From contig JAVLRN010000004.1 in assembly GCA_032821775.1 (NCBI GenBank), forward strand, positions 1,054,001 to 1,118,000: a stretch of 64,000 bases of DNA. The letters are read 5' to 3'. The notes beneath the pieces are model-generated. The model worked only from the letters and a program-made list of their open reading frames with translations. It was not told the DNA's origin and did not search any database. Source of the stretch: Sanguinoderma infundibulare (taxonomy: Eukaryota > Basidiomycota > Agaricomycetes > Polyporales > Polyporaceae). A program made the position numbers and the translations under genes. This document shows, piece after piece, positions 1 to 64,000 of this stretch. Positions within the stretch are counted from its first letter, which is position 1; each line of letters opens with the position of its first letter.

Positions 1-1298
1 CGACATTCTCTGGACCGAAGTACGTCGCGATCATCTTCAACGGTATGGTGATCGGTCACCGTTGTACACCGATTGGTCGCCTTCCGGACGAGGACCACGT
101 ACACATGGTGACTAGTTGGGGTCCGTGCCGTGACCTTTCGGATCTTCGTGCGTTCCTGGGCACTGTCGGGGTCGTGCGTATCTTCATCCTCAATTTCGCG
201 AAGCTCGTGCACCCTCTCATGTAGCTTACCCGGAAGGACGTCAAGTTCGAGTGGGGCGCCGCGCAGGATGAAGCGATGGCCGCGCTGAAGCAGGCACTGG
301 TCGACTCCCCTGCGCTACGTGCGATTGACTACGAGTCGGACGCGCCCGTCATTCTAGGCGTTGACACGTCCTGGATGGCGGTCGGGTTCCTTCTGTGCCA
401 GCAAGATGTGAAGAAGCCTTCAGTGCGATACTACAACCGTTTCGGCTCCATCACGCTCAATGCGCGCGAGCAGCGCTTCTCGCAACCGAAGTTGGAGATC
501 TATGGCCTCTACCGCACATTAGGTGCTCTCCGTCTATGGCTCGTTGGGGTTCGGCACTTCATCATCAAGGTCGACGTGCGTTACATCAAGGGGATGCTCT
601 CTAACTCCGATATCGTTCCGTCTGCATCCATCAACCGTTGGATCATGTCGATCCTCATGTTCCACTTCGAGCTCGTGCATGTTCCAGGCGAGCACCGCGC
701 ACCGGACGGTCTTTCGCATCGTCCTCCGCAGGAAGGCGATCCCCCGCCGGAAGACAATGGCTTCGAAGAATGGGTCGATAAGCTCTACGGTTTTACCGCT
801 GAGGTCATTCTTCCTCCCCGGCTTGGTGATGCTCCCCTTCTGCCTGCTAAAGGCCTCCTGCGCCTGGTGGAACCCCGCACGACCGCATTGTTGCAGCTTC
901 TCACACAGATGCTCGACACCACGCATGAAGCTCGGCCTGAGAAAGATGTGAACCGCACACTGTCATACGACACATTCCCCCATAAGCCGTCTGCGCTCGA
1001 AGCGGAGAAGCAGATGCTCGCTGTCACGAAGTTTTTGCGCAACCCGCAGCGTCCAACGGGTCTCAACGAACGCCAGTTTGAGGGCTTTTACAAGTTTGCC
1101 CTTCAGTTCGCCCTCGACAAGCGCGGATACCTCTGGAAGCGCCATGCAGAGGGCGCGCACTGTAAGGTCATTCCTCCTGCGCAGCACCCGGAGATCCTCC
1201 GTGACTTGCACGACCGTATTGGACACCATGGATACTTCGCTACTCGCGTGTTCATCTGCGACCGCTTCTGGTGGCCTGACATGATTTCCGACATCAAG
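1..1298 (+). pseudogene. pol: Family-1 pol: RT end, RNase H, integrase start
   Basis: This is the downstream part of a Gypsy-like polyprotein. It shows the RT thumb/connection (LRAFLGTVGV type), an RNase H-like domain (DYESDAPVILGVDTSW, then FSQPKLEIYG) and the first half of the integrase zinc finger (HDRIGHHG followed by FWWPDM). It aligns along its whole length with family-2 pol at about 20160-21450. An in-frame TAG lies at 222-224, where family 2 has a lysine codon (PLVKLMRKDV), so this copy cannot make the full polyprotein. The frame then runs open to 1298, where a hAT element interrupts it. The removed insert would join ...DIK to WYVRSCHLCQ at 2037 in frame. The RT catalytic residues lie upstream of the window. 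Confidence 0.85.
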
Positions 1299-2028
1299 TA
1301 GCGAATGGCGCAGGTACGGGTAACCCGCGCGGGTATGGGTGCGGGTGGCCACGGGGGATACCCATGCCAAACCCGTACCCATATGTACATACCCACCACC
1401 GCCACGCTCGATGTGTGCCGTGTCCCGGTGCTCTCGGACAGCTTGAGGGGGTTGCCCGCCGAACACGAAGGACTTGCTGCGGTGACACCTGTAGAAGTCT
1501 GCCGGTGGCGTTGGACATGCTGTCTGAAATATAATGAAAATTTTTTGCTGGTTGAGTTCCGCCCTCCACCTCCATACGCATCTCATCCTGCTCCATGTCT
1601 GCCGAGGCCAGCTCCTCAAACAAACTGAGGGATGGGACCGCATTGCTGAGGTGTTGTCTCAGTGAGCCCGTTGACCTTTTTGCATGCCTGTACCTGCTCG
1701 GATATGTTGTAAACACGCTCGGGTGCATGAGGTTTGCTCGACGGAGATCGAAACGAGTTCGTGTTAAAAGCTCTGCGTCCAGGCTCGACAGGGAAAGGGT
1801 CCACCGTTCAAACAGTCCTGCACTGCATTCATCTAGAAACTGAGTAGTGTCTTGGGTAGGGAGGAAACCTGTAAACCCGCCATATCGACCCAAACCCATC
1901 ACACCCATCACACCCGCCATACGTACCCGTATCCACGTATACCCGTGGGTACGTGGGTACGGGTATATCGCGGGTACGGGTGTGGGTATGGCTGCCCACA
2001 CCTGCAGGTATACCCACGCCATTCGCTA
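1299..2028. mobile_element. hAT-type non-autonomous element in integrase
   Basis: The element has perfect 11-bp terminal inverted repeats (TAGCGAATGGC at 1299-1309 and its complement at 2018-2028). It is flanked by the identical 8-bp direct repeat ACATCAAG at 1291-1298 and 2029-2036, the signature of hAT transposition. Both ends are packed with copies of a GGGTACGGGTA / TACCCGTACCC motif, as expected for subterminal transposase-binding sites. The 730-bp body has no convincing transposase. The TIR differs by two bases from that of the large hAT at 11338-48523 (TAGGGAATGCC), so the two are related families. Removing the element plus one duplication restores the integrase frame. Confidence 0.9.
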
Positions 2029-2036
2029 ACATCAAG

Positions 2037-3113
2037 TGGTATGTTCGGTCATGCCACCTCTGTCAAGTGCGCCAGACTACGAAAATCCTCATCCCTGCGA
2101 CCGTATCGTACCCCACCGCTCCGATGATCAAGGTGCATGTCGATTCTGCGCGGATGCCTGGACCACACAAGTTCCTCGTCCATGCACGGTGTGTGACTAC
2201 GTCTTGGCCTGAAGCCCGCGCCATTACCTCCGAAGGAGCACGCACGCTCGGCGAGTTCCTATTCCAGGACATCATTGCGTGGTGGAACGCAGTCAGTGAG
2301 ATCGTCTCTGACAACGGTTCCCCATGGGTGAAGGCGCTTGAGTATCTCGCATCCAAATACCATATAAACCACATCCGCATCTCCGGCTACAACTCGCGCG
2401 TGAACGGCGTCATTGAAAGCCCTCATCACCTGATGCGCGACATCCTTTTCAAGGTGACGGACAGCAACGGCAAGAAGTGGGCTACCCAGCTTCACTCCGT
2501 GCTGTGGGCCGACTGCGCGACAACACGTCGTAGGATGGGCTGCTCCCCCTATTTTGCTCTCACCGGCACGCACCCTGTGCTGCCTCTGGACATCGTCGAG
2601 GCGACATACCTCGCGCCCGCACCGGACAGCGTCCTCTCTACCGAAGATCTTCTGGCGCGCCGCACGGTGACCTTGCAGAAGCACGAGCACCAGGTCACTC
2701 TCCTCCGCTCCGTGGTCTATGAGGCGAGGGTGGCAGCTGTCAAGCGTCTCGAGGAGCAGCATCGCCGCACCGTGCGCGACCACGACTGCAAGCCGAACAC
2801 GCTAGTCCTTCTACGCAACACGGCGATCGAGAAGTCGCTCAACAGGAAGATGCGTCCATGCTACCTGGGGCCATACCTAGTCGTTGCTCGTAACCGTGGC
2901 AAGGCGTACATCCTAGCCGAGCTCGATGGCGCTGTGTTCGACCACCCGGTCGCAGCGTTCCGTGTCATCCCTTACCTTGCACGAACAGACGCGCTCGCTG
3001 TACCGAGCGGTTGGTTAGACGCCGATACGCGTTGTATCCGTGAGCTCGAGGCCTCCTCCGACAAGGGCGAGGGAGCCGACGACTGCGAGGTCGACTTGGT
3101 CGACAATGTTTAG
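2037..3113 (+). pseudogene. pol: Family-1 pol: integrase core and C-terminus
   Basis: This continues the integrase after the hAT insert. It begins with the second half of the HHCC finger (CHLC). The catalytic acidic residues are visible in KVHVDS, IVSDNG and NGVIESPH, the expected DDE pattern. The basic C-terminal part (ALNRKM-like, here SLNRKM, then a GPYLVV segment) matches family 2. The stop is at 3111-3113. The segment is open by itself, but it is separated from its N-terminus by the hAT insert and the polyprotein carries the TAG at 222, hence pseudogene. In copy R the same region runs on the minus strand (56114-55099). Confidence 0.85.
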
Positions 3114-3163
3114 CCTGCCTTTCTTCCCTGTCTCTGAGCAGTCGACCGGGACGGTCGACATTT

Positions 3164-3179
3164 CAGTGGGGGGGAGAGA
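3164..3179 (+). other. Polypurine tract 1 of family 1 (copy L)
   Basis: A run CAGTGGGGGGGAGAGA sits about 50 bases after the pol stop. Copy R has the same tract at 55030-55046 on the minus strand. A second near-identical tract lies directly against the copy-R LTR (51361-51375). The position after pol but upstream of the opposite-strand genes suggests an internal tract or a relic of an older 3' end. Confidence 0.6.
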
Positions 3180-3605
3180 TGGGTATTCGTTACCGCGCGG
3201 TAGCGCATGGGCTTTAGTTCATTTTTACTTTAGTTAGCGGCCATTGGTTTTTTTTTATCTACCTTTTGCTCTTTATGATATACACGATTTCCTTTCACGC
3301 GATGACATTTTTCTAGCACACAGCTATTTTATTCTGCTACTATGCTATATATGACAAGACATGACTTACGACACGAAAGCTACGACGCGGGATGATACTA
3401 TGAACGAGATATAAGAAGGACAGAGAGATTATGGTGATATACGATACTACAACGGTTCAAGAACTTTTTTTTTTTTTGGACTTTTTCTACTTTTCTACGA
3501 GACGAGACTGAAGCGACAGGATGGGGCAGGGAACGCACCACGCGGTGCAGATATCCTACTTGACGGGACCACAGCGCGACCAAGAAAGGGATGGCGATGG
3601 CCCGT
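3180..3605. other. Non-coding spacer, AT-rich
   Basis: I see no gene here. The stretch is AT-rich compared with its surroundings and contains a T-run at about 3466-3477. It is bracketed by two short palindromes built on CCGCGCGG/CCACGCGG (about 3190 and 3540). The same spacer is present in copy R (54608-55029). It probably contains the polyadenylation signals of the converging sense and antisense transcription units. Confidence 0.5.
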
Positions 3606-5639
3606 CTACTTGCACAAAGATGACGGCTCCTCGCTGCCCCGACGCAGCACCCACTCCGACTGGTACTGGCCGAACCGCATCCCAGTTCGTTGTTCCTCTT
3701 CCTTCATGAGGAAGTCCATCACCGCGCGGTCAAGCTTCATGTGCAGGCCAAGGCGGGCAAACTCCTTGCGGATGTGCAGGACCTCGCTGTCCAAGAGCGA
3801 GAGCCCATCCTCGATGACGCCTGACAACGCGCCGGGAGCAACAGCGTGAGAAGATGATGGTCCTGCGGCAGGCACGATGACAGGCCCAGCAGCCACGACC
3901 GTTCCCCCGCTCGCAGGGGCCTCAGCAGGAGCAGGGTCCGACGAGATGGGCGGGAAGTCGAAATCCATGGGGTCGTCGGCGCGCAGGGTGATCTCGTCCT
4001 CTGTGGGGTTCTCCGTGGTGGCAGGAGCCTCGTAGACGCGGGGCGCGGCACTGGCTGACGACGCGGTGAGGGTGGCTACCAGGGCTTGCGACGAGGCAGG
4101 CTCATCGAAGTCGTCGCGCGCTGGCTCCTCCGGGTCCAGGAGGGTCTCTTCGTCGTCCGGGACTGAGTGCAGCAGGTAGTCGAGCACGTCGTCCGGCACC
4201 GCGGGTAGGTCCCCGACATTGTACCGGAAGGGAGTAGGGCCGGCGTGAGGAGGTTCGAACTTCACCCGTTTGAGGCAGGCTTCCAGCAGGGACATGTCAT
4301 CAACCATAAGGCGCCAGTCCGGGTGCGCCTCGATGTGCCGAAGGATGGCCTCGATGACCATGCGGTCCTTGCCCTTGAGCGTCTAGGGGATCGAGTGACC
4401 AACACCGTTGAAGATGGCGATGATGGCCAAGTTCCGACAGATCTCCCCAGTGTAACTATGCATAATACGGTGGCACGAGATGTGCTTGCACACGCATTCC
4501 ATGCAGCGGATCACCTCCGGGTGCAGCTCGCAGTCACCATCTGGTTGGCACCCATCACACCGCGTGGTACCCCACGACACGAATGATACCTTGCTGCCGC
4601 TGTGCTTGCGCATTTTCTTGGCATCGGGAGGTGTTTCCGGCTGCTCTGTGGCCTTGCGCTTAGCGCCGACGGGACGAGGCTGTGGACCCTTTTTGGCTGT
4701 GGACGATGCGGATGCGCGTGGCATGGCTGTCTTGGGCACAGTGTCTTCCTTGGATGAGTCAACTTCAATGGCCGTGTCGACAGTGCCAGCACGGGCCTTC
4801 CCCTTTTTGCTGCCCGTGTTCATCTTCTTCTGGCGGGGGGTGGGAGGAGGGAGCGCACTGGGTTGGGCAGTGGTGCATGACCACGTGGAAGGACAAGAAA
4901 CGACGGACGAGCTCCCAGTGGACATTCAGGCATTGGGCCTTGCAATGAGAGGCTTTGGCGTGATGGACGACGCGGCTGGCGCACTGGCGGCTGGGCGCGC
5001 GCTCGACACGGATGTCCCTTCCTCTGCAAAGGCAGCTTGCTGCTCCTCGTCTGGAGAGCAGAGGTCAGCGAGCGTCTTCAAGCAGCATCTGGGTGACTTA
5101 CAATCGCGCACGGCCTGGGTCTCGACCTCGTGGGTTTGTGTCAGCTCCGCGAAGACCGCATCGATGCGACCGTTGATCTCCTTCTTGGCAGCGCAGCCTT
5201 CTTCCATGGAAAGGTCCTCGTTTTTGACCTGCACTTGGACACCTTGATGCTCCGTGTGGAGGGCCGTGTGGTGGGTCTCAAGTTCCGCACATCGTGCGCG
5301 CACCACCTCGAGCATGCGGGGCCGCGTCCGTTGGCCGTACAATAGGATGATGCATTTGACCTCCTCCAGCGATGAGTGCATCTGCATGAGGTCGCCAAAC
5401 CGAGTAAAGTGTTTGTCTGGCAGCACCAGGTCGGGAAGTGCAGTGACCACCTTGAGAAACCGGTCGTGGAGCTCGCTCCGTGCGACGGTGTTGCGCGAGT
5501 CACTGAGCGAGATGAGCTCACCGATGAGGTGGACGAGCAGCACAACGTCGGTGGCCGGGTGGTCGAGCCAGGGCAAGACGTAGTGCATGCGCAGGTCTTG
5601 AAGCATGACTGTGTGGAGTTCAGTGGAGGAGCGACTCAT
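3606..5639 (-). pseudogene. Family-1 antisense gene b (Zn2Cys6-like), copy L
   Basis: This gene lies on the strand opposite to pol. From its start at 5639 it reads 237 codons to a TGA (4926-4928), then 180 codons in the same frame to a TAG (4383-4385), then 251 codons to 3606, again in the same frame. The first part has a helical, charged middle and a 51-base segment with GTAAGT...CTCCAG ends that could be an intron. The second part contains an acidic motif AIEVDSSKEDT, a lysine-rich stretch, and a six-cysteine cluster RCDGC...DC...RCMEC...SC with spacing CX2C-X5-C-X8-C-X2-C-X6-C, close to the fungal Zn2Cys6 pattern. The third part is acidic and proline/alanine-rich. Both in-frame stops are shared with copy R. 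The function is unknown; a DNA-binding or regulatory role is my inference. Confidence 0.7.
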
Positions 5640-6116
5640 GGCGGAGAGACAGGTGACGAGGGGTAGGCAAGGAAGTGGGTGCGCAAAAGAGGCAACAACT
5701 CCCGATGCTCAAGTCTATATGGCTGCCTTGGATGTCCTCTCTCTGCTTCTGCACGACTTCAGGAAGCATTCCTCAGGGTCCACACCACGCGAGCGGCACC
5801 GAGCGGTTGGCGTGTCCGTTACGTCACACATCAAGCTTCTACCCGTCTTCGGATTCCAAATCACAGCATGCGCGTTTCGACTACCTAATCTGTCTGGAAG
5901 CACCGCCTTTTTCCTCAATCATTTCTAATCATCCTCTATCGACCTCAAGTCGCTCTGCTGATCACCGGATACCGTGCATGGTGGTCGCCAGGCTTTGACC
6001 GCACCGTCGACAGCGTTCATCTTATGTCAAGTCATCAGCTTCTGCCCGTCCGCGTTGAGACGCGTTGACTCACCACGCTTTGCCAGACCGGTTGGAGAGC
6101 CCTTGTTCGGCTGCCG
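5640..6116. other. Intergenic spacer between antisense genes a and b
   Basis: I see no convincing coding exon here. The stretch is almost identical to 52094-52573 of copy R up to about 5955 and then drops to about 90%. It would hold the promoter of gene b, read leftwards. Confidence 0.45.
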
Positions 6117-6503
6117 GCCTCATTCGACTTCTCGTAACGGCACTCCATTGAAGCTGGCGTACTCACGGCACGTGTCTGCCTCGTTGCGCGTGGACCAATG
6201 GATGAACTCCTCGACGTGTGCTTGGTCCACGGCACAGAGGTTCATTCCTGCGCGCTCCAGAACGTACCGGAACGAGAACACCATATCCCGATACATCTTC
6301 GCCGCTGCCCACTGCAACCGGAGCTCGCTTGTGAGCGCTTCACGCCATACCCAGTCGAATTCCGTGTCGAAGTGCTGCAGGATTTCGGGCACGTTCCACG
6401 TCTCGAGCATCAGCCTGACCTGGTTGGTGGCCGACAGGATGACGGTGGAATCCGAACAGATGCACAGCAGCGCTCCCTGCACCGTGCGGTGAGCATGAGG
6501 CCG
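6117..6503 (-). pseudogene. Family-1 antisense gene a, 3' part, copy L
   Basis: This is the second exon of a small gene opposite to pol. It encodes about 125 residues starting at the GALLCICSDS region and ending REVE-stop at 6117-6120. Unlike copy R it has an intact tryptophan codon where copy R has TGA (51860-51862). The first exon is missing because the copy breaks off at about 6503; similarity to copy R ends inside what would be the intron. I do not recognise the protein family. Confidence 0.6.
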
Positions 6504-6742
6504 ATCAATGGTTGGCACAGGATCACAGCCAAGAACTCGAATGGGGGAGTGAACATCTGCGGCCATTGAATCGGGTTGGCCAACCCGTATCTGTAGTCTT
6601 TGCACAAAATGACCTGGATGGCCCCGATCCAAGGAAGCGGCACGAAGGTGGTATTTGGCAAGGTTACAACCCAAGCAGGATTGTCGGTGTACACCGCGAC
6701 TTGGGCGTCGTGCCATTTGAGAAGGGCTGTGAAGAAGTGTCA
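6504..6742 (-). pseudogene. Fragment of KDZ-associated gene A family
   Basis: The minus strand encodes about 70 residues with the landmarks KDYRYGLANPIQWPQMF and a hydrophobic EFLAVIL end. These match the start of gene A in KDZ-2 (30941-32933: KDCRYGFVDPIQWPQMF, EYLAAVL). The similarity begins exactly where the family-1 copy ends, so this is the edge of another, probably KDZ-related, element. The rest of the gene is absent. Confidence 0.7.
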
Positions 6743-7619
6743 CGATGATTCCTACGTCAATGGCGGGAAACGTTTACCATTCGGGTCACCTTGTTGAGTG
6801 AGACGGGGCATGCCAGGCACGGAATTGTGATGACGTCTGGTGATCGAGTACTTTAGCTACATAGGCGATTGGGATCCCCCGCAAACAACGCAGTCATTTG
6901 CAGGAACTGCACTGGAGAGGTCTTCAAAGACGGACTCCAGCGCAGTGAAATAACTATGAGACGATGGCTTACACGACTTTGTTTGAAAGACAGGCGAAGT
7001 AAAACTGAATCCGGGGAAATCGACGGTGGAGGAGCGAACAAACAGTACTGTAACAACAACAACAGATCGATATGCACCGATTGGCATGTAAAAACATATA
7101 GGGGAGGGGATGCCCGAAATGACTACGTCATTTGCGGGAACCGCAACTGGAGAGGTCTTTGAAGATGGTCTCCAGCGCGGTGCAGTAGCTACAAAAGTGA
7201 ATGTATACCTTTGATGTCTTGAGTTGAGGAAAGGATCTTGCAGCCGCTTGAACGTCGTATGGGGATGCAGAAGACAGCGGAGTGCACAGTGAGCAGAGGA
7301 GGGCTGATATGGATGACAATTGCTGACAGTCAAGTCATCCAGGCTGACTCGACATGCAGCCACAAGCACGCATCTTTCGCATGGACAGCCACATGCTGGG
7401 TGGCTGGAGGCACCAGCCACCAAGCACATGGCAGCCACGCAAGTTAGACGTCCCACAGTCCGGTTGGTGGCTGTGCTCGAAATGGTGGACATAGATGCTG
7501 GGCGATTTTGCCCGAACTTAGCTGTTCTCCATTCTCCGCTGTCGGCCGCTTCGTCCTCTCTCCTCTCCTTCTGACTTTACCCTCGCCCTCATTGTCGTCC
7601 CCTCCGCACCACAAATCTC
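6743..7619. repeat. Non-coding debris with about 240-bp tandem repeat
   Basis: I see no gene. Two direct copies of a segment of about 85-90 bases occur about 240 bases apart (about 6868-6955 and 7108-7195). Both share the words CATTTGC, GGAGAGGTCTT and CTCCAGCGC, and both are followed by unlike sequence. This looks like a degraded tandem array, possibly the subterminal part of a lost element end. Confidence 0.5.
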
Positions 7620-7787
7620 CACCATTGTACCTACCACCAGAAAGCTTGGAACGCACTTCTGGCTCAACCTCTCCACAGCCCTTGGCCTTGGTCTCAGTGC
7701 GGGCTACACATTCTGTCAGTACTCCCCCTCACCCGGCAAGCGAACTCACTACCCCCGGACAGGTATGACGTGCACCTCAAGTGTGGT
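7620..7787 (+). pseudogene. Probable cytochrome c oxidase VIIa-like fragment
   Basis: The plus strand reads RKLGTHFWLNLSTALGLGLSAGYTF, then a GTCAGT...GGACAG intron-like segment, then in a shifted frame YDVHLK followed by a GTAAGC donor. Fungal COX7A/COX9-type subunits have a single membrane helix with the pattern LSxALGLG...GYxFWYGVHLK. The match is short and from memory of the family, so it is tentative. If correct it is a captured piece of two exons with an apparent one-base frame problem at the junction. Confidence 0.4.
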
Positions 7788-7974
7788 AAGCATTCCATTC
7801 GTCTGTGATGGGCTCACCCTTGCACTCTCCGACGCCGTCCTTGTCCTCAACACCGGCCTCTGTGTGCCCTTTGCGAAGGCGGTCGCAAAGGGTGGGATCC
7901 GGAATGAATTGGAATTCGGAGTTCTAGGTGTGGATAACGGTGCGCACATTTCTGGTTCACTACTAACACCATGT

Positions 7975-8115
7975 AGGCAGCGTGAACTGTGTTCACTGCC
8001 AGGGCGCTCGTATGTCTTTGAGGACCACGAGCTGCCCAATGTCTTCACTACTAACACAACCTAGGCGGCATGAACTGTGTTCATTGCCAGGGAGCTCGTA
8101 TGTCTTTGAGGACCA
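7975..8115 (+). repeat. Direct duplication of about 65 bp
   Basis: A segment beginning TGAACTGTGTTCA(C/T)TGCCAGGG and ending CACGAGCTGCCC is present twice in tandem (about 7983-8037 and 8071-8125). The copies have only a few differences and are separated by about 35 bases. The second copy runs into the coatomer fragment. Confidence 0.6.
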
Positions 8116-8134
8116 CGAGCTGCCCCATGTCATC

Positions 8135-8440
8135 TCGAGGCTCTCAGGCGTGGTACCATCTCGCAGTGCAACCTGAGCTCAACCTCTTCGCTGCTGGTCA
8201 CGACAATGGATTGATCGTCTTCAAGGTCGAGCGCAAGCAGCCCGCGTTCGCGATGCATGGAGACACGCTATACTACGTTCGCGACAAGTACACGCGTGCG
8301 TATAACATCAACACTAGCTCCGACATCGGTCTTCTGAGTGTCCGCAAGTCTGCCAGCGGTGAGTCGACGTCTTTCGGTCTTGAGAATATCAGGATCTGAA
8401 ACCAAATTTGCAGGTGACATCAACAAGTTGTGCTTCCCAC
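8135..8440 (+). pseudogene. COPA: Coatomer alpha (COPI) gene fragment
   Basis: The plus strand encodes PELNLFAAGHDNGLIVFKVE, then PAFAMHGDTLYYVRDKY and SDIGLLSVRKSASG. This is the highly conserved end of the beta-propeller of coatomer alpha. It ends at a GTGAGT donor, continues through a short intron with a TTTGCAG acceptor (8360-8413), and resumes as GDINKLCFPPHQLLHVPVLMFRNCCSIV before stopping. Only one to two exons are present, with no start and no downstream gene, so this is a captured fragment rather than the working gene. It lies directly before the KDZ-1 transposase start. Confidence 0.85.
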
Positions 8441-8687
8441 CACACCAGCTTCTCCATGTACCAGTCTTAATGTTCCGTAATTGTTGTAGTATTGTATAAG
8501 CAGGAAGTAGATAAGGCCAAACTGTGATGATGTTTTGTTTGAAAAGACTTGGAGACGTTCCCCTGACCGAGGCCATCCACAGTCCCACCGTCCGTCCCAG
8601 TAAGAAGCAATCGTAACAGTGGTCAGTAACTTGGGTATCAAATCTAGAAGGGACCGAACTTGAGCTAATATTCACAGAAGCCGACTT
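8441..8687. other. Spacer before KDZ-1 transposase
   Basis: No gene is seen. This should hold the KDZ-1 promoter. I looked here for a left terminal repeat matching the KDZ-1 right end (CAGTAGATC... read inward from 50103) and for ACTAGTT motifs and found neither. Confidence 0.4.
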
Positions 8688-11329
8688 ATGCCTAAGCGGA
8701 AGCGTTTCATGTACGACGAAGGCGAGGAAGTTTGCACCGTCCAAGGAGGGGTTTCCAACGACTTCGAAGGATCAGATGACAGTGAAGAGGTCTCGCTCTC
8801 ACCAATCAATAGCTTTGCTCTATCTGGTGCATTCTGCGATCCCCCTCCAAAGAATTACTCGCACTGACGATGCACTGGACGGACATTCTTAGATGTCGGT
8901 CACTCCACCACTCCCCCGGCCCAACACACGTCCGGCATGACTGCCACACCGCCATCTTCCCAGCAGACAGTTTCCGAACTCGAGGGCGTTGCTGACGAAA
9001 GTCCCACGATCACCACTAGCTCTGCAGACCCCGTGAACAATACACCAAAGCCCAACAACACTATAGTATGTCGAACGTCCCTCTACATATCATCCATTTA
9101 CTAACATCTTCTGCAGGCCCCGCACAAGTACATGAGCGAGTTTATGTCTTGGGCACAGCGCCTCCTCAACATCAGCCGCGCTCGGGAAGCCGATTCTCTG
9201 GTCGGGAAACCGTGCACCCTCTGCCCGACTCTAATGAACGTCCTCGACACAAGCTCCGGAAGTCAACCGACCACCGCCACCGCCACTTTTACGAGCTAGT
9301 TTGTACTGCACCCCTCTGCTCCATCCGACTCCCTTCCGAACAATAATCCGGTCATGTCTCCCTCCCCTGCATTGTATGGCTGCGATTCATGTTTCGACGC
9401 CCCGCTGCTTTGCAAGAGCTGCATTGTTCATGCCCACACCTGGAACCCCTTTCACTGGATCAAGCACTGGAACGGCACCTACTTCGCTTCGACCTCGCTT
9501 AAGGACCTCAGCCTTATCGTCCAGCTTGGGCACCGAGGGTGCCCATGTCCGAGCATAAGTGACAAGGATGCTCCCAACGACCTGACGGTCATTCATACAA
9601 ATGGCGTTCATACGATACGGATGAGGTACTGCAGATGCCAGAGAACAGCCTCAGAAAACCCGCATATGGAGAGACCGCTACAACTGTGGCGGTCTGGTCT
9701 CTGGCCCGCGACGTACCAGCAGCCCAAAATGACCTTCACCCTTGACACCCTCAAGCACTACGATCATCTCACATTGCAAGCCAAAATGACTGCCCACGAC
9801 TTCTTTGCTACCCTCTGACGCTTCACTAACCACATGTTCGGTTTCCTCGTTCCCGTAAGCCCATTGCTGTCGCTATTATACAGAGATGTCGCTTGACATG
9901 TCTCCCATACAGGATCATTATTGGGAGTTCATGACAGCTTACTGCGGCTTCACGTACATGCAGGCCCTCAAATGCTTCAGCCTCGACGTCCAAGCGAAGC
10001 TCGAGCCCTGGTCTATCGTCATATTGTGCCCAGCATGCCCGCAGCCGGAAAACATGGACCCGGGCTGGCAAAATCGTGATGCTAAAGATCGGTACATCTT
10101 GTGTTGAGCACTGTATTCGCCATCAACATGCGCTGATCTACTACTTCTTGTCAGTTACCTCGACGCGCTACACTATGCCAAGGACGGCAACTTTGTCTTG
10201 TGCCACCATCAGAAGAAAATGGATATCTTGGACACCGCACTAATGGATGGAGCGGCATACTACATCGATAATAACGAATACGAAAAGTATCTCGAGTTGT
10301 TTGCAGAAGATGCTGATGCCCAGCAGGAGGTTCGTACCATTTCGCGAGCTGTAAGCTTACACAGGCTGACGTGTTTGTGCAGACGGAGATCTGTAGTGAC
10401 TTCAAGGCCGGTAAGACTCACTACTCGGGCAAGATCAAGTCGGGGCAGGTCAGTCTGTCTTGTTCGCGCCATGGATTCATTATGCCAACCGGTACCATCG
10501 ATCTTTCGGGGGCTGAAAAGTACGCATCATTGCTGTTTCGGTCTTGCTTATCATGTCTCACGCACAATACAAAGGTACAGCCCGGTCGATTGGGTGACAA
10601 TCTCTGCGGTTCTACATTGGATCGGTTTCATCATTCTGATCTTCTCCTCATACGACATCAACTGCAAGTACGGCATCAACTGGCTGCAGTGCCTAACCAA
10701 AATTGTTGGGAAGAGTCGCGTCGCTGACTGGCCAGTCATCCGTTGCTGCATCCCGAAGTGGCACGCCAATGCCCACAGCGGCGTCTGCCACTGGGTCAAC
10801 TCATTCTACTTTATGCCGGGTGCAGGACAGACTGACAGGGAGGAACTGGAATGGAGGTGGTCGGTCATGAACTTACTCGGTCGCGCGATCTGGGAGATGA
10901 GTCCAGGCCATCGCATTGATACAATCAACCATCATTACTCCGATTACAACATTCAGAAGCTGTTCGGACTAGGTACGTCATCTGACGTTGCTTGGCCTAT
11001 TTTTGATGTCTAACCACTCAAACACTAAGCTCAAACCCTCCGCAAACGCTGGGATGCCGCTGTGGACGCTTTGGAAAAAAGTGCTAGTGAACTTGCTGAA
11101 TTCGAAGAAACCCTGCAAAAGAACAAGCTTCCGCTGTCGGAGTGGCAAGAGCAGGAACACATTTTTCTGGAGCAGATGATGCTAGGAACTGTGGACCAAC
11201 GAGATATCAAGAACCCATATGAACCCCCTCCAGATTCTGGTGCATGTTCCGGTCACATTGAAGCTGTAACTTGGCGCTGAGCGTATCTGTCCCGTAGCTC
11301 CGTCTTTGAAGGCTGTGTGCACCAAGCTG
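8688..11329 (+). pseudogene. KDZ-1 transposase, 5' part
   Basis: The gene starts ATGCCTAAGCGGAAGCG at 8688 and has several short GT-AG introns. The order is: acidic N-terminus; the CxC2 cysteine cluster (YGCDSCFDAPLLCKSC, HTWNPFHWIKHWNG, HTNGVHTI then YCRC) at about 9370-9650; the region around CPACPQPENMDPGW (about 10030); and the KDZ core. The core has SYDINCKYG (first catalytic Asp), IPKWHANAHSGVCHW and AGQTDREELEWRW (acidic, catalytic Glu region) at about 10650-10860. A coiled-coil region follows (LRKRWDAAVDALEKSASELAEF). An in-frame TAG at about 9297 lies between the N-terminal part and the CxC2 cluster. The last exon is cut at 11337 by the hAT insertion and resumes in frame at 48532. 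Confidence 0.85.
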
Positions 11330-11337
11330 AATGTGGA

Positions 11338-12935
11338 TAGGGAATGCCATGGGTGGACCCATGGGTGCTGGGCCAATAACCTGCACCCATACCCGCAAGA
11401 TACCCAACCCATCGTGTGCAGGTATGGGTACGGGTGTGTGTGTAAGCGCTGGGTGTCCCAGGTGCCTCGGGTTAGGGTAACCCGACGGGTACCCATGGGT
11501 TCTTAGGGTTAGTTCTTCGAATTCCACCTTCACGTCCCACATCCTCGCTTCATCATGTTCGACGCTCGCTCCAGCACGGCTGACAACAACAAGACGTCGC
11601 CTTCCCAACTGGCAGAACCGGACAAAGCCACCATGCAGATGCTCCCGCCACCACTGAAGCCCAAGCTCGAGCCCATCTCTCCATCACTCAGTTTTGCTGG
11701 AGTTGTCCACCCATCTTTGCGTCTTCCACTCCAGCGTCGGCCCTTGTGAATGAGAGTTATGGTCGGGCAGGTCAAACTTGTAAGTCGCAACTCCTATCAT
11801 GATGAACTAACCTCCCTTGTGCGTCCGTCATAGTGCCCCAAGTGCGTGTTGCACTTGGGGCGTTTTAGCACCCGTTTTTAGCGTTCCAGAGGATGAGGAT
11901 CCCGTGCTTCTCTCTCTGTGCGACTGTATGTGTGTCGGCGGCCTCTCCCTTGCCCTTCTCTCTTGTCTGATCCTTGCAATTTCAGACTCGGAGTTGCGCT
12001 CTCGACTGCACCTGCGGCTCGCGCGTACGGTGTCACCGCCAACGGACTGCACATGTGCGAGTACCGCAAGCTGAGCCCTCAGATCCCCTCTGTCCGGTCT
12101 TCCTTTCGTCTGTTCCGCCATGAACCAGCATCTTTACACGAGCGGTCGTTGCTGCATTTTCCCTGCCCTTGCTGCTTTTTGCCTGCCCGGCTCCTCTCTA
12201 CATCTACTGGCCCCTACGTGTGCATTAGCGTGTATGCGTCCCTCGGTAGCTTTCTGCCATGAGCCACGGACGATGCGCTTCTCGCGGTACAAGCAAGGGG
12301 GATAGGAACGAGAATGACAAGAACGAGGATGAGACTGTACGTCTGGCTCAGGACTGCATGCTATAACGTGTGAGGCTGATTGAACCCTCTGGGCATTGAA
12401 CCTAGGGAGGTTGACAATTTCGCCTGCCCTGCGCCTCTCTACATCTACCGCTCCCTTCGTGTGCATTATCATGTACGCACCCCCCCTCAGCTGTCCACCA
12501 TGAGCCACAAACAATGCGCTTCTTGCGGTTCTAGACGTGCAAGCAAGGGGTATGGGAATGATAACGATGCTTCCTCGTCTCTGAACTCGCTGAATCGCGC
12601 AGTGCCGTAGGTGTGCGAGTCCAGGTACGAGTCTTTGTCTTCTTCATCGGTTCGATGGCACTGAGAACACTGTGATACTGTGCGCCATCCTTATCGGCAT
12701 ACAAATCGTTGTCTGGAGAGCATTGCCTCTTCAATGTGGGTTGGGTGGGAGGGGGTTGCGAGTCTGTGCTGTGTCTTCGGGATTGTGCGAGCAGAGGTGG
12801 CGAGGGAGTTCTGGAAAGGCTTACAGCAGTGTGTCCCGGTATCTCCCCATCATTAATTGCCTTGAGGGACTCGGGGTCGTCGTCAAAGTAGTCAGACGAA
12901 TTGGTGCTATGCTGTGTGAAGGGTGCAGTCCCTGA
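11338..12935. other. hAT subterminal repeats and non-coding end
   Basis: The first 170 bases hold the TIR and repeated CCCATGGGT/ACCCATACC motifs. Two TTAGGG-containing words (about 11470 and 11503) are part of this. From 11510 to 12935 I see no secure gene. Two direct copies of a segment (about 12180-12300 and 12425-12550) share CTCTCTACATCTAC, CGTGTGCATTA and GCAAGCAAGGGG. Each copy contains ATGAGCCAC plus a Cys/Ser-rich start (CASCGSRRASKG), so they may be duplicated first exons of a lost gene. A short ORF at 11555-11749 (MFDARSSTADNN...) is unsupported. Confidence 0.45.
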
Positions 12936-13790
12936 ATGGAGGCAAAGGTATTTGATGATCCTGAGTTTAATTTAATGCAAACATGGAAGCAAGAGTTTTG
13001 TCAAGAGGGCATACAATTGCAACGGGAAGTCATGGTCATGGTAGCTGCACAGATGGTGAAAGAGTGTAAGCGCCGGATGTATGCCGACCCATGCCCTAGT
13101 GAACCAGACTCTTCCGTCATCGTTGACAGTGACCACTGGCAAAACAGTGAACTCGAAGCTGAGCCATCTCAACTCTCTCCCATCCCTTCTTCACCACACA
13201 CACCAACGCAAGCCAAGGCTTCACCAATCTGCCCGCTACAGGCCATCCCAATGACCCCATCCCACCCTCTCTACATCACTGACCCTGGCTCTCCCGAACA
13301 CGCGGCTCGTATTCCAGAATACGCTGCTCGCAAAGTGAACCCGAATGCTGAGCACGTGATGAAGGACCATGCATGGCAGGGGATGAAGGACTGTGCATGG
13401 CAGGCAGTGCACACGTCCATCGCTGTGGACTTGATCGAGGGATACTATGAGAACTCACGGCTGCATCACTTGTCGATGTGGAAGGCGGAGCTGAAGAACC
13501 TCGTCGCGGAAGCCCAAGAGCGTGCAGAGTATGGAGGAGCAGAGGCATGGAAGAAGATGGCGCAGCGAAGTGGCAGGGCTGAAGAGGGAGAGGCAGGAGG
13601 GAGGATGAGCGTGAGCCAGGAGGCGGTGGAGATGATTGTACAGGAGAACCTTGGGGGGCAGGGGCTGGCATCCGATGCGAAGGTCAGTATTTGTGGAAGC
13701 TTCTCGTGTGCATCACGGAGGTGGATAAAAGTTGATTCAAAGGCATATAGCGAGGCACAGAAACAGATGAGGTGTACGTATGCGCACTAG
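12936..13790 (+). CDS. Accessory ORF of the hAT element, unknown
   Basis: This is an open frame of 284 codons reading towards the transposase. The two genes converge and their stop codons overlap within the tetranucleotide CTAG at 13787-13790. The protein has a charged N-terminus with a VMVMVAAQMVKECKRRM helix, a proline/serine-rich middle and an Ala/Glu-rich predicted helix (AELKNLVAEAQERAEYGGAEAWKKMAQR). There is a possible donor near 13683, so the real C-terminus may differ. I do not recognise a family. It could be a second hAT-encoded protein or a captured gene; the length and charged composition argue against chance. Confidence 0.45.
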   Translation: MEAKVFDDPEFNLMQTWKQEFCQEGIQLQREVMVMVAAQMVKECKRRMYADPCPSEPDSSVIVDSDHWQNSELEAEPSQLSPIPSSPHTPTQAKASPICPLQAIPMTPSHPLYITDPGSPEHAARIPEYAARKVNPNAEHVMKDHAWQGMKDCAWQAVHTSIAVDLIEGYYENSRLHHLSMWKAELKNLVAEAQERAEYGGAEAWKKMAQRSGRAEEGEAGGRMSVSQEAVEMIVQENLGGQGLASDAKVSICGSFSCASRRWIKVDSKAYSEAQKQMRCTYAH

Positions 13791-14997
13791 ATCGCGTCCC
13801 AATTGTCCTCCATCTCATAGTCCAAAGCGTCACCTTCAACGTCGGACAAATGGGCGACCTTGTCCTCATCCTCGGACTTAACAAAGCCAAACTTGCTCCA
13901 GTTACCAAGGCAGAGAAGCACACGGGACGTTTGGGCGGTGAGGCGGTTACAGATATGGGACAGAAGGAGATGGCCGCAGCTGAACACACGTTCGACCTCA
14001 ACGGAGGTCGCTACAGATGGAAAAAAATCAGTTGCTCGTATTGTGTAAATAATGCGACCAGCATGCACCTGGGATGGTCAGGTAGTCAAGGGCCATGCGC
14101 GAAAGGTTTGAGAATGTTGTGCACCGCTCATGCCACCATTGAATGGCATCGGAGATGGGCTCAACGTCAGTGCTGAGGTACCGCTCGAGCTCATTGCAGA
14201 CCTCGACGGTGTCGCACGCGAGAGTCTCCAGGGCATCGAATATGTTGTCTTTATCAGCCTGTAAGGCGGGAATGAGTCTCAATGGACTTCGGAAGTATGT
14301 AGGTGTACGATGACGCGTCATCATTGACACCCACGTTTGAGACGTAGATGTGTTGCAGACAGAGAGGGAGGTACGTTAATACACACCTGTTCACGGGCCT
14401 TGCCCTTCGAATCCCCCTTCCCATTGACATCCTTCGCTGTGGTGTCCTCTGCCGTGGCCGGAACGCACTTGGCGTAATGATCACGATACTCGTCAGTAAC
14501 AATCTGGAGGGCTGTACGGCACCAGTTTTCATCCCACCCCATCTTCTTGAAGTACGTTTGCTTGTGGTGTGGGTGCAGTACTGTAAAACCAAAGCGTTAG
14601 TATGGATATAGTGACAGTGCGAGGAGTCGACAGGATGATGACGATGCAGCATGAGCGGGGGGAATCATATGCTTCATGACAGCAGCCGGGGGGCAGAAGC
14701 ATCGTGACGTCGACAAGGGGCTCGAGAGAAATTGAAGAAGCAGACAGCAGCCGGGGCGACGAAGCATCGTGACGTCGACGAGGGGCTCAAGACAAAGCAG
14801 AGAACTTACTCATGGCGATGCGATACGTGTTTGATGCGTCCGTAAGCAAGTAGTACTTGTTGAGTGTTTTTTTGGCCATTGCGCAGGTGATACGGATTGG
14901 GGCGTCGTACTTCTCCTCGTTGATGCTGGCAGTGGCGAGAACATTGTCGAGGTGGTCCATGGCCGGGATGACTGTGGCGAGGTTGGGAATGCCACGT
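13787..14997 (-). pseudogene. hAT transposase, 3' part
   Basis: Read on the minus strand, the part begins directly at the family-2 LTR with GIPNLATVIPAMDHLD and continues KTLNKYYLLTDASNTYRIAM. After an intron comes KKMGWDENWCRTALQIVTDEY, and after another the C-terminal dimerisation domain (hATC) with SVEVERVFSCGHLLLSHICN. The stop is at 13787-13789. This is the Ac-like organisation, and the hATC signature is clear. An intron at about 14810-14585 contains two direct copies of a block with AAGCATCGTGACGTCGAC and GGGGCTC. The N-terminal part is at 45918-48212; the break lies between FFSR and GIPN. Confidence 0.85.
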
Positions 14998-15987
14998 TGA
15001 TGTGCACCCGACGCTTCCGACCGCGGAGCCCGATGCAATTGCTCCATTCGGACGACTGAGGTGACTCGACCGACGTCTCGGCGGCTGCCAGCTCGTTGGC
15101 GTCTCTGGGCTGCGTGATTCGGACACACGTGGTGGCGGCCCGGCCTGCTAACCGGGTCTGGTACCGACGAGAGCCGAAGAAGCTGGGCACGTGCGAGGCC
15201 GCCGCACCAAGACTAGGCCGTCGAAGGGTACCAAAAGTATTCAGTCACGATCGGTGTCGCGACTCGGCCTGTCCCCGACTGTCCCTACGGTCGCACGGCG
15301 GCGGGCCACAAGTTAAGTCACACAGTTGCTCTCTCCGTCGCATCGCGCGACTGGTCGCAGATCGTCCCTCACAAAAGGTTACTTATGCAGCAGGTACGGG
15401 TCACGACAACCGGAAACCGACGAGTCACGCGACTGCGCAACAGCGATCACGACCCGCCAAGACAAGCCGACGGTGGTCGCCCAATCCGGTTGCGGTCGCG
15501 TGCCGATCGCTGGAGTTCCAGAGGGTTTCCGACGCTGGTTTTGTGATCGCTCGCCACCACGAGGCAGGCTAGGCTATGGGCGTCGCGTGTAGCTACCGGT
15601 TACCGATGTACTTAACCCCACTCGTTGCTGTTTGGGCAGACAATCTTGGACCCCCACCCTTTACCTCTCATTTCTCCGACGAGCAAGTGTGACTCGACAT
15701 CGCCCTCTGTCGGGTGTAGCTAGCGACTGTGATTGCGACTTGTGACAGCGACCACCGATCGACCGATTTGCGACAGCGACAGCGACTCGTCGTGCGACTT
15801 TCACCGCGACTTTCGACCTTCGGCACTACACACTCTTTCCCCTCTCTTCTCCTCGGCACCGGTTACGATCGCGACGAAAGGGAACCCGAGACCGTACTCG
15901 CCCTCCGCACCGGTGACGTCGCTCCGACCTCGCCTCCCTCAGCCCTCAGTCGTCCCGACTGTTCACAGGCCCTGGGATAGTGTATCA
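14998..15987 (+). repeat. 5' LTR of family 2
   Basis: The 990-bp LTR begins TGATGTGCACCC and ends GTGTATCA. The other LTR begins TGATGCGCACCC at 25621 and ends identically at 45917. Over the first about 270 bases I count around 14 differences, all C/T or G/A. The interval CTCTGTCGGGTGTAGC is uninterrupted here, whereas the 3' LTR has KDZ-2 inserted at this point. Confidence 0.9.
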
Positions 15988-15990
15988 TTT

Positions 15991-16005
15991 TGGAGCCCAC
16001 CGCGA
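15991..16005 (+). other. Candidate primer-binding site, family 2
   Basis: TGGAGCCCACCGCGA begins three bases after the 5' LTR. A TGG start fits pairing to the CCA end of a tRNA. I cannot name the tRNA from the sequence alone. Confidence 0.6.
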
Positions 16006-16499
16006 GGGGGAGTATAGATCTCGCCTCCGCCTTTGGTGCGACCCCGTAACTCTCATACAGTGCCACGCTGACACCTTCCACTCCTTCGCGTTCGTCGCTC
16101 GCACACAAGCTACTTGTCGCTCACGCGCATAGAATCACCGACCTTGGACTTCAGCTCGGCGACAAGGCCCGATACAGTCGCATCCTCTATTCCCTCTCTC
16201 GCGCCCTCTCTCGCGGTATCGACGCACTCGATAACAGACCCTCTTCTTCCGACTCTTCGTCCGCGACATCTTCCACGACGGTTAGGTCTAGAGCGAGACG
16301 CACGACGCCGAGCGCGATTCCTGGCGAATTTCCCCTGCCACCGTCGCCAGAACCCTGGGAAGACGTTCCACTCCCTCCTTCGCCCAATTACTGGACAGAC
16401 GTTCCCCTCCCGCCATCACCGGATATCGCTGCGACACCCTCGACAGCGTCACTACAAGTTTCCCCGTTCACACCACTCAGCGAACTCTCGTCGCTCACG

Positions 16500-17663
16500 A
16501 TGGATCCCCCCGATCTTCAAGCGCCGCAGCCAGCAGCGCACCTGCCACCCGCGATGCCCGCGCGCAACCACGCGACTGCGCCGGTATTCGACCCCGAGCG
16601 ACCAAGAACCTTGCGCGGCTTTTGGCAAGACCTCGACGCGCTCTTCGACAGGTGCCAGGTCGCCGCTGGCCGACCACGCAAACGATGGGCGATTCGTTAT
16701 CTCGAGGTCGAGGTCGCCGACTTGTGGGAGTCGCTCCCCTCGTACGAGGACGCATACACGTTCGAACAGTGGAAGACGAGCGTGGCCGAGCTATACCCTG
16801 GCATGGATGAGGCCCGCAAGTACTCGGTCGCTGACGTGGATAATCTGGTCGCAGGTCGCGTGGCGACACCGATCACGACGCTCGGTGAACTCTCCAGTTT
16901 TCATCGAGACTTCCTCGTTATGACCACCTATTTGATACAGCACCAGCGATTGTCGGTACTGGAACAGTCGCGACTCTTCGCGCGTGGCATTCGACTGCCC
17001 CTATGGGATCAGGTGGCTCAGCGACTTCAGATCAAGTTCGTCGACCACCACCCCGACGACCCCTACGCCCTCCGAGACGTTCTTGAGGCGGCACGATTCG
17101 TGCTTCACGGGACGTCGACGACAGCGACGGCGACACCAGTAGCACCAGCGGTTGCGACGGCGACGGCGACTCCGACAGCGACCGGTATCAAGCTGGAAGA
17201 TGTCGAGCCTTTCTTCCGAATGATGGCGCAGGCAATACGCGACAATGGTGCCAGGGCAGGACCAGCGGGACCACCACAGCGTGCCGATTACGGGCGACCG
17301 CCGCCGATGGGCTTCTGCCACTACTGTGGTGACATGGGCTGCCAGGTTCACACCTGCCGGTTCGTCGACGAGGACATCAACGCGGGTCGCATTGCACAGA
17401 ACAACGACGGGAAGGTTGTCTTGCCTAATGGGCAATTCGTACCGTGCAACCTACCGGGCCTGACCATGCGCGACTGTGCCTACGAGTGGCACCGGTGCAA
17501 CGCGACGGCGCCTGTAGGCCAGCTCCTCTTCCAGGTCGCACCGGCGGCCCCGACGCCTGATGCGACCAGCGACCGCATCGCCCAACTCGAGCATGAGATC
17601 TTCGCCCTCCGACAAGCAAGAGAGAAGTTCGATGGAGTTGAGATCACGACCGTTCCCCTGTGA
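16500..17663 (+). CDS. gag: Family-2 gag
   Basis: This encodes 387 residues from the first ATG to a TGA at 17661-17663. The N-terminal half is a helical retrotransposon gag domain (LRGFWQDLDALFDRC ... FEQWKTSVAELYPGM ... LSSFHRDFLV). A variant zinc knuckle CHYCGDMGCQVHTC follows, with the usual histidine replaced by cysteine, then GKVVLPNGQFVP. The reading frame is open upstream to about 16050 with no ATG. That extension is coding-like, with a duplicated PLPPSP unit (PWEDVPLPPSP / YWTDVPLPPSP), so the true start may have been lost. The terminating TGA sits in frame with the protease frame downstream and may be a decayed CGA. Confidence 0.8.
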   Translation: MDPPDLQAPQPAAHLPPAMPARNHATAPVFDPERPRTLRGFWQDLDALFDRCQVAAGRPRKRWAIRYLEVEVADLWESLPSYEDAYTFEQWKTSVAELYPGMDEARKYSVADVDNLVAGRVATPITTLGELSSFHRDFLVMTTYLIQHQRLSVLEQSRLFARGIRLPLWDQVAQRLQIKFVDHHPDDPYALRDVLEAARFVLHGTSTTATATPVAPAVATATATPTATGIKLEDVEPFFRMMAQAIRDNGARAGPAGPPQRADYGRPPPMGFCHYCGDMGCQVHTCRFVDEDINAGRIAQNNDGKVVLPNGQFVPCNLPGLTMRDCAYEWHRCNATAPVGQLLFQVAPAAPTPDATSDRIAQLEHEIFALRQAREKFDGVEITTVPL

Positions 17664-18743
17664 CCGCGACCGGCAGCAAGAGTCGAGGAGGTTGCCAACG
17701 GGGGCCCCACGGTAGCGACCGCCAGCGGTTCCGGAATGAGGGCGTCAGCCCCAGCCACGACCAGGGCAACCATGGCGGCCGCGCCAGCACGGCCGGTCAC
17801 CATCCTGTGACCACCGACCCCGGCCATGCGACAAGGAGCGGCGCCAGAGCACCCATTCGCGGGAGCCCGCGACGCGACTTATGCGCCGCCACGGACGACC
17901 AATGTCGGCGCAACACCGCGACCAGCGAGCGGTAAAGAGCGCGATCCAGCGTATCGCAACACAGTCCCGGTCTACCAGCCCAAGTTGATCGATGAGGTCT
18001 ACTCGCACGCAATGAAGACACCGGCGATCACGCTCTCTGTCGAGGAGCTCCTCTGCATCGCTCCCGACGTGCGCGCTAAGTTCCGCGAGGCAATCACCTC
18101 AAAGCGCGTACCGACCGAGCCACGCACAGTCACCTTCGCCGATGCGACCAGCGACGACGAACTTGCGACTGCGTGGTCCTGTCGCGGCGAACCTCTAGAG
18201 CCGGGTGCGCTGGTAGTCCCCGACCCGTACGACGTCTACCTCTCGCGACTCGGCCCTGGCCAAGAGCCGCAGCCGCTCGTGGTCGCAAAGGAGTCGTATG
18301 CGCTTCGCTCGATCGTCGGTTGTCTCGATGGTAAGATCGACGTCGAGGGAACCTTGGATGGCGGTGCGCAAATCGTCTCGATCTCCGAGGGCCTCTGCCA
18401 CCACGCGGTGCTCTCCTACGACCCGACGGTGCAGCTGTATATGCAGTCGGCAAATGGCGCGGTCGACCCGTCGCTAGGTATTGTTCGCAATGTGCCCTTC
18501 CTCGTCGGCGGTATTACGCTTTACCTACAGGTTCACGTCATTCGCAACGTGCCCTACGACTTGCTCCTCGGTCGCCCCTTCGACGTCCTGACCTGGAGCG
18601 TCATCAAGAACTTCAACAATGAAGACCAGATGATCACGCTCGAATGCCCGAACACGCGACAAGTCGTGACCATCCCGACACGACCGCGAGGACAGCCGAC
18701 CTTTCGGTTTCGCATCGACAGCAAGCGCTCCGAATCCATTTGA
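17664..18743 (+). pseudogene. Family-2 protease region
   Basis: This frame continues gag after its TGA, meets another TGA at 17808-17810, and is then open from 17826 to 18743 (305 codons). A retropepsin-like fold is suggested by GTLDGGAQIVSIS (the DGGA where most have DTGA/DSGA), ALSYDPTVQLYMQSANG and VPYDLLLGRPF. The stop at 18741 overlaps the start of pol, which is in the +1 frame. With CGA restored at both TGA positions gag and protease would be one ORF; this is inference from the frame alone. Confidence 0.7.
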
Positions 18744-21700
18744 GGACGGGGCACCCGATGGCGACTACGCCCTCGTCATTGATGACACACCAGGGGGCCC
18801 CATTATCTCTGCATATACCCGCATCGCTGACGACTCTATTCCTATCCCAGCTCTCTATTTATCGGCCTGCGATCAACTACACGATCGCGCGGGCGTCTAT
18901 TTCTCAACTAATCTCACAACTACTAGCGAAAAATGTCGTGCGACAAGCGCGACGACACCGGCGACACCGCTGACCACTGCGACCTCAGACTCTTTCTCTC
19001 TCCTCGCGTCTCCAGTTCCGCCTCTGTCTCCCTCTCTCGACATCGCTCTCTCTCTCTCCTTTATGCGCCCCTGTTCTTCCTCACCTTCTTTCATATTCTC
19101 GTTTCCGACCAAAAACGGTCGCGGCTACTTCGCGCCGCGATCGCAAGATACCCCCGCGAACGTTTTCCTCACCACACGCGACCCCGTTGCGAAAGGCCTC
19201 GTCACCAAGAAGAAGTACAAACCGGTCGCACGCAAGGTGCGACCTGTCCTAGGCTCGTGCCCCGAACAGTTTCGTGTCATGCGCAACATCACTGGCAACC
19301 CGCTCGTGAACATGCCGATCCTCCCTGATCATCCCCCTGACTTCGTCCTGACCGGTCGCTACACCCGCGAACACATGGAGGCCCTCGACAAGAAGCTGCG
19401 ACCCGACTTTCTCTGGCCCGAAGAGTGCAAGCTCCTCCACTACTTCATGTGCATCCACAACGAGGCGTTTGCATGGACTGACGAGGAGCGCGGCTGCTTC
19501 AAACCCGAGTTCTTCCCACCAGTCGATTTTCCGGTCGTACCGCACACGCCGTGGGTCCAGAAGAACATCCCAATCCTGCCGGGTCTCTACAAGGAGGTCT
19601 GCGACATCATCAAGCGCAAGATCGCCGCCGGCATGTACAAGCCGTCGAATTCGTCATATCGCGGTCGCTGGTTCTGCATCGCGAAAAAGGACAGGAAGCC
19701 GCGCATCGTCCACAGCCTCGAGCCACTCAACAAGGTCACGATCGCGCACTCGGGCGTAACTCCGACGCCCGACTATCTCGCCGAGCAGTTCAGCGGGCGA
19801 CCGTGCGGCTCGATGTACGACCTCTACGTTGGCTACGATGAGCGACTGATCGCAAAGTCGTCGCGCGACCTCACGACCTTCCAGACTCCGTTCGGCGCGT
19901 TGCGACACTGCACCCTCCCGATGGGGTGGTGTAACTCGGTACCTATCTTTCATGACGACGTCACTTACATCTTGCAGCCCGAGATCCCGGAGTGGACAGT
20001 ACCGTATATCGACGACGTCCCTGGCAAGGGACCGAAATCCGACTATCGCGACCGTGACGGCAAGTATGAGACCATCCCGCGCAACCCCGGCGTTTGTCGC
20101 TTCGTCAAGGAGCACTTCGACAACCAGAATCGCATCGTCACACACATGAGCCACGCCGGCGGCACCTACTCTGGGCCGAAGTCGATGCCCATCAACATTG
20201 AGAACATCGTCATCGGCCAGCGATGCACCCCGATCGGGCGACAACCCGAACAGTCGCGCGTCGCCCTCATCGTCAACTGGGGACCGTGCGGGAACATATC
20301 GGAGATCCGCGCGTTCATAGGCACGGTCGGCGTCCTGCGACTTTTCATTCGAAACTTCGCGAAGCGCGCCTGGCCACTTGTGAAGCTCATGCGGAAGGAC
20401 GTCCCCTTCGAGTTCGGCGACGAGCAACTCCGTGCGCAGGAGGACCTCAAGAAGGCAGTCATCGAGTCGCCAGCGCTCCGTGCGATCGACTACGAGTCGG
20501 GCGCGGCCGTCATCCTCGCCGTCGACACCTCCTACATCGCGGTCGGCTTCCACCTCTGCCAGTGCGACATCGACGACCCGCGCAAGCGGTACTACAGTCG
20601 CTTCGGATCAATAATGCTCAACGACAGGGAGGCGCGATTCTCGCAACCGAAGCTCGAGATCTACGGCCTCTATTACGCCCTGCGGAACCTCAAGGTCTAC
20701 TTGATCGGTGTTCGAAACCTCGTCGTCGAGGTCGACGCGCGATACATTCAGGGCATGCTCCAGAACCCTGACATTTCTCCGAGCGCTAGCATTAACCGTT
20801 GGATCGTCGTGATACTAACGTTCCACTTCACTCTAGTGCACGTCCCTGGAACGTCGCACGGACCCGACGGGTTGTCGCGGCAACCATCACAACCAGGCGA
20901 CGAGCCGCGTGACGACGACGACGGCTTCGAGGACTGGATCGACAAAGTCCACGGCTTCCTGCACCAGATGCTGCCCATGCGACCGCGACAACGCGCCTCT
21001 CCCCTGCAACTTTTCACGATCGCGTCTCCGACCGGGGACGGTCGGGATCTCAGTGAGGGGGAGGGACCGACCGACCAGGAACCGACAAGCGACACTGCGA
21101 CCACGTCGAGCGACATTCCGACTTCCGACCTCACTCGGCGAGCGAACGAGTGACTCGACAAGGTCAAGAGGTGGCTCCGCGACCTCCGACAACCGAGCGA
21201 CATCTCCGACAAGGTGTACGCGCAGTTTATCAAGTACTGCCAGCAGCACTTCGTCGACGGCGACCGACTGTGGCGAAAGGACTCGCACGGCGCACACAAG
21301 CTCATAGTCGGCCTCGGCCAGCGACTCGCGATCCTCCGACAGGCGCACGACGACATAGGTCATCGCGGCAATTATGCGATGTTGCAGTTCATCGCGGAGC
21401 AATTCTGGTGGCCGTCCCTTCGTGAGGACGTCACTTGGTATGTTCGCACTTGCCATCTCTGCCAGACGAGACAGACGCGACAGGTCCTCATTCCGCCGAC
21501 GGTCGCGACACCCGCACCACTGTTCGCGCGAGTCCACATCGACACCATGCACATGCCCACCTCCGGCGGCTTCAAGTACATCGTCCAGGCACGCTGCGCG
21601 ATCTCGCACTACCCGGAGTGGCGCATGCTCCGCGTCGAGACCGAGAAGACCCTCGGCGACTGGCTGTTCCAAGACGTCATCTGTCGCTGGGGTGGCCTCG

Positions 21701-22542
21701 CAGAGATCGTCACCGACAACGGCGTGGCTTTCGTCAAAGTGGCTGGCTACCTCGCGCGCAAGTATCACCTCCGACATATCCGAATCAGCGGCTACAACTC
21801 GTGGGCAAACGGCATCGTCGAGCGACCCCACTTCGACGTGCGACAGGTTCTGTTCAAGGCCGCCGACGGCGATGAGACCAAGTGGTCGCAAGTCGCTCAT
21901 TTTGCCTTCTGGGCAGAAAGGGTAACTACGCGACGTCGCATGGGCTGCTCACCGTACTTCGTGGCTACAGGTTGTCATCTGATCCTGCCATTCGACATCG
22001 GAGAAGCAACCTATCTGCTCCCACCGCCCGACTCGATCCTGTCGACGACCGATCTCATCACGCAGCGCGCGACAGCGCTCCAGAAGCGGCAAGACCAGAT
22101 CGCCGACCTCCAGTCCGACGTCTACCGAGCGCGACTTCGAGCAGCATACAAGTTCGAGCGCGACCACGCGACAACCATCCGCAACTTCGACTTCAAACGC
22201 GGCGACCTTGTCCTCCTCCGACACACGCAGATCGAGAAGGCCCTCAACCGCAAGATGCGATCACGATACCTCGGGCCGCTTGTCGTCCTCACCCGCAACC
22301 GCGGGGGAGCGTACGTCATCTGCAAACTCGATGGGACGGTCTTTCACCGACCAGTCGCGGCCTTCCGACTCCTCCCCTACCTCGCGCGACAATCAATCGG
22401 CATCACCGATGAGCTCCTCGACATCTCGCAAAAGCGGTTCGAGGACATGAAGAATGCCGATGACGCGGGTGTTGAGGACGATCGTCCGACTGGCGATGCG
22501 ATACCGCCGAATGGCAGCGACGGGGTGGGCAACACGGACTAG
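18742..22542 (+). pseudogene. pol: Family-2 pol (RT, RNase H, integrase)
   Basis: The frame is open from about 18742 (coding-like before the first ATG at 19063: GDYALVIDDTPGG) to 22542, with one interruption, TGA at 21151-21153. The order is: linker; reverse transcriptase with GVTPTPDYLAEQF, LPMGWCNSV and the active site YIDD (about 20010); an insertion after YIDD containing KYETIPRNPGVCRFVKEH; RNase H (AVDTSYIAVGF, FSQPKLEIYG); integrase HHCC (HDDIGHRG ... CHLC); the DDE residues in VHIDTM, IVTDNG and GIVERPH; and a basic C-terminal tail. There is no chromodomain. It is +1 relative to gag/protease, so expression of an intact copy would need a frameshift. It is homologous throughout to family-1 pol. 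Confidence 0.9.
21051..21065 (+). other. Internal polypurine tract in family-2 pol
   Basis: CAGTGAGGGGGAGGGA lies inside pol between RNase H and integrase. Its first 14 bases are identical to the tract directly before the 3' LTR (25607-25620). This is the layout of a central polypurine tract. Confidence 0.6.
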
Positions 22543-23055
22543 TCGAGCTGAGTATCTGTTTTCATTTGTGATCCGCTTCCATATCTTCCATATTGCGCTC
22601 TTTTCATCTTTCGCATACCCCCCCAATCGCCACTTCATAGTCTCTCGTTTATATTCTTTGCGACCTCGGACGCACCTTTGCGACCGATTTTCCATCGTGG
22701 CTTTGTCGCGATGGCGAGGGTTTTCTGGCGATGAAGGATTCTACGCTGAGCCTTTCCCTCGGGGAAATACTTTTGTCATTCACGCATCTAGAACCAAAGG
22801 AGAGATATTATTATTGACGGATATAAGCTACAGGCGACAAGATAGCGAAGACGACTGCGACCAGCGATTGTGACACTGCGATAGCGACTGCGATACTGCG
22901 ACCGAGATAGCGATGGCGACATACGACATACAGCAAGAAAACTAGCGACGAGACAGGAAGAGAGCACGCCTACATACACATGCAAGTCCAAGAAAGAAAA
23001 CTGGAAAGAAAATCAGTGTCCGACATGGTGCGATCACGGCGCGACTGGACTCCAC
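22543..23055. other. Spacer after pol, family 2
   Basis: No gene is seen. The stretch contains many GCGA-rich words (GACTGCGA, GCGATGGCGA). It separates the converging pol and antisense genes and should contain both 3' ends. Confidence 0.5.
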
Positions 23056-25278
23056 CTACTCGTCCCCTTCGCCATTCAACGCGTCCTCCTGGCCTTCCGA
23101 CGGCTCAGCGACAGGCTCCTCTGCGACTGGCGCCTCTGCGATGGGCCCCTGCGCGACAGGCGCTTGGACGACCGGCCCCCGCTCATCCTCCGATGGGACG
23201 TATGATGCGTCATCGTCGTCATCATCATCGCCCCCCCGACTAGTGGGCTCGCGCTCACGCTCGTCGTAGTCGTCGGCGCCCCACTCCTTCCCAGTCGCGA
23301 TGAGCTCTAGCTCATGCAGGTACTGCTGGAGCTCCAGCAGGACCTCAATGCGACCCGCGACGAAGGCATTCTCCGCTCGGAGGGCACGGATGTATGTCTG
23401 CCGGTCCTCTGACAGGCCAGCACCGGCAAGGTCGTCAGCGCCCAGTCCAGCGGTCGCGCTGCCGAGGCCAGCGACGTGCCGGTTGGCAGAGGACGCGAGG
23501 AGAGGGAAGCCCTCCCCGGTGAGTTGGCGACGGAGGCGCATAGTCGGCGTGGGGATGCGGAAGCCCGTGGCGTAGGTCGGCCGAGGAGGATGGGCGGGGA
23601 TCGGCGTGGCAGGGTGAGACGAAGGACCAGCGGCGGGGGGAGGAGTGTGGGCGACGCGCGAGGAAGGGACCGCGACAGGCACATGAGCGTCGAGGATGCG
23701 ACGCGTCTCGGGGCTGATGATGGGAGGGAGAGCGTCGCCGGCGCGACGGGTCGCAGCACCAGCAACAGGCCCAGGGACCACCGCGGCGTGACGCGTGGAA
23801 GGACCCACGGCAGGAGGAGGGTCGGCGACAGCGGGCGCCGGCTTCTTGGCCTTGCGGGGTTTTGGAGCCTTGGGGGGAGGGTCGGCGATGGCCGGGCCTC
23901 AATGTCCGGAGGAGCGACTGCGACGATGGAGCCATCAGCGGCGAGCTCCCACCCCTTTGCGTTGCCCCGCTCGACTTGGTGGAGCGATGGGCTGACGGCC
24001 ATGCGACCTGGAACAAGGTCAGCGGTCACGGCGATAGGAGGGGCTGGGCGACTTACCGCGCTTGAACTTGGAGTCGTCAAACCACTTGCTGTACCGCTGC
24101 GAGTCGTACTCGCAGCCCTTCTTGTCCTTGCGACATTTTTCACACCGGACCTCCCCACGCCGGAGGACGCACTCGATCCGGGCGTAGCCGGAGCAGCGGT
24201 CGCACTGCGACAGCGATCAGCAGCGACAAAGGGGGAAAGAGCGGCGACAAGTCACTTACCACCGACAGCGCGGGGTCTGGGCGAGGAGGTGACGCGGGCC
24301 GCGGTTGCGTGTCAGCTGCCGACTTCTGCTTCCCCAGTTCGACTTTGGAGATCTCGGGCCGATGGGGTTCGTCTTCGGAGGAACCGAGCTCGATGGGGGC
24401 AGGGCGCGCCAGCGCGGGCGGTGCGATGATGGCACCAGCGACCTCTGGATCGTGGCGCGTCTTCTTGGGCGGCGCGGCCTTCTCCCCGGCGACTTCGGCC
24501 GACTCCACGGAGCTGCGATCCACCAGGCCGCGCTTGCAGCGAACGCGAGGGCGAACGCGGGGCGGCGGCGACTCGGCGGGCGGCGACTCGGGAGCCTGGC
24601 CGGCGACGGCGTCGGCAGCGACAGCATCTGAGCACGACGCGGACGACACCGGAGCAAGAGTCGTGGCGACGGCGGCGGAGGAGTGCTGGGAAGACGTGGT
24701 GACGGCGACAGCAGCGGAAGGGTGCTGCGACTTGGCAGCAGAGGACGGAGGAGGAGGAGGGGCGGCGACGCCAGCAAGGACGTCGGGCATGGGAGGAAGA
24801 GCGGCCTGGCGGGCGGCCTTTTTGGCGGCACGCTCGCGCGCCTTGGCCATCACGTCGGCCTTCCAGGCGACGCGTTGGGCATCGGCGATCTGACAGGCGG
24901 CCAGGTGCAGGTATCCCTCCCGGAGGATGGGGCTGAGCCAGGACGGCCACGCGTGCGCGACCGAGCTGAACCAGTCTGCGAACGACAAGACAACGCAGTC
25001 GGCGACGGCAGCGACTGCGTCGGCGTCTGCTCCTGCACCGAGCCAAGCGTCCTGCGACGAGAAAACGAAGTCAGCCTGAACAGGGAGGGACACAGCGACA
25101 GATGACATACCAGGTTGTCCGACGCATTTTGGAGTCCTGCCTCGCGGTCGTCGTCGGTCTCTGGGGGGTTCCCGTCCAAGTAGTCGAGGAGGATGTCGAG
25201 GTTGGCTTTGGTGCCATCGCGCGCGACCTGGGTGGTGTCGTCGCCGGTGGCGCGGGACTTGCCTTTGGGGTCAGACAT
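23056..25278 (-). CDS. Family-2 antisense gene, Zn2Cys6-like, intron-bearing
   Basis: The gene runs opposite to pol, from ATG at 25278. Exon 1 (MSDPKGKSRATGDD...NASDNL) ends at a GTATGT donor near 25110. Exon 2 starts DAWLGAGADADAV and contains a helical segment and an Ala/Pro-rich region, then an acidic motif PIELGSSEDEP. A second intron (GTAAGT...CGCAG) precedes exon 3 with the cluster CDRC-X7-C-X8-CEKC-X6-C and a basic KWFDDSKFKR. A third intron (GTAAGT...TCCAG) leads to exon 4. Exon 4 seems to need a one-base shift near 23870 to continue into the last frame (23808-23056), which has a leucine-rich coiled coil (RALRAENAFVAGRIEVLLELQQYLHELEL) and an acidic tail. The Cys spacing matches that of the family-1 antisense protein. 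A regulatory DNA-binding role is inferred. Confidence 0.7.
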
Positions 25279-25606
25279 GGGAGATGGTGAGACGAGGAGA
25301 GGAAGAAGAACCGAGGGGCGAGGTTGGAGGGGAGCACGGACGAAGACCCACCAGGCGACGGCTCTTATGTGACGCGCGATGGCGGCGCCAGCATCCCGGG
25401 CCTACCCCCATCGCACGCCTGGAGTCGCGGGATCACCAGTTCGGGGCGGTCTTTTGTCGCGCGACGGGTCGAAGGGTTACCGTTTTCATCGAGAAGCGCG
25501 TCTAGCGAGGATCGCCGTCTGTCAAGTGGCCGAGAAGAGAAGATCGCGCGGCGATGGCACCAGTACCACGCAGCTTCCTCGCGGCGACCGAGGACAGTCG
25601 AGATCC

Positions 25607-25620
25607 CAGTGAGGGGGAGG
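25607..25620 (+). other. 3' polypurine tract, family 2
   Basis: CAGTGAGGGGGAGG is immediately followed by the TGATG start of the 3' LTR at 25621, the expected plus-strand primer position. Confidence 0.85.
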
Positions 25621-26336
25621 TGATGCGCACCCGACGCTTCCGACTGTGGAGCCCGATGCAATTGCTCCATTCGGACGACTGAGGTGACTCGACCGACGTC
25701 TCGGCGGCTGCCGGCTCATTGGCGTCTCTGGGCTGCACGATTCGGACACACGTGGTGGCGGCCCGGCCTGCTAACCGGGTCCGGTACTGACGAGAGCCGA
25801 AGAAGCCGGGCACGTGCGAGGCCGCCGCACCAAGACTAGGCCGTCGAAGGGTACCAAAAGTATTTGGTCACGATCGATGTCGCGACTCGGCCTGTCCCCG
25901 ACTGTCCCTACGGTCGCACGGTGGCGGGCCACAAGTTAAGTCACACAGTTGCTCTCTCCGTCGCGTCGCGCGACTGGTCGCAGATCATCCCTCACGAAAG
26001 GTTACTTATGCAGCAGGTACGGGTCGCGACAACCGGAAACCGACGAGTCACACGACTGCGCAACAGCGATCGCAACCCGCCAAGACAAGCCGACGGTGGT
26101 CGCCCAATCCGGTCGCGGTCACGTGCCGATCGCTGGAGTTCCAGAGGGTTTCCGATGCTGGTTTTGTGATCGCTCGCCACCGCGAGGCAGGCTAGGCTAT
26201 GGGCGTCGCGTGTAGCTACCGGTTACCGATGTACTTAACCCCACTCGTTGCTGTTTGGGCAGACAATCTTGGACCCCCACCCTTTACCTCTCATTTCTCC
26301 GACGAGCAAGTGCGACTCGACATCGCCCTCTGTCGG
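25621..26336 (+). repeat. 3' LTR of family 2, upstream portion
   Basis: This matches 14998-15713 of the 5' LTR. It stops at CTGTCGG (26330-26336), which is the left copy of the KDZ-2 target duplication, and resumes at 45637. Confidence 0.9.
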
Positions 26337-26594
26337 CAGGGACTGTATTAGATTTGGTTAATCCAAATACATTAACTAACGTCAATCCTGGATTAAGCTT
26401 AATCCGGGATTAGTGTCAGAATTTTTGAGAGGTCTCTGCAGTCCCCCTCGTCATGCAGCTAATCCACCGGATTATCCGGCGGATAATACATGTATTATCA
26501 CACCAAAGTCAATGGATTTTAGAGATGTCAAAGAAGATCATTCGTGTGATTAACTACAGGATAATCCGCAAGAACAGAACAGATAATCCACATG
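26337..26594. repeat. KDZ-2 left TIR and subterminal motifs
   Basis: After the TIR the stretch holds repeated TTAATCC, GGATTA and GGATAAT words, including the palindrome around GGATTATCCGGCGGATAAT (about 26471-26490) and ACAGGATAATCCGC (about 26555). These resemble binding sites for the transposase and recur at the right end. Confidence 0.75.
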
Positions 26595-29500
26595 CTACTT
26601 GTGTTCAAGCTGTTTGAGAATATCCTCCCATGCATTAAGGTCCCGGACCTGCTTCTGGAGAGAGGAACGCAGCGACTAAAAATCATTCTGGTTAGCAAAT
26701 GCCAATGCAGAGATAGCTGGTTACTCACCCGCGTGTGATCCAACTGCTCTGCCGGTACCTCCGCCTTCCGAGTGCGATTGTACTCGGCTTGAGCCTCCCT
26801 GCTCATACGCTCAAACATAGCATGGTGCTGCCAGGCATACGCCCGCTCGCCTGGTTCCAAGTCCTCCCGTTCAGCAGCGCCTTTCCATAACTCTGCCCAC
26901 GCAGCGAATCCAGCCACCGTGGCTCGGAACTCCGCACAAAGCTTGTTCACCGCCTCGTCGTAACGAATCTTCTCCTGCCATGCCCGGAACCATTGCGCGC
27001 GGTTGACTAGTAGCATCCAGTCAGCAATCGCATTCTCAGCATTGATTCATAAACCACTTACACCATGACGTATAGATGTCGGAGGTCACGGCTTTCTTCT
27101 TCAAGCCCTTCCCCTTCCCCTTCCCAGACGGCACGCTTCCTGTTTGCTCGACGCTGTCGGAATCAGTGCAACCCATGACATCTTCAAAAACAGTCCAAAT
27201 CCAGGATCCTGACCGCACGTGATCACCTTGCTCGCGCGCCTTCTTGAGATTTGTGATCTTCAAGTTGTTCGCTAGATCAATGCATTGCAGGCGAGAAGCC
27301 GGATCCGAGCGAGTGAGAGACCCCGGCGAGCCGCGCAGGGCGATGATGCAGTCGAAGTTGTGATTGTACTGTTTGGCCAGTTTTTGACAGTACGCGATGC
27401 TGAACTTGCTGATGTCGTTGCTACGGACATTGTCAGCGACTGCGTGAGCGTTGGCCTTCTTATCTTCAATGAACGCGGACAGGTGCTTGATGGCCTCGCG
27501 AACCTTCTCCAACTGGTCGAACGCCTGCCCGACCCGAAGTTTGGCCTCATACTCAGCGAGAAGGTTGAGTTCGTACAGCTTGCGGTCATCAGTGTTGAAG
27601 TCGGATGGGAGTCCCAGGACTTCTTCGTCGGGCGATGATGGCATTGTCGAAGCGAAACCGGGGTGATCTTCATTATCGGAATCAGACTCAGAGTCGGAAT
27701 CATGTTCGTGCCGAGAACCACGGCGGCGGGAGGGGTCATCCATGAGGTTGTGAGCAGTCGAGGGGACGGTGATTCCGAGAGATGGCATATACTTAGCTTG
27801 TAACACACGCCACTTGTCCAGCTTCCTGCGCCAGCCGCTCCATGTGATCCGAGCGTTCGTATTCTCATCGACGATCGTACCGTTTTGGGCGACATTCTTC
27901 TTCTGCTTGTCGCGTTCTTGTAGATCCAGCCTGAACCAAATTTATCATCATTTAAAGCGCGATCAGGTATAATACGGACATGATTGACGACTTACATCCA
28001 CCCCTCAAGCTCCAGCCCGGTGATCATGAAGTCGGCATGGTCCTTGCGCAGGTGAGTGACAGCGCGGCGCGCATGTGTCTTGGCGCCCTCGTCCCAGTGA
28101 CCCTCGACCAGTGCATTGTACGCTTGCTTCGCAGAAGGCACTGGGTGGATAATTTAGCATGTTGCGACACCTCGCTAACTCCCGGAAACGCGACGTACAC
28201 TGTGATTGATTGACAAGAAATGGACTCTGCTCGAACGCCTGCTCCTTGATGCAGAAAGTGAGAGGGGTTGGCGCATTGGGATCAAACGGGAGCGCAAGCC
28301 ACGAAGCGACGTTCTTCGGGCCAGCGAGGGCCGAAAGGCCGGCCAGGTACTTCGTGGTTCGGCGCTGACCGGCATACGCCTTGGGCAGCTTGCGGCCAAG
28401 ATAGTTTGCTGCAATTGACAGCATGAGTATGGAACGCGGATGAAAATTCACAACTACTCACCCATGCCAACAGTTTTTTTCCAGTTCCAATAGTTGATGA
28501 GCGAGTTGAGCGCGTCCTCACGACTGCCGCCACTCATTTCCCGTGTCGCAAGCCCGGCGATGTTGAAATCAGCCCAAGGGGTTTCCACGCCTTCACCGTG
28601 GTCGAGGCCAAAACCTGCCGAATACGCGAGGGAGTAGACGGCCTGACAGAGGTCTTTGTGCGCGTACATATGCATCTTTGGTAATATCATCAGCATGTTC
28701 TCCAGCATCGGGAGCGCGTCTGGAAAGTAGTCCACCCAGCGTTCGAGTATGTGTCGAATCGTGATACAAATGACATCGTAGCTCATCGCCCTGTGTTCGT
28801 GTTCTTCTGTGCCTTGCAGAGCACTATAGATAGACGCATCCGAGAATATTAATCTGTGAATGTCGTGGTTAGCGAAGGTCGCAGTCAGGCGGGGAGTCGA
28901 AGACGCACGCTTCCCCTCCAAGGGTGTTCATGACCGCCTGAGGCCGAAAAAGGACATGTTTGCAAAGGGTACCGACGATGCCGCTGAAGTCGGTGAAACG
29001 GAACTTGTTGAGACGTTGTGAGCGCGCAACCTTGAAGCCGCTACAAGTCTCCTCCTGTCCCAGGTGATTAGACTCCAAAAAAGCACGAATTGGGTGGCAC
29101 GTACGATCATGTGGGACGCCCACTTTTTTTTCATCAACGGTCTCATCGTTTCGGGGTGGATGAAATACCCTTCCCCCATCGTGAGGCTGTGATCGTTGGG
29201 GTCGTCACGCTTCGACTTCTTCTGCAGGCTGAAGTTACCATCACAACCCATGATGATGCGGTAGATATACCTAACAAGGTTAGTGAATTAGTGTAGTACA
29301 TGTGCTACGAAGTTCGAAACATACTTGAGATGATCCGGCGTCGCAGTTTTTCAATCGGGCGGGAGGTTGAAGCGAGGCCATGGACAGGCAATGCAAGGTA
29401 GGGTGATTGCACGCGGGTTGTAATGCGGGATCACGACGCCATGATAGCGCCCCGAGCGTTTGACCATCGCGTAGTGTCTCCAGAGTCGTGCAGCGACATT

Positions 29501-30575
29501 GAGCTCACGAGTGCGATCCTAAATCGGCTGTGGTTAGTGGTGAGCGGATTGTATGTCGAGACGAAAAAACGTGCCTCAACCACTTCCGGGTTCGTGTTGT
29601 TCCCGAGGCGGCATTTGACTCGAAAATAGTCTTGCGTGCTGCCGTGCGAGATGTTCCAGATGAGTTGCCACTCCTTCATGAGGTCCTCCATGAACGCGGT
29701 CTCCGGACGACTCTTGCTCGCAGGCCAGAGCCCACTGGAAATGAGTTGCTCGTAGTCTTCGCCATCATCTTCGCCACAACGGCAGTAATGGACGAGGCAT
29801 CGATGGACGCCGTTGGTATGGACGACGACGACTTGCGAGGGCTTCAAGGCGGTCTTGGTGATTGCGGGGCAAGGGGAATCGCCGTGACCGAGGTAGATGG
29901 TGTGGTTCAGGTAGCAGAGGTCGATGCGTTCGAAGAATTTGCCGTTCCAGCGTTGGATCCAATGGAAGTGGAGATGACGATGTGTTTGCTCGATACACGT
30001 CTGGCACATGGAGGGGGTGGCGGAACAATCCAGGCAACGATATTCGCGTTTGGTGGTCATTCAGCCACAGGAACACGGGGCGCCGATGTCCTTAGCATGC
30101 TCGCGCGAGAAGAGTCGGCGCAGGACGGTGGTTTCGGATGGGAGCCACTGCTCGATCTGTGAGGCGACTGTGCGAGACTACAAATATTATTGAGCGAGAT
30201 AAGACTAAAACATATGGGAGACACACGTACCTTAGTCTTCTTGCCTATCGGAGGTGGTTCTGAAGTCCTCGCGGAGGTAGGTATTGACGATGGGGCGACG
30301 GGATCAGGAGGGGTAGATGTTGATCCGTGGTTGGAGGAGGGCTCAATGATTGGTATCTCGACCCAGTCAACGTCCATACCGTCGTGTTCGGGGGAAGTGT
30401 TGCGCGGACGCTTCCGCGATGACTGCCCCGATCGATATTCGAGAGTCTTCTTTACAACCTCGGCTTTCCCATTACTGCGCAGAACATGGCTTATATGATG
30501 AGCATGAGGACGATGAAGGTCGACGCCTTCACGAACGCCGCGAGCGGCGCGTTTGGGTATTCTGAAGGACGACAT
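26595..30575 (-). pseudogene. KDZ-2 transposase (CxC2 + KDZ)
   Basis: The minus-strand gene starts MSSFRIPKRAARG at 30575 and has many short introns. The order is: N-terminus with SRKRPR and DVDWVEIPI; QIEQWLPSETTVL; a CSCG motif followed by an in-frame TGA (30061-30063); the CxC2 cluster YRCLDC...MCQTC, HFHWIQRWNGKFF, CPAI and VHYCRC; CIACPWPRFNLP; STCHPIRAF and ETCSGFKVA; and the catalytic core MSYDVIC, LPKMHMYAHKDLCQ, FGLDHGEGVETPWADFN. A long charged C-terminal part follows (DSDSESDSDNEDHPG, then ERMSREAQAEYNRTRKAE), ending KQLEHK-stop at 26595. The TGA between CSCG and the rest of the CxC2 cluster makes this copy non-functional as read, although all core residues look intact. Confidence 0.85.
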
Positions 30576-30940
30576 GAAGCAGGACGAGCGAGGGAGAGGA
30601 GAGGGGCAAAGATAGAGTGCATGTGAACCACAAAATCATTACAGCGAGCGGGGACGGTCGGTTTCTCCGGGTCGGTGGCCCGCCACATTGTCATCGGGCA
30701 TGTGCGTTGGATGGTCAGTGCTGTGCAGGGCAAAGCGTTCAGTACAATAAAGCGCATTCATTGTTTGTTGGGCATGACATTGTTACAATAGACGCGGTAT
30801 GGAGCTACAGCCATGGTGCGGAACTCGGTCAAGGCGCGGAGACACTGGCAGACGACGGTGCATTCGAAGACAACGAACATGAACAGGGTCAAGAAACAGT
30901 ACTCGTCCATGCACCAGAGTGCGGTACTACATGTCGATTA

Positions 30941-32933
30941 TTACATGGGGAAGTAAAAAGGGACGATCAGGGCCCGTCCCGACTGTTTGAAAAAGGTATT
31001 CACATAGAACGAGACAAGTTCCTCCTCGTGACACAGAACCTCCCCTTCCGGCAGGGCTGTCGTGATGGCGCCGTCTGCAAAGAAGGTTGTCGGGCAACGG
31101 GGCCAACGCAGCATGACGTGCCGAAACGCATCCAGGTAGGGAACGCGAGAGGACCATGTTGGGTGGCCCAAACCGACCGGAGCGTTAGGCAGCTCACGGA
31201 CGCAAAAAAGGGAATGGTCGAAGAACACGGCCGCCAGCAGATCCTCTCGCTGCTCCTCATCGAAACCCTCCATTCGGCCGGTAAACAGAAGGCGATCAAG
31301 CGCGAGGAGCTCATGCCGGAATCCGAGCTCGCAGATCTCCCACAGGATCGTCGGGCAGAGAGGGGGGTCGACAGTGGGGACGCGCCTACCTAACCAGAAG
31401 GGCGCGGCCGTACTGGTGAGATCAAAATCAGTTTTCGAGAACGCGAGGCTGAAAACTCTCTGCATCTGGTCCTGATGTTGCCCGTTCCGAGTTTGATGGT
31501 TTATCTCTGTCCGCCCAGTTTTGCCGTAAAGGAAGTCGCGCCACCATTGCGTAGCGACGCGCGTCGCGCGCGCCTCACGAAGTCGCAGGAAGTAAAGCCA
31601 AGCGGGTCGAATGCATAGCCAGTTGTAGAGGTAACGTTGGCGACGCTCCACAGTCTGAGGGCGGAGGAACATGGCGGGCTCGGGAATCCAATACCCCCAG
31701 ATCTCGGCCTGAGGGCGGGCCGGCTTGGAAAGGTCAACGCTCGACATCACGCGCTCCCACACGCTGATTGGTGGAGGCATCCATTCGTGGTTGTAGGTCA
31801 TGAACTTGTTGACCCCGCGAACTTGGGTGCCATGCGGCCGTGCATCTGCAAAGGTTAAGTCAGTATTATGACCAAGCCCGCTGAATCCAGTGACACTCAC
31901 AGGGAGGCTTCTTCGCAACTTGCTGATGCATAGACTGTCTTCCTCCTCGTGACGTCGATGCACGGGGTTGGGCAGCGTTCTCGACTGCACCAGCCTTGTG
32001 ATCCCTCTGACTTGGGGAGGAAGAGTAGCCGCGATCGGAGTCCACAGCGAGAAGAATGGTTCGCGAAACATCCTGATATGTATGCCCTCCGCGACACATA
32101 ACTTCCAGGTGTTTCTCACCGACGAGACCCCTGTATAAATGCTCTCCGTAACCGGGGGTGACATCCATGCAAATGTCGTGAGACGGGGCGAGGGGCACGA
32201 TGGCACGAACCGAGGTATCGGAGAGGATTGAGAGATCGAGACGGAGCCACCAGACAGGTATACCGGCCATGAAGAGTTGCTGGACGGCCTCCGGATCAGT
32301 CGTGAAAGCGCCCATGAATCGGGTATTCACAGGGCGAGGTTGTCTGGAAGGAGGATAGATGGCATAGAAGTTGAGGAAGGCCTGAGCCATGAGCCAGAAT
32401 CGTTGCGTCAGGGAGACCTGGAGGCAGGCATCGCGCCAAGTACACGGGAACAACAGAAGTCTGTCCCGGGAAAGCCGCATGCGGATCTCGAGGCGGGTAA
32501 GCAGCGGGTTGCGATTAGGAATGGCAAGGACTGTCTTGGAAAGACGGTCGACGAGGGCGCCAAGCGGCTCGACTGCTGCGTGCCGGAGTAAACCCAGGCA
32601 CTTGATAACTGATCCCTCGATCAGCTCGAAATCGTCCTCCTGCGGAGTCCACCAGATTGGGACAAGGGGGTGGCTGTCCGGCACACGCCGTAAAACAGCA
32701 GCGAGGTACTCGAAACCATGCGAGAACATCTGTGGCCATTGAATAGGGTCTACAAAACCATATCTACAATCTTTACGGAGCACGACTTCAATAATACTGA
32801 CGGGGGGCTCAGGAATGAAGGACATGTTGGGCGAGCTGATGGCCCACTCGTTGTTCGGAGTGTTGCCAGCAACGAGCGCATCATTCCAATGGAGCGTACG
32901 CGTGTCCTCGTTTTGCACTTGCAACTCGGGCAT
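30941..32933 (-). CDS. KDZ-2 gene A, unknown 645-aa protein
   Basis: There are two exons: 32933-31901 and 31845-30941, joined by a GTGAGT...TTGCAG intron. The total is 1938 bases, 645 residues, with no interruption. Landmarks are KDCRYGFVDPIQWPQMF, VSLTQRFWLMAQAFLNFYAIYP, PVWWLRLDLSILSD in exon 1, and PISVWERVMSSVDLSKP, YLYNWLCIRPAWLYFLRLREA, LGRRVPTVDPPLCPTILWEICELGFRHELLALD in exon 2. It is Trp/Leu/Arg-rich and largely globular. I know no function. It lies just upstream of the KDZ transposase on the same strand, and a fragment of a homologue occurs at 6504-6742 next to KDZ-1, so it is probably KDZ-associated. Confidence 0.75.
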
Positions 32934-33256
32934 GGAGTCGTCCAGATTACGGTGAGTCGTTCAGATTACGGCGGGGGACGCAGAACCGATAGAGGCGAAC
33001 CGATCAACGCAAAGTCAAATCGGAATCACCAGCGTCCAGTGGTCTGCAGCGACAAACTGGAGCTGTGATAAAGGAAGGGGGATGGGATGAGATATCTTGA
33101 TGGGCGGCTGCGAGTATGGCAGTTAGTATAGGTCAATAGTGAGGAGGGTGACGTACCCAGTTGAGCAGTGCGACGTCGGCACGAAGATTGTCACTTGATC
33201 GGACAAGGGGGGCACCTGAAAGCAATGACATTCATTGTCAGCGCCGTCATTATCCT
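32934..33256. repeat. Spacer with third copy of the RING-gene leader
   Basis: The segment around 33025-33110 (GCGTCCAGTGGTCTGC...GACAAACTGGAGCTG) is a degenerate copy of the leader found at 39330-39420 and, inverted, at 33965-34050. No gene is seen. It would contain the gene A promoter reading left. Confidence 0.55.
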
Positions 33257-33821
33257 GAGCCTAGGCGGGACATACATGACGTGAACGCGTCCGGACCATG
33301 CAACGATGGCCTACCTGTTTGCGACCGTACTAGAACTTGAAGTGTTTGCGACAGGAGGAGGACTTGACACCGGAGTCGATGTTGATGAGCCCTGCGGTCG
33401 GATGGATCTGCCGGAGATGTGCGGGGACGACGGGCGGGACGACGAGTAGAGCGATGGCGGGAGGCGACTCGAAACGACCAAGTCCACACCTTACTCACGC
33501 CTGCCACAAATCGGGCCGGCTGTGCCCCGACGCCACAATTGTGGCGTCGCCCGCCCGCCTGACTCACGCCCGCCACAACGCCCGCCACAATTGTGGCGGG
33601 CGTGGACTTGGTCGATTCGAGTCGCCTCCTGCCGTCGCTCTACTCGTCGTCCCGCCCGTCGTCTCGCCCATTGTCCCCACACGTACTACAGCATCCACTC
33701 CAGCCTCACCCTCGCCTGCGTCATCTGCAGTCGCCTTCCCCAGGTACGTCTCTGTTTTCCCGGCTAGGCGGGGCATACATGACGCGAACGCGTTCTCGTC
33801 ATGTATGCCCCACCTAGGCTC
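33257..33821. mobile_element. Foldback element with CCTAGG ends
   Basis: The ends are GAGCCTAGGCGGGACATACATG (33257) and its inverted counterpart ending CCACCTAGGCTC at 33821. Inside, a segment of about 62 bases at 33426-33487 (ACGACGGGCGGGACGACGAG...CCAAGTCCAC) is inverted at 33601-33664. The loop contains the perfect palindromes GACGCCACAATTGTGGCGTC (33529-33548) and GCCCGCCACAATTGTGGCGGGC split 33580-33601. A degenerate remnant of the same ends is at about 39568-39612. It has no coding capacity. Confidence 0.7.
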
Positions 33822-35241
33822 GCGATAGTGACTGCGCTGACCTTGAATCGTTTTCAGGTGCTCCCCTTCGTCCCCTCAAGCAAAGATATTCGCGTGCAAG
33901 ACGAATAGCCTCGACCGCGTACGTGCGCAGCTATTCGATTGTGACTGATACTAACTGTCTTGCTCGTAGGCGTCCATCAAGATTTCTGATCCCATCCCCC
34001 ACTTGTTTCATCACAGCTCCAGTTTGTCGCCGCAGACCACTGGACGCTTGTGTTCCCGATTTGACTTTGCGTCGATCGGTTCGCTTCCATCGGCCCTGCC
34101 GCCCCCGAGTCTCTCCCGCAGCATTTGAATGCCATTTCAGCGCTCTGCCTATCCGAAACGCTATGCCCGCCACTCGTTCTGGGCTCCGGCAAGGCACTTG
34201 TCAACTGGCCCCAGTTCCCCAGGTCGTTGCAGGTCCCTCCAATTCAAATGCTGTCCATGTCGTGGTCGACGACGACGGGCCTCCTCGCAAGAAGCAGGCC
34301 GTCACGTGCAAGGCTCCCGGGCAGCGCTCAAAGCAGAGGGCCCAAGCGCCCCTTCCGCCTCCACGAGAAATCATCGAGATCTCGTCGGACGACGAGCCGG
34401 CCCCCAGGATATCTGCGCGCCCTGTTAATGCCATTGAGAAGCGGCTCAAGGAGCTCGAGGAGGTGCGTCGCCCTCCGCATTATGCAACTTAGGATAAGTG
34501 GCTGACATTGGCTTTTCTCGGCACCCATTTAGGAGAACCGGAAGTTGAAGGCGGCTCTTGCGGCTGCCAAGCCTGTGAGTACAGAATTTCACTTACGCTC
34601 GTACTGTGGTTCGTTAACAGATGATGTCCCCAGGCGCAACCACAACCCGTACCAGAGGTGGTCCCTACCCCTGCCCCAGACGTGGCGACCGAGAAGGTAA
34701 ATGAGTGTTCTCTTGCAACCGCGCACCTTTCTGACCCACCATACAGCTATTGTCCACCATCGGCGAGCATGTCAGCTGTGGACTTTGTAACGAGAAGATG
34801 TGGAACGCATACACGTACGTCCGACCTGGCTGCCACCCTAATTTAGAACTCATCAACTCCGCACCCTTGCCCACAGGCTCGTGTGTGGCCACACCTTCTG
34901 CCGTGGATGCCTCCAAGACTTGTTCCAGACTACGCACGCCCATCATATGGCCAACCATCCAAGATACAATCCGCAGCAGGTGAATCGCCATCATTTGCGG
35001 GCCGTGGTCAATCGTCTCAGCACAATGTCTACATCCTCACACCCAAAATACTCATGCCCGACGTGTCGGGTGCTCATCCACGCCAAGCCGGCGGAGAACT
35101 TTGTTGTCAAGCACCTCGTCGAAACCGTTGCAGGTGTGCAGGGCGAAACCCCTCCGAAGGAGCCCACGCGCACCGTCCAGCAGGCGTTGGAGGGACCTTT
35201 TGATGGCTTTTTCCCCTTCACCTTGTATGATGCGAGTACCA
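33743..35241 (+). repeat. Inverted-repeat arm L (RING gene 1 unit)
   Basis: This arm is repeated in inverted orientation at 38015-39632. By eye the arms are above 90% alike. The right arm has about 115 extra bases in the 5' region (about 39164-39280), where arm L reads GCAGCATTTGAATGCC directly into CAGCGCTCTGCCT. The spacer between the arms is about 2.8 kb and contains gene D. Confidence 0.85.
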
Positions 35242-35261
35242 CGTTTTGCTGGCGAACTTGA
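34163..35261 (+). CDS. RING-finger protein 1, STUbL-like
   Basis: Five exons (34163-34462, 34533-34574, 34634-34696, 34747-34814, 34877-35261) give 285 residues with all junctions in frame. Order: VHVVVDDDGPP (residues about 31-41) and EIIEISSDDEP (about 71-81), both hydrophobic-plus-acidic stretches typical of SUMO-interacting motifs; a coiled coil EKRLKELEEENRKLKAAL across the first intron; then a complete C3HC4 RING (CGLC, VCGHTFCRGC, CPTC). RING proteins are usually E3 ubiquitin ligases. RING plus tandem SIMs is the layout of SUMO-targeted ubiquitin ligases, which is my inference here. It is the intact member of an inverted pair within KDZ-2. Confidence 0.8.
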
Positions 35262-36324
35262 CGTGACACGCCTGCCTCCCCTTGGTGACAAGGAATTCGG
35301 ACCAGGGGCTTCTTGGCATCGAAATGTGTGATTATTCTGTAAAGACCAGTGTACTCGTACAAGATACATTGCTTTGACGATGCATTGATGAGCTTATGAC
35401 ACATGGCCGGATGATACCACCGGGCTAGCAGGCGTCGTGTGTGATCTTCACCTCTGAATGCATGTAGTTTTCAAGGGAGAGCGAATACGCATCGTTGCGC
35501 GGCCAATACATGGACCCACACTCACTCCCGCGTGCACACTCATACGGTCACACTCCGCACTCGCAATACATCAAGCACGACGACGAAGAGGCATACATAA
35601 AGCTCGTCCACGCAGGTGCTGTGCATTCATCGTGGTCGTGAAAGAGCGGGCACTGAGGGTTAGGCGCCGTGGTTCTCTATGTTGAATGGCCACGACCGCG
35701 CCCGCCTCTCCAAGCCTCTCGAACTCTCTCTCCGCTGACGACTCCTTTCACAGCACACATTTCATCAAGAAGATGATCCGAAGGCCACGACAGCCGTGAA
35801 CGAAAGGTTCGTAAGTCGGCCTGCCCGCGACTGCGATATGTCCGATTTCGCTGACATACCGCTCGACATATCCATAGTGTCCGCGTGCGGGTTACAACAC
35901 CACGGCCCGCACCCTCGACGCGTCGCACTTGTCCTTCCGAGGGACAGGGCTGACGCGACCGCAGGGTACCTTTACCGTTTCACCACCATTTGCGATATGT
36001 TGTATTCTGCCGACATTGCTTCTAAAACAGGCATATGTCTGCACAGTGATCAAACATGGACATAGACTGTTGCAACACAACTGGTACTCTATATATTGCA
36101 TTGTCTTGAATGCCATGAGTGCCTGCTGCTGCATATACCAGTGCTGTGACATAAGGAAACATAGCAGTCAACAAGTCTTGCTCTCTCGCGATCACCACCC
36201 TCAATCCTGGGCCCAACTCTCTCGCGCCCGCCAACAAATTTGCTAGGCTGCACCCACTCATTCCTCTGCCCATTCCTGCTCCTCCACCACCATCCCTTCT
36301 CTTCAGATCTCCTCCCATTTGAAT
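35262..36324. other. Spacer between RING gene 1 and gene D
   Basis: I see no supported gene. Some open stretches exist on both strands but lack introns, motifs or matching copies. The end of the stretch (36180-36320) is pyrimidine-rich (CTCTCTCG, CCTCCACCACC) and is probably the gene D promoter. Confidence 0.4.
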
Positions 36325-36975
36325 ATGCTTTGCAACAAGCTTTCCCAGCTTCTCTCTCTCCTCTCCCTGTTCACCGCCTTCCGCCGTGGGACGTGTTCCA
36401 CTCTGAAGCCCATTATCACGCTCCACAGCTTCAAATTCGTGGTATGTACTGCATTTATGCCCACTATTCGAGTACTTACGCTCTGCAGTCCATCGTAAGC
36501 GTTCTTGGCAGTGAAGGGTTGGACCGGCTCGACCTGTCCGTGCGCGGCTTCCTCGCGGTGCGTCCTCCAGCCTCTAGCCTCCATTTGCGGCCCCATAACT
36601 CGCTTTCAGGCCATGGCTGTGATTGGCTTCCGCCTCGTCGAGGATGAGCCGAACGCGGCCTTTTGGCTTATCGGCCCGGGCGAAAGCCTCAACGAGTGCA
36701 AGCACGCGCTCTACTTGAAACGGCCGGTCAACGACGAGTTCAGCTCGCGCGACGTGTCCTAGTGAGTCCCCCTCTTTATCCCTCGTGTTTCGTATGCAAT
36801 GCTAATCGCGTGTTTGTGCAGCATCACGGACCGCTGCCTCGAGCTCTACAGCTGGACGAGATGGACGTTCTGCGAGATCGAGGAGTTCGGCTATGAGAAC
36901 CACCCGGCTTACCAGTTCGAATCGGAGTACGCGTTCGAGTCCTGGATGACCTTGCTCTGGAATGACCTCCACTAG
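36325..36975 (+). CDS. KDZ-2 gene D, unknown small protein
   Basis: There are four exons. Exon 1 starts MLCNKLSQLLSLLSLF at 36325 and ends at GTATGT. Exon 2 begins SIVSVLGSEGLDRLDLSVRGFLA. Exon 3 begins AMAVIGFRLVEDEPNAAFWLI. Exon 4 begins ITDRCLELYSWTRWTF and ends LLWNDLH-stop at 36973-36975. All four join in frame through short GT-AG introns and give about 165 residues. The N-terminus is hydrophobic and could be a signal or membrane segment. The rest is acidic and aromatic. I know no family. It sits in the spacer between the inverted RING genes. Confidence 0.6.
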
Positions 36976-38014
36976 TGGAGTCGTCCTGTTATTGTGGTCG
37001 CCGCATACTTAGTTCTTGATGCTGTAAATACTCACAATGTGATTGCTTGATCTCTGTTCTGTCCGAGAATCTGCCCGTGTGCTCAGGTAATCATCACGAA
37101 CGCGACGCAATGGGCGCGAATATTCGTTTCGGCGGGTTCTTAGCGGGCACTTCGTGTGTGTTCGGCGTGTCAAGAGCGGGCACACTATTTTCTATTCCAT
37201 TAAATTTGATGTTCTCGCTAACATTTAATATCCTACAGAACTTGAGGTTTTCGGGCACAGACAATGTCCAGGACAACTCGGAATTCTATTGACATTCTAA
37301 ATAGCGGAAAACTGGACATTATAGTCGCTCTAAAGTGTTCACTCAAACTCTACGTTTTCGTCAACGTTTGGCGTTCAGTAGAACGTGACATTGTCTGTCA
37401 CATTTTATTGGCCTCGGAACGTGGGCCGAAATGTCAAAATCGGGCATCTGGGGAGCAGCCACCCCACGTGACTCACGCGGGCCGGATTTGCGCGTCTGTG
37501 GCGGAGCCAGCCTGTCTGACTCACGCCCGCCACAGTTGCCACAATTGTGGCGTCGGGGTGCTGCCGGCGCGAATTTACGGGGTATGGTTTGGTACCAGGC
37601 GTTGGAACGAACGGTTTAGAGGACGCAATTCAAAGATAGTTACAGGGAGACATTACATCCAATACGGACAAGTGTGCGGTCTCGAGCGTGCTCAGGGACC
37701 ATACAAAGTAGAATACAGCGACAACAAAACACGGCTTTCGGGCAAGCATCGAGTGCCGTAATCGATAACAGGGGCGCACAAGCAAAGGGGAGGCATAGCA
37801 TTTGACACGATCTTCCGCGAGCTCGATTGTGGGATTGCACGACTTTCAAGGAAACAGCAACGGAAACGATTAATCAAGGTATGGACAACGGTGAATATAC
37901 AATAGGATCCGTATTCTAGTCCGGCAGAGTCAGACCGCCATGCGCAGAATGACGATGTGCATGCAGCACAACCGGGTCGATGACGACTTGAAGCGCAGCG
38001 CGAGTCATGTTACG
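36976..38014. other. Spacer between gene D and inverted arm R
   Basis: No gene is seen. The stretch at 37080-37330 is AT-rich with repeated GTCCxGxACA-like words. At 37516-37556 there is another copy of the CACGCCCGCCACA...CACAATTGTGGCGTC palindromic repeat shared with 33529-33601 and 39778-39880. Confidence 0.45.
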
Positions 38015-39632
38015 TCGTACTCAGATCATTCAAGGTGAAGGGGAAGAACTGATGAAAAGGTCCCTCCAACGCTGGCTGGAGAGTGCGTGTGGGCTCGTTC
38101 GGAGGGGTTTCGCCCTGCACAGCTGCGATGGTTTCGACGATGTACTTGACGACAAAGTTCTCGGCCGGCTTGGCGCGGACTCACACCCGACACGTTGGGC
38201 ATGAGTATATCAGGTGCTCGGTGGTAGCGGTTGTGTGAAGAACCACGGCCTCGATGTGTCTTCTCCGCTGAGGCGAAAGGTCGGGACGAGCAAGCTGGAC
38301 TTGCCATTGATGGTGAAACAACTGCTGCTGCGAATCGTATGTCAGATGGCTGGCCACATGATGGGTGTGTGCAGTCTTGAACCACTGTTGGAGGCATCCG
38401 CGGCAGAAGGTGTGGCCACACACGAGCCTGTGGGCAAGGGTGCGGAGTTGATGAGTTCTAAATTAGGGTGGCAGCCAGGTCGGACGTACGTGTATGCGTT
38501 CCACATCTTCTCGTTACAAAGTCCACAGCTGACATGCTCGCCGATGGTGGACAATAGCTGTATGGTGGGTCAGAAAGGTGCGCGGTTGCAAGAGAACACT
38601 CATTTACCTTCTCGGTCGCCACGTCTGGGGCAGGGGTAGGGACCACCTCTGGTACGGGTTGTGGTTGCGCCTGGGGACATCATCTGTTAACGAACCACAG
38701 TACGAGCGTAAGTGAAATTCTGTACTCACAGGCTTGGCAGCCGCAAGAGCCGCCTTCAACTTCCGGTTCTCCTAAATGGGTGCCGAGAAAAGCCAATGTC
38801 AGCCACTTATCCTAAGTTGCATAATGCGGAGGGCGACGCACCTCCTCGAGCTCCTTGAGCCGCTTCTCAATGGCATTAACAGGGCGCGCAGATATCCTGG
38901 GGGCCGGCTCGTCGTCCGACGAGATCTCGATGATTTCTCGTGGAGGCGGAAGGGGCGCTTGGGCCCTCTGCTTTGAGCGCTGCCCGGGAGCCTTGCACGT
39001 GATGGCCTGCTTCTTGCGAGGAGGCCCGTCGTCGTCGACCACGACATGGCCAGTATTCACATTGGACGGCCCTGCGACAACCTGGGGAACCGGGGCCGGT
39101 TGACGAGTGCCTTGCCGGAGCCCAGAACGAGTGGCGGGCATAGCGTTTCAAATAGGCAGAGCGCTGTAATGACGTTAAGAGACGATGTAAGGGTGCTCGA
39201 CGGCGATGAGTGGGGAAGAGAAGGCGACAGGGAGGGCCAACGACTGGGAGTGGTGGACGTTCGAATGCTGCGGTAGAGACTCGGGGCCGGCAGGGCCGAT
39301 GGAGGGGAACCGATCGACGCAAAGTCAAATCGGAATCACAAGCGTCCAGTGGTCTGCGGTGACAAACTGGAGCTGCGATGAAACAAGTGGGGGATGGGAT
39401 CAGAAATCTTGATGGACGCCTACGAGCAAGACAGTTAGTATCAGTCACAATCGAATAGCTGCGCACGTACGCGGTCGAGGCTATTCGTCTTGCGCGCGAA
39501 TATCTTTGCTTGAGGGGACGAAGGGGAGCACCTGAAAACGATTCAAGGTCAGCGCGGTCACTATTGCGAGCCTAGGCGGGGGCGTTCACGTCATGTATGC
39601 CCCGCCTAGCCGGGAAAACAGACACGTACCTG
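38015..39632 (-). repeat. Inverted-repeat arm R (RING gene 2 unit)
   Basis: This is the inverted counterpart of 33743-35241. Outside the arms the sequences differ completely on both sides. Confidence 0.85.
38181..39141 (-). pseudogene. RING-finger protein 2, truncated copy
   Basis: The exon layout is the same as in RING gene 1, beginning MPATRSGLRQGTRQPAP at 39141, with VVVDDDGPP, EIIEISSDDEP, the coiled coil and RING cysteines CGLC, VCGHTFCRGC and CPTC. The inter-cysteine loop is longer and diverged (CLQQWFKTAHTHHVASH...). Directly after CPTCRV the frame meets TGA (38181-38183), where copy 1 continues LIHAKPAENFVV. The downstream frame is still recognisable to about 38030. All RING ligands precede the stop, so a shortened protein with a complete RING is possible. 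I call it a pseudogene because the shared C-terminal part is lost. Confidence 0.65.
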
Positions 39633-39775
39633 GGGACCACGACTCAGATTTCGAAATGATGACCCACGGGGACGAAGACGCCGGAGGCGAACGTGAGGCT
39701 GGAGTCGATGGTGATGACGGGCGGGACGACAAGTAGAGCGACGGCGGTACTCAAAACGATGAAGTCCACACCTAA

Positions 39776-39900
39776 CTCACTCCCGCCACAATTGCCACAA
39801 TCGTGGCGGGCGTGAATCAGGTGGGCCGGGCCGCTGTGCCCCGACGCCACAATTATGGCAGTTGTGGCGGGCGTGAGTCAGGCGTGGACTTCATCGTTTC
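39776..39900. repeat. Palindromic GCCCGCCACAA repeats
   Basis: Two adjacent units (CCCGCCACAATTGCCACAATCGTGGCGGGCG at 39782 and GACGCCACAATTATGGCAGTTGTGGCGGGCG at 39843) can each fold into a hairpin. They belong to the repeat family seen at 33529-33601 and 37516-37556. Confidence 0.6.
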
Positions 39901-39959
39901 CAGTCACCTCCCGGCTGGGTCTACTTTGCACGCCTCGCTCGTCCCTCTGGTCGACGTTC

Positions 39960-40490
39960 AATTCCCTCCACGACACCCTCATCAATGAGAACCGCTCGAA
40001 CGACGACAACTACAACTACATCGCCATCGGCCAGAAGCATTCCACCGTCGCTCGACTCGCCAAGACACTCGAGGACCACGATACTCCAAAATCGTCACTG
40101 CCACCGCCTCTGAGGCTGCCCCGCTCAAGTACCTCGCGCCCTTCTCTGGCTGCGCCATGGGCGAATGGTTCCGTGACAAGGGTAAGCACGGAACGTAGCT
40201 TGTTGATGAACGACCCTGGCTGTTTGCTGCTCACGACATTCCTTAGCCCTCATCATCTACGACGACTTGTGGAAGCAGGCTGTCACTCCGCGTCAGATGT
40301 CCATGCTCCTTTGTCGTGCCCCCGGTCGTGAGGCTTACCCCGGCGACGTCTTCTACCTCCACTGTTGTCTTAGGGTGGTGATGTGTCCGCCTACATACCG
40401 ACGAACATCATGTCTGTGACCGTCGTGGTGTCCGTCCCGCCATCAATATCGGTCTTTCTGTCTCGCAGTTCAGTTGCGAACTCGACGCGT
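39960..40490 (+). pseudogene. ATP1: F1 ATP synthase alpha gene fragment
   Basis: The plus strand encodes [20 protein letters not shown], then after one frame shift [21 protein letters not shown] and [10 protein letters not shown] spliceable intron follows (GTAAGC...CCTTAG, about 40181-40246), then [13 protein letters not shown]...[36 protein letters not shown] and finally RGVRPAINIGLSVSR. These are diagnostic blocks of the mitochondrial ATP synthase alpha subunit. The Walker A region, the start and the C-terminus are absent and there are internal deletions. It is therefore a captured, decaying fragment retaining a host intron. Confidence 0.9.
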
Positions 40491-40784
40491 CCGCGGACGC
40501 CGATGTTTACCTGATCACCTCATTCGTTTTTCTAGGTCTTCCTCGTCTCCACGCAGAACTTCGCGCTCTGCCTGCCTGGGCCTCGATTGTCGCTGCAGAC
40601 CTCGAGGTCCGGTTTTCTCCACTCCAACACTTTGTCCCGGCATGCACCGCCTCGGTCCAAGCGCGACCCCGCGGCCCCGGCCACGCTCTTTTGTGCTTTT
40701 GTGGCTCCGCCTCTGTATAAAGTCATGACCCAATCCATGCCCTGCGATCACTTTTTTGCACTCTCCCCTCCATTCTACATCCAA

Positions 40785-42186
40785 ATGCCTAAGCCTACCG
40801 AGGCTGAGAAGACACGAATTCGCGGCCTGACGCTGCCCTACCTGCTGTCTAACTTGGTGCAGATGCATGCTCGTCGCGACTGCCCCCAGGGCCGCCTTCA
40901 TCGTCCTCAAGCAAGCTATGGGCAGAAGGACTTCGCCAACATCGGGCTGGTTTTTGAATTCGTACGTCCTATCGTCATTTCCATTTTGCGAACAGCTCTA
41001 TTAATGTTGTGACAAGTGTCCCGACAAACCACCTTGCCAGTTTCACGGGAAGCCCCTTGCGCTCCAAATGACGGCAGACAAACGGGCAGACCTCCTTTCG
41101 GAGCTTGAGATCCTCGAGCCACTGCCCTACCATGATGTGGCGAATGTGGCCCTCTGTCGTTCGATCCGAGAGCGGATCCTGCTCACTGGCGACGTCGGCG
41201 CGGGGTCCGTCCGCGAACCTCCTCCGACACCTTCTCGATGGGACCGTGTGGGTCTCGCGCTGAACCGCAGTGATTCGCGTCCATCCTCTACACCATCCTC
41301 TCCCCTTGCCCGTCTGCCCAGCCCTCGCACTCCCACGCCGAAGACCGGCGCCACGAAGACGCCAACCACCGCTGGCAGCACAGGCTCCCTGAAAGGACCG
41401 GGCCGCCCGCGGAGGGCTGAGGTCGAAGTGAAGGTCTACGCCTTCAATCATGTAAGTCCAATTCTCTCCCGGTCGCCATTCCCGTGCTGACACCTTCGAC
41501 AGAATGAGGAACTTCCTATTTCAGCGAACGCTGTTGGGCACACGACCAAAAACAAGCAAGTCCGATTCAGGTTCTGGCAGCCTGCCGTCGCCGAGGCCTT
41601 CGGCTTCGACCTATCCGCCCGGAACCGTCCCAGCTATGAGATGTACCTCGCCGCCCTCGACGAATGGACTGATTGCATTGTCGATCAGGTCCTCGCATGT
41701 GGCCAGCCGGTCTTGGTTCGCCGCACGGGAGTTCGTAGCATGCCTGCTCTCAACATGCTGAAACCACTGCTCCAGCCTCCCTTCGACCCCAAAGGCGTCC
41801 GACCTCTTAACAGCCTCCTCGATCATGTACATGGCTTCCCAGTCGGCCGTGCGCGGGAGGACCCGTCTGACACACTTGAGGAGATTTTCGGTGGCCCGCC
41901 ACCCTCCGCAGCGCACGCGGGCCCCTCGACGCCTCGCGCGAGCAAGGCCGATGCGCCCGTTGCGGCCACCCCTCAGAAGTCGCTCAAGCAGAAGGCTGAC
42001 GAACGCTTCGACTTTGGATCTCGGAAAGCCGGCAAAGTGTCTTCGAACGCAGACGTTGCGCGCGGTCCGGTGGCCCGGAGTGACGTCATCTACATCTCGG
42101 ATTCTGAGCATGAAGTCCAGCGTTCTCGGAGTAAGGGCAAGGCCAGGGCGATCCCCGATGACGACGTTATCGACTTGACTGTGTAG
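40785..42186 (+). CDS. KDZ-2 gene B, unknown protein with C-terminal SIMs
   Basis: Three exons (40785-40961, 41017-41451, 41503-42186) total 1296 bases, 431 residues, all in frame. The N-terminal part (PYLLSNLVQMHARRDCPQG...GQKDFANIGLVFEF, then CPDKPPCQFHGKPL) has paired cysteines. A Ser/Pro/Thr-rich linker and the basic KGPGRPRRAEVEVKVYAF follow, then a globular part (RFWQPAVAEAFGFDLSARN ... LDEWTDCIVDQVLACGQ). The tail has two SUMO-interaction-like motifs, DVIYISDSEHE and DDDVIDLTV, the latter ending the protein. GRPRR resembles an AT-hook. I do not recognise the family. Nuclear action through SUMOylated partners is plausible. Confidence 0.7.
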
Positions 42187-42666
42187 TTGTCTAGTGAACC
42201 TGTAATGCATATAGCTTTGACCCTCATTTGTCCTCCATCGTAACGTTTCTGTTCTTGCTTGTCCGACCCGACATCGACAATGAGCGCTCACGACAACGAG
42301 GAACTCATCGACTACGAGGACGAGCATGACGTGGTCATCAAATGGCGCCCTTCATGCATCCGCTAACGGTTCCGTTGCTCCTGCACCTCTGGCCGAACAA
42401 AAAGAACTAGCCGCTCGAACGCGCTTGAACCGGCCACATCCACAGTTGCTAGGGTGATCAAATAGTGTTTACGCAGTCTCAGTCTGTATTGTGCGTTAGC
42501 AGTGATTGTACTTCCTTTTTTGTGCGCCACGACCTCCCGCCACTTCCGCCGCTCTGGCCTTAATTAGTTTATGCCGCAGCACCCATGGTCCCGTTAGCGT
42601 GCACTTCTGTCCACCGTCGTTCACCACCAACCCCCATCTCTCACTCTCCTCTTCCTCACGTTCTCA
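42187..42666. other. Spacer between genes B and C
   Basis: No gene is supported. A short opening (MSAHDNEELIDYEDEHDVVIK at about 42280) looks like the acidic start of another protein but is cut off after about 20 codons, so it may be a relic first exon. The last 100 bases are C/T-rich, fitting a promoter for gene C. Confidence 0.4.
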
Positions 42667-45231
42667 ATGCCCCGCCGTGCAATGCTCCCCAGAGTTCCCG
42701 ATTCCAGCGACTCCGAGTCTCAGCACGACGAGGTTCACGTCCCTGCCACCACACCTGAGCCGGACCCTTCCCCCACTCCCGCCACAGGCAACCACTCCAA
42801 CTCCGAGGAAGAAGCCGCCCCCGTCGACTCCGAGGATGAAGCCCCCGACGCCGACTCGACAGACTCGGAGACAGAGAAGAAGCCGGTTCCTAAGAAGCGA
42901 GGCCAGAAACCCAAGCCGAAGCTTCCCACTGAACACCCAGCCACCGACAAGCCTGAGAAGAAGAAGCGCTTCAACTGGGGGAACTATCCCGAGCAGCTCG
43001 CCTTTCTCGAGAAGACGTTTGACGAAATGATCCCGGTCGATGAAAAAGAATGAAGCAAGATGAGGGATGCGGCGAAGGACAAGTTTATCAAGACGTGGGG
43101 ACCCCTCGAGGGTTACACGCAGAAGGACTTCAAAGACAAGGCACGTTGAATACCACACTTCACCTGTTTATGTCGCTGACATTACCTCTAGGTCCTCTTC
43201 AATTGGTTCAAAAACCACAAACAACAGTGGAAGGGGAAGCGGGGCCTCGACGCGGTCAGCGACAAGCCTACCGCCACCGTCCCATCTACTGAACCACGCT
43301 CTGTGGCGCAAGCCTCTGCCACTGAACTCGCACTCGCCCCCCTCCTGCAGAGCCTTCGGAAATGCATGCGCGGTCCTTCCAGCTGGTGGTATCTCGAGAA
43401 TAAGGAGCTCGTCAACCAGCGTAGGGACAAACTTGGTGGCGGGATCGGCGCGCACAAGACCGCCCTCGCTGAACTTTACGACGCACTCCCCGAAAGCGAG
43501 AAGGCGATCTGGGAGGAGAAAGCGGCGAATGAAAAACAGAAGAATCTTGACGATGAGAGCCAATGCTACAGGTATGTCGGTCCCACTCCTCACCTAGAGC
43601 ATGAACAGCTAACATGTACCTACAGGAACCAGGTTGACTTCCCGCTCATGTTCGCCAACCTCCTCCAGACTTTCTTCGGTTTTGGCCCAGACCAAGTCGG
43701 AGCTGCACACGCCCACTTGCGCATTGCGATGCGAACTGAGGACGGAAAAATCGTGTACAAATCGTACGTTCTCACATTCCTCCGCAGTACTTTCATTTGT
43801 TGATTACGCGCAGGTACACGATCGGTATGAAAGATGTCGAAGATCCCCCGTCGTTCGATTCGTATCAAGGTGGGCCGAAGCAGGATGAGATAGGCCGGTG
43901 GAGTGGCTTTAACGAGGACTATCTTCGTAAGGGCATCCCGCACCTTGTCTCGCATGTTCGCTGACGACACCTCCTAGCGCCAAATCCAGTCCGCCGGGAT
44001 GAGCGATTGTTCTATGACGAAAGCGGCCTTCCTAATCTGCTGCCGTATAATGAGGAGTGGACTGTCGGTCAGGCAAGTTCAACGCTTGATGTGTGGTTTG
44101 AGGCGATGTGGCGTAAGTGATCGTGGTTCACGCTATTTCGTCGGGCTAACATTGGGTCCTACAGTGTATTGTGGTGACCACGGCATTGACCTTCCGAACG
44201 GCCTCGACTGGAACAAATTTGCGACCACTGTCGCCCCATATATTCCATCAAGGTGGACCCGCGACGTCAGTGGCAAACCCTCGGAGCGTCCTTTCCACCG
44301 CGTCCTCACCCTCTACCACGACCTGTTCGAAGCCCAAGGCACAGACGATGCCTTTCAATGGGTCTCGATGACGACTGGCCTGTCCTCGAATATTCCTCGC
44401 TTTAGCCGACAACCTCCGACCACCCCGACCACCATCATGCGGACAGTGTACACAACACCCACGAAGACCCCGTGCCCCACACAAGGCCGTTCCCCTGTGC
44501 CCCCGTCACCTTCTAAGCAACGCTTTTCTCGCCCTCCTGTGCTGCCAACAATCCCTGACGAGATCAAGCAAGACGTCATCGAAGCGACGATCGAGAACCC
44601 TTTCCTCGATCATGATCGCCAAGCCGATCATGGGGGTGGCGGTGGTGGTGCGGGGAACGATCCCACCGGCAGTGAAGGCGACGGAGGTATGGCCGCAGAC
44701 GGGGAGGGCGGGAACGCACATACAATGACGGATGCGCCAGCTGCGGAGCCTCAAGACATCAATGTGGAAGCAGGCGAGCCTCGGGACGTCGAGGCGGACG
44801 CGAGCGAGCCTAGGGACGTCGAGGCGGTCCGTGTGCGTGACGAAGGCAACACGAACAGTGGCGCGGACCCGGATCCCCATGTCGAGAGCAATAATGCTGA
44901 CCCCGCGGTGGTTCCTACTCATCAGGAAGACCACCGCGAGGCAGACGGAGATCTGAGCGTGGTCGCGGCAGAGGAAGGCCTCAGCGGGGTGTCGGCTATG
45001 GGCAAGCGCAAGCAACGCCGCTCGGGCGCGCCTGCAGCGAAACGCCGCAAGAAGGCGTCGACGGCCGAGGCAGAACCTGAAAGCATTTCGGCGGTGTCTC
45101 AACGCCCCGCGCGCCCCAAGCCTGCTCCTCTCCGAAGCCCTCGGAAGACGCGAGCACGTGTTGCACGTGATGCTGACGAGGCTCTTAAGAATCAGCGGCA
45201 GACGCGGGCGAGGGGAGGTAGGAAAGCATAG
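42667..45231 (+). pseudogene. KDZ-2 gene C, unknown multi-exon protein
   Basis: Six exons: 42667-43140, 43192-43571, 43626-43763, 43814-43925, 43977-44112 and 44165-45231. The first intron has a GC donor (AAG|GCACGT). The N-terminus is acidic (SDSESQHDE), then KKRGQKPKPK. A conserved-looking domain follows (RFNWGNYPEQLAFLEKTFD ... KDKFIKTWGPLEGYTQ ... LFNWFKNHKQQWKGKRG). The middle is globular (LLQTFFGFGPDQVGAAHAHLR) and the tail is basic with KRKQRRSGAPAAKRRKK and RARGGRKA. An in-frame TGA at 43051-43053 interrupts the first exon, probably a former tryptophan codon. Otherwise it is open for about 770 residues. The function is unknown; the nuclear-localisation-like tail suggests the nucleus. 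Confidence 0.65.
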
Positions 45232-45636
45232 GATAATCTGTGTAGCTGTGGTCGTGTAGGATAATCTCTGTCATTTGTAGGATAATCTTGCCATACTTTT
45301 TAGCTGATCCGCACATAGAAATCTCATAATGGTCATGTTTCTTAGGATACATAGTGGATAATCCGGCAGATAATCCCACAGATAATCCGGCAGATAATCC
45401 CACGGATAATCCGGCAGATAATCCCACGGATAATCCGGCAGATAATCCCACGGATAATCCGGCAGATAATCCCACGGATAATCCGGCAGATAATACTCGT
45501 CAAATAGTGTAGTGTCACACGTTATAATGGGTCTCAAAATGAATGTATTATTGTGTCACTAATCCGATTGAGGAGGATTATCCGAGATATGCATGAGTTA
45601 ATGTATTTAGATTATCCAAATGGAATACATCTTCTG
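45232..45636. repeat. KDZ-2 right subterminal array and TIR
   Basis: About six tandem units of 24 bp (GGATAATCCGGCAGATAATC plus CCAC) run from 45354 to about 45494. They are preceded by three GGATAATCT words (45230-45290) and followed by the right TIR (about 45596-45636). The motif matches the left end. Confidence 0.85.
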
Positions 45637-45917
45637 CTGTCGGGTGTAGCTAGCGACTGCGATTGCGACTTGCGACAGCGACCACCGATCGACCGATTTG
45701 CGACAGCGACAGTGACTCATCGCGCGACTTTCACCGCGACTTTCGACCTTCGGCACTACACACTCTTTCCCCTCTCTTCTCCTCGGCACCGGTTACGATC
45801 GCGACCAAAGGGAACCCGAGACCGTACTCGCCCTCCGCACCGGCGACGTTGCTCTGACCTCGCCTCCCTCAGCCCTCGGTCGTCCCGACTGTTCACAGGC
45901 CCTGGGATAGTGTATCA
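45637..45917 (+). repeat. 3' LTR of family 2, downstream portion
   Basis: The stretch starts with the second copy of the CTGTCGG duplication and continues GTGTAGCTAGCGACTGC, as in the 5' LTR from 15708. It ends GTGTATCA at 45917, next to the hAT exon. Confidence 0.9.
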
Positions 45918-46861
45918 GCGTGAGAAGAACAATGTCACGTCGTTAAAGACCTGAGGTAGAGAGGGTGAGAGGGAGGAGGGAGCACATGTTTGTGAGGGTC
46001 AAAGGGCAGGAGGGACAAAGGGTGGGAGGAGGGACAGAGGGTGGGTGGGATGGGCGAAAAAAACGGTGGCAGGCGCGAACTCTAAACAGCCACCTGCCAC
46101 AAGAGGAGTTGGCACGAACCTTTAGCACATCCCTCAACTGTGCAGCCACGTCCCACTCCTCGTCAGACATTCTGTATGCCCGCAGCCCCTGGTTCTTGTC
46201 CCGACACATATGATCAAAGGCTTTGCGGTTCACTAGGGCCTCGTGCAACATATCGTACATTGAGTTCCAGCGCGTTCGGACATCCCACGGCAAGAGGATC
46301 TCTGGCAGGCCCTCTGCCTGTTGCGCCGCGCTCCACACTGGGAGGAGAAGAGTCGAGGAGTTAATGACTTTGAAAGCAAACTTGCGCAGCTGTGTAAGGT
46401 GAGTCTCCACCCTTATGCATTGTTACACCTAAGTAATGTGTGACGCACCTTAGCCAACATTACTTTGATCAGGCGGATGTCGTCCGCAAATTGAGAACGC
46501 TCCCGTTCCGTCATATCTGCCAGTGCGTCAGTTTCATCGTCCTTGCCGTCCTCCCCCTCGCTTGGTTCGGCTGGAGCTTTCTGTTCATCCTGTTGTATGT
46601 CTCGCATTAGTTCAGCAAGCTCGCGTTCATCTGCCCCTGTCTGGGCCTCCTCCTTATCGACATCAGCATCAAACTGTCGGATCAAACTCTTTGCCATGAG
46701 GTTCAGCACATGCTCGAAGCAACGGACACGGTTGACGTCGCCAGGGAACCCCGGGAGGAGAAATATAAGTTTCTCAATCATCACTGCATTGTTTGATGCA
46801 TTGTCGCATGTAATGGCGAGGACCTACAACATAGACATGTGAGTACATGCCACCACTCGAA

Positions 46862-46932
46862 AACCGGGCTACGCCACACCATAAGCAAGTCATGATGTTG
46901 CTTGTGGTGTAGTGTGGCCTGCACCAGTTATA
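46862..46932. repeat. Foldback sequence in third hAT intron
   Basis: The core GGGCTACGCCACACCATAAGC...GCTTGTGGTGTAGTGTGGCC can fold on itself. It is about 78% like the core of 47845-47915, which sits in the first intron of the same gene. Confidence 0.65.
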
Positions 46933-47819
46933 CGGAGCTAGAGCTACTGACGAACCTTGTCAGCGATGTCAAACTCTTTGATCACCTGTGTGAAAGCTGA
47001 TGCCAGGTTCAGGCTGCTGTGCGAGCATGGGACCTCGACGATGTCGAGCAACATTGCGAGCGGCTCCCCGTTGTGTTCGAAATGCACTGTGATGGCCACG
47101 AATGCCCGGTGATTGGGGGACGTCCAGGTGTCCGTGGCGAAGTGAAGATCGCCATCATACTCCTGTATGTATGTCGAAAATTAGTACTCGCTCAATTGAC
47201 ACACCCTAATTGATAATTGGCAGACCTGTAACATTTTCGCGATCCGAGTGCGCGTGCGGGTGAAGATTGCCTTGGTGTCATGGGCAACTGTTGCGGGAGA
47301 GGGGATGAAGTAACCGGGATGGCCAGTCTTCATCAGCGAAAGGAACCCGCGTTTCCGGATGATGGTGAATGGACACTGGCTCTCGGCGACCCAGCGGACA
47401 ATCTCAGTACGCGCCTGGGCACGAGTGTGGGGGCGGTGACTGTAAGTAACCTTCCCGCTGTTCTTCTTCTGCTCAAACGCCGCAGTGATCATCCCATCAT
47501 GCAGGATAACCCCGACAACATTCTCCCGAGCCTCGTCAATGTTGATGGCCTCGCAAGCAGCCTCGACAGCTTCATCACCCCAGCACAACTGAGCATGACG
47601 ACAAAGGTTTCCAGTGGATGACCAGTCCTTGCTGTCGAGGTACCGGCAGATGTGCGCATCACACTTGGGAGACGCGCACTTGAAGACATGCGTGCGCCGT
47701 CCATCAATGTACTCGATCTCGGGAGTCGCCTCGAAGAAGGCGTAAATGGAAGAGTCCCATTTAGCCATTATGGCATCTGAGTAACCGGAAACATTGTAAG
47801 TGCCACACTTACGACTCCT

Positions 47820-47948
47820 CAAAATGCGACACAATCACCGCAAGGTATAAATCCGGGCGACGCCACACCACAAGCAAGTCATGACTTGCTTATGATGTGG
47901 CGTGGTGCATGGCCATGTGGACAGGAGGAGGTGATTGTGTCGCATTTG
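47820..47948. mobile_element. Small MITE/foldback in first hAT intron
   Basis: The ends AATGCGACACAATCACC and GGTGATTGTGTCGCATT are perfect 17-bp inverted repeats about 127 bp apart. The centre has a second inverted repeat (CGCCACACCACAAGCAAGTC / GACTTGCTTATGATGTGGCG). It fills most of the 202-base intron between 47977 and 47776. Confidence 0.8.
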
Positions 47949-48212
47949 TGAAACTGCCAGAGAAACTGATCACATACCAAGTTCTGCATCAGATGGCACA
48001 GGTTCATCATCATCGACAACTATGAAACCCTCATGCTCAAGGGCAGCACATTCTTCCTCTTGAGTACGAACAGTGGTACAACGGGTGGCCTGGGATGTAG
48101 AAGGGTTACTGGCGGTGCTGATCTTCGGCACACTGTTGCCGCGCTTCTTTTTGTTAGCAGATGTGTGGCCACTGGCGCTATGGGCACGTTTACGAGAGGT
48201 GTTGGTGGTCAT

Positions 48213-48523
48213 GCTGATAAGGTGGAGTGGGGGTGTGGGTGTGGGAGTGCTGAGGCGGGTTTGTTGCGAGAAGGGGTAGTTTATATCATTGGTGAAACAA
48301 GACCTCTGGGAGGTATTGTCGGGTGGGCGGCTGGTGTCTTGTGTGTCTGAGGGTGAATCAAAATTTATATTGCGATCAAAGGACAAGACATAGCTCAGGT
48401 GGCTGTACCCATGCCTCGGGTGGTGGGTTTTACCTGGTTCTGGCAACTCCGTACCCGCACCCACACCCACGGCTGTAACCCATGGCCACCCATGTGGGTT
48501 TGGCCTACCCATGGCATTCCCTA
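48213..48523 (-). promoter_or_regulatory. hAT transposase upstream region and TIR
   Basis: This stretch between the start codon and the terminus contains the TIR and several ACCCATG/CCCACACCC motifs. It should include the transposase promoter. I see no clear TATA box. Confidence 0.5.
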
Positions 48524-48531
48524 AATGCGGA

Positions 48532-49797
48532 GGAACAAGCCACTCAAAGCACCCAGACAAAGCGGCGAACCACGAAGAAGCTGAAGCTCACGCACAAAGA
48601 CGACAAAGAGCAAGATCCAGCCGCATACAAAGATAGCGTCATTGAGCTTTTCCTCAGTGGCATTGAGATAGAGAACAACAAGTATGTATTTGTGCTCCCG
48701 TGCATGAACAATAGCTAACTGTCAGATCAGGTGTAAAATCCTATCTCATATTGAGGAGCTTAAGAAGACCAAGCAGGCTTCCTCGGATGAAGAGGTTGAT
48801 GCTGATTCGACGGTGAAGCGTCTCCGTTGAGCACTGAAACCGAAGCTCGCCTTGTGGTTTCAAACTCACGAGTCTCTTTTTGCACGTGTCTTGGATGAGC
48901 TCCCAGAGCAACTGTCACCTCGCAATGATGAACAACTCCCTGTGCGCGATTCAGACGCTGACCCCGAAGACGAGCGACTTCTTTTCCCCCACGTCTACCC
49001 TCCCGCAGTCTGGACACACACTCTCTTTGGTGTTCTCGTCGACGCTGAACGTGAAGTCCGCCGCGTACAAGTGAGCAACTGTCTCCGCGAGATCCGCCAG
49101 AAGCAGGGTTTACATGCATTTCTTTGGAAGAAGACAGCTGGAATGTTCGGTCAGGCGGCAAAGACTTGCAATCAAACCACCCTGAAGGCCGTCAAAGACA
49201 AGATCGAGTTCGCCCGACAGAGCTACGAGTGCACACAGTTGAAACTTTACATATTCGCTAACGATGCAGACATGCAGGAGTATCCTGAACTTACAGTGCA
49301 AGATTGTCGTGAAATGATCATGTATCATAAGCAGGAAGCACCCAGCATGAAGAAGCGGGACATTTCATGGATTTGGCGTGATGGAAAGACGTATGGGACG
49401 GACTCAGAGTCGGAGGTTGACAAGTATATGCTCGAAGGTGTGTGGATATGTATTGCGCGAAGACTCATCTCACCTTTTGAAACAGCGGTTCATATCGAGT
49501 GGTTCCGGGCGAGCGCACGTGCTCAGAGGTGGCGGGAGGAGAGGCTCCTTCTCAAGGCTGAAATGCGGTGCACGCAACGCTGGTATGACTTCCAACACCG
49601 GGAATGGATGAAGCGATCACTGGATACGTCCAAACCTGGACTAGTGGGCTTAGGGAAGGTCACGTATGCCGCGCGGTGCGTCGTAGTACGTACATCCATG
49701 TTGATCTTACTCACAGTCATCATCTAGCCAAGCAGCACAGTGGCTTCAGCTTCTGAACGATGCCCATGAAAGGTTCCCAGAGGAGCAGCATCTCTAA
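48532..49797 (+). pseudogene. KDZ-1 transposase, 3' part
   Basis: The frame resumes after the hAT duplication with EEQATQSTQTKRRTTKKLKL. After introns it continues (VIELFLSGIEIENNK ... RVLDELPEQLSPRNDE ... VREVRRVQVSNCLREIRQKQG-like charged region). A long helical C-terminus follows (FETAVHIEWFRASARAQRWREERLLLKAEM) and the last exon ends ERFPEEQHL-stop at 49795-49797 (intron GTGCGT...ATCTAG just before it). The WREE.LLLK.EM block is the C-terminal hallmark of many basidiomycete KDZ proteins. A TGA at 48828-48830 (LRRAL-type context, GTTGAGCAC) may be a further break. Confidence 0.75.
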
Positions 49798-50103
49798 TTC
49801 CTGCGACTCGGTACATGCACAACTAGTTACTCATGCCCCTGACTAGTTGTTCGCCTGACTAGTTACTCACACAACTAGTTACTCATGCCCCTACCAGTGA
49901 CTAGTTGTTCGCCCAACTAGTTACGGACACAACTAGTTACTCATGCAATGTTTCACGTGATTTATGCAGGTGTATCACTATTGGGGATGTATCTAGTTAC
50001 TACATACTGTCTTGTAACAATATGACTTGTTTCGCGTCCGACTAGTTATACCTGACTAGTTCGGGTGGACTACATAGTCCACTTTAACTAGTCGGATCTA
50101 CTG
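49798..50103. repeat. KDZ-1 right subterminal ACTAGTT array
   Basis: About a dozen ACTAGTT/AACTAGT words occur in 300 bases, many as direct units (ACAACTAGTTACTCATGC) or opposed pairs (GGACTACATAGTCC flanked by AACTAGT). The proposed terminus CAGTAGATCCGACTAG reads inward from 50103. Confidence 0.7.
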
Positions 50104-51361
50104 AAGTGGCTCACGTGACTGAGGTCCGCACCTCGACCACCATCCATGTCCCCACTCTCCTTTGCAGCACCTCCATCGGAGAAACAGTGGCCAATTACAC
50201 CGGTGTTTAGACCAAGGACGCTTTCAGGAGTCACAGTGGGGCTTTCTACATGTGCAGAGGCAGGCGGCGGACCCATCCCAGGAATACGTAGGGGCGACGA
50301 TGGTGCTGTGCATTCAAGACAAAAAACGAGACTCACAACGCATTGTAATGTGCACGGGGAACCTGCATGTAGAACTGGAGGATCAATGCGGGGAAAGGAC
50401 AGGCCGTGACGGAAAGATGCGAGGTGGTACAGGTGTGCTGCAAGCCTAAAGGCCACTGAATGGTAGGGAAAGGGGGGAGACTCAACTATGGTGCGGCCAT
50501 GTAGGCCAACTACCACGTGGTAGTATACGAGGTGGATACGATCGGTGCGCACGGGCACTACGGAGGAAGAACGATGCAGAGTACGTGCAATTGCACAACG
50601 TACTGGCGAAGAGAGGCTTGAAGTCGATGCGGAGAGGCTACTCGGAGCCCGAAGGGAGTCGTATGCACGCAGGTACGAGAGATGAGAGATCTGAGGCCCA
50701 GGGGTAGCCTGTGGAATCTATACACCAATCCAAAACTAAGTACAAAGGGGACACACTGCACATACCGTGCAGTGGCACAAACACCACTAGCCCACCACAG
50801 CTCTGAAATGTAGCTACAGAGCCCATGTGGAACCATACTGTAACCTAAAAGAGAGTCTGAGAGACACCTGCGACAGAACTACCTATCAACCGCGAGCTGA
50901 AACATGCAGTATCATAAAAGAGCCAAGGAATCCTGTACATGCCGGGTACAACACGTGACCATGATCGATGCATTGTGACCGTGTCGAAGATAGCTGCGCA
51001 TCATACTAAACCGATCGGAGGCCTAGCCACAAGGCACCGTGCCATGCCACCGCACATCCTGTGGTATGTAATGAGACGTGCATACAATCGAGGATGTACC
51101 GAACAATCCCCGAGTGCGAGGGCACCCGTAATCCATATGTGTAACTGGGCCGCGAGGAAGAGGAGCCGCACGGTCGAAGGGGGACATGCATGATGTGTGG
51201 TAACCGCACGGTAGATACGTGTGGTAGCTGAAGAGCCTGCACGATGCGGAAGGCCGAGGACCCGAGTCATGTATGGTGCGTATGGTGGTGACCGATCGGT
51301 GCGAGAGGGAACCATGCGGAATGCGAAGATTCTGGGCACAGGGCACATAGGGGACCCTACA
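50104..51361 (-). repeat. 3' LTR of family 1, copy R (truncated)
   Basis: The LTR start is inferred from the tract AGTGGGGGGGAGA followed by TGTAGGGTCCCC on the minus strand at 51361. No second LTR is in the window to confirm it. No coding sequence is convincing in the 1.26 kb. The far end is cut at the KDZ-1 terminus. Confidence 0.55.
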
Positions 51362-51375
51362 TCTCCCCCCCACTG
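51361..51375 (-). other. Polypurine tract 2 of family 1 (copy R)
   Basis: Read on the minus strand it is CAGTGGGGGGGAGAT, nearly identical to tract 1 (55046-55030 and 3164-3179). It lies directly at the inferred LTR start. Confidence 0.65.
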
Positions 51376-51511
51376 ACCTCCGAACTGTCCTCAGTTCAGT
51401 CGACGCCATGCGGAGGTTGACGAACCGGAAAGGGAGGGAGCCGTGGAGGACCGAGGATAAAGACCATAGGGCGGAAGAACACCATGCCCGACGCACCCTA
51501 CTCCACACACA

Positions 51512-52093
51512 ATGAGCACGCTCAACAACATGGAACAGCACTGCAATGAGGTCTGCGCGATCCTGCTGCCAAAGGCTGAAGATACAGTGGAGCGCCAGAT
51601 AGCCGAGCTGCAAATCATCATGAATGGGGAAGCGTTCGTCGAGGTGGATGTGAAGAAGTGTCTGGACCGCCTCATGCTAGGGCTTGTACGTCTTCGCATC
51701 GTTAACCATCGGCCTCATGCTCACCGCACGGTGCAGGGAGCACTGCTGTGCATCTGTTCGGATTCCACCATCATCCTGTCAGCCACCAACCAGGTCAGGC
51801 TGATGCTCGAGACGTGGAATGTGCCTGAAATCCTGCAGCACTTCGACACAGAATTCGACTGAGTACAGCGCGAAGCGCTCACAAGCGAGCTCCGGTTGCA
51901 GTGGGCAGCGGCGAAGACGTATCAGGATATGGCGTTCTCGTTCCGGTACATTCTGGAGCACGCAGGAATGAACCTCTGTGTCACGGACCAAGCACGCATC
52001 AAGGAGTTCATCCATTGGTCCATGCGCAACGAGGCAGACACGCGCCGTGAGTATGCCAGTTTCAACAGAGTGCCGTTACGAGAAGTCGAATGA
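51512..52093 (+). pseudogene. Family-1 antisense gene a, copy R
   Basis: Exon 1 starts MSTLNNMEQHCNEVCAILLP at 51512. A 51-base GTACGT...GTGCAG segment (51686-51736) is a likely intron. Exon 2 encodes GALLCICSDSTIILSATNQ ... EFIHWSMRNEADTRREY and ends at 52093. A TGA at 51860-51862 breaks exon 2, where copy L has TGG. The protein would be about 175 residues, helical, with several cysteines. Family unknown. Confidence 0.6.
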
Positions 52094-52573
52094 GGCCGGC
52101 AGCCGAACAAGGGCTCTCCAACCGGTCCGGCGAAGCATGGTGAGTCAACGCGTCCCAACGCGGATAGGTGGAAGCTGACGACTTGACATAAGATGAACAC
52201 CATCAACAGCGCGGTCGAAGCCTGGCAACTGCCGCGCACAGTATCCGGTGATCAGCGGAGCGACTTGAGGTCGATAGAGGATGATTAGAAATGATTGAGG
52301 AAAAAGGCGGTGCTTCCAGACAGATTAGGTAGTCGAAACGCGCATGCTGTGATTTGGAATCCGAAGACGGGTAGAAGCTTGATGTGTGACGTAACGGACA
52401 TGCCAACCGCTCGGTGCCGCTCGCGTGGTGTGGACCCTGAGGAATGCTTCCTGAAGTCGTGCAGAAGCAGAGAGAGGACATCCAAGGCAGCCATATAGAC
52501 TTAAGCATCGGGAGTTGTTGCCTCTTTTGCGCACCCACTTCCTTGCCTACCCCTCGTCACCTGTCTCTCCGTC
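52094..52573. other. Spacer between antisense genes a and b, copy R
   Basis: No gene is seen. It corresponds to 5640-6116 and contains the gene b promoter. The part from about 52260 rightwards is nearly identical to copy L. Confidence 0.45.
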
Positions 52574-54607
52574 ATGAGTCGCTCCTCCACTGAACTCCAC
52601 ACAGTCATGCTTCAAGACCTGCGCATGCACTACGTCTTGCCCTGGCTCGACCACCCGGCCACCGACGTTGTGCTGCTCGTCCACCTCATCGGTGAGCTCA
52701 TCTCGCTCAGTGACTCGCGCAACACCGTCGCACGGAGCGAGCTCCACGACCGGTTTCTCAAGGTGGTCACTGCACTTCCCGACCTGGTGCTGCCAGACAA
52801 ACACTTTACTCGGTTTGGCGACCTCATGCAGATGCACTCATCGCTGGAGGAGGTCAAATGCATCATCCTATTGTACGGCCAACGGACGCGGCCCCGCATG
52901 CTCGAGGTGGTGCGCGCACGATGTGCGGAACTTGAGACCCACCACACGGCCCTCCACACGGAGCATCAAGGTGTCCAAGTGCAGGTCAAAAACGAGGACC
53001 TTTCCATGGAAGAAGGCTGCGCTGCCAAGAAGGAGATCAACGGTCGCATCGATGCGGTCTTCGCGGAGCTGACACAAACCCACGAGGTCGAGACCCAGGC
53101 CGTGCGCGATTGTAAGTCACCCAGATGCTGCTTGAAGACGCTCGCTGACCTCTGCTCTCCAGACGAGGAGCAGCAAGCTGCCTTTGCAGAGGAAGGGACA
53201 TCCGTGTCGAGCGCGCGCCCAGCCGCCAGTGCGCCAGCCGCGTCGTCCATCACGCCAAAGCCTCTCATTGCAAGGCCCAATGCCTGAATGTCCACTGGGA
53301 GCTCGTCCGTCGTTTCTTGTCCTTCCACGTGGTCATGCACCACTGCCCAACCCAGTGCGCTCCCTCCTCCCACCCCCCGCCAGAAGAAGATGAACACGGG
53401 CAGCAAAAAGGGGAAGGCCCGTGCTGGCACTGTCGACACGGCCATTGAAGTTGACTCATCCGAGGAAGACACTGTGCCCAAGACAGCCATGCCGCGTGCA
53501 TCCGCATCGTCCACAGCCAAAAAGGGTCCACAGCCTCGTCCCGTCGGCGCTAAGCGCAAGGCCACAGAGCAGCCGGAAACACCTCCCGATGCCAAGAAAA
53601 TGCGCAAGCACAGCGGCAGCAAGGTATCATTCGTGTCGTGGGGTACCACACGGTGTGATGGGTGCCAACCAGATGGTGACTGCGAGCTGCACCCAGAGGT
53701 GATCCGCTGCGTGGAATGCGTGTGCAAGCACATCTCGTGCCACCGTATTATGCATAATTACACTGGGGAGATCTGTCAGAACTTGGCCGTCATCGCCATC
53801 TTCAACGGTGTTGGTCACTCGATCCCCTAGACGCTCAAGGGCAAGGACTGCGTGGTCATCGAGGCCATCCTTCGGCACGTCGAGGCGCACCTGGACTGGC
53901 GCCTTACGGTTGATGACATGTCCCTGCTGGAAGCCTGCCTCAAACGGGCGAAGTTCGAACCTCCTCACGCCGGCCCTACTCCCTTCTGGTATGACGTCGG
54001 GGATCTGCCCGCAGTGCCAGATGACGTGCTCGACTACCTGCTGCACTCAGTCCCGGACGACGAAGAGACCCTCCTGGACCCAGAGGAGCCAGTGCACGAC
54101 GACTTTGATGAGCCCACCTCGTCGCAAACCCTGGCAGTCACCCTCGCCATGTCATCGTCCAGCGCCACACCCCGCTTCGACGAGGCTCCTACCACCACAG
54201 AGAACCCCATGGAGGACAAGATCACCCTGCGCACCGACGACCCCATGGACTTCGACTTCCCGCCCATCTTGTCGGACCCTGCTCCTGCTGAGGCCCCTGC
54301 GAGCGGGGGAACAGTTGCAGCTGCTGGGCCTGTCATCGTGCCTGCTGCAGGACCATCATCTTCTCACGCTGTTGCTCCCAGCGCGTTGTCAGGCGTCATC
54401 GAAGATGGGCTCTCGCTCTTGGACGGCAAGGTCCTGCACATCCGCAAGGAGTTCACCTGCCTTGGTCTGCATATGAAGCTTGACCATGCAGTGATGGACT
54501 TCCTCATGAAGGAAGAGGAAGAGCAAACTGGGCTGCAGTTCGGCCAGTACCAGTCAGAGTGGGTGCCGCGTCGGGGCAGCGAGGAGCCATCATCTTTGTG
54601 CAAGTAG
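52574..54607 (+). pseudogene. Family-1 antisense gene b (Zn2Cys6-like), copy R
   Basis: The same three in-frame blocks as in copy L: 52574-53287 (237 codons, identical protein to copy L), 53288-53830 (180 codons, with AIEVDSSEEDT and the RCDGC...RCVEC...SC cluster) and 53852-54607 (251 codons, more diverged). The separating TGA (53285-53287) and TAG (53828-53830) are shared with copy L, so they predate the divergence of the copies or were spread by conversion. The TGA may be a former CGA. The TAG lies in CCCCTAG, which could also be an acceptor site, but no donor I tried restores the frame. Confidence 0.7.
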
Positions 54608-55029
54608 ACGGGCCATCGCCGTCCCTTTCTTGGTCACGCTGTGGTTCTGTCGTGTAGGATATCTGCACCGCGCGGTGCGTTCCCTGTCCCATCCTGTCGC
54701 TTCAGTCTCATCTCGCAGAAAAGTAGAAAAAGATCAATAAAAAGTCCTTGAAAAGTCGTAGTATCATATATCACCGTAATCTCTCTGTCCTTCATATATC
54801 TCGTCCATAGTGTCATCTCGCGTAGTGTCTTTCATGTCGTAAATCATGTCTTGTCATATATAGTATAGTAGCAGAAATAAAATAGCTGTGTGCTAGAAAA
54901 ATGTTGTCGTGTGAGAGGAAGTCGTGTCTGTCATGTAAGTAAAGAGGAGGGATGGAGAAATAGAGTCTATGTCATATAAGCAGCAAAGAAACCAAAGTCC
55001 ATGTGCAACCGCGCGGTAGCCAGCACCTA
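54608..55029. other. Non-coding spacer, AT-rich, copy R
   Basis: Counterpart of 3180-3605. No gene is seen. Confidence 0.5.
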
Positions 55030-55046
55030 TCTCTCCCCCCCACTGA
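55030..55046 (-). other. Polypurine tract 1 of family 1 (copy R)
   Basis: On the minus strand it reads CAGTGGGGGGGAGAGAT, 50 bases after the pol stop, as in copy L. Confidence 0.6.
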
Positions 55047-55098
55047 AACATCGACCGTCCCGGTCGACTGCTCAGCAAGATGGCTAGAACAGGGCGGC

Positions 55099-56114
55099 TC
55101 AAACGTCATCCACAAGATCGGTGTCAAAGTCGTCAGCACCCTCGCCCTTGTCCGAAGAGACTTCGAGGTTGCGTATACGATGTGTGTTGGTGTCTAACCA
55201 ACCACGCGGTACGTCGATAGCCTCCATTCGTGCAAGGTAGGGTATGACCCGGAACACCGCGACGGGGCAGTCAAAGACAGCACCATCGAGCTCAGAGAGG
55301 ATGTATGCCTTTCCTTGGTTGCGGGTGATGACGAGGTAAGGCCCCAGGTAGCGCGGACGCATCTTCCTGTTGAGGGACTTCTCAATCACCGTGTTGCACA
55401 GAAGAACCAAGGTGTTCGGCTTGCAGTCATAATCGTGCACAGTATGGCGGTGCAGCTCCTCAAGCCGCTTGACAGCAGTCACTCTCGCTTTGTAGACCAC
55501 CGAGCGGATGAGAGTGATCTGGTGCTCACGCTTCTGCAAGGTCACCATGCGACGAGCTAACAGGTCCTCTGTTGTAAGGACGCTGTCGGTGGTCAGAGTG
55601 AGGTATGTGGCTTCGATGATGTCGAGCGGCAACACCGGGTGCATGCCAGTGAGCGCAAAGTAAGGGGAACAGCCTAGCCTACGACACGTGGTCGCGCGGT
55701 CGGCCCACAGCACGGAGTGGAGCTGGGTCGCCCACTTCTTGCCATCGCTGTCCATTGCCTTGAAAAGAATGTCGCGCATCGGGTGGTGAGGGCTTTCAAC
55801 AACGCTGTTCGCACGTGAGTTGTAGCCAGAGATGCGGATGTGGTTTATATGGAGCACCTTCACCCATGGGGAACTGTTGTCAGAGACGATCTCGCTGACT
55901 GCATTCCACCGCACGATGATGTCCTGGAAAGGGAACTCGCTGAGTGCACACGCACCCTCAGAGGTTACGGCGCGAGCTTCCAGCCAAAATGTAGTTGCGC
56001 ACCGCGCGTGAACGAGGAACTTGTGCAGTCCAGGCATTCACGTGGAGTCAACGTGGACCTTGATCATCGGAGTGGCGGGGTACGAGACAGTCGCAGGGAT
56101 GATGATCTTTGTCA
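55099..56114 (-). pseudogene. pol: Family-1 integrase, copy R
   Basis: The minus strand encodes the integrase core and C-terminus. Compared with copy L it has a TGA right after the first catalytic Asp segment (VHVDST-stop, 56038-56040, copy L has CGG there), a seven-residue deletion (EYLASKY missing before HINHIRISGYNS), and a serine for glycine in the second catalytic segment (IVSDNSSP). The glutamate segment SVVESPHH remains. The frame starts at the junction with the family-3 LTR. Confidence 0.85.
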
Positions 56115-56239
56115 TTGTTACGACAACGGACTAAACACGTACTATTTTTTACTTTTATTTTTACTCATTGTACCAATAGGCGACTCGTACTATGCAGGAC
56201 ATAGTCAGGGATTGGACTTGATCTCTATACAGGTTACTA

Positions 56240-56400
56240 GCTCTAGCTGACTCATTCCGTAGTCAGAATGACTCACTCCGCAGTTGCTGACTCAACATGA
56301 CTCGTTCCGCAGTAATGTTGACTCATCCCGCAGTCACTGACTCCCTATGAGTCATTCCGCAGTCTATGACTCCACAGGACTCATTCCCGCAGTAGTTAGT
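56240..56400 (+). promoter_or_regulatory. Tandem GACTCAT(T/C)CCGCAGT words in U3
   Basis: The word GACTCATTCCG(T/C)AGT, with variants, recurs seven or eight times at 15-40 base spacing just upstream of the TATA box. TGACTCA is a known AP-1/Gcn4-type binding core, so stress or amino-acid responsive regulation is possible. Confidence 0.6.
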
Positions 56401-56428
56401 AAGCCGCAGCACGCAGCACTTAGACATG

Positions 56429-56473
56429 TATATAAGGGGCAACGCCTCAGTAGCGACCCCCAGTTTTCAGTCT
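56429..56473 (+). promoter_or_regulatory. TATA box and predicted RNA start
   Basis: TATATAA at 56429-56435 is followed 33 bases from its first base by AGTTTTCAGTCT (56462-56473). That sequence is the exact complement of the primer-binding site and so the likely RNA 5' end. Confidence 0.75.
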
Positions 56474-56620
56474 CCTGTTTTATACACCAAGTTGTATATC
56501 ATTCTGTCTCTATAGTCAACAGACTATAAGTCCCTCTAAGCTTTACTTTGACAAGTCCAAGCTTAGTCTAAAAACGTGTTAATACTTGTAAAAGTCCTAC
56601 AAGTATTGAGACGTAACATT

Positions 56621-56632
56621 AGACTGAAAACT
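56621..56632 (+). other. Self-priming primer-binding site
   Basis: AGACTGAAAACT lies two bases after the 5' LTR and is the perfect 12-base complement of 56462-56473. There is no TGG start as expected for a tRNA primer. Confidence 0.8.
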
Positions 56633-56853
56633 TCTATGCTCCACTTCTCTAAGTGCAGAGCATCCACACACACGAACCATAGGTCGTCCGTTCTGAACCT
56701 TCGATAAGGAACAGAAGGAACCTATACTCAAAAGGTTGTCAAAACTTCGACAAGTTAGACAAAACGGCGAGCCCAACCCCGACGAAACCCTCTCGACCCC
56801 CACGCAGTAGTAGAAGGCCTCTACTATATCAACAACCAAATGTTAGCATTAAC

Positions 56854-59517
56854 GTGCGACCTCCCACACCACACCCTCAAGACCTTCGAGGACCAGGAGT
56901 CCCGGGAATACAATACCTAGAAGGAGAGAGATTTCCTATTCTCGAACGCGAATCCCCAAGAACTCCGAGAATACCACCAGTTATACAAACCCCCGAGTGG
57001 ACAGAGTATAGACTCTCATCCAGCTTCGACCCCAAGGAAGAACAAGAGCTCTTACAATTCTACGGAATAGACAACAGGCTCACTATCCCAGTCGCATCAA
57101 GTGCTACAGTCAACACAGTACCGAGCTACTGCGAGACCACACCGAATAGTATCTCTTCGACAAGAGGTCTGTTCTACGAAAGACCACAAGCACCAGTCGA
57201 CACCAAAGACGCGTTACAAGTTATCCTCAACAGTCTCAACGCTATCAGAGACAGTCCGAGTATTAAGCAAGAATACGGAATCCAACGCGTCCATCAAGCT
57301 ATCTACAACTTCAATGTCGCATTCGACACTATTAGTTGGTGGCCACAATGCAAAGACCCGCACTACACATTTGACACAACTTACGCCGCTTTCCTGCAAA
57401 ACAGGATTAAGCATCTGCAAAGCAGAGTCTTGGATACAAGAAATTGGATCAACCCTTCCTTCGAATGCAAAGTAAGACAACTTGAAAGCTTTTTGCACGC
57501 ACAAAAGCTCCACGACCGATACCTTCGAATTCGAAACAAGTAAATGGGCCCACAGCCAAAACTCTCTTGTGAAGGATATCAACGCGCATACTTGGTCGAC
57601 CAAGCAAGAGACGCACATTATAACTTGCAAAAAGACAGGTGGATAATTTGCACACATGCCAGGTGTCCAATTAGATATCACCCAGCAACCGATAAAAAAG
57701 AGTTCCCAGCAGGGTATCTCATTACCCTTAGTACGCAAGAGAGAGATATTCTCAAAGTACACGCGAAACAACCAGCGATTATACCACTGAGTAAAGTCCT
57801 AAAGCCCAGCTCACGACTCAGTACTCCGACCATACGTGCCACTTCGATAAGTGCACAAAGTCCTAAAGTCCAGACGAGTCAAGTAGTAGATCAACCAGAG
57901 CCCACCATTGCTGAAAGGGAATCAGCGGACGAAACAGTAGCTGTCTACCCAGAAGGATATCAGACCTTTGATCCCATATCAACTACGACTAGTGGTAAAG
58001 GAAAGGAGATAGCTCTAGACCCTGACGACGATAGTAACGAAGGGAGCGAAGACAACGAGGAAATCACAGTACACAGACCAACGATGTCTGCAACATACAT
58101 ACAAGATCCCGAAACACATACTCAGCAAGCTTTCACAGAAAGAAATGTCGAACCAGAGCAAAATACTAATCAAGGCCCTATGCGACGAGCACTGCCATCG
58201 TTTGCAGTGGATCAGCCAACAGGGCCTTTCGAGTCAGTCAGTTCAGCATATGGTACAACATTTCCACAAACGAGGTTTGCTGGAACCCATCAAGGAAGAG
58301 GAGATTATCCAACCTCTCTTGGAACATATCCAAGAGGAACCCTATTCAGCGAAGGGCCTACAGGTGGACCATCAGGAGGAGAAGGGCCTCCCGACCCAGG
58401 ACCACCCATGGGACCAGACTTCGGAGGAGGAGGACCACCTGGACCAGGGCCACCTGGAGGACCAGGGATGCCAGGAGGAGGACCGCCCAGAGCGGGACCG
58501 CCTGGAGGACCTGGAGGGCCAGGCCTTGGAGCGCAACAACCTGCAATCCCCATTCCCGCAAGAGCATCGGCAAAGGGAAAAATCAAGGAGCCTACTGTCT
58601 TTGATGGAGATCGCACTAAAACAGAGGAATTCCTTAATCAGCTCTATCTACTCTTTGAAGGAAGACCCAATGACTTCTCCGAGGAAAAAGTCCAAATTGC
58701 AACAGCCCTGTCATACATGGAAGGAGGAACTGTGCAATATTGGAAAACAGTTGTCATTAAGCAGTCTCGAGAAATACTATCCAATGGAACCACACGAGGG
58801 TTCGGACAATGGGTCGATTTCGAGAGAGAATTCCGAGCGGCCTTCGCACCAATCAATGAGGTAGACAATGCACTCCTAGAACTTGCTCGACTCAAATATG
58901 GCGACTTTGCATCATGTCACGATTTCAATGGCAAATTCCTACACCTAGCATATACTAGTAGGGTGCACGATCCAGTCGCACAACTAGCATACTATCGAGC
59001 AGCGCTACCTTCATGGATATGAACCCGCATCTCATATTCATTCCCACAACCTACCAATATTGTGGAATGGATGGCCAGAGCACTCGAGATAGATCAGGCC
59101 TCCCGAGTAAATCAACAGCTTGATGATAATCAAGGACGAAAACGCAACTTTCGCACTTGCAATGCCAAAGTTCGAGCTGGAAGGACAGACGGTCCGGAAC
59201 CCATCAAGGAAGGACCAACAGGAATAAATAAGCTTACCACAGAAGAGCATGCTGAATTAATGAAGTCAGGAGCATGCTTTTTCTGTAGAAAACCAGGACA
59301 CCAGGCAAGGAACTGCCCAAATCGAGCCAACCAGAGGAAGCCAAATCAGAGGAGAGGACAAAAAATCAGACAAATAGCTAAAGACCAGGAGGACTCATCT
59401 GAAGAGGAGGAAAGTAATGGTGGAAACGAAGCAGACACAGAGAATGACAACACCGATCTCCATATTGATGCGTTCGAAGTAGACCCAGACCCCATGGACT
59501 TTCAAACGGATTTTTAG
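56854..59517 (+). pseudogene. gag: Family-3 gag
   Basis: One frame runs from about 56854 to the TAG at 59515-59517 with a TAA at 57541-57543 and a TGA at 59020-59022. The start is uncertain because there is no in-frame ATG before 56854; the second block starts at an ATG (57544). Order: N-terminal region; a Gly/Pro-rich stretch (about 58350-58540); gag core (TVFDGDRTKTEEFLNQLYLLF ... FGQWVDFEREFRAAFAP ... LPSWI); TGA; then TRISYSFPQPTNIVEWM, a CCHC knuckle CFFCRKPGHQARNC, and an acidic tail. The TGA follows LPSWI, where related gags usually have Arg, consistent with CGA to TGA. Confidence 0.85.
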
Positions 59518-62500
59518 AATGGCAAACAGATCCAACGCCTGATTTGCCAAACGATTCTGATGTTCGAATAACTATTACGACCAATACAGTACAGAGGTGA
59601 CAAGCACTCCTTTTACCTGGTTATATCGAAGTCGGAAACATCACCGTTGGAGTCAAGGGTCTACTAGACACAGGAGCAGACGCAGTCATCATCAACAAAC
59701 GACTAGTTGAACAATACAAACTCCCCACCGTTCGATTGCCTCAACCACTCACGTTTCGGAATGCGGATGATAGTATTAACAAGCAAGGCCAAATCACCCA
59801 TCGTATTGAAGGAAACTTTATACTTCAAGGAAGAAAGCTACCTACCAATTGGTACGTAGCTGATATAGGACGAGATGATTTAATCTTCGGGATACCCTGG
59901 ATAAGACGATACAACCCTGCTATAAATTGGAGAACGGGCCAAGTCACCTTTAGCCCGAAAGTGATTAAAGAACAACAAACCATTCAGAAATACCAGGACA
60001 CGCATGAAGCCCCAGCAGGGACCCTATGGGGAATGCCTATCCCAGAACATAGCCCAGATCTGGTTCTGTCATACACTGAAACAGCAAGGATTGATTTAGA
60101 CGATAACGAATGGCTACCACATAATCCATCAAAAGTCCTAGGACAATTAATGGAAGACGCCACTCACCTCCGACGAATAAATAAGTCTACGGAAATTGCT
60201 ATCGCTGCAAAAAAGAACCAGAAAGAGAAAACATTAAATGAGCTCCTACCAGATTACGTCCGAGAGTTCCAAATGGTTTTCGAAAAAAAGGCGGCAGAAC
60301 GATTTCCTCCCTCTCGTCCATGGGATCACGCAATCGAGTTCACGAAAGATTTCGACCCAAATGCAAAAAACAACTGGGGAAAGATCTATTCCTTGACAGT
60401 CTCTGAAAAGGAGGAACTCAAAAAGTTCATTACCAAGAATCTGGAAAAAGGGTATATTCGAGAATCAACATCACCCTTAGCATCACCATTCTTTTTTGTC
60501 ACCAAAAAAGATGGCAGCCTACAGCCAGTACAGGACTATCGTTCACTAAACGATGGAACTGTAAAAAATGCTTATCCACTCCCTCTCATCAACGATATAA
60601 TCGACAGGCTTCAAGGTGCCAAGATATTCACCAAGCTCGACATCTGAGCAGGCTACAATAATGTTTGAATCAAGGATGGGGACCAGTGGAAGGCCGCATT
60701 CGTCACGCCAATGGGACTGTTCGAACCCACAGTCATGTTCTTTGGATTGTGCAACGCACCAGCCACATTTCAAAGCATGATGAACCATATCTTTTGGGAT
60801 ATGCTCCTCGAAGGGTGGGTTGTCATCTACATGGACGATATCCTAATCTTTTCAGCCAATGAGGAGGAACACCACATTCGAACTCGCCGAGTCCTAAAAC
60901 GATTACAAGAACACGACTTGTTCCTTAAAGCAGAAAAATGCGAGTTCGATGTTGCAGAGGTCGAATACCTCGGTGCAGTTATTAGGCCAGGAGAGATCGC
61001 CATGGACCCCATCAAACTCAAAGCTATTCAAGAATGGCAAGCCCCTAAGACCGTCAAACAAACTCAAGCCTTCCTAGGCTTCGGAAATTTCTATCGACGA
61101 TGGATCCAAGGATTCTCAAACATCGTACGACCTCTGAGGGAACTTACGCATAAATCCACTATGTTCCAATGGACGCCCGAATGTGACAAAGCATTCAATA
61201 AGCTTAAAGAAGAATTTATGAAGGAACCCATCCTGAAGATCGCAGACCCAACAAAACCATTCCAAATCGAATGTGATGCGTCCAAATATGCATCAGGAGC
61301 AATCCTCAGGCAGAAGGGATCAGATGGTCTCTGGCACCCCTGCGCATTCCTTTCAAAATCCTTCACAGGAGCGGAACGCAACTATCAAATTTATGATCGG
61401 GAACTTCTCGCTATCATTCGAGCACTCGAAGCATGGCGACACCTCATACAGGGAGCGTCAACTCCAATAGAAATAATTACTGATCATAAAAACCTCACAT
61501 TCTTCCGACACGCCCACAAACTCAATAGACGACAAGCCCGATGGTACTTGTTCTTGGCAGACTTCAACTTTAAAATATCACATCACCCAGGTAACACCAT
61601 AACACAAGCAGATGCCCTATCCAGAAGGACAGGTCATGACGAAGGGAACGATGATAACAAAGATGTTGTCATACTAGGGAAAGAACTATTTACTAAGGCA
61701 GTCAATGTCGAACTCAGGGAACGCATCTGAAGTAACAAAGCACGCGATTTGATGCTGATTAATTTCATCATCAGTAACGGCAAGACGATTCGAAGGCCAG
61801 ACTTCGGAAAACCAGAAGATTGGAGTGATGATGAAGGCATCTTACTCTACAAGGACCGAGTATACATACCCCCAAATGACAATCTGAAAAGAGAGATCGT
61901 CAGGATGTATCACGAACCGGTCGTTATGGGTCATCCAGGAATTCAAAAGACACTCGATCTTGTACAACGAGAGTTTATATGGCCTGGAATGAGGAAATTC
62001 GTCACACAATATGTCAAAGGATGTGCGACTTGCCAAAGTTGCAAAGTAAACACGCATCTGACAAAGCCACCACTAATGCCAATACCACACAGGGGAGACA
62101 CGAGGCCATTTCAAACCATCACAATCGACTACATCACAGACCTCCTGGAAACACAAGAGGGATACAATGCGATTCAAGTCGTTGTAGATCACGACATTAC
62201 CAAAGCAGCAGTAATGTCACCATGCACAAAAGAAATCACAGCCATAGGAACTTCTAAACTCCTATGGAAGGATGTTTTCAGTCGCTTTGGATTCCCTACC
62301 AAGATTATTTCAGATAGAGGACCACAATTTAAGGCAAAAGCATTTCAAGAACTCCATCAGGCACTAGGGATTGAAACAGCGCTCAGTATGGCTTATCATC
62401 CTCAGACGGATGGTCAAACGGAACGACTAAATCAAGAAATTGATCTGAGTCTACGAATATACTGTATGAACAATCCAGAAAGTTGGGCAGACCATTTACC

Positions 62501-63173
62501 GGCATTCGAGTTCGCACACAACCAACGAGTCCATTCAGTTACAGGCAAATCGCCGTTTGAACTCCTGTACGGATACCAACCCCAAGCCGCCGGAACAGTT
62601 CGAACAAACCTGAAACACCCCAGCACGGAAGAATGTCTCAGAGAATTAACGGAAAGTCGAGAAAATACCATAGCAGCACATGAACAAGCCGCCATCGCCA
62701 TGGCCTGACGATTCTCAGGAAAACCAATACAATTCAAGGAAGGAGATAAGGTGTTTCTTGAAGCCACCAACCTCAAACTTCCTTACCCATACCGAAAGCT
62801 CGCTCCCAAATGACACGGACCCTTTACCATCACGAAAGCCATTAATCCAGTAGCATTCAAGCTCAACATTCCCAAGTCATGGAAGCGAATTCATCCTGTC
62901 TTCCATGCAAGCCTTCTAACTCCATATCGAACAACAAAAGAACACGGGCCTAGCTATTTAAAGCCTCCGCCGGAGATAATAGAAGGAGAAGAAGAACACG
63001 AGGTAGAAGCAATTCTCAAGCATCGCCTGAGAGGGAAGAGCCACAAAAGAACAGAGTACCTTGTGGCGTGGAAGGGGTGGGAATCATTCGAAAATTCATG
63101 GGAACCAGAAACACACTTTAAGAACGCTCCCAAAATCCTTAACGCTTACAAGCAACGACATCACCTTCTGTAG
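59517..63173 (+). pseudogene. pol: Family-3 pol with chromodomain
   Basis: The frame is -1 relative to gag, with a T5 run (59511-59515) at the overlap. Domains: protease LLDTGADAVI (about 59665); RT with DYRSLNDGTVKNAYPLP, TKLDI and YMDD (about 60828); RNase H with IECDASKYASGAIL and a DHKNLTFF motif; integrase HHCC (HEPVVMGHPG ... CATCQSC); catalytic TIDYIT, IISDRG and RLNQEID; a GPFTI segment; and a C-terminal chromodomain (EVEAILKHRLR ... EYLVAWKGW ... SWEPE). Six stops, all TGA, lie in this single frame: 59598, 60645, 60666, 61728, 62706 and 62811. Several stand where the family has a conserved Arg (LDI-stop-AGYNNV-stop-IK). No indels disturb the frame. Confidence 0.92.
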
Positions 63174-63189
63174 ACCCCACGCATCAGCC

Positions 63190-63651
63190 ATGGCCCAACA
63201 CATCATCCCTCCCGCAACCTTCGAAGCGCTCGCATCGGGAACCGTCCGGCTGATCATTCCGCCGCCGCCGCACCTCCTCACCATCACCAGCTGCGAGTGC
63301 CACACAGGCACGTGGTTTCATTTCAGTTCCAACCCGTTCCATAACAGCCAAGCGTTCGGCCATATCTGGCAACATGAACCAGCTCACGTTGTCATCGAGG
63401 TCATGCAACGCATCCAGAACGAATACCCTCTAGCCTACTTCCATTTTATGACAGATCCACAATACCCCGAGCTCAAGGACCTGTACGCAGAATGGATCAA
63501 GGACGATGGGTGCAACTGTGAGTGTTGCCAGCTGCAACGTCTTCAAGAAAACAGTGCAGACCCACGACGCATCGATATCCCTCAACACCTCTTACGCAAA
63601 CTGTGCAAACGCAAGCACGGCAAGGTCAACGACAAACCGCGCAAACGATGA
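63190..63651 (+). CDS. Small ORF downstream of chromovirus pol
   Basis: This encodes 153 residues from ATG at 63190, 16 bases after the pol stop, in the same direction. It has a proline-rich IIPPPPHLL segment, HEPAHVVIEVMQRIQNE, a cysteine patch CNCECC and a basic tail KRKHGKVNDKPRKR. It is intact although pol is riddled with stops, and it lies before the purine tract, so it is inside the element. I know no family. Confidence 0.55.
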   Translation: MAQHIIPPATFEALASGTVRLIIPPPPHLLTITSCECHTGTWFHFSSNPFHNSQAFGHIWQHEPAHVVIEVMQRIQNEYPLAYFHFMTDPQYPELKDLYAEWIKDDGCNCECCQLQRLQENSADPRRIDIPQHLLRKLCKRKHGKVNDKPRKR

Positions 63652-64000
63652 CGCACCCCAACTACTAACTAGCACGTGAACCGTACCGATCGGGGCATGT
63701 GTTGGTGGCCCCAACGGGCGTTCATTCCCCTAAAAAAATCGACAAATGGATAAGGTCGAGACGACCTTAAACGGGAGGGGGAGATAGTAATATGATAGGA
63801 TTTTTATTTTTTACAATGCCATTTGCACCATGAACACACCCAAACAAATATGACGAACAAATAAGGACCGGTACAACAATCGATGCCGCCACCAACCATA
63901 AACATAGGGTTGCCATAACCTTTCCCTTCAAAATCGCCCAAACGAGAACGAGGACAGACTTGTACAATCAGTGACATCACCAACCATGAATAAGCATAGG
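63652..64000. other. Purine tract and unresolved 3' end
   Basis: A perfect short inverted repeat AAGGTCGAGACGACCTT (63752-63768) precedes the purine run GGGAGGGGGAGA (63773-63784). The following sequence should be the 3' LTR. It shares only a weak AT-rich resemblance to the LTR start (TATTTTTTAC) and none of the U3 words, so it is either diverged, a different LTR variant or another insert. No gene is seen. Confidence 0.45.

Follow-up and report, generated by a model that had tools for sequence, protein, structure and literature searches.

The presence of an additional gene on the strand opposite to pol in two Gypsy-like families of Sanguinoderma infundibulare raises the question of whether it is a working part of these elements and, if so, what its product may do. 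The DNA analysed here, referred to as the window, comprises 64,000 nt of the assembly GCA_032821775.1 (contig JAVLRN010000004.1, 1,054,001-1,118,000). A sequence-only reading of it had placed an antisense gene in both families, in the interval from pol to the 3' LTR, and this layout and strand hold.

The host elements

In family 2, the 5' LTR of about 990 bp (14998..15987, + strand), which forms a direct repeat with 25621-26336 and 45627-45917 and whose 990-bp unit aligns in another copy, is followed by a gag-like ORF (16050..17660, +), a stop-to-stop frame with no Pfam match, and by pol (18670..22539, +), which consists of the frames 18670-21150 and 21154-22539 with one stop codon between them. 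The first part of the 3' LTR (U3 and more; 25621..26336, +) is cut at 26336 by a nested insertion, past which the LTR resumes with its last part (about 45630..45917, +), which matches window positions 15697-15987 and the outer LTR ends of other copies. The LTR pair, the gag-like ORF, and the order of RT_RNaseH (1.9e-9) before Integrase_H2C2 (2.2e-18) in the Pfam scan identify the host element as Ty3/Gypsy; the reverse transcriptase and core integrase are without profile confirmation, as RVT_1 and rve had no match at E 1 in the window frames. Family 1 is represented by copy L, with a pol remnant (225..3110, +) made up of an RNase H frame (225-1298) and an integrase frame (1875-3110), and by copy R, with an integrase remnant (55102..56037, -), copy L being similar to copy R only up to position 6505.

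Structure of the antisense gene

The antisense gene of family 2 lies on the minus strand and has four exons: exon 1 (25111..25278), with the ATG at 25278; exon 2 (24260..25051), with a helical-looking N-terminus, Pro-rich and basic stretches, and the motif PIELGSSEDE, these domains being recognized by eye; exon 3 (24057..24204), of 148 nt, which carries the six-cysteine cluster; and exon 4 (23056..24007), which is coiled-coil-like with an acidic tail and is frameshifted in the window copy. The three GT-AG introns had been recognized by the sequence-only reading and are found here as well, with lengths of 59, 55, and 49 nt. When the gene is spliced in silico, the frame, with a predicted product of about 690 aa, is open from end to end in eight of the 11 close f2 copies, that of the window being broken. 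The cassettes of family 2 type are labelled f2, f2b, and f2r, and those of family 1 type f1 and f1r. The 148-nt length of exon 3 and its GTAAGT/AG splice sites are kept in all 13 family-2-type loci examined (one f2, six f2b, and six f2r), that is, in three cassettes, and the intron-3 acceptor matches in each of the seven copies given. The antisense ATG falls inside the 3' LTR border, and a TATA-like CACATAAGAGCC is found upstream of it (25360..25371, -), with a CATAA core in 7/7 aligned copies from the three cassettes.

Family 1 is not intronless and has a single 51-nt intron, present in 12/12 copies. In copy R, the module had been drawn as one unit at 51512-54607, and its antisense orientation is borne out, but it contains two ORFs, ORF-a (51512..52090, +; about 190 aa, one internal stop) and the Cys gene itself (52574..54607, +; ATG at 52574, intron 53112-53162, two internal stops). 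The module of copy L, placed at 6503-3606, is likewise antisense, with a Cys gene that spans only 3606..5639 (-; ATG at 5639, intron 5101-5051, two internal stops). The two stop codons (TGA and TAG) are common to L and R. Upstream of the ATG, a TATA-like CATATAGA (R 52490..52502, +; L 5723-5711) is present in 12/12 copies. All three window copies of the Cys gene are thus damaged, with open-frame copies found elsewhere in the genome, where the C13 copy (L036/L052) is also broken and has no intact Cys cluster. The acidic-stretch motif pattern was matched in three of the five family-1-type copies tried, and of the four distant f1r loci, three share the C-terminal part of ORF-a at 62-67% identity, the other having no match.

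The six-cysteine cluster

The cysteine spacing 2 / 5-7 / 8 / 2 / 6, which the sequence-only reading had proposed as common to both families, occurs three times in the six frames of the window, always at the three modules, and in none of 60 first-order Markov simulations, which rules out a chance origin of the pattern. These six cysteines are the only fully invariant columns in the 16 sequences compared. Between the family 1 and family 2 clusters alone, the profile comparison gave a probability of 65.8%, which none of 60 Cys-fixed shuffles equalled (best 51.9). Homology of the whole proteins was rejected, given that only the cluster was aligned, with a probability of 0.8%, in a comparison whose family-1 profile was built only from the four distant f1r copies, the five others given having dropped out.

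The cluster, which is presumably metal-binding, resembles that of the fungal Zn2Cys6 transcription factors (Zn_clus, PF00172) in its six cysteines and near-canonical spacing. The Zn2Cys6 rule is CX2CX6CX5-12CX2CX6-8C, and the distance from the second to the third cysteine is 6 in f1r (2/6/8/2/6, which fits the rule), 5 in f1, and 7 in f2, f2b, and f2r. On the other hand, the cluster of the module is found mid-protein, and mostly lacks the basic stretch after the second cysteine that is a feature of Zn2Cys6. The likeness suggested by the sequence-only reading, close as the spacing is, did not extend to the profiles: none of the 16 members scored over the curated cut-off of PF00172 (one reached E 0.56), no Pfam family was matched above its cut-off by the cluster, and none of the 70 PF00172 matches in the genome lies at a module place. 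The hhalign comparison with the host Zn_clus set, which comprised six of 14 fetched host loci, gave 7.3%, inside the range of 0.4-29.8% obtained with 20 Cys-fixed shuffles. Placement in Zn_clus is thus unsupported by either approach. A single-sequence structure model of exon 3, with two strands and no helices, was of low confidence (mean pLDDT 60) and was set aside.

Distribution across the genome

The place count was based on 73 integrase places, typed from 93 match rows after the fragments of one place were merged and the weakest rows dropped, together with 46 module rows, and excluded short family-1-like fragments, most of which match only the first 52 query residues. All 30 family-2-type places (integrase at least 74% identical to that of family 2) have an antisense module 3' of pol within 6 kb, as do 11 of the 12 sizeable family-1-type integrase places, the module of the twelfth being 14 kb off. 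The module was never found on the sense strand among the places of these two types, and it has the features of a plant-type aORF-3R, that is, opposite strand, 3' of pol, and inside the element, in 41 of the 42 related places within 6 kb. This constant side and strand contradicts the idea, raised in advance as a potential refutation, of an independent transposon that inserted twice. Among the module rows, 41/46 adjoin pol with fixed side and strand; the other five include one with pol 14 kb away, three weak orphan matches, and one that presumably keeps to the same side in an element with its other half 15 kb off.

The expectation that related elements carry the module thus holds for close relatives and fails further away, with no module match within 6 kb at any of the five places whose integrase is 42-43% identical to that of family 2, or at any of the 24 places of the clade with 27-35% identity. 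Given that these more distant elements lack it, the module is a trait of one clade. The intermediate clade (C8:286345 and C3:432878) might still share a module; antisense ORFs of 100-162 aa occur there (L055), but they lack the Cys pattern, and the two copies, which are 89% identical, gave no codon-position signal when compared. In the distant clade, one 6-kb stretch (L056) contained no antisense ORF of more than 144 aa and no Cys pattern.

Selection and exchange with the U3

An absence of selection on the cysteine cluster is contradicted by the invariant cysteines and by a module dN/dS of 0-0.41 in 19/27 comparisons, with values of 0.47-0.71 in the other eight, including all three exons of the f2-f2r comparison (0.56-0.71). 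Between f2 and f2b, the ratio is 0.13-0.28, and the changes in exon 2 by codon position are 41/34/91; in family 1, it is 0.22-0.36 in the six of seven pairs that allowed an estimate. The integrase gave 0.07-0.20 in four comparisons, and the module is thus conserved, but less than the integrase.

The module and the integrase also differ in their history. In one element pair, dS is 0.10 in the integrase versus 0.67 in the module (exons 2 and 4), and integrases with 94-98% protein identity are accompanied by modules whose exons reach only 38-77% identity. The similarity breaks sharply just 3' of the integrase and inside the LTR, which are the positions predicted by template switching. The module has been exchanged together with the U3, the promoter half of the LTR, between pol lineages; the two adjoin, which accounts for their joint transfer, and co-transfer does not in itself prove that they interact. 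The chimeric elements have transposed; the LTR pairs are 99.4-99.5% identical in two of them, and of the three f2b elements examined, one has LTRs that differ from each other.

Possible roles of the antisense gene

Predicted to be spliced, with six conserved cysteines, and swapped with the promoter half of the LTR, the module has the appearance of a functional regulator and not of a decayed remnant. At roughly even confidence, we read these elements as a Ty3/Gypsy-type clade with a real antisense extra gene, whose product would be a nuclear protein that acts on the LTR or chromatin of its own element. A TATA-type promoter of its own, in the interval from the 3' LTR to the ATG, would probably drive transcription of the gene, and the transcript is predicted to be spliced in vivo, with one intron in family 1 and three in family 2. 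The product would combine an N-terminus that looks helical, basic stretches resembling nuclear signals, an acidic motif reminiscent of SUMO-interaction motifs, and the six-cysteine cluster, to which family 2 would add a coiled-coil-like stretch and an acidic tail (the SUMO-interaction, nuclear-signal, and coiled-coil calls were made by eye). Such a protein may enter the nucleus and control transcription or counteract silencing, in the manner of the antisense factors of certain retroviruses. It is conceivable, as a tentative extension, that the U3 and the antisense gene form a matched operator-regulator cassette in which the protein recognizes its own U3, and template switching would then change the regulatory identity of a gag-pol lineage and let it escape host silencing or repression by its sisters, an acquisition that might be likened to the immunity-region swaps of phages.

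The same nuclear-type features, recognized by eye, and the maintenance of the module beside pol in 41/42 related places would also suit a protein that serves integration or particle traffic, as in the nuclear import of the pre-integration complex or a target-site tether, rather than transcription, and the plant antisense-ORF proteins are discussed likewise in part of PMC7264820. This is rather unlikely, as the module is inherited with the U3 and not with the integrase, and a close partner of the integrase would hardly tolerate module swaps as easily as the near-identical integrases with divergent modules indicate. It is improbable, too, that the antisense RNA rather than the protein matters, by forming double strands with the genomic RNA and controlling copy number through small RNAs: any such transcript would be the complement of the genomic RNA in its 3' part, and a passage of PMC7264820 proposes this for plant elements as well, but codon-level purifying selection, together with spliced frames that stay open and splice sites that are kept, shows that a protein is under selection, even if both could hold.

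The introns of this retroelement gene suggest that it arose when genomic DNA was inserted, as expected of a captured host gene or an independent transposon that is passively carried. The location of 41/46 module rows next to pol, with side and strand constant, and frames that stay open with a dN/dS mostly well below 1 make passive carriage very improbable. The divergence of the modules might in turn be ascribed to fast protein evolution instead of recombination, given the f2-f2r ratios, a scarcely credible account, as synonymous and non-coding sites diverge too, with a step 3' of the integrase and inside the LTR. Fast evolution alone is contradicted by the dS difference and the non-coding divergence. 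The reading of the module as an antisense gene for a nuclear regulator can be set beside several known systems.

Comparison with known systems

The antisense layout itself is already known from plants and from Boty. To judge from the title of Zhao et al. (2011), the Boty / BcGypsy1 elements of Botrytis cinerea reportedly carry an antisense gene, brtn. The work of Zhao et al. on this gene is cited in PMC8365987, and a passage of PMC7264820 locates brtn between pol and the 3' LTR of Boty. Compared by description only, Boty and the module are alike in having an extra antisense gene in a fungal LTR element, whereas the relevant passages of PMC7264820 and PMC8365987 state no six-cysteine cluster, introns, or U3-linked exchange for brtn. 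According to excerpts of PMC7264820 and PMC11963269, the aORF-3R of the plant elements Retand, Grande, and RIRE2 is antisense between pol and the 3' LTR, is kept in most copies, and encodes proteins suspected to be nuclear or DNA-binding, mostly with a TRP28 domain (PF04195) in Retand, while gene23 of Grande is transcribed from its own promoter. The word intron is absent from PMC11963269. Side and strand are thus the same as in the module, in another kingdom, and TRP28 had no match at E 1 in five module frames in the Pfam scan.

Antisense regulators of the HBZ type are bZIP-type, in contrast with the Cys cluster of the module, and belong to a virus rather than to an LTR retrotransposon. As described in part of PMC11963269, HBZ of HTLV-1 and its HTLV-2 counterpart are nuclear regulators encoded by an antisense gene, and the analogy in layout with some retroviruses, drawn by the sequence-only reading, would fit these deltaretroviral regulators, with no homology claimed.

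Antisense genes have been reported repeatedly in LTR retrotransposons. The present system offers an antisense gene that contains introns and is under selection, a conserved Cys cluster, several full-length frames, and natural chimeras of pol and cassette, and given the selected gene, the frames, and the chimeras, the role of such a gene becomes testable in transformable fungi. What is new here is that near-identical pol regions carry divergent modules, in elements that are chimeras of pol and cassette.

Distribution and orientation of the antisense gene

The genome was searched in six frames with the antisense six-cysteine modules and the integrases of both Gypsy-like families, and the matches, joined by place, gave 73 integrase places. 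The module lies 3' of the integrase and antisense to it at all 30 places whose integrase is at least 74% identical to that of family 2, and at 11 of the 12 sizeable family-1-type places (at least 68% identity to the family 1 integrase), the twelfth of which (C4:2874193) has its module at a distance of 14 kb, on the same side and also antisense. The remaining 31 integrase places lack a module match within 6 kb; they comprise five places at 42-43% and 24 at 27-35% integrase identity, together with a degenerate place at 65% (C9:929202) and a family-1-like fragment (C1:830122). None of the module matches was in sense orientation to its own pol, and the cysteine pattern was present in 36 of the 37 distinct module places fetched, the exception being a broken copy on contig C13.

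Weak orphan matches to the module, with no family 1 or 2 integrase nearby, occur at G000:C12:407732-409631 and could represent a relic or a domesticated copy. In an intermediate clade (reverse complement of locus L055, 619-2633), antisense ORFs of 100-162 aa are found on the 3' side of the integrase; they lack the cysteine pattern and gave no clear coding signal between the two copies compared.

Gene structure

The family 1 gene has a single intron, with a GTAAGT or GTGAGT donor in 12/12 copies, and a length of 51 nt in the window and 52-53 nt in the four distant copies for which it was determined; a TATA-like CATATAGA is found roughly 70-85 nt upstream of the ATG (12/12 copies). A second antisense ORF (ORF-a, 51512-52090 in the window and in loci L011-L023) lies upstream of this gene, toward the 3' LTR side, and its C-terminal part is present in three of four distant loci of the f1r type.

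The minus-strand reading of the family 2 gene (25278-23056) contains three GT-AG introns of 59, 55 and 49 nt, in each of which a CTGAC/CTGAT-like branch site can be recognized by eye, and a CATAA core is located roughly 90 nt upstream of the ATG in all seven aligned copies. When spliced in silico, the frame is open from ATG to stop, over about 690 residues, in eight of the 11 close copies, the others being broken by one stop (L025), an insertion in exon 3 (L029) or a frameshift in exon 4 (the window copy). By eye, the product runs from a helical-looking N-terminus through a Pro/Ala-rich part, basic stretches and PIELGSSEDE to the six-cysteine exon, a linker, a coiled-coil-like stretch and an acidic tail.

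Identity and conservation of the cysteine cluster

Across the 16 aligned clusters, which cover five types, no column is invariant apart from the six cysteines. The family 1 and family 2 clusters resemble each other (profile-alignment probability 65.8%, a value reached by none of 60 shuffles with fixed cysteines), and the Zn_clus domains of the host (six usable of the 14 loci fetched) reach a probability of 7.3% with the family 2 cluster, within the range of 20 shuffles with fixed cysteines (0.4-29.8%). The Pfam scan of five module frames returned nothing above the cut-off; 57 of the 70 PF00172 matches in the genome reach it, three of these with neighbours in frame, and no match reached it in the 14 control genomes, a Zn_clus content by which the genome is taken to be fungal. 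Given these comparisons, a six-cysteine protein with Zn2Cys6-like spacing is a safe label, while the identity as a Zn2Cys6 protein is unsupported, as Zn_clus matched one of 16 cluster members (E 0.56) and the host similarity is that of shuffled sequences. Another weak match was to Antifungal_prot (one member, E 0.0046), and no significant hit came from the search of solved structures (best E 2.9 and 1.1).

Among the three family-2-type cassettes (f2, f2b and f2r), exon 3 measures 148 nt in 13/13 loci examined (one f2, six f2b, six f2r), all of which have the GTAAGT donor and AG acceptor of intron 2 and the GTAAGT donor after exon 3, and the f2 copies of the close set of 11 have identical splice sites. 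Between f2 and f2b, third-position changes predominate and dN/dS is 0.23, 0.13 and 0.28 in exons 2, 3 and 4, respectively; family 1 gave 0.22-0.36 in six of seven pairs, the seventh being saturated. Two sets of values count against purifying selection, that is, 0.56-0.71 between f2 and f2r, at sites near saturation, and 0.47-0.67 in five exon comparisons of close pairs, which may be explained by decay after insertion. The loss of CpG is strong in old copies, with CpG transitions making up 198 of the 303 differences between L034 and L026, and this CpG-to-TpG decay is what would be expected of methylation-linked mutation.

Exchange of the module with U3

The module and the integrase of the same elements differ in their divergence. 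Between f2 (C8) and f2b (C4), dS is 0.10 in the integrase (98% protein identity) and 0.67 in the module (exons 2 and 4), and between f2 (C8) and f2r (C5) it is 0.14 in the integrase and 0.91 and 1.09 in the module. About 220 bp beyond the integrase stop, on its 3' side, DNA identity drops from 95% in one 150-bp bin to 63-66% in its neighbour, and past this break the module bins are 67-84% (f2-f2b) or 42-59% (f2-f2r) identical. The outer part of the 3' LTR is again 99-100% identical between f2 and f2b over about 300 bp, with 76-93% in the U3-side remainder, and the f2r LTR (C5) is 89-96% identical to that of f2 in its outermost 100-150 bp and 45-85% elsewhere.

Template switching during reverse transcription would yield such patterns. 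The LTR pairs within two of the three f2b elements examined (C10, C2) are 99.4-99.5% identical, which indicates that these chimeras were moved by reverse transcription, and the LTRs of the f2r element on C5 are 96% identical to each other. The f2b element on C4 does not fit this simple account, since its 5' LTR is of the f2 type (99% to f2) and the two LTRs of the element are 88% identical; a later local rearrangement would explain this mismatch.

The structural claims on the antisense gene are strong. As to its function, we infer that the protein is most likely a nuclear regulator of the LTR or chromatin of its own element, because the gene remains linked to U3 rather than to the integrase, although position alone could explain the link between gene and U3. 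An antisense gene, brtn, is described for Boty of Botrytis in passages of PMC8365987 and PMC7264820. Searches of the open-licence literature revealed no paper on a basidiomycete-element gene of this kind with a cysteine cluster or on its exchange with U3; passages of PMC3248453, PMC3411680 and PMC2864245 describe neither, and PMC2864245 mentions in a legend an extra ORF, its function given as unknown.

Elements of the window

In the window (C4:1054001-1118000 of the 48.9-Mb genome), family 2 forms one element, with a 5' LTR (14998-15987) followed by a gag-like ORF, pol (18670-22539), the antisense gene and a 3' LTR whose first part (25621-26336) is separated from its remainder, which begins near 45630. 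Between the two parts lies a nested insertion of about 19 kb (26337-45629). CTGTCGG occurs both at the left edge of this insertion and at the point from which the LTR continues, and may represent a target-site duplication.

Family 1 is represented by a pair of damaged copies in mutually inverted orientation, L and R, which are 90% identical over 4.4 kb. They share two stop codons in the cysteine gene (4926-4928 and 4383-4385; 53285-53287 and 53828-53830), and as their TGA stop is absent from the other ten aligned family 1 copies, both may derive from a single copy that was already broken. Copy R adjoins a different Gypsy-type element on the plus strand (56683-62705), with a CCHC-type gag and a broken pol.

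At 32972-39925, large inverted repeats (arms of up to 852 nt with 96% complementarity) point to a foldback or to an element present in two inverted copies, and a 12-bp unit (GATAATCCGGCA and variants) forms a tandem array at 45332-45518.
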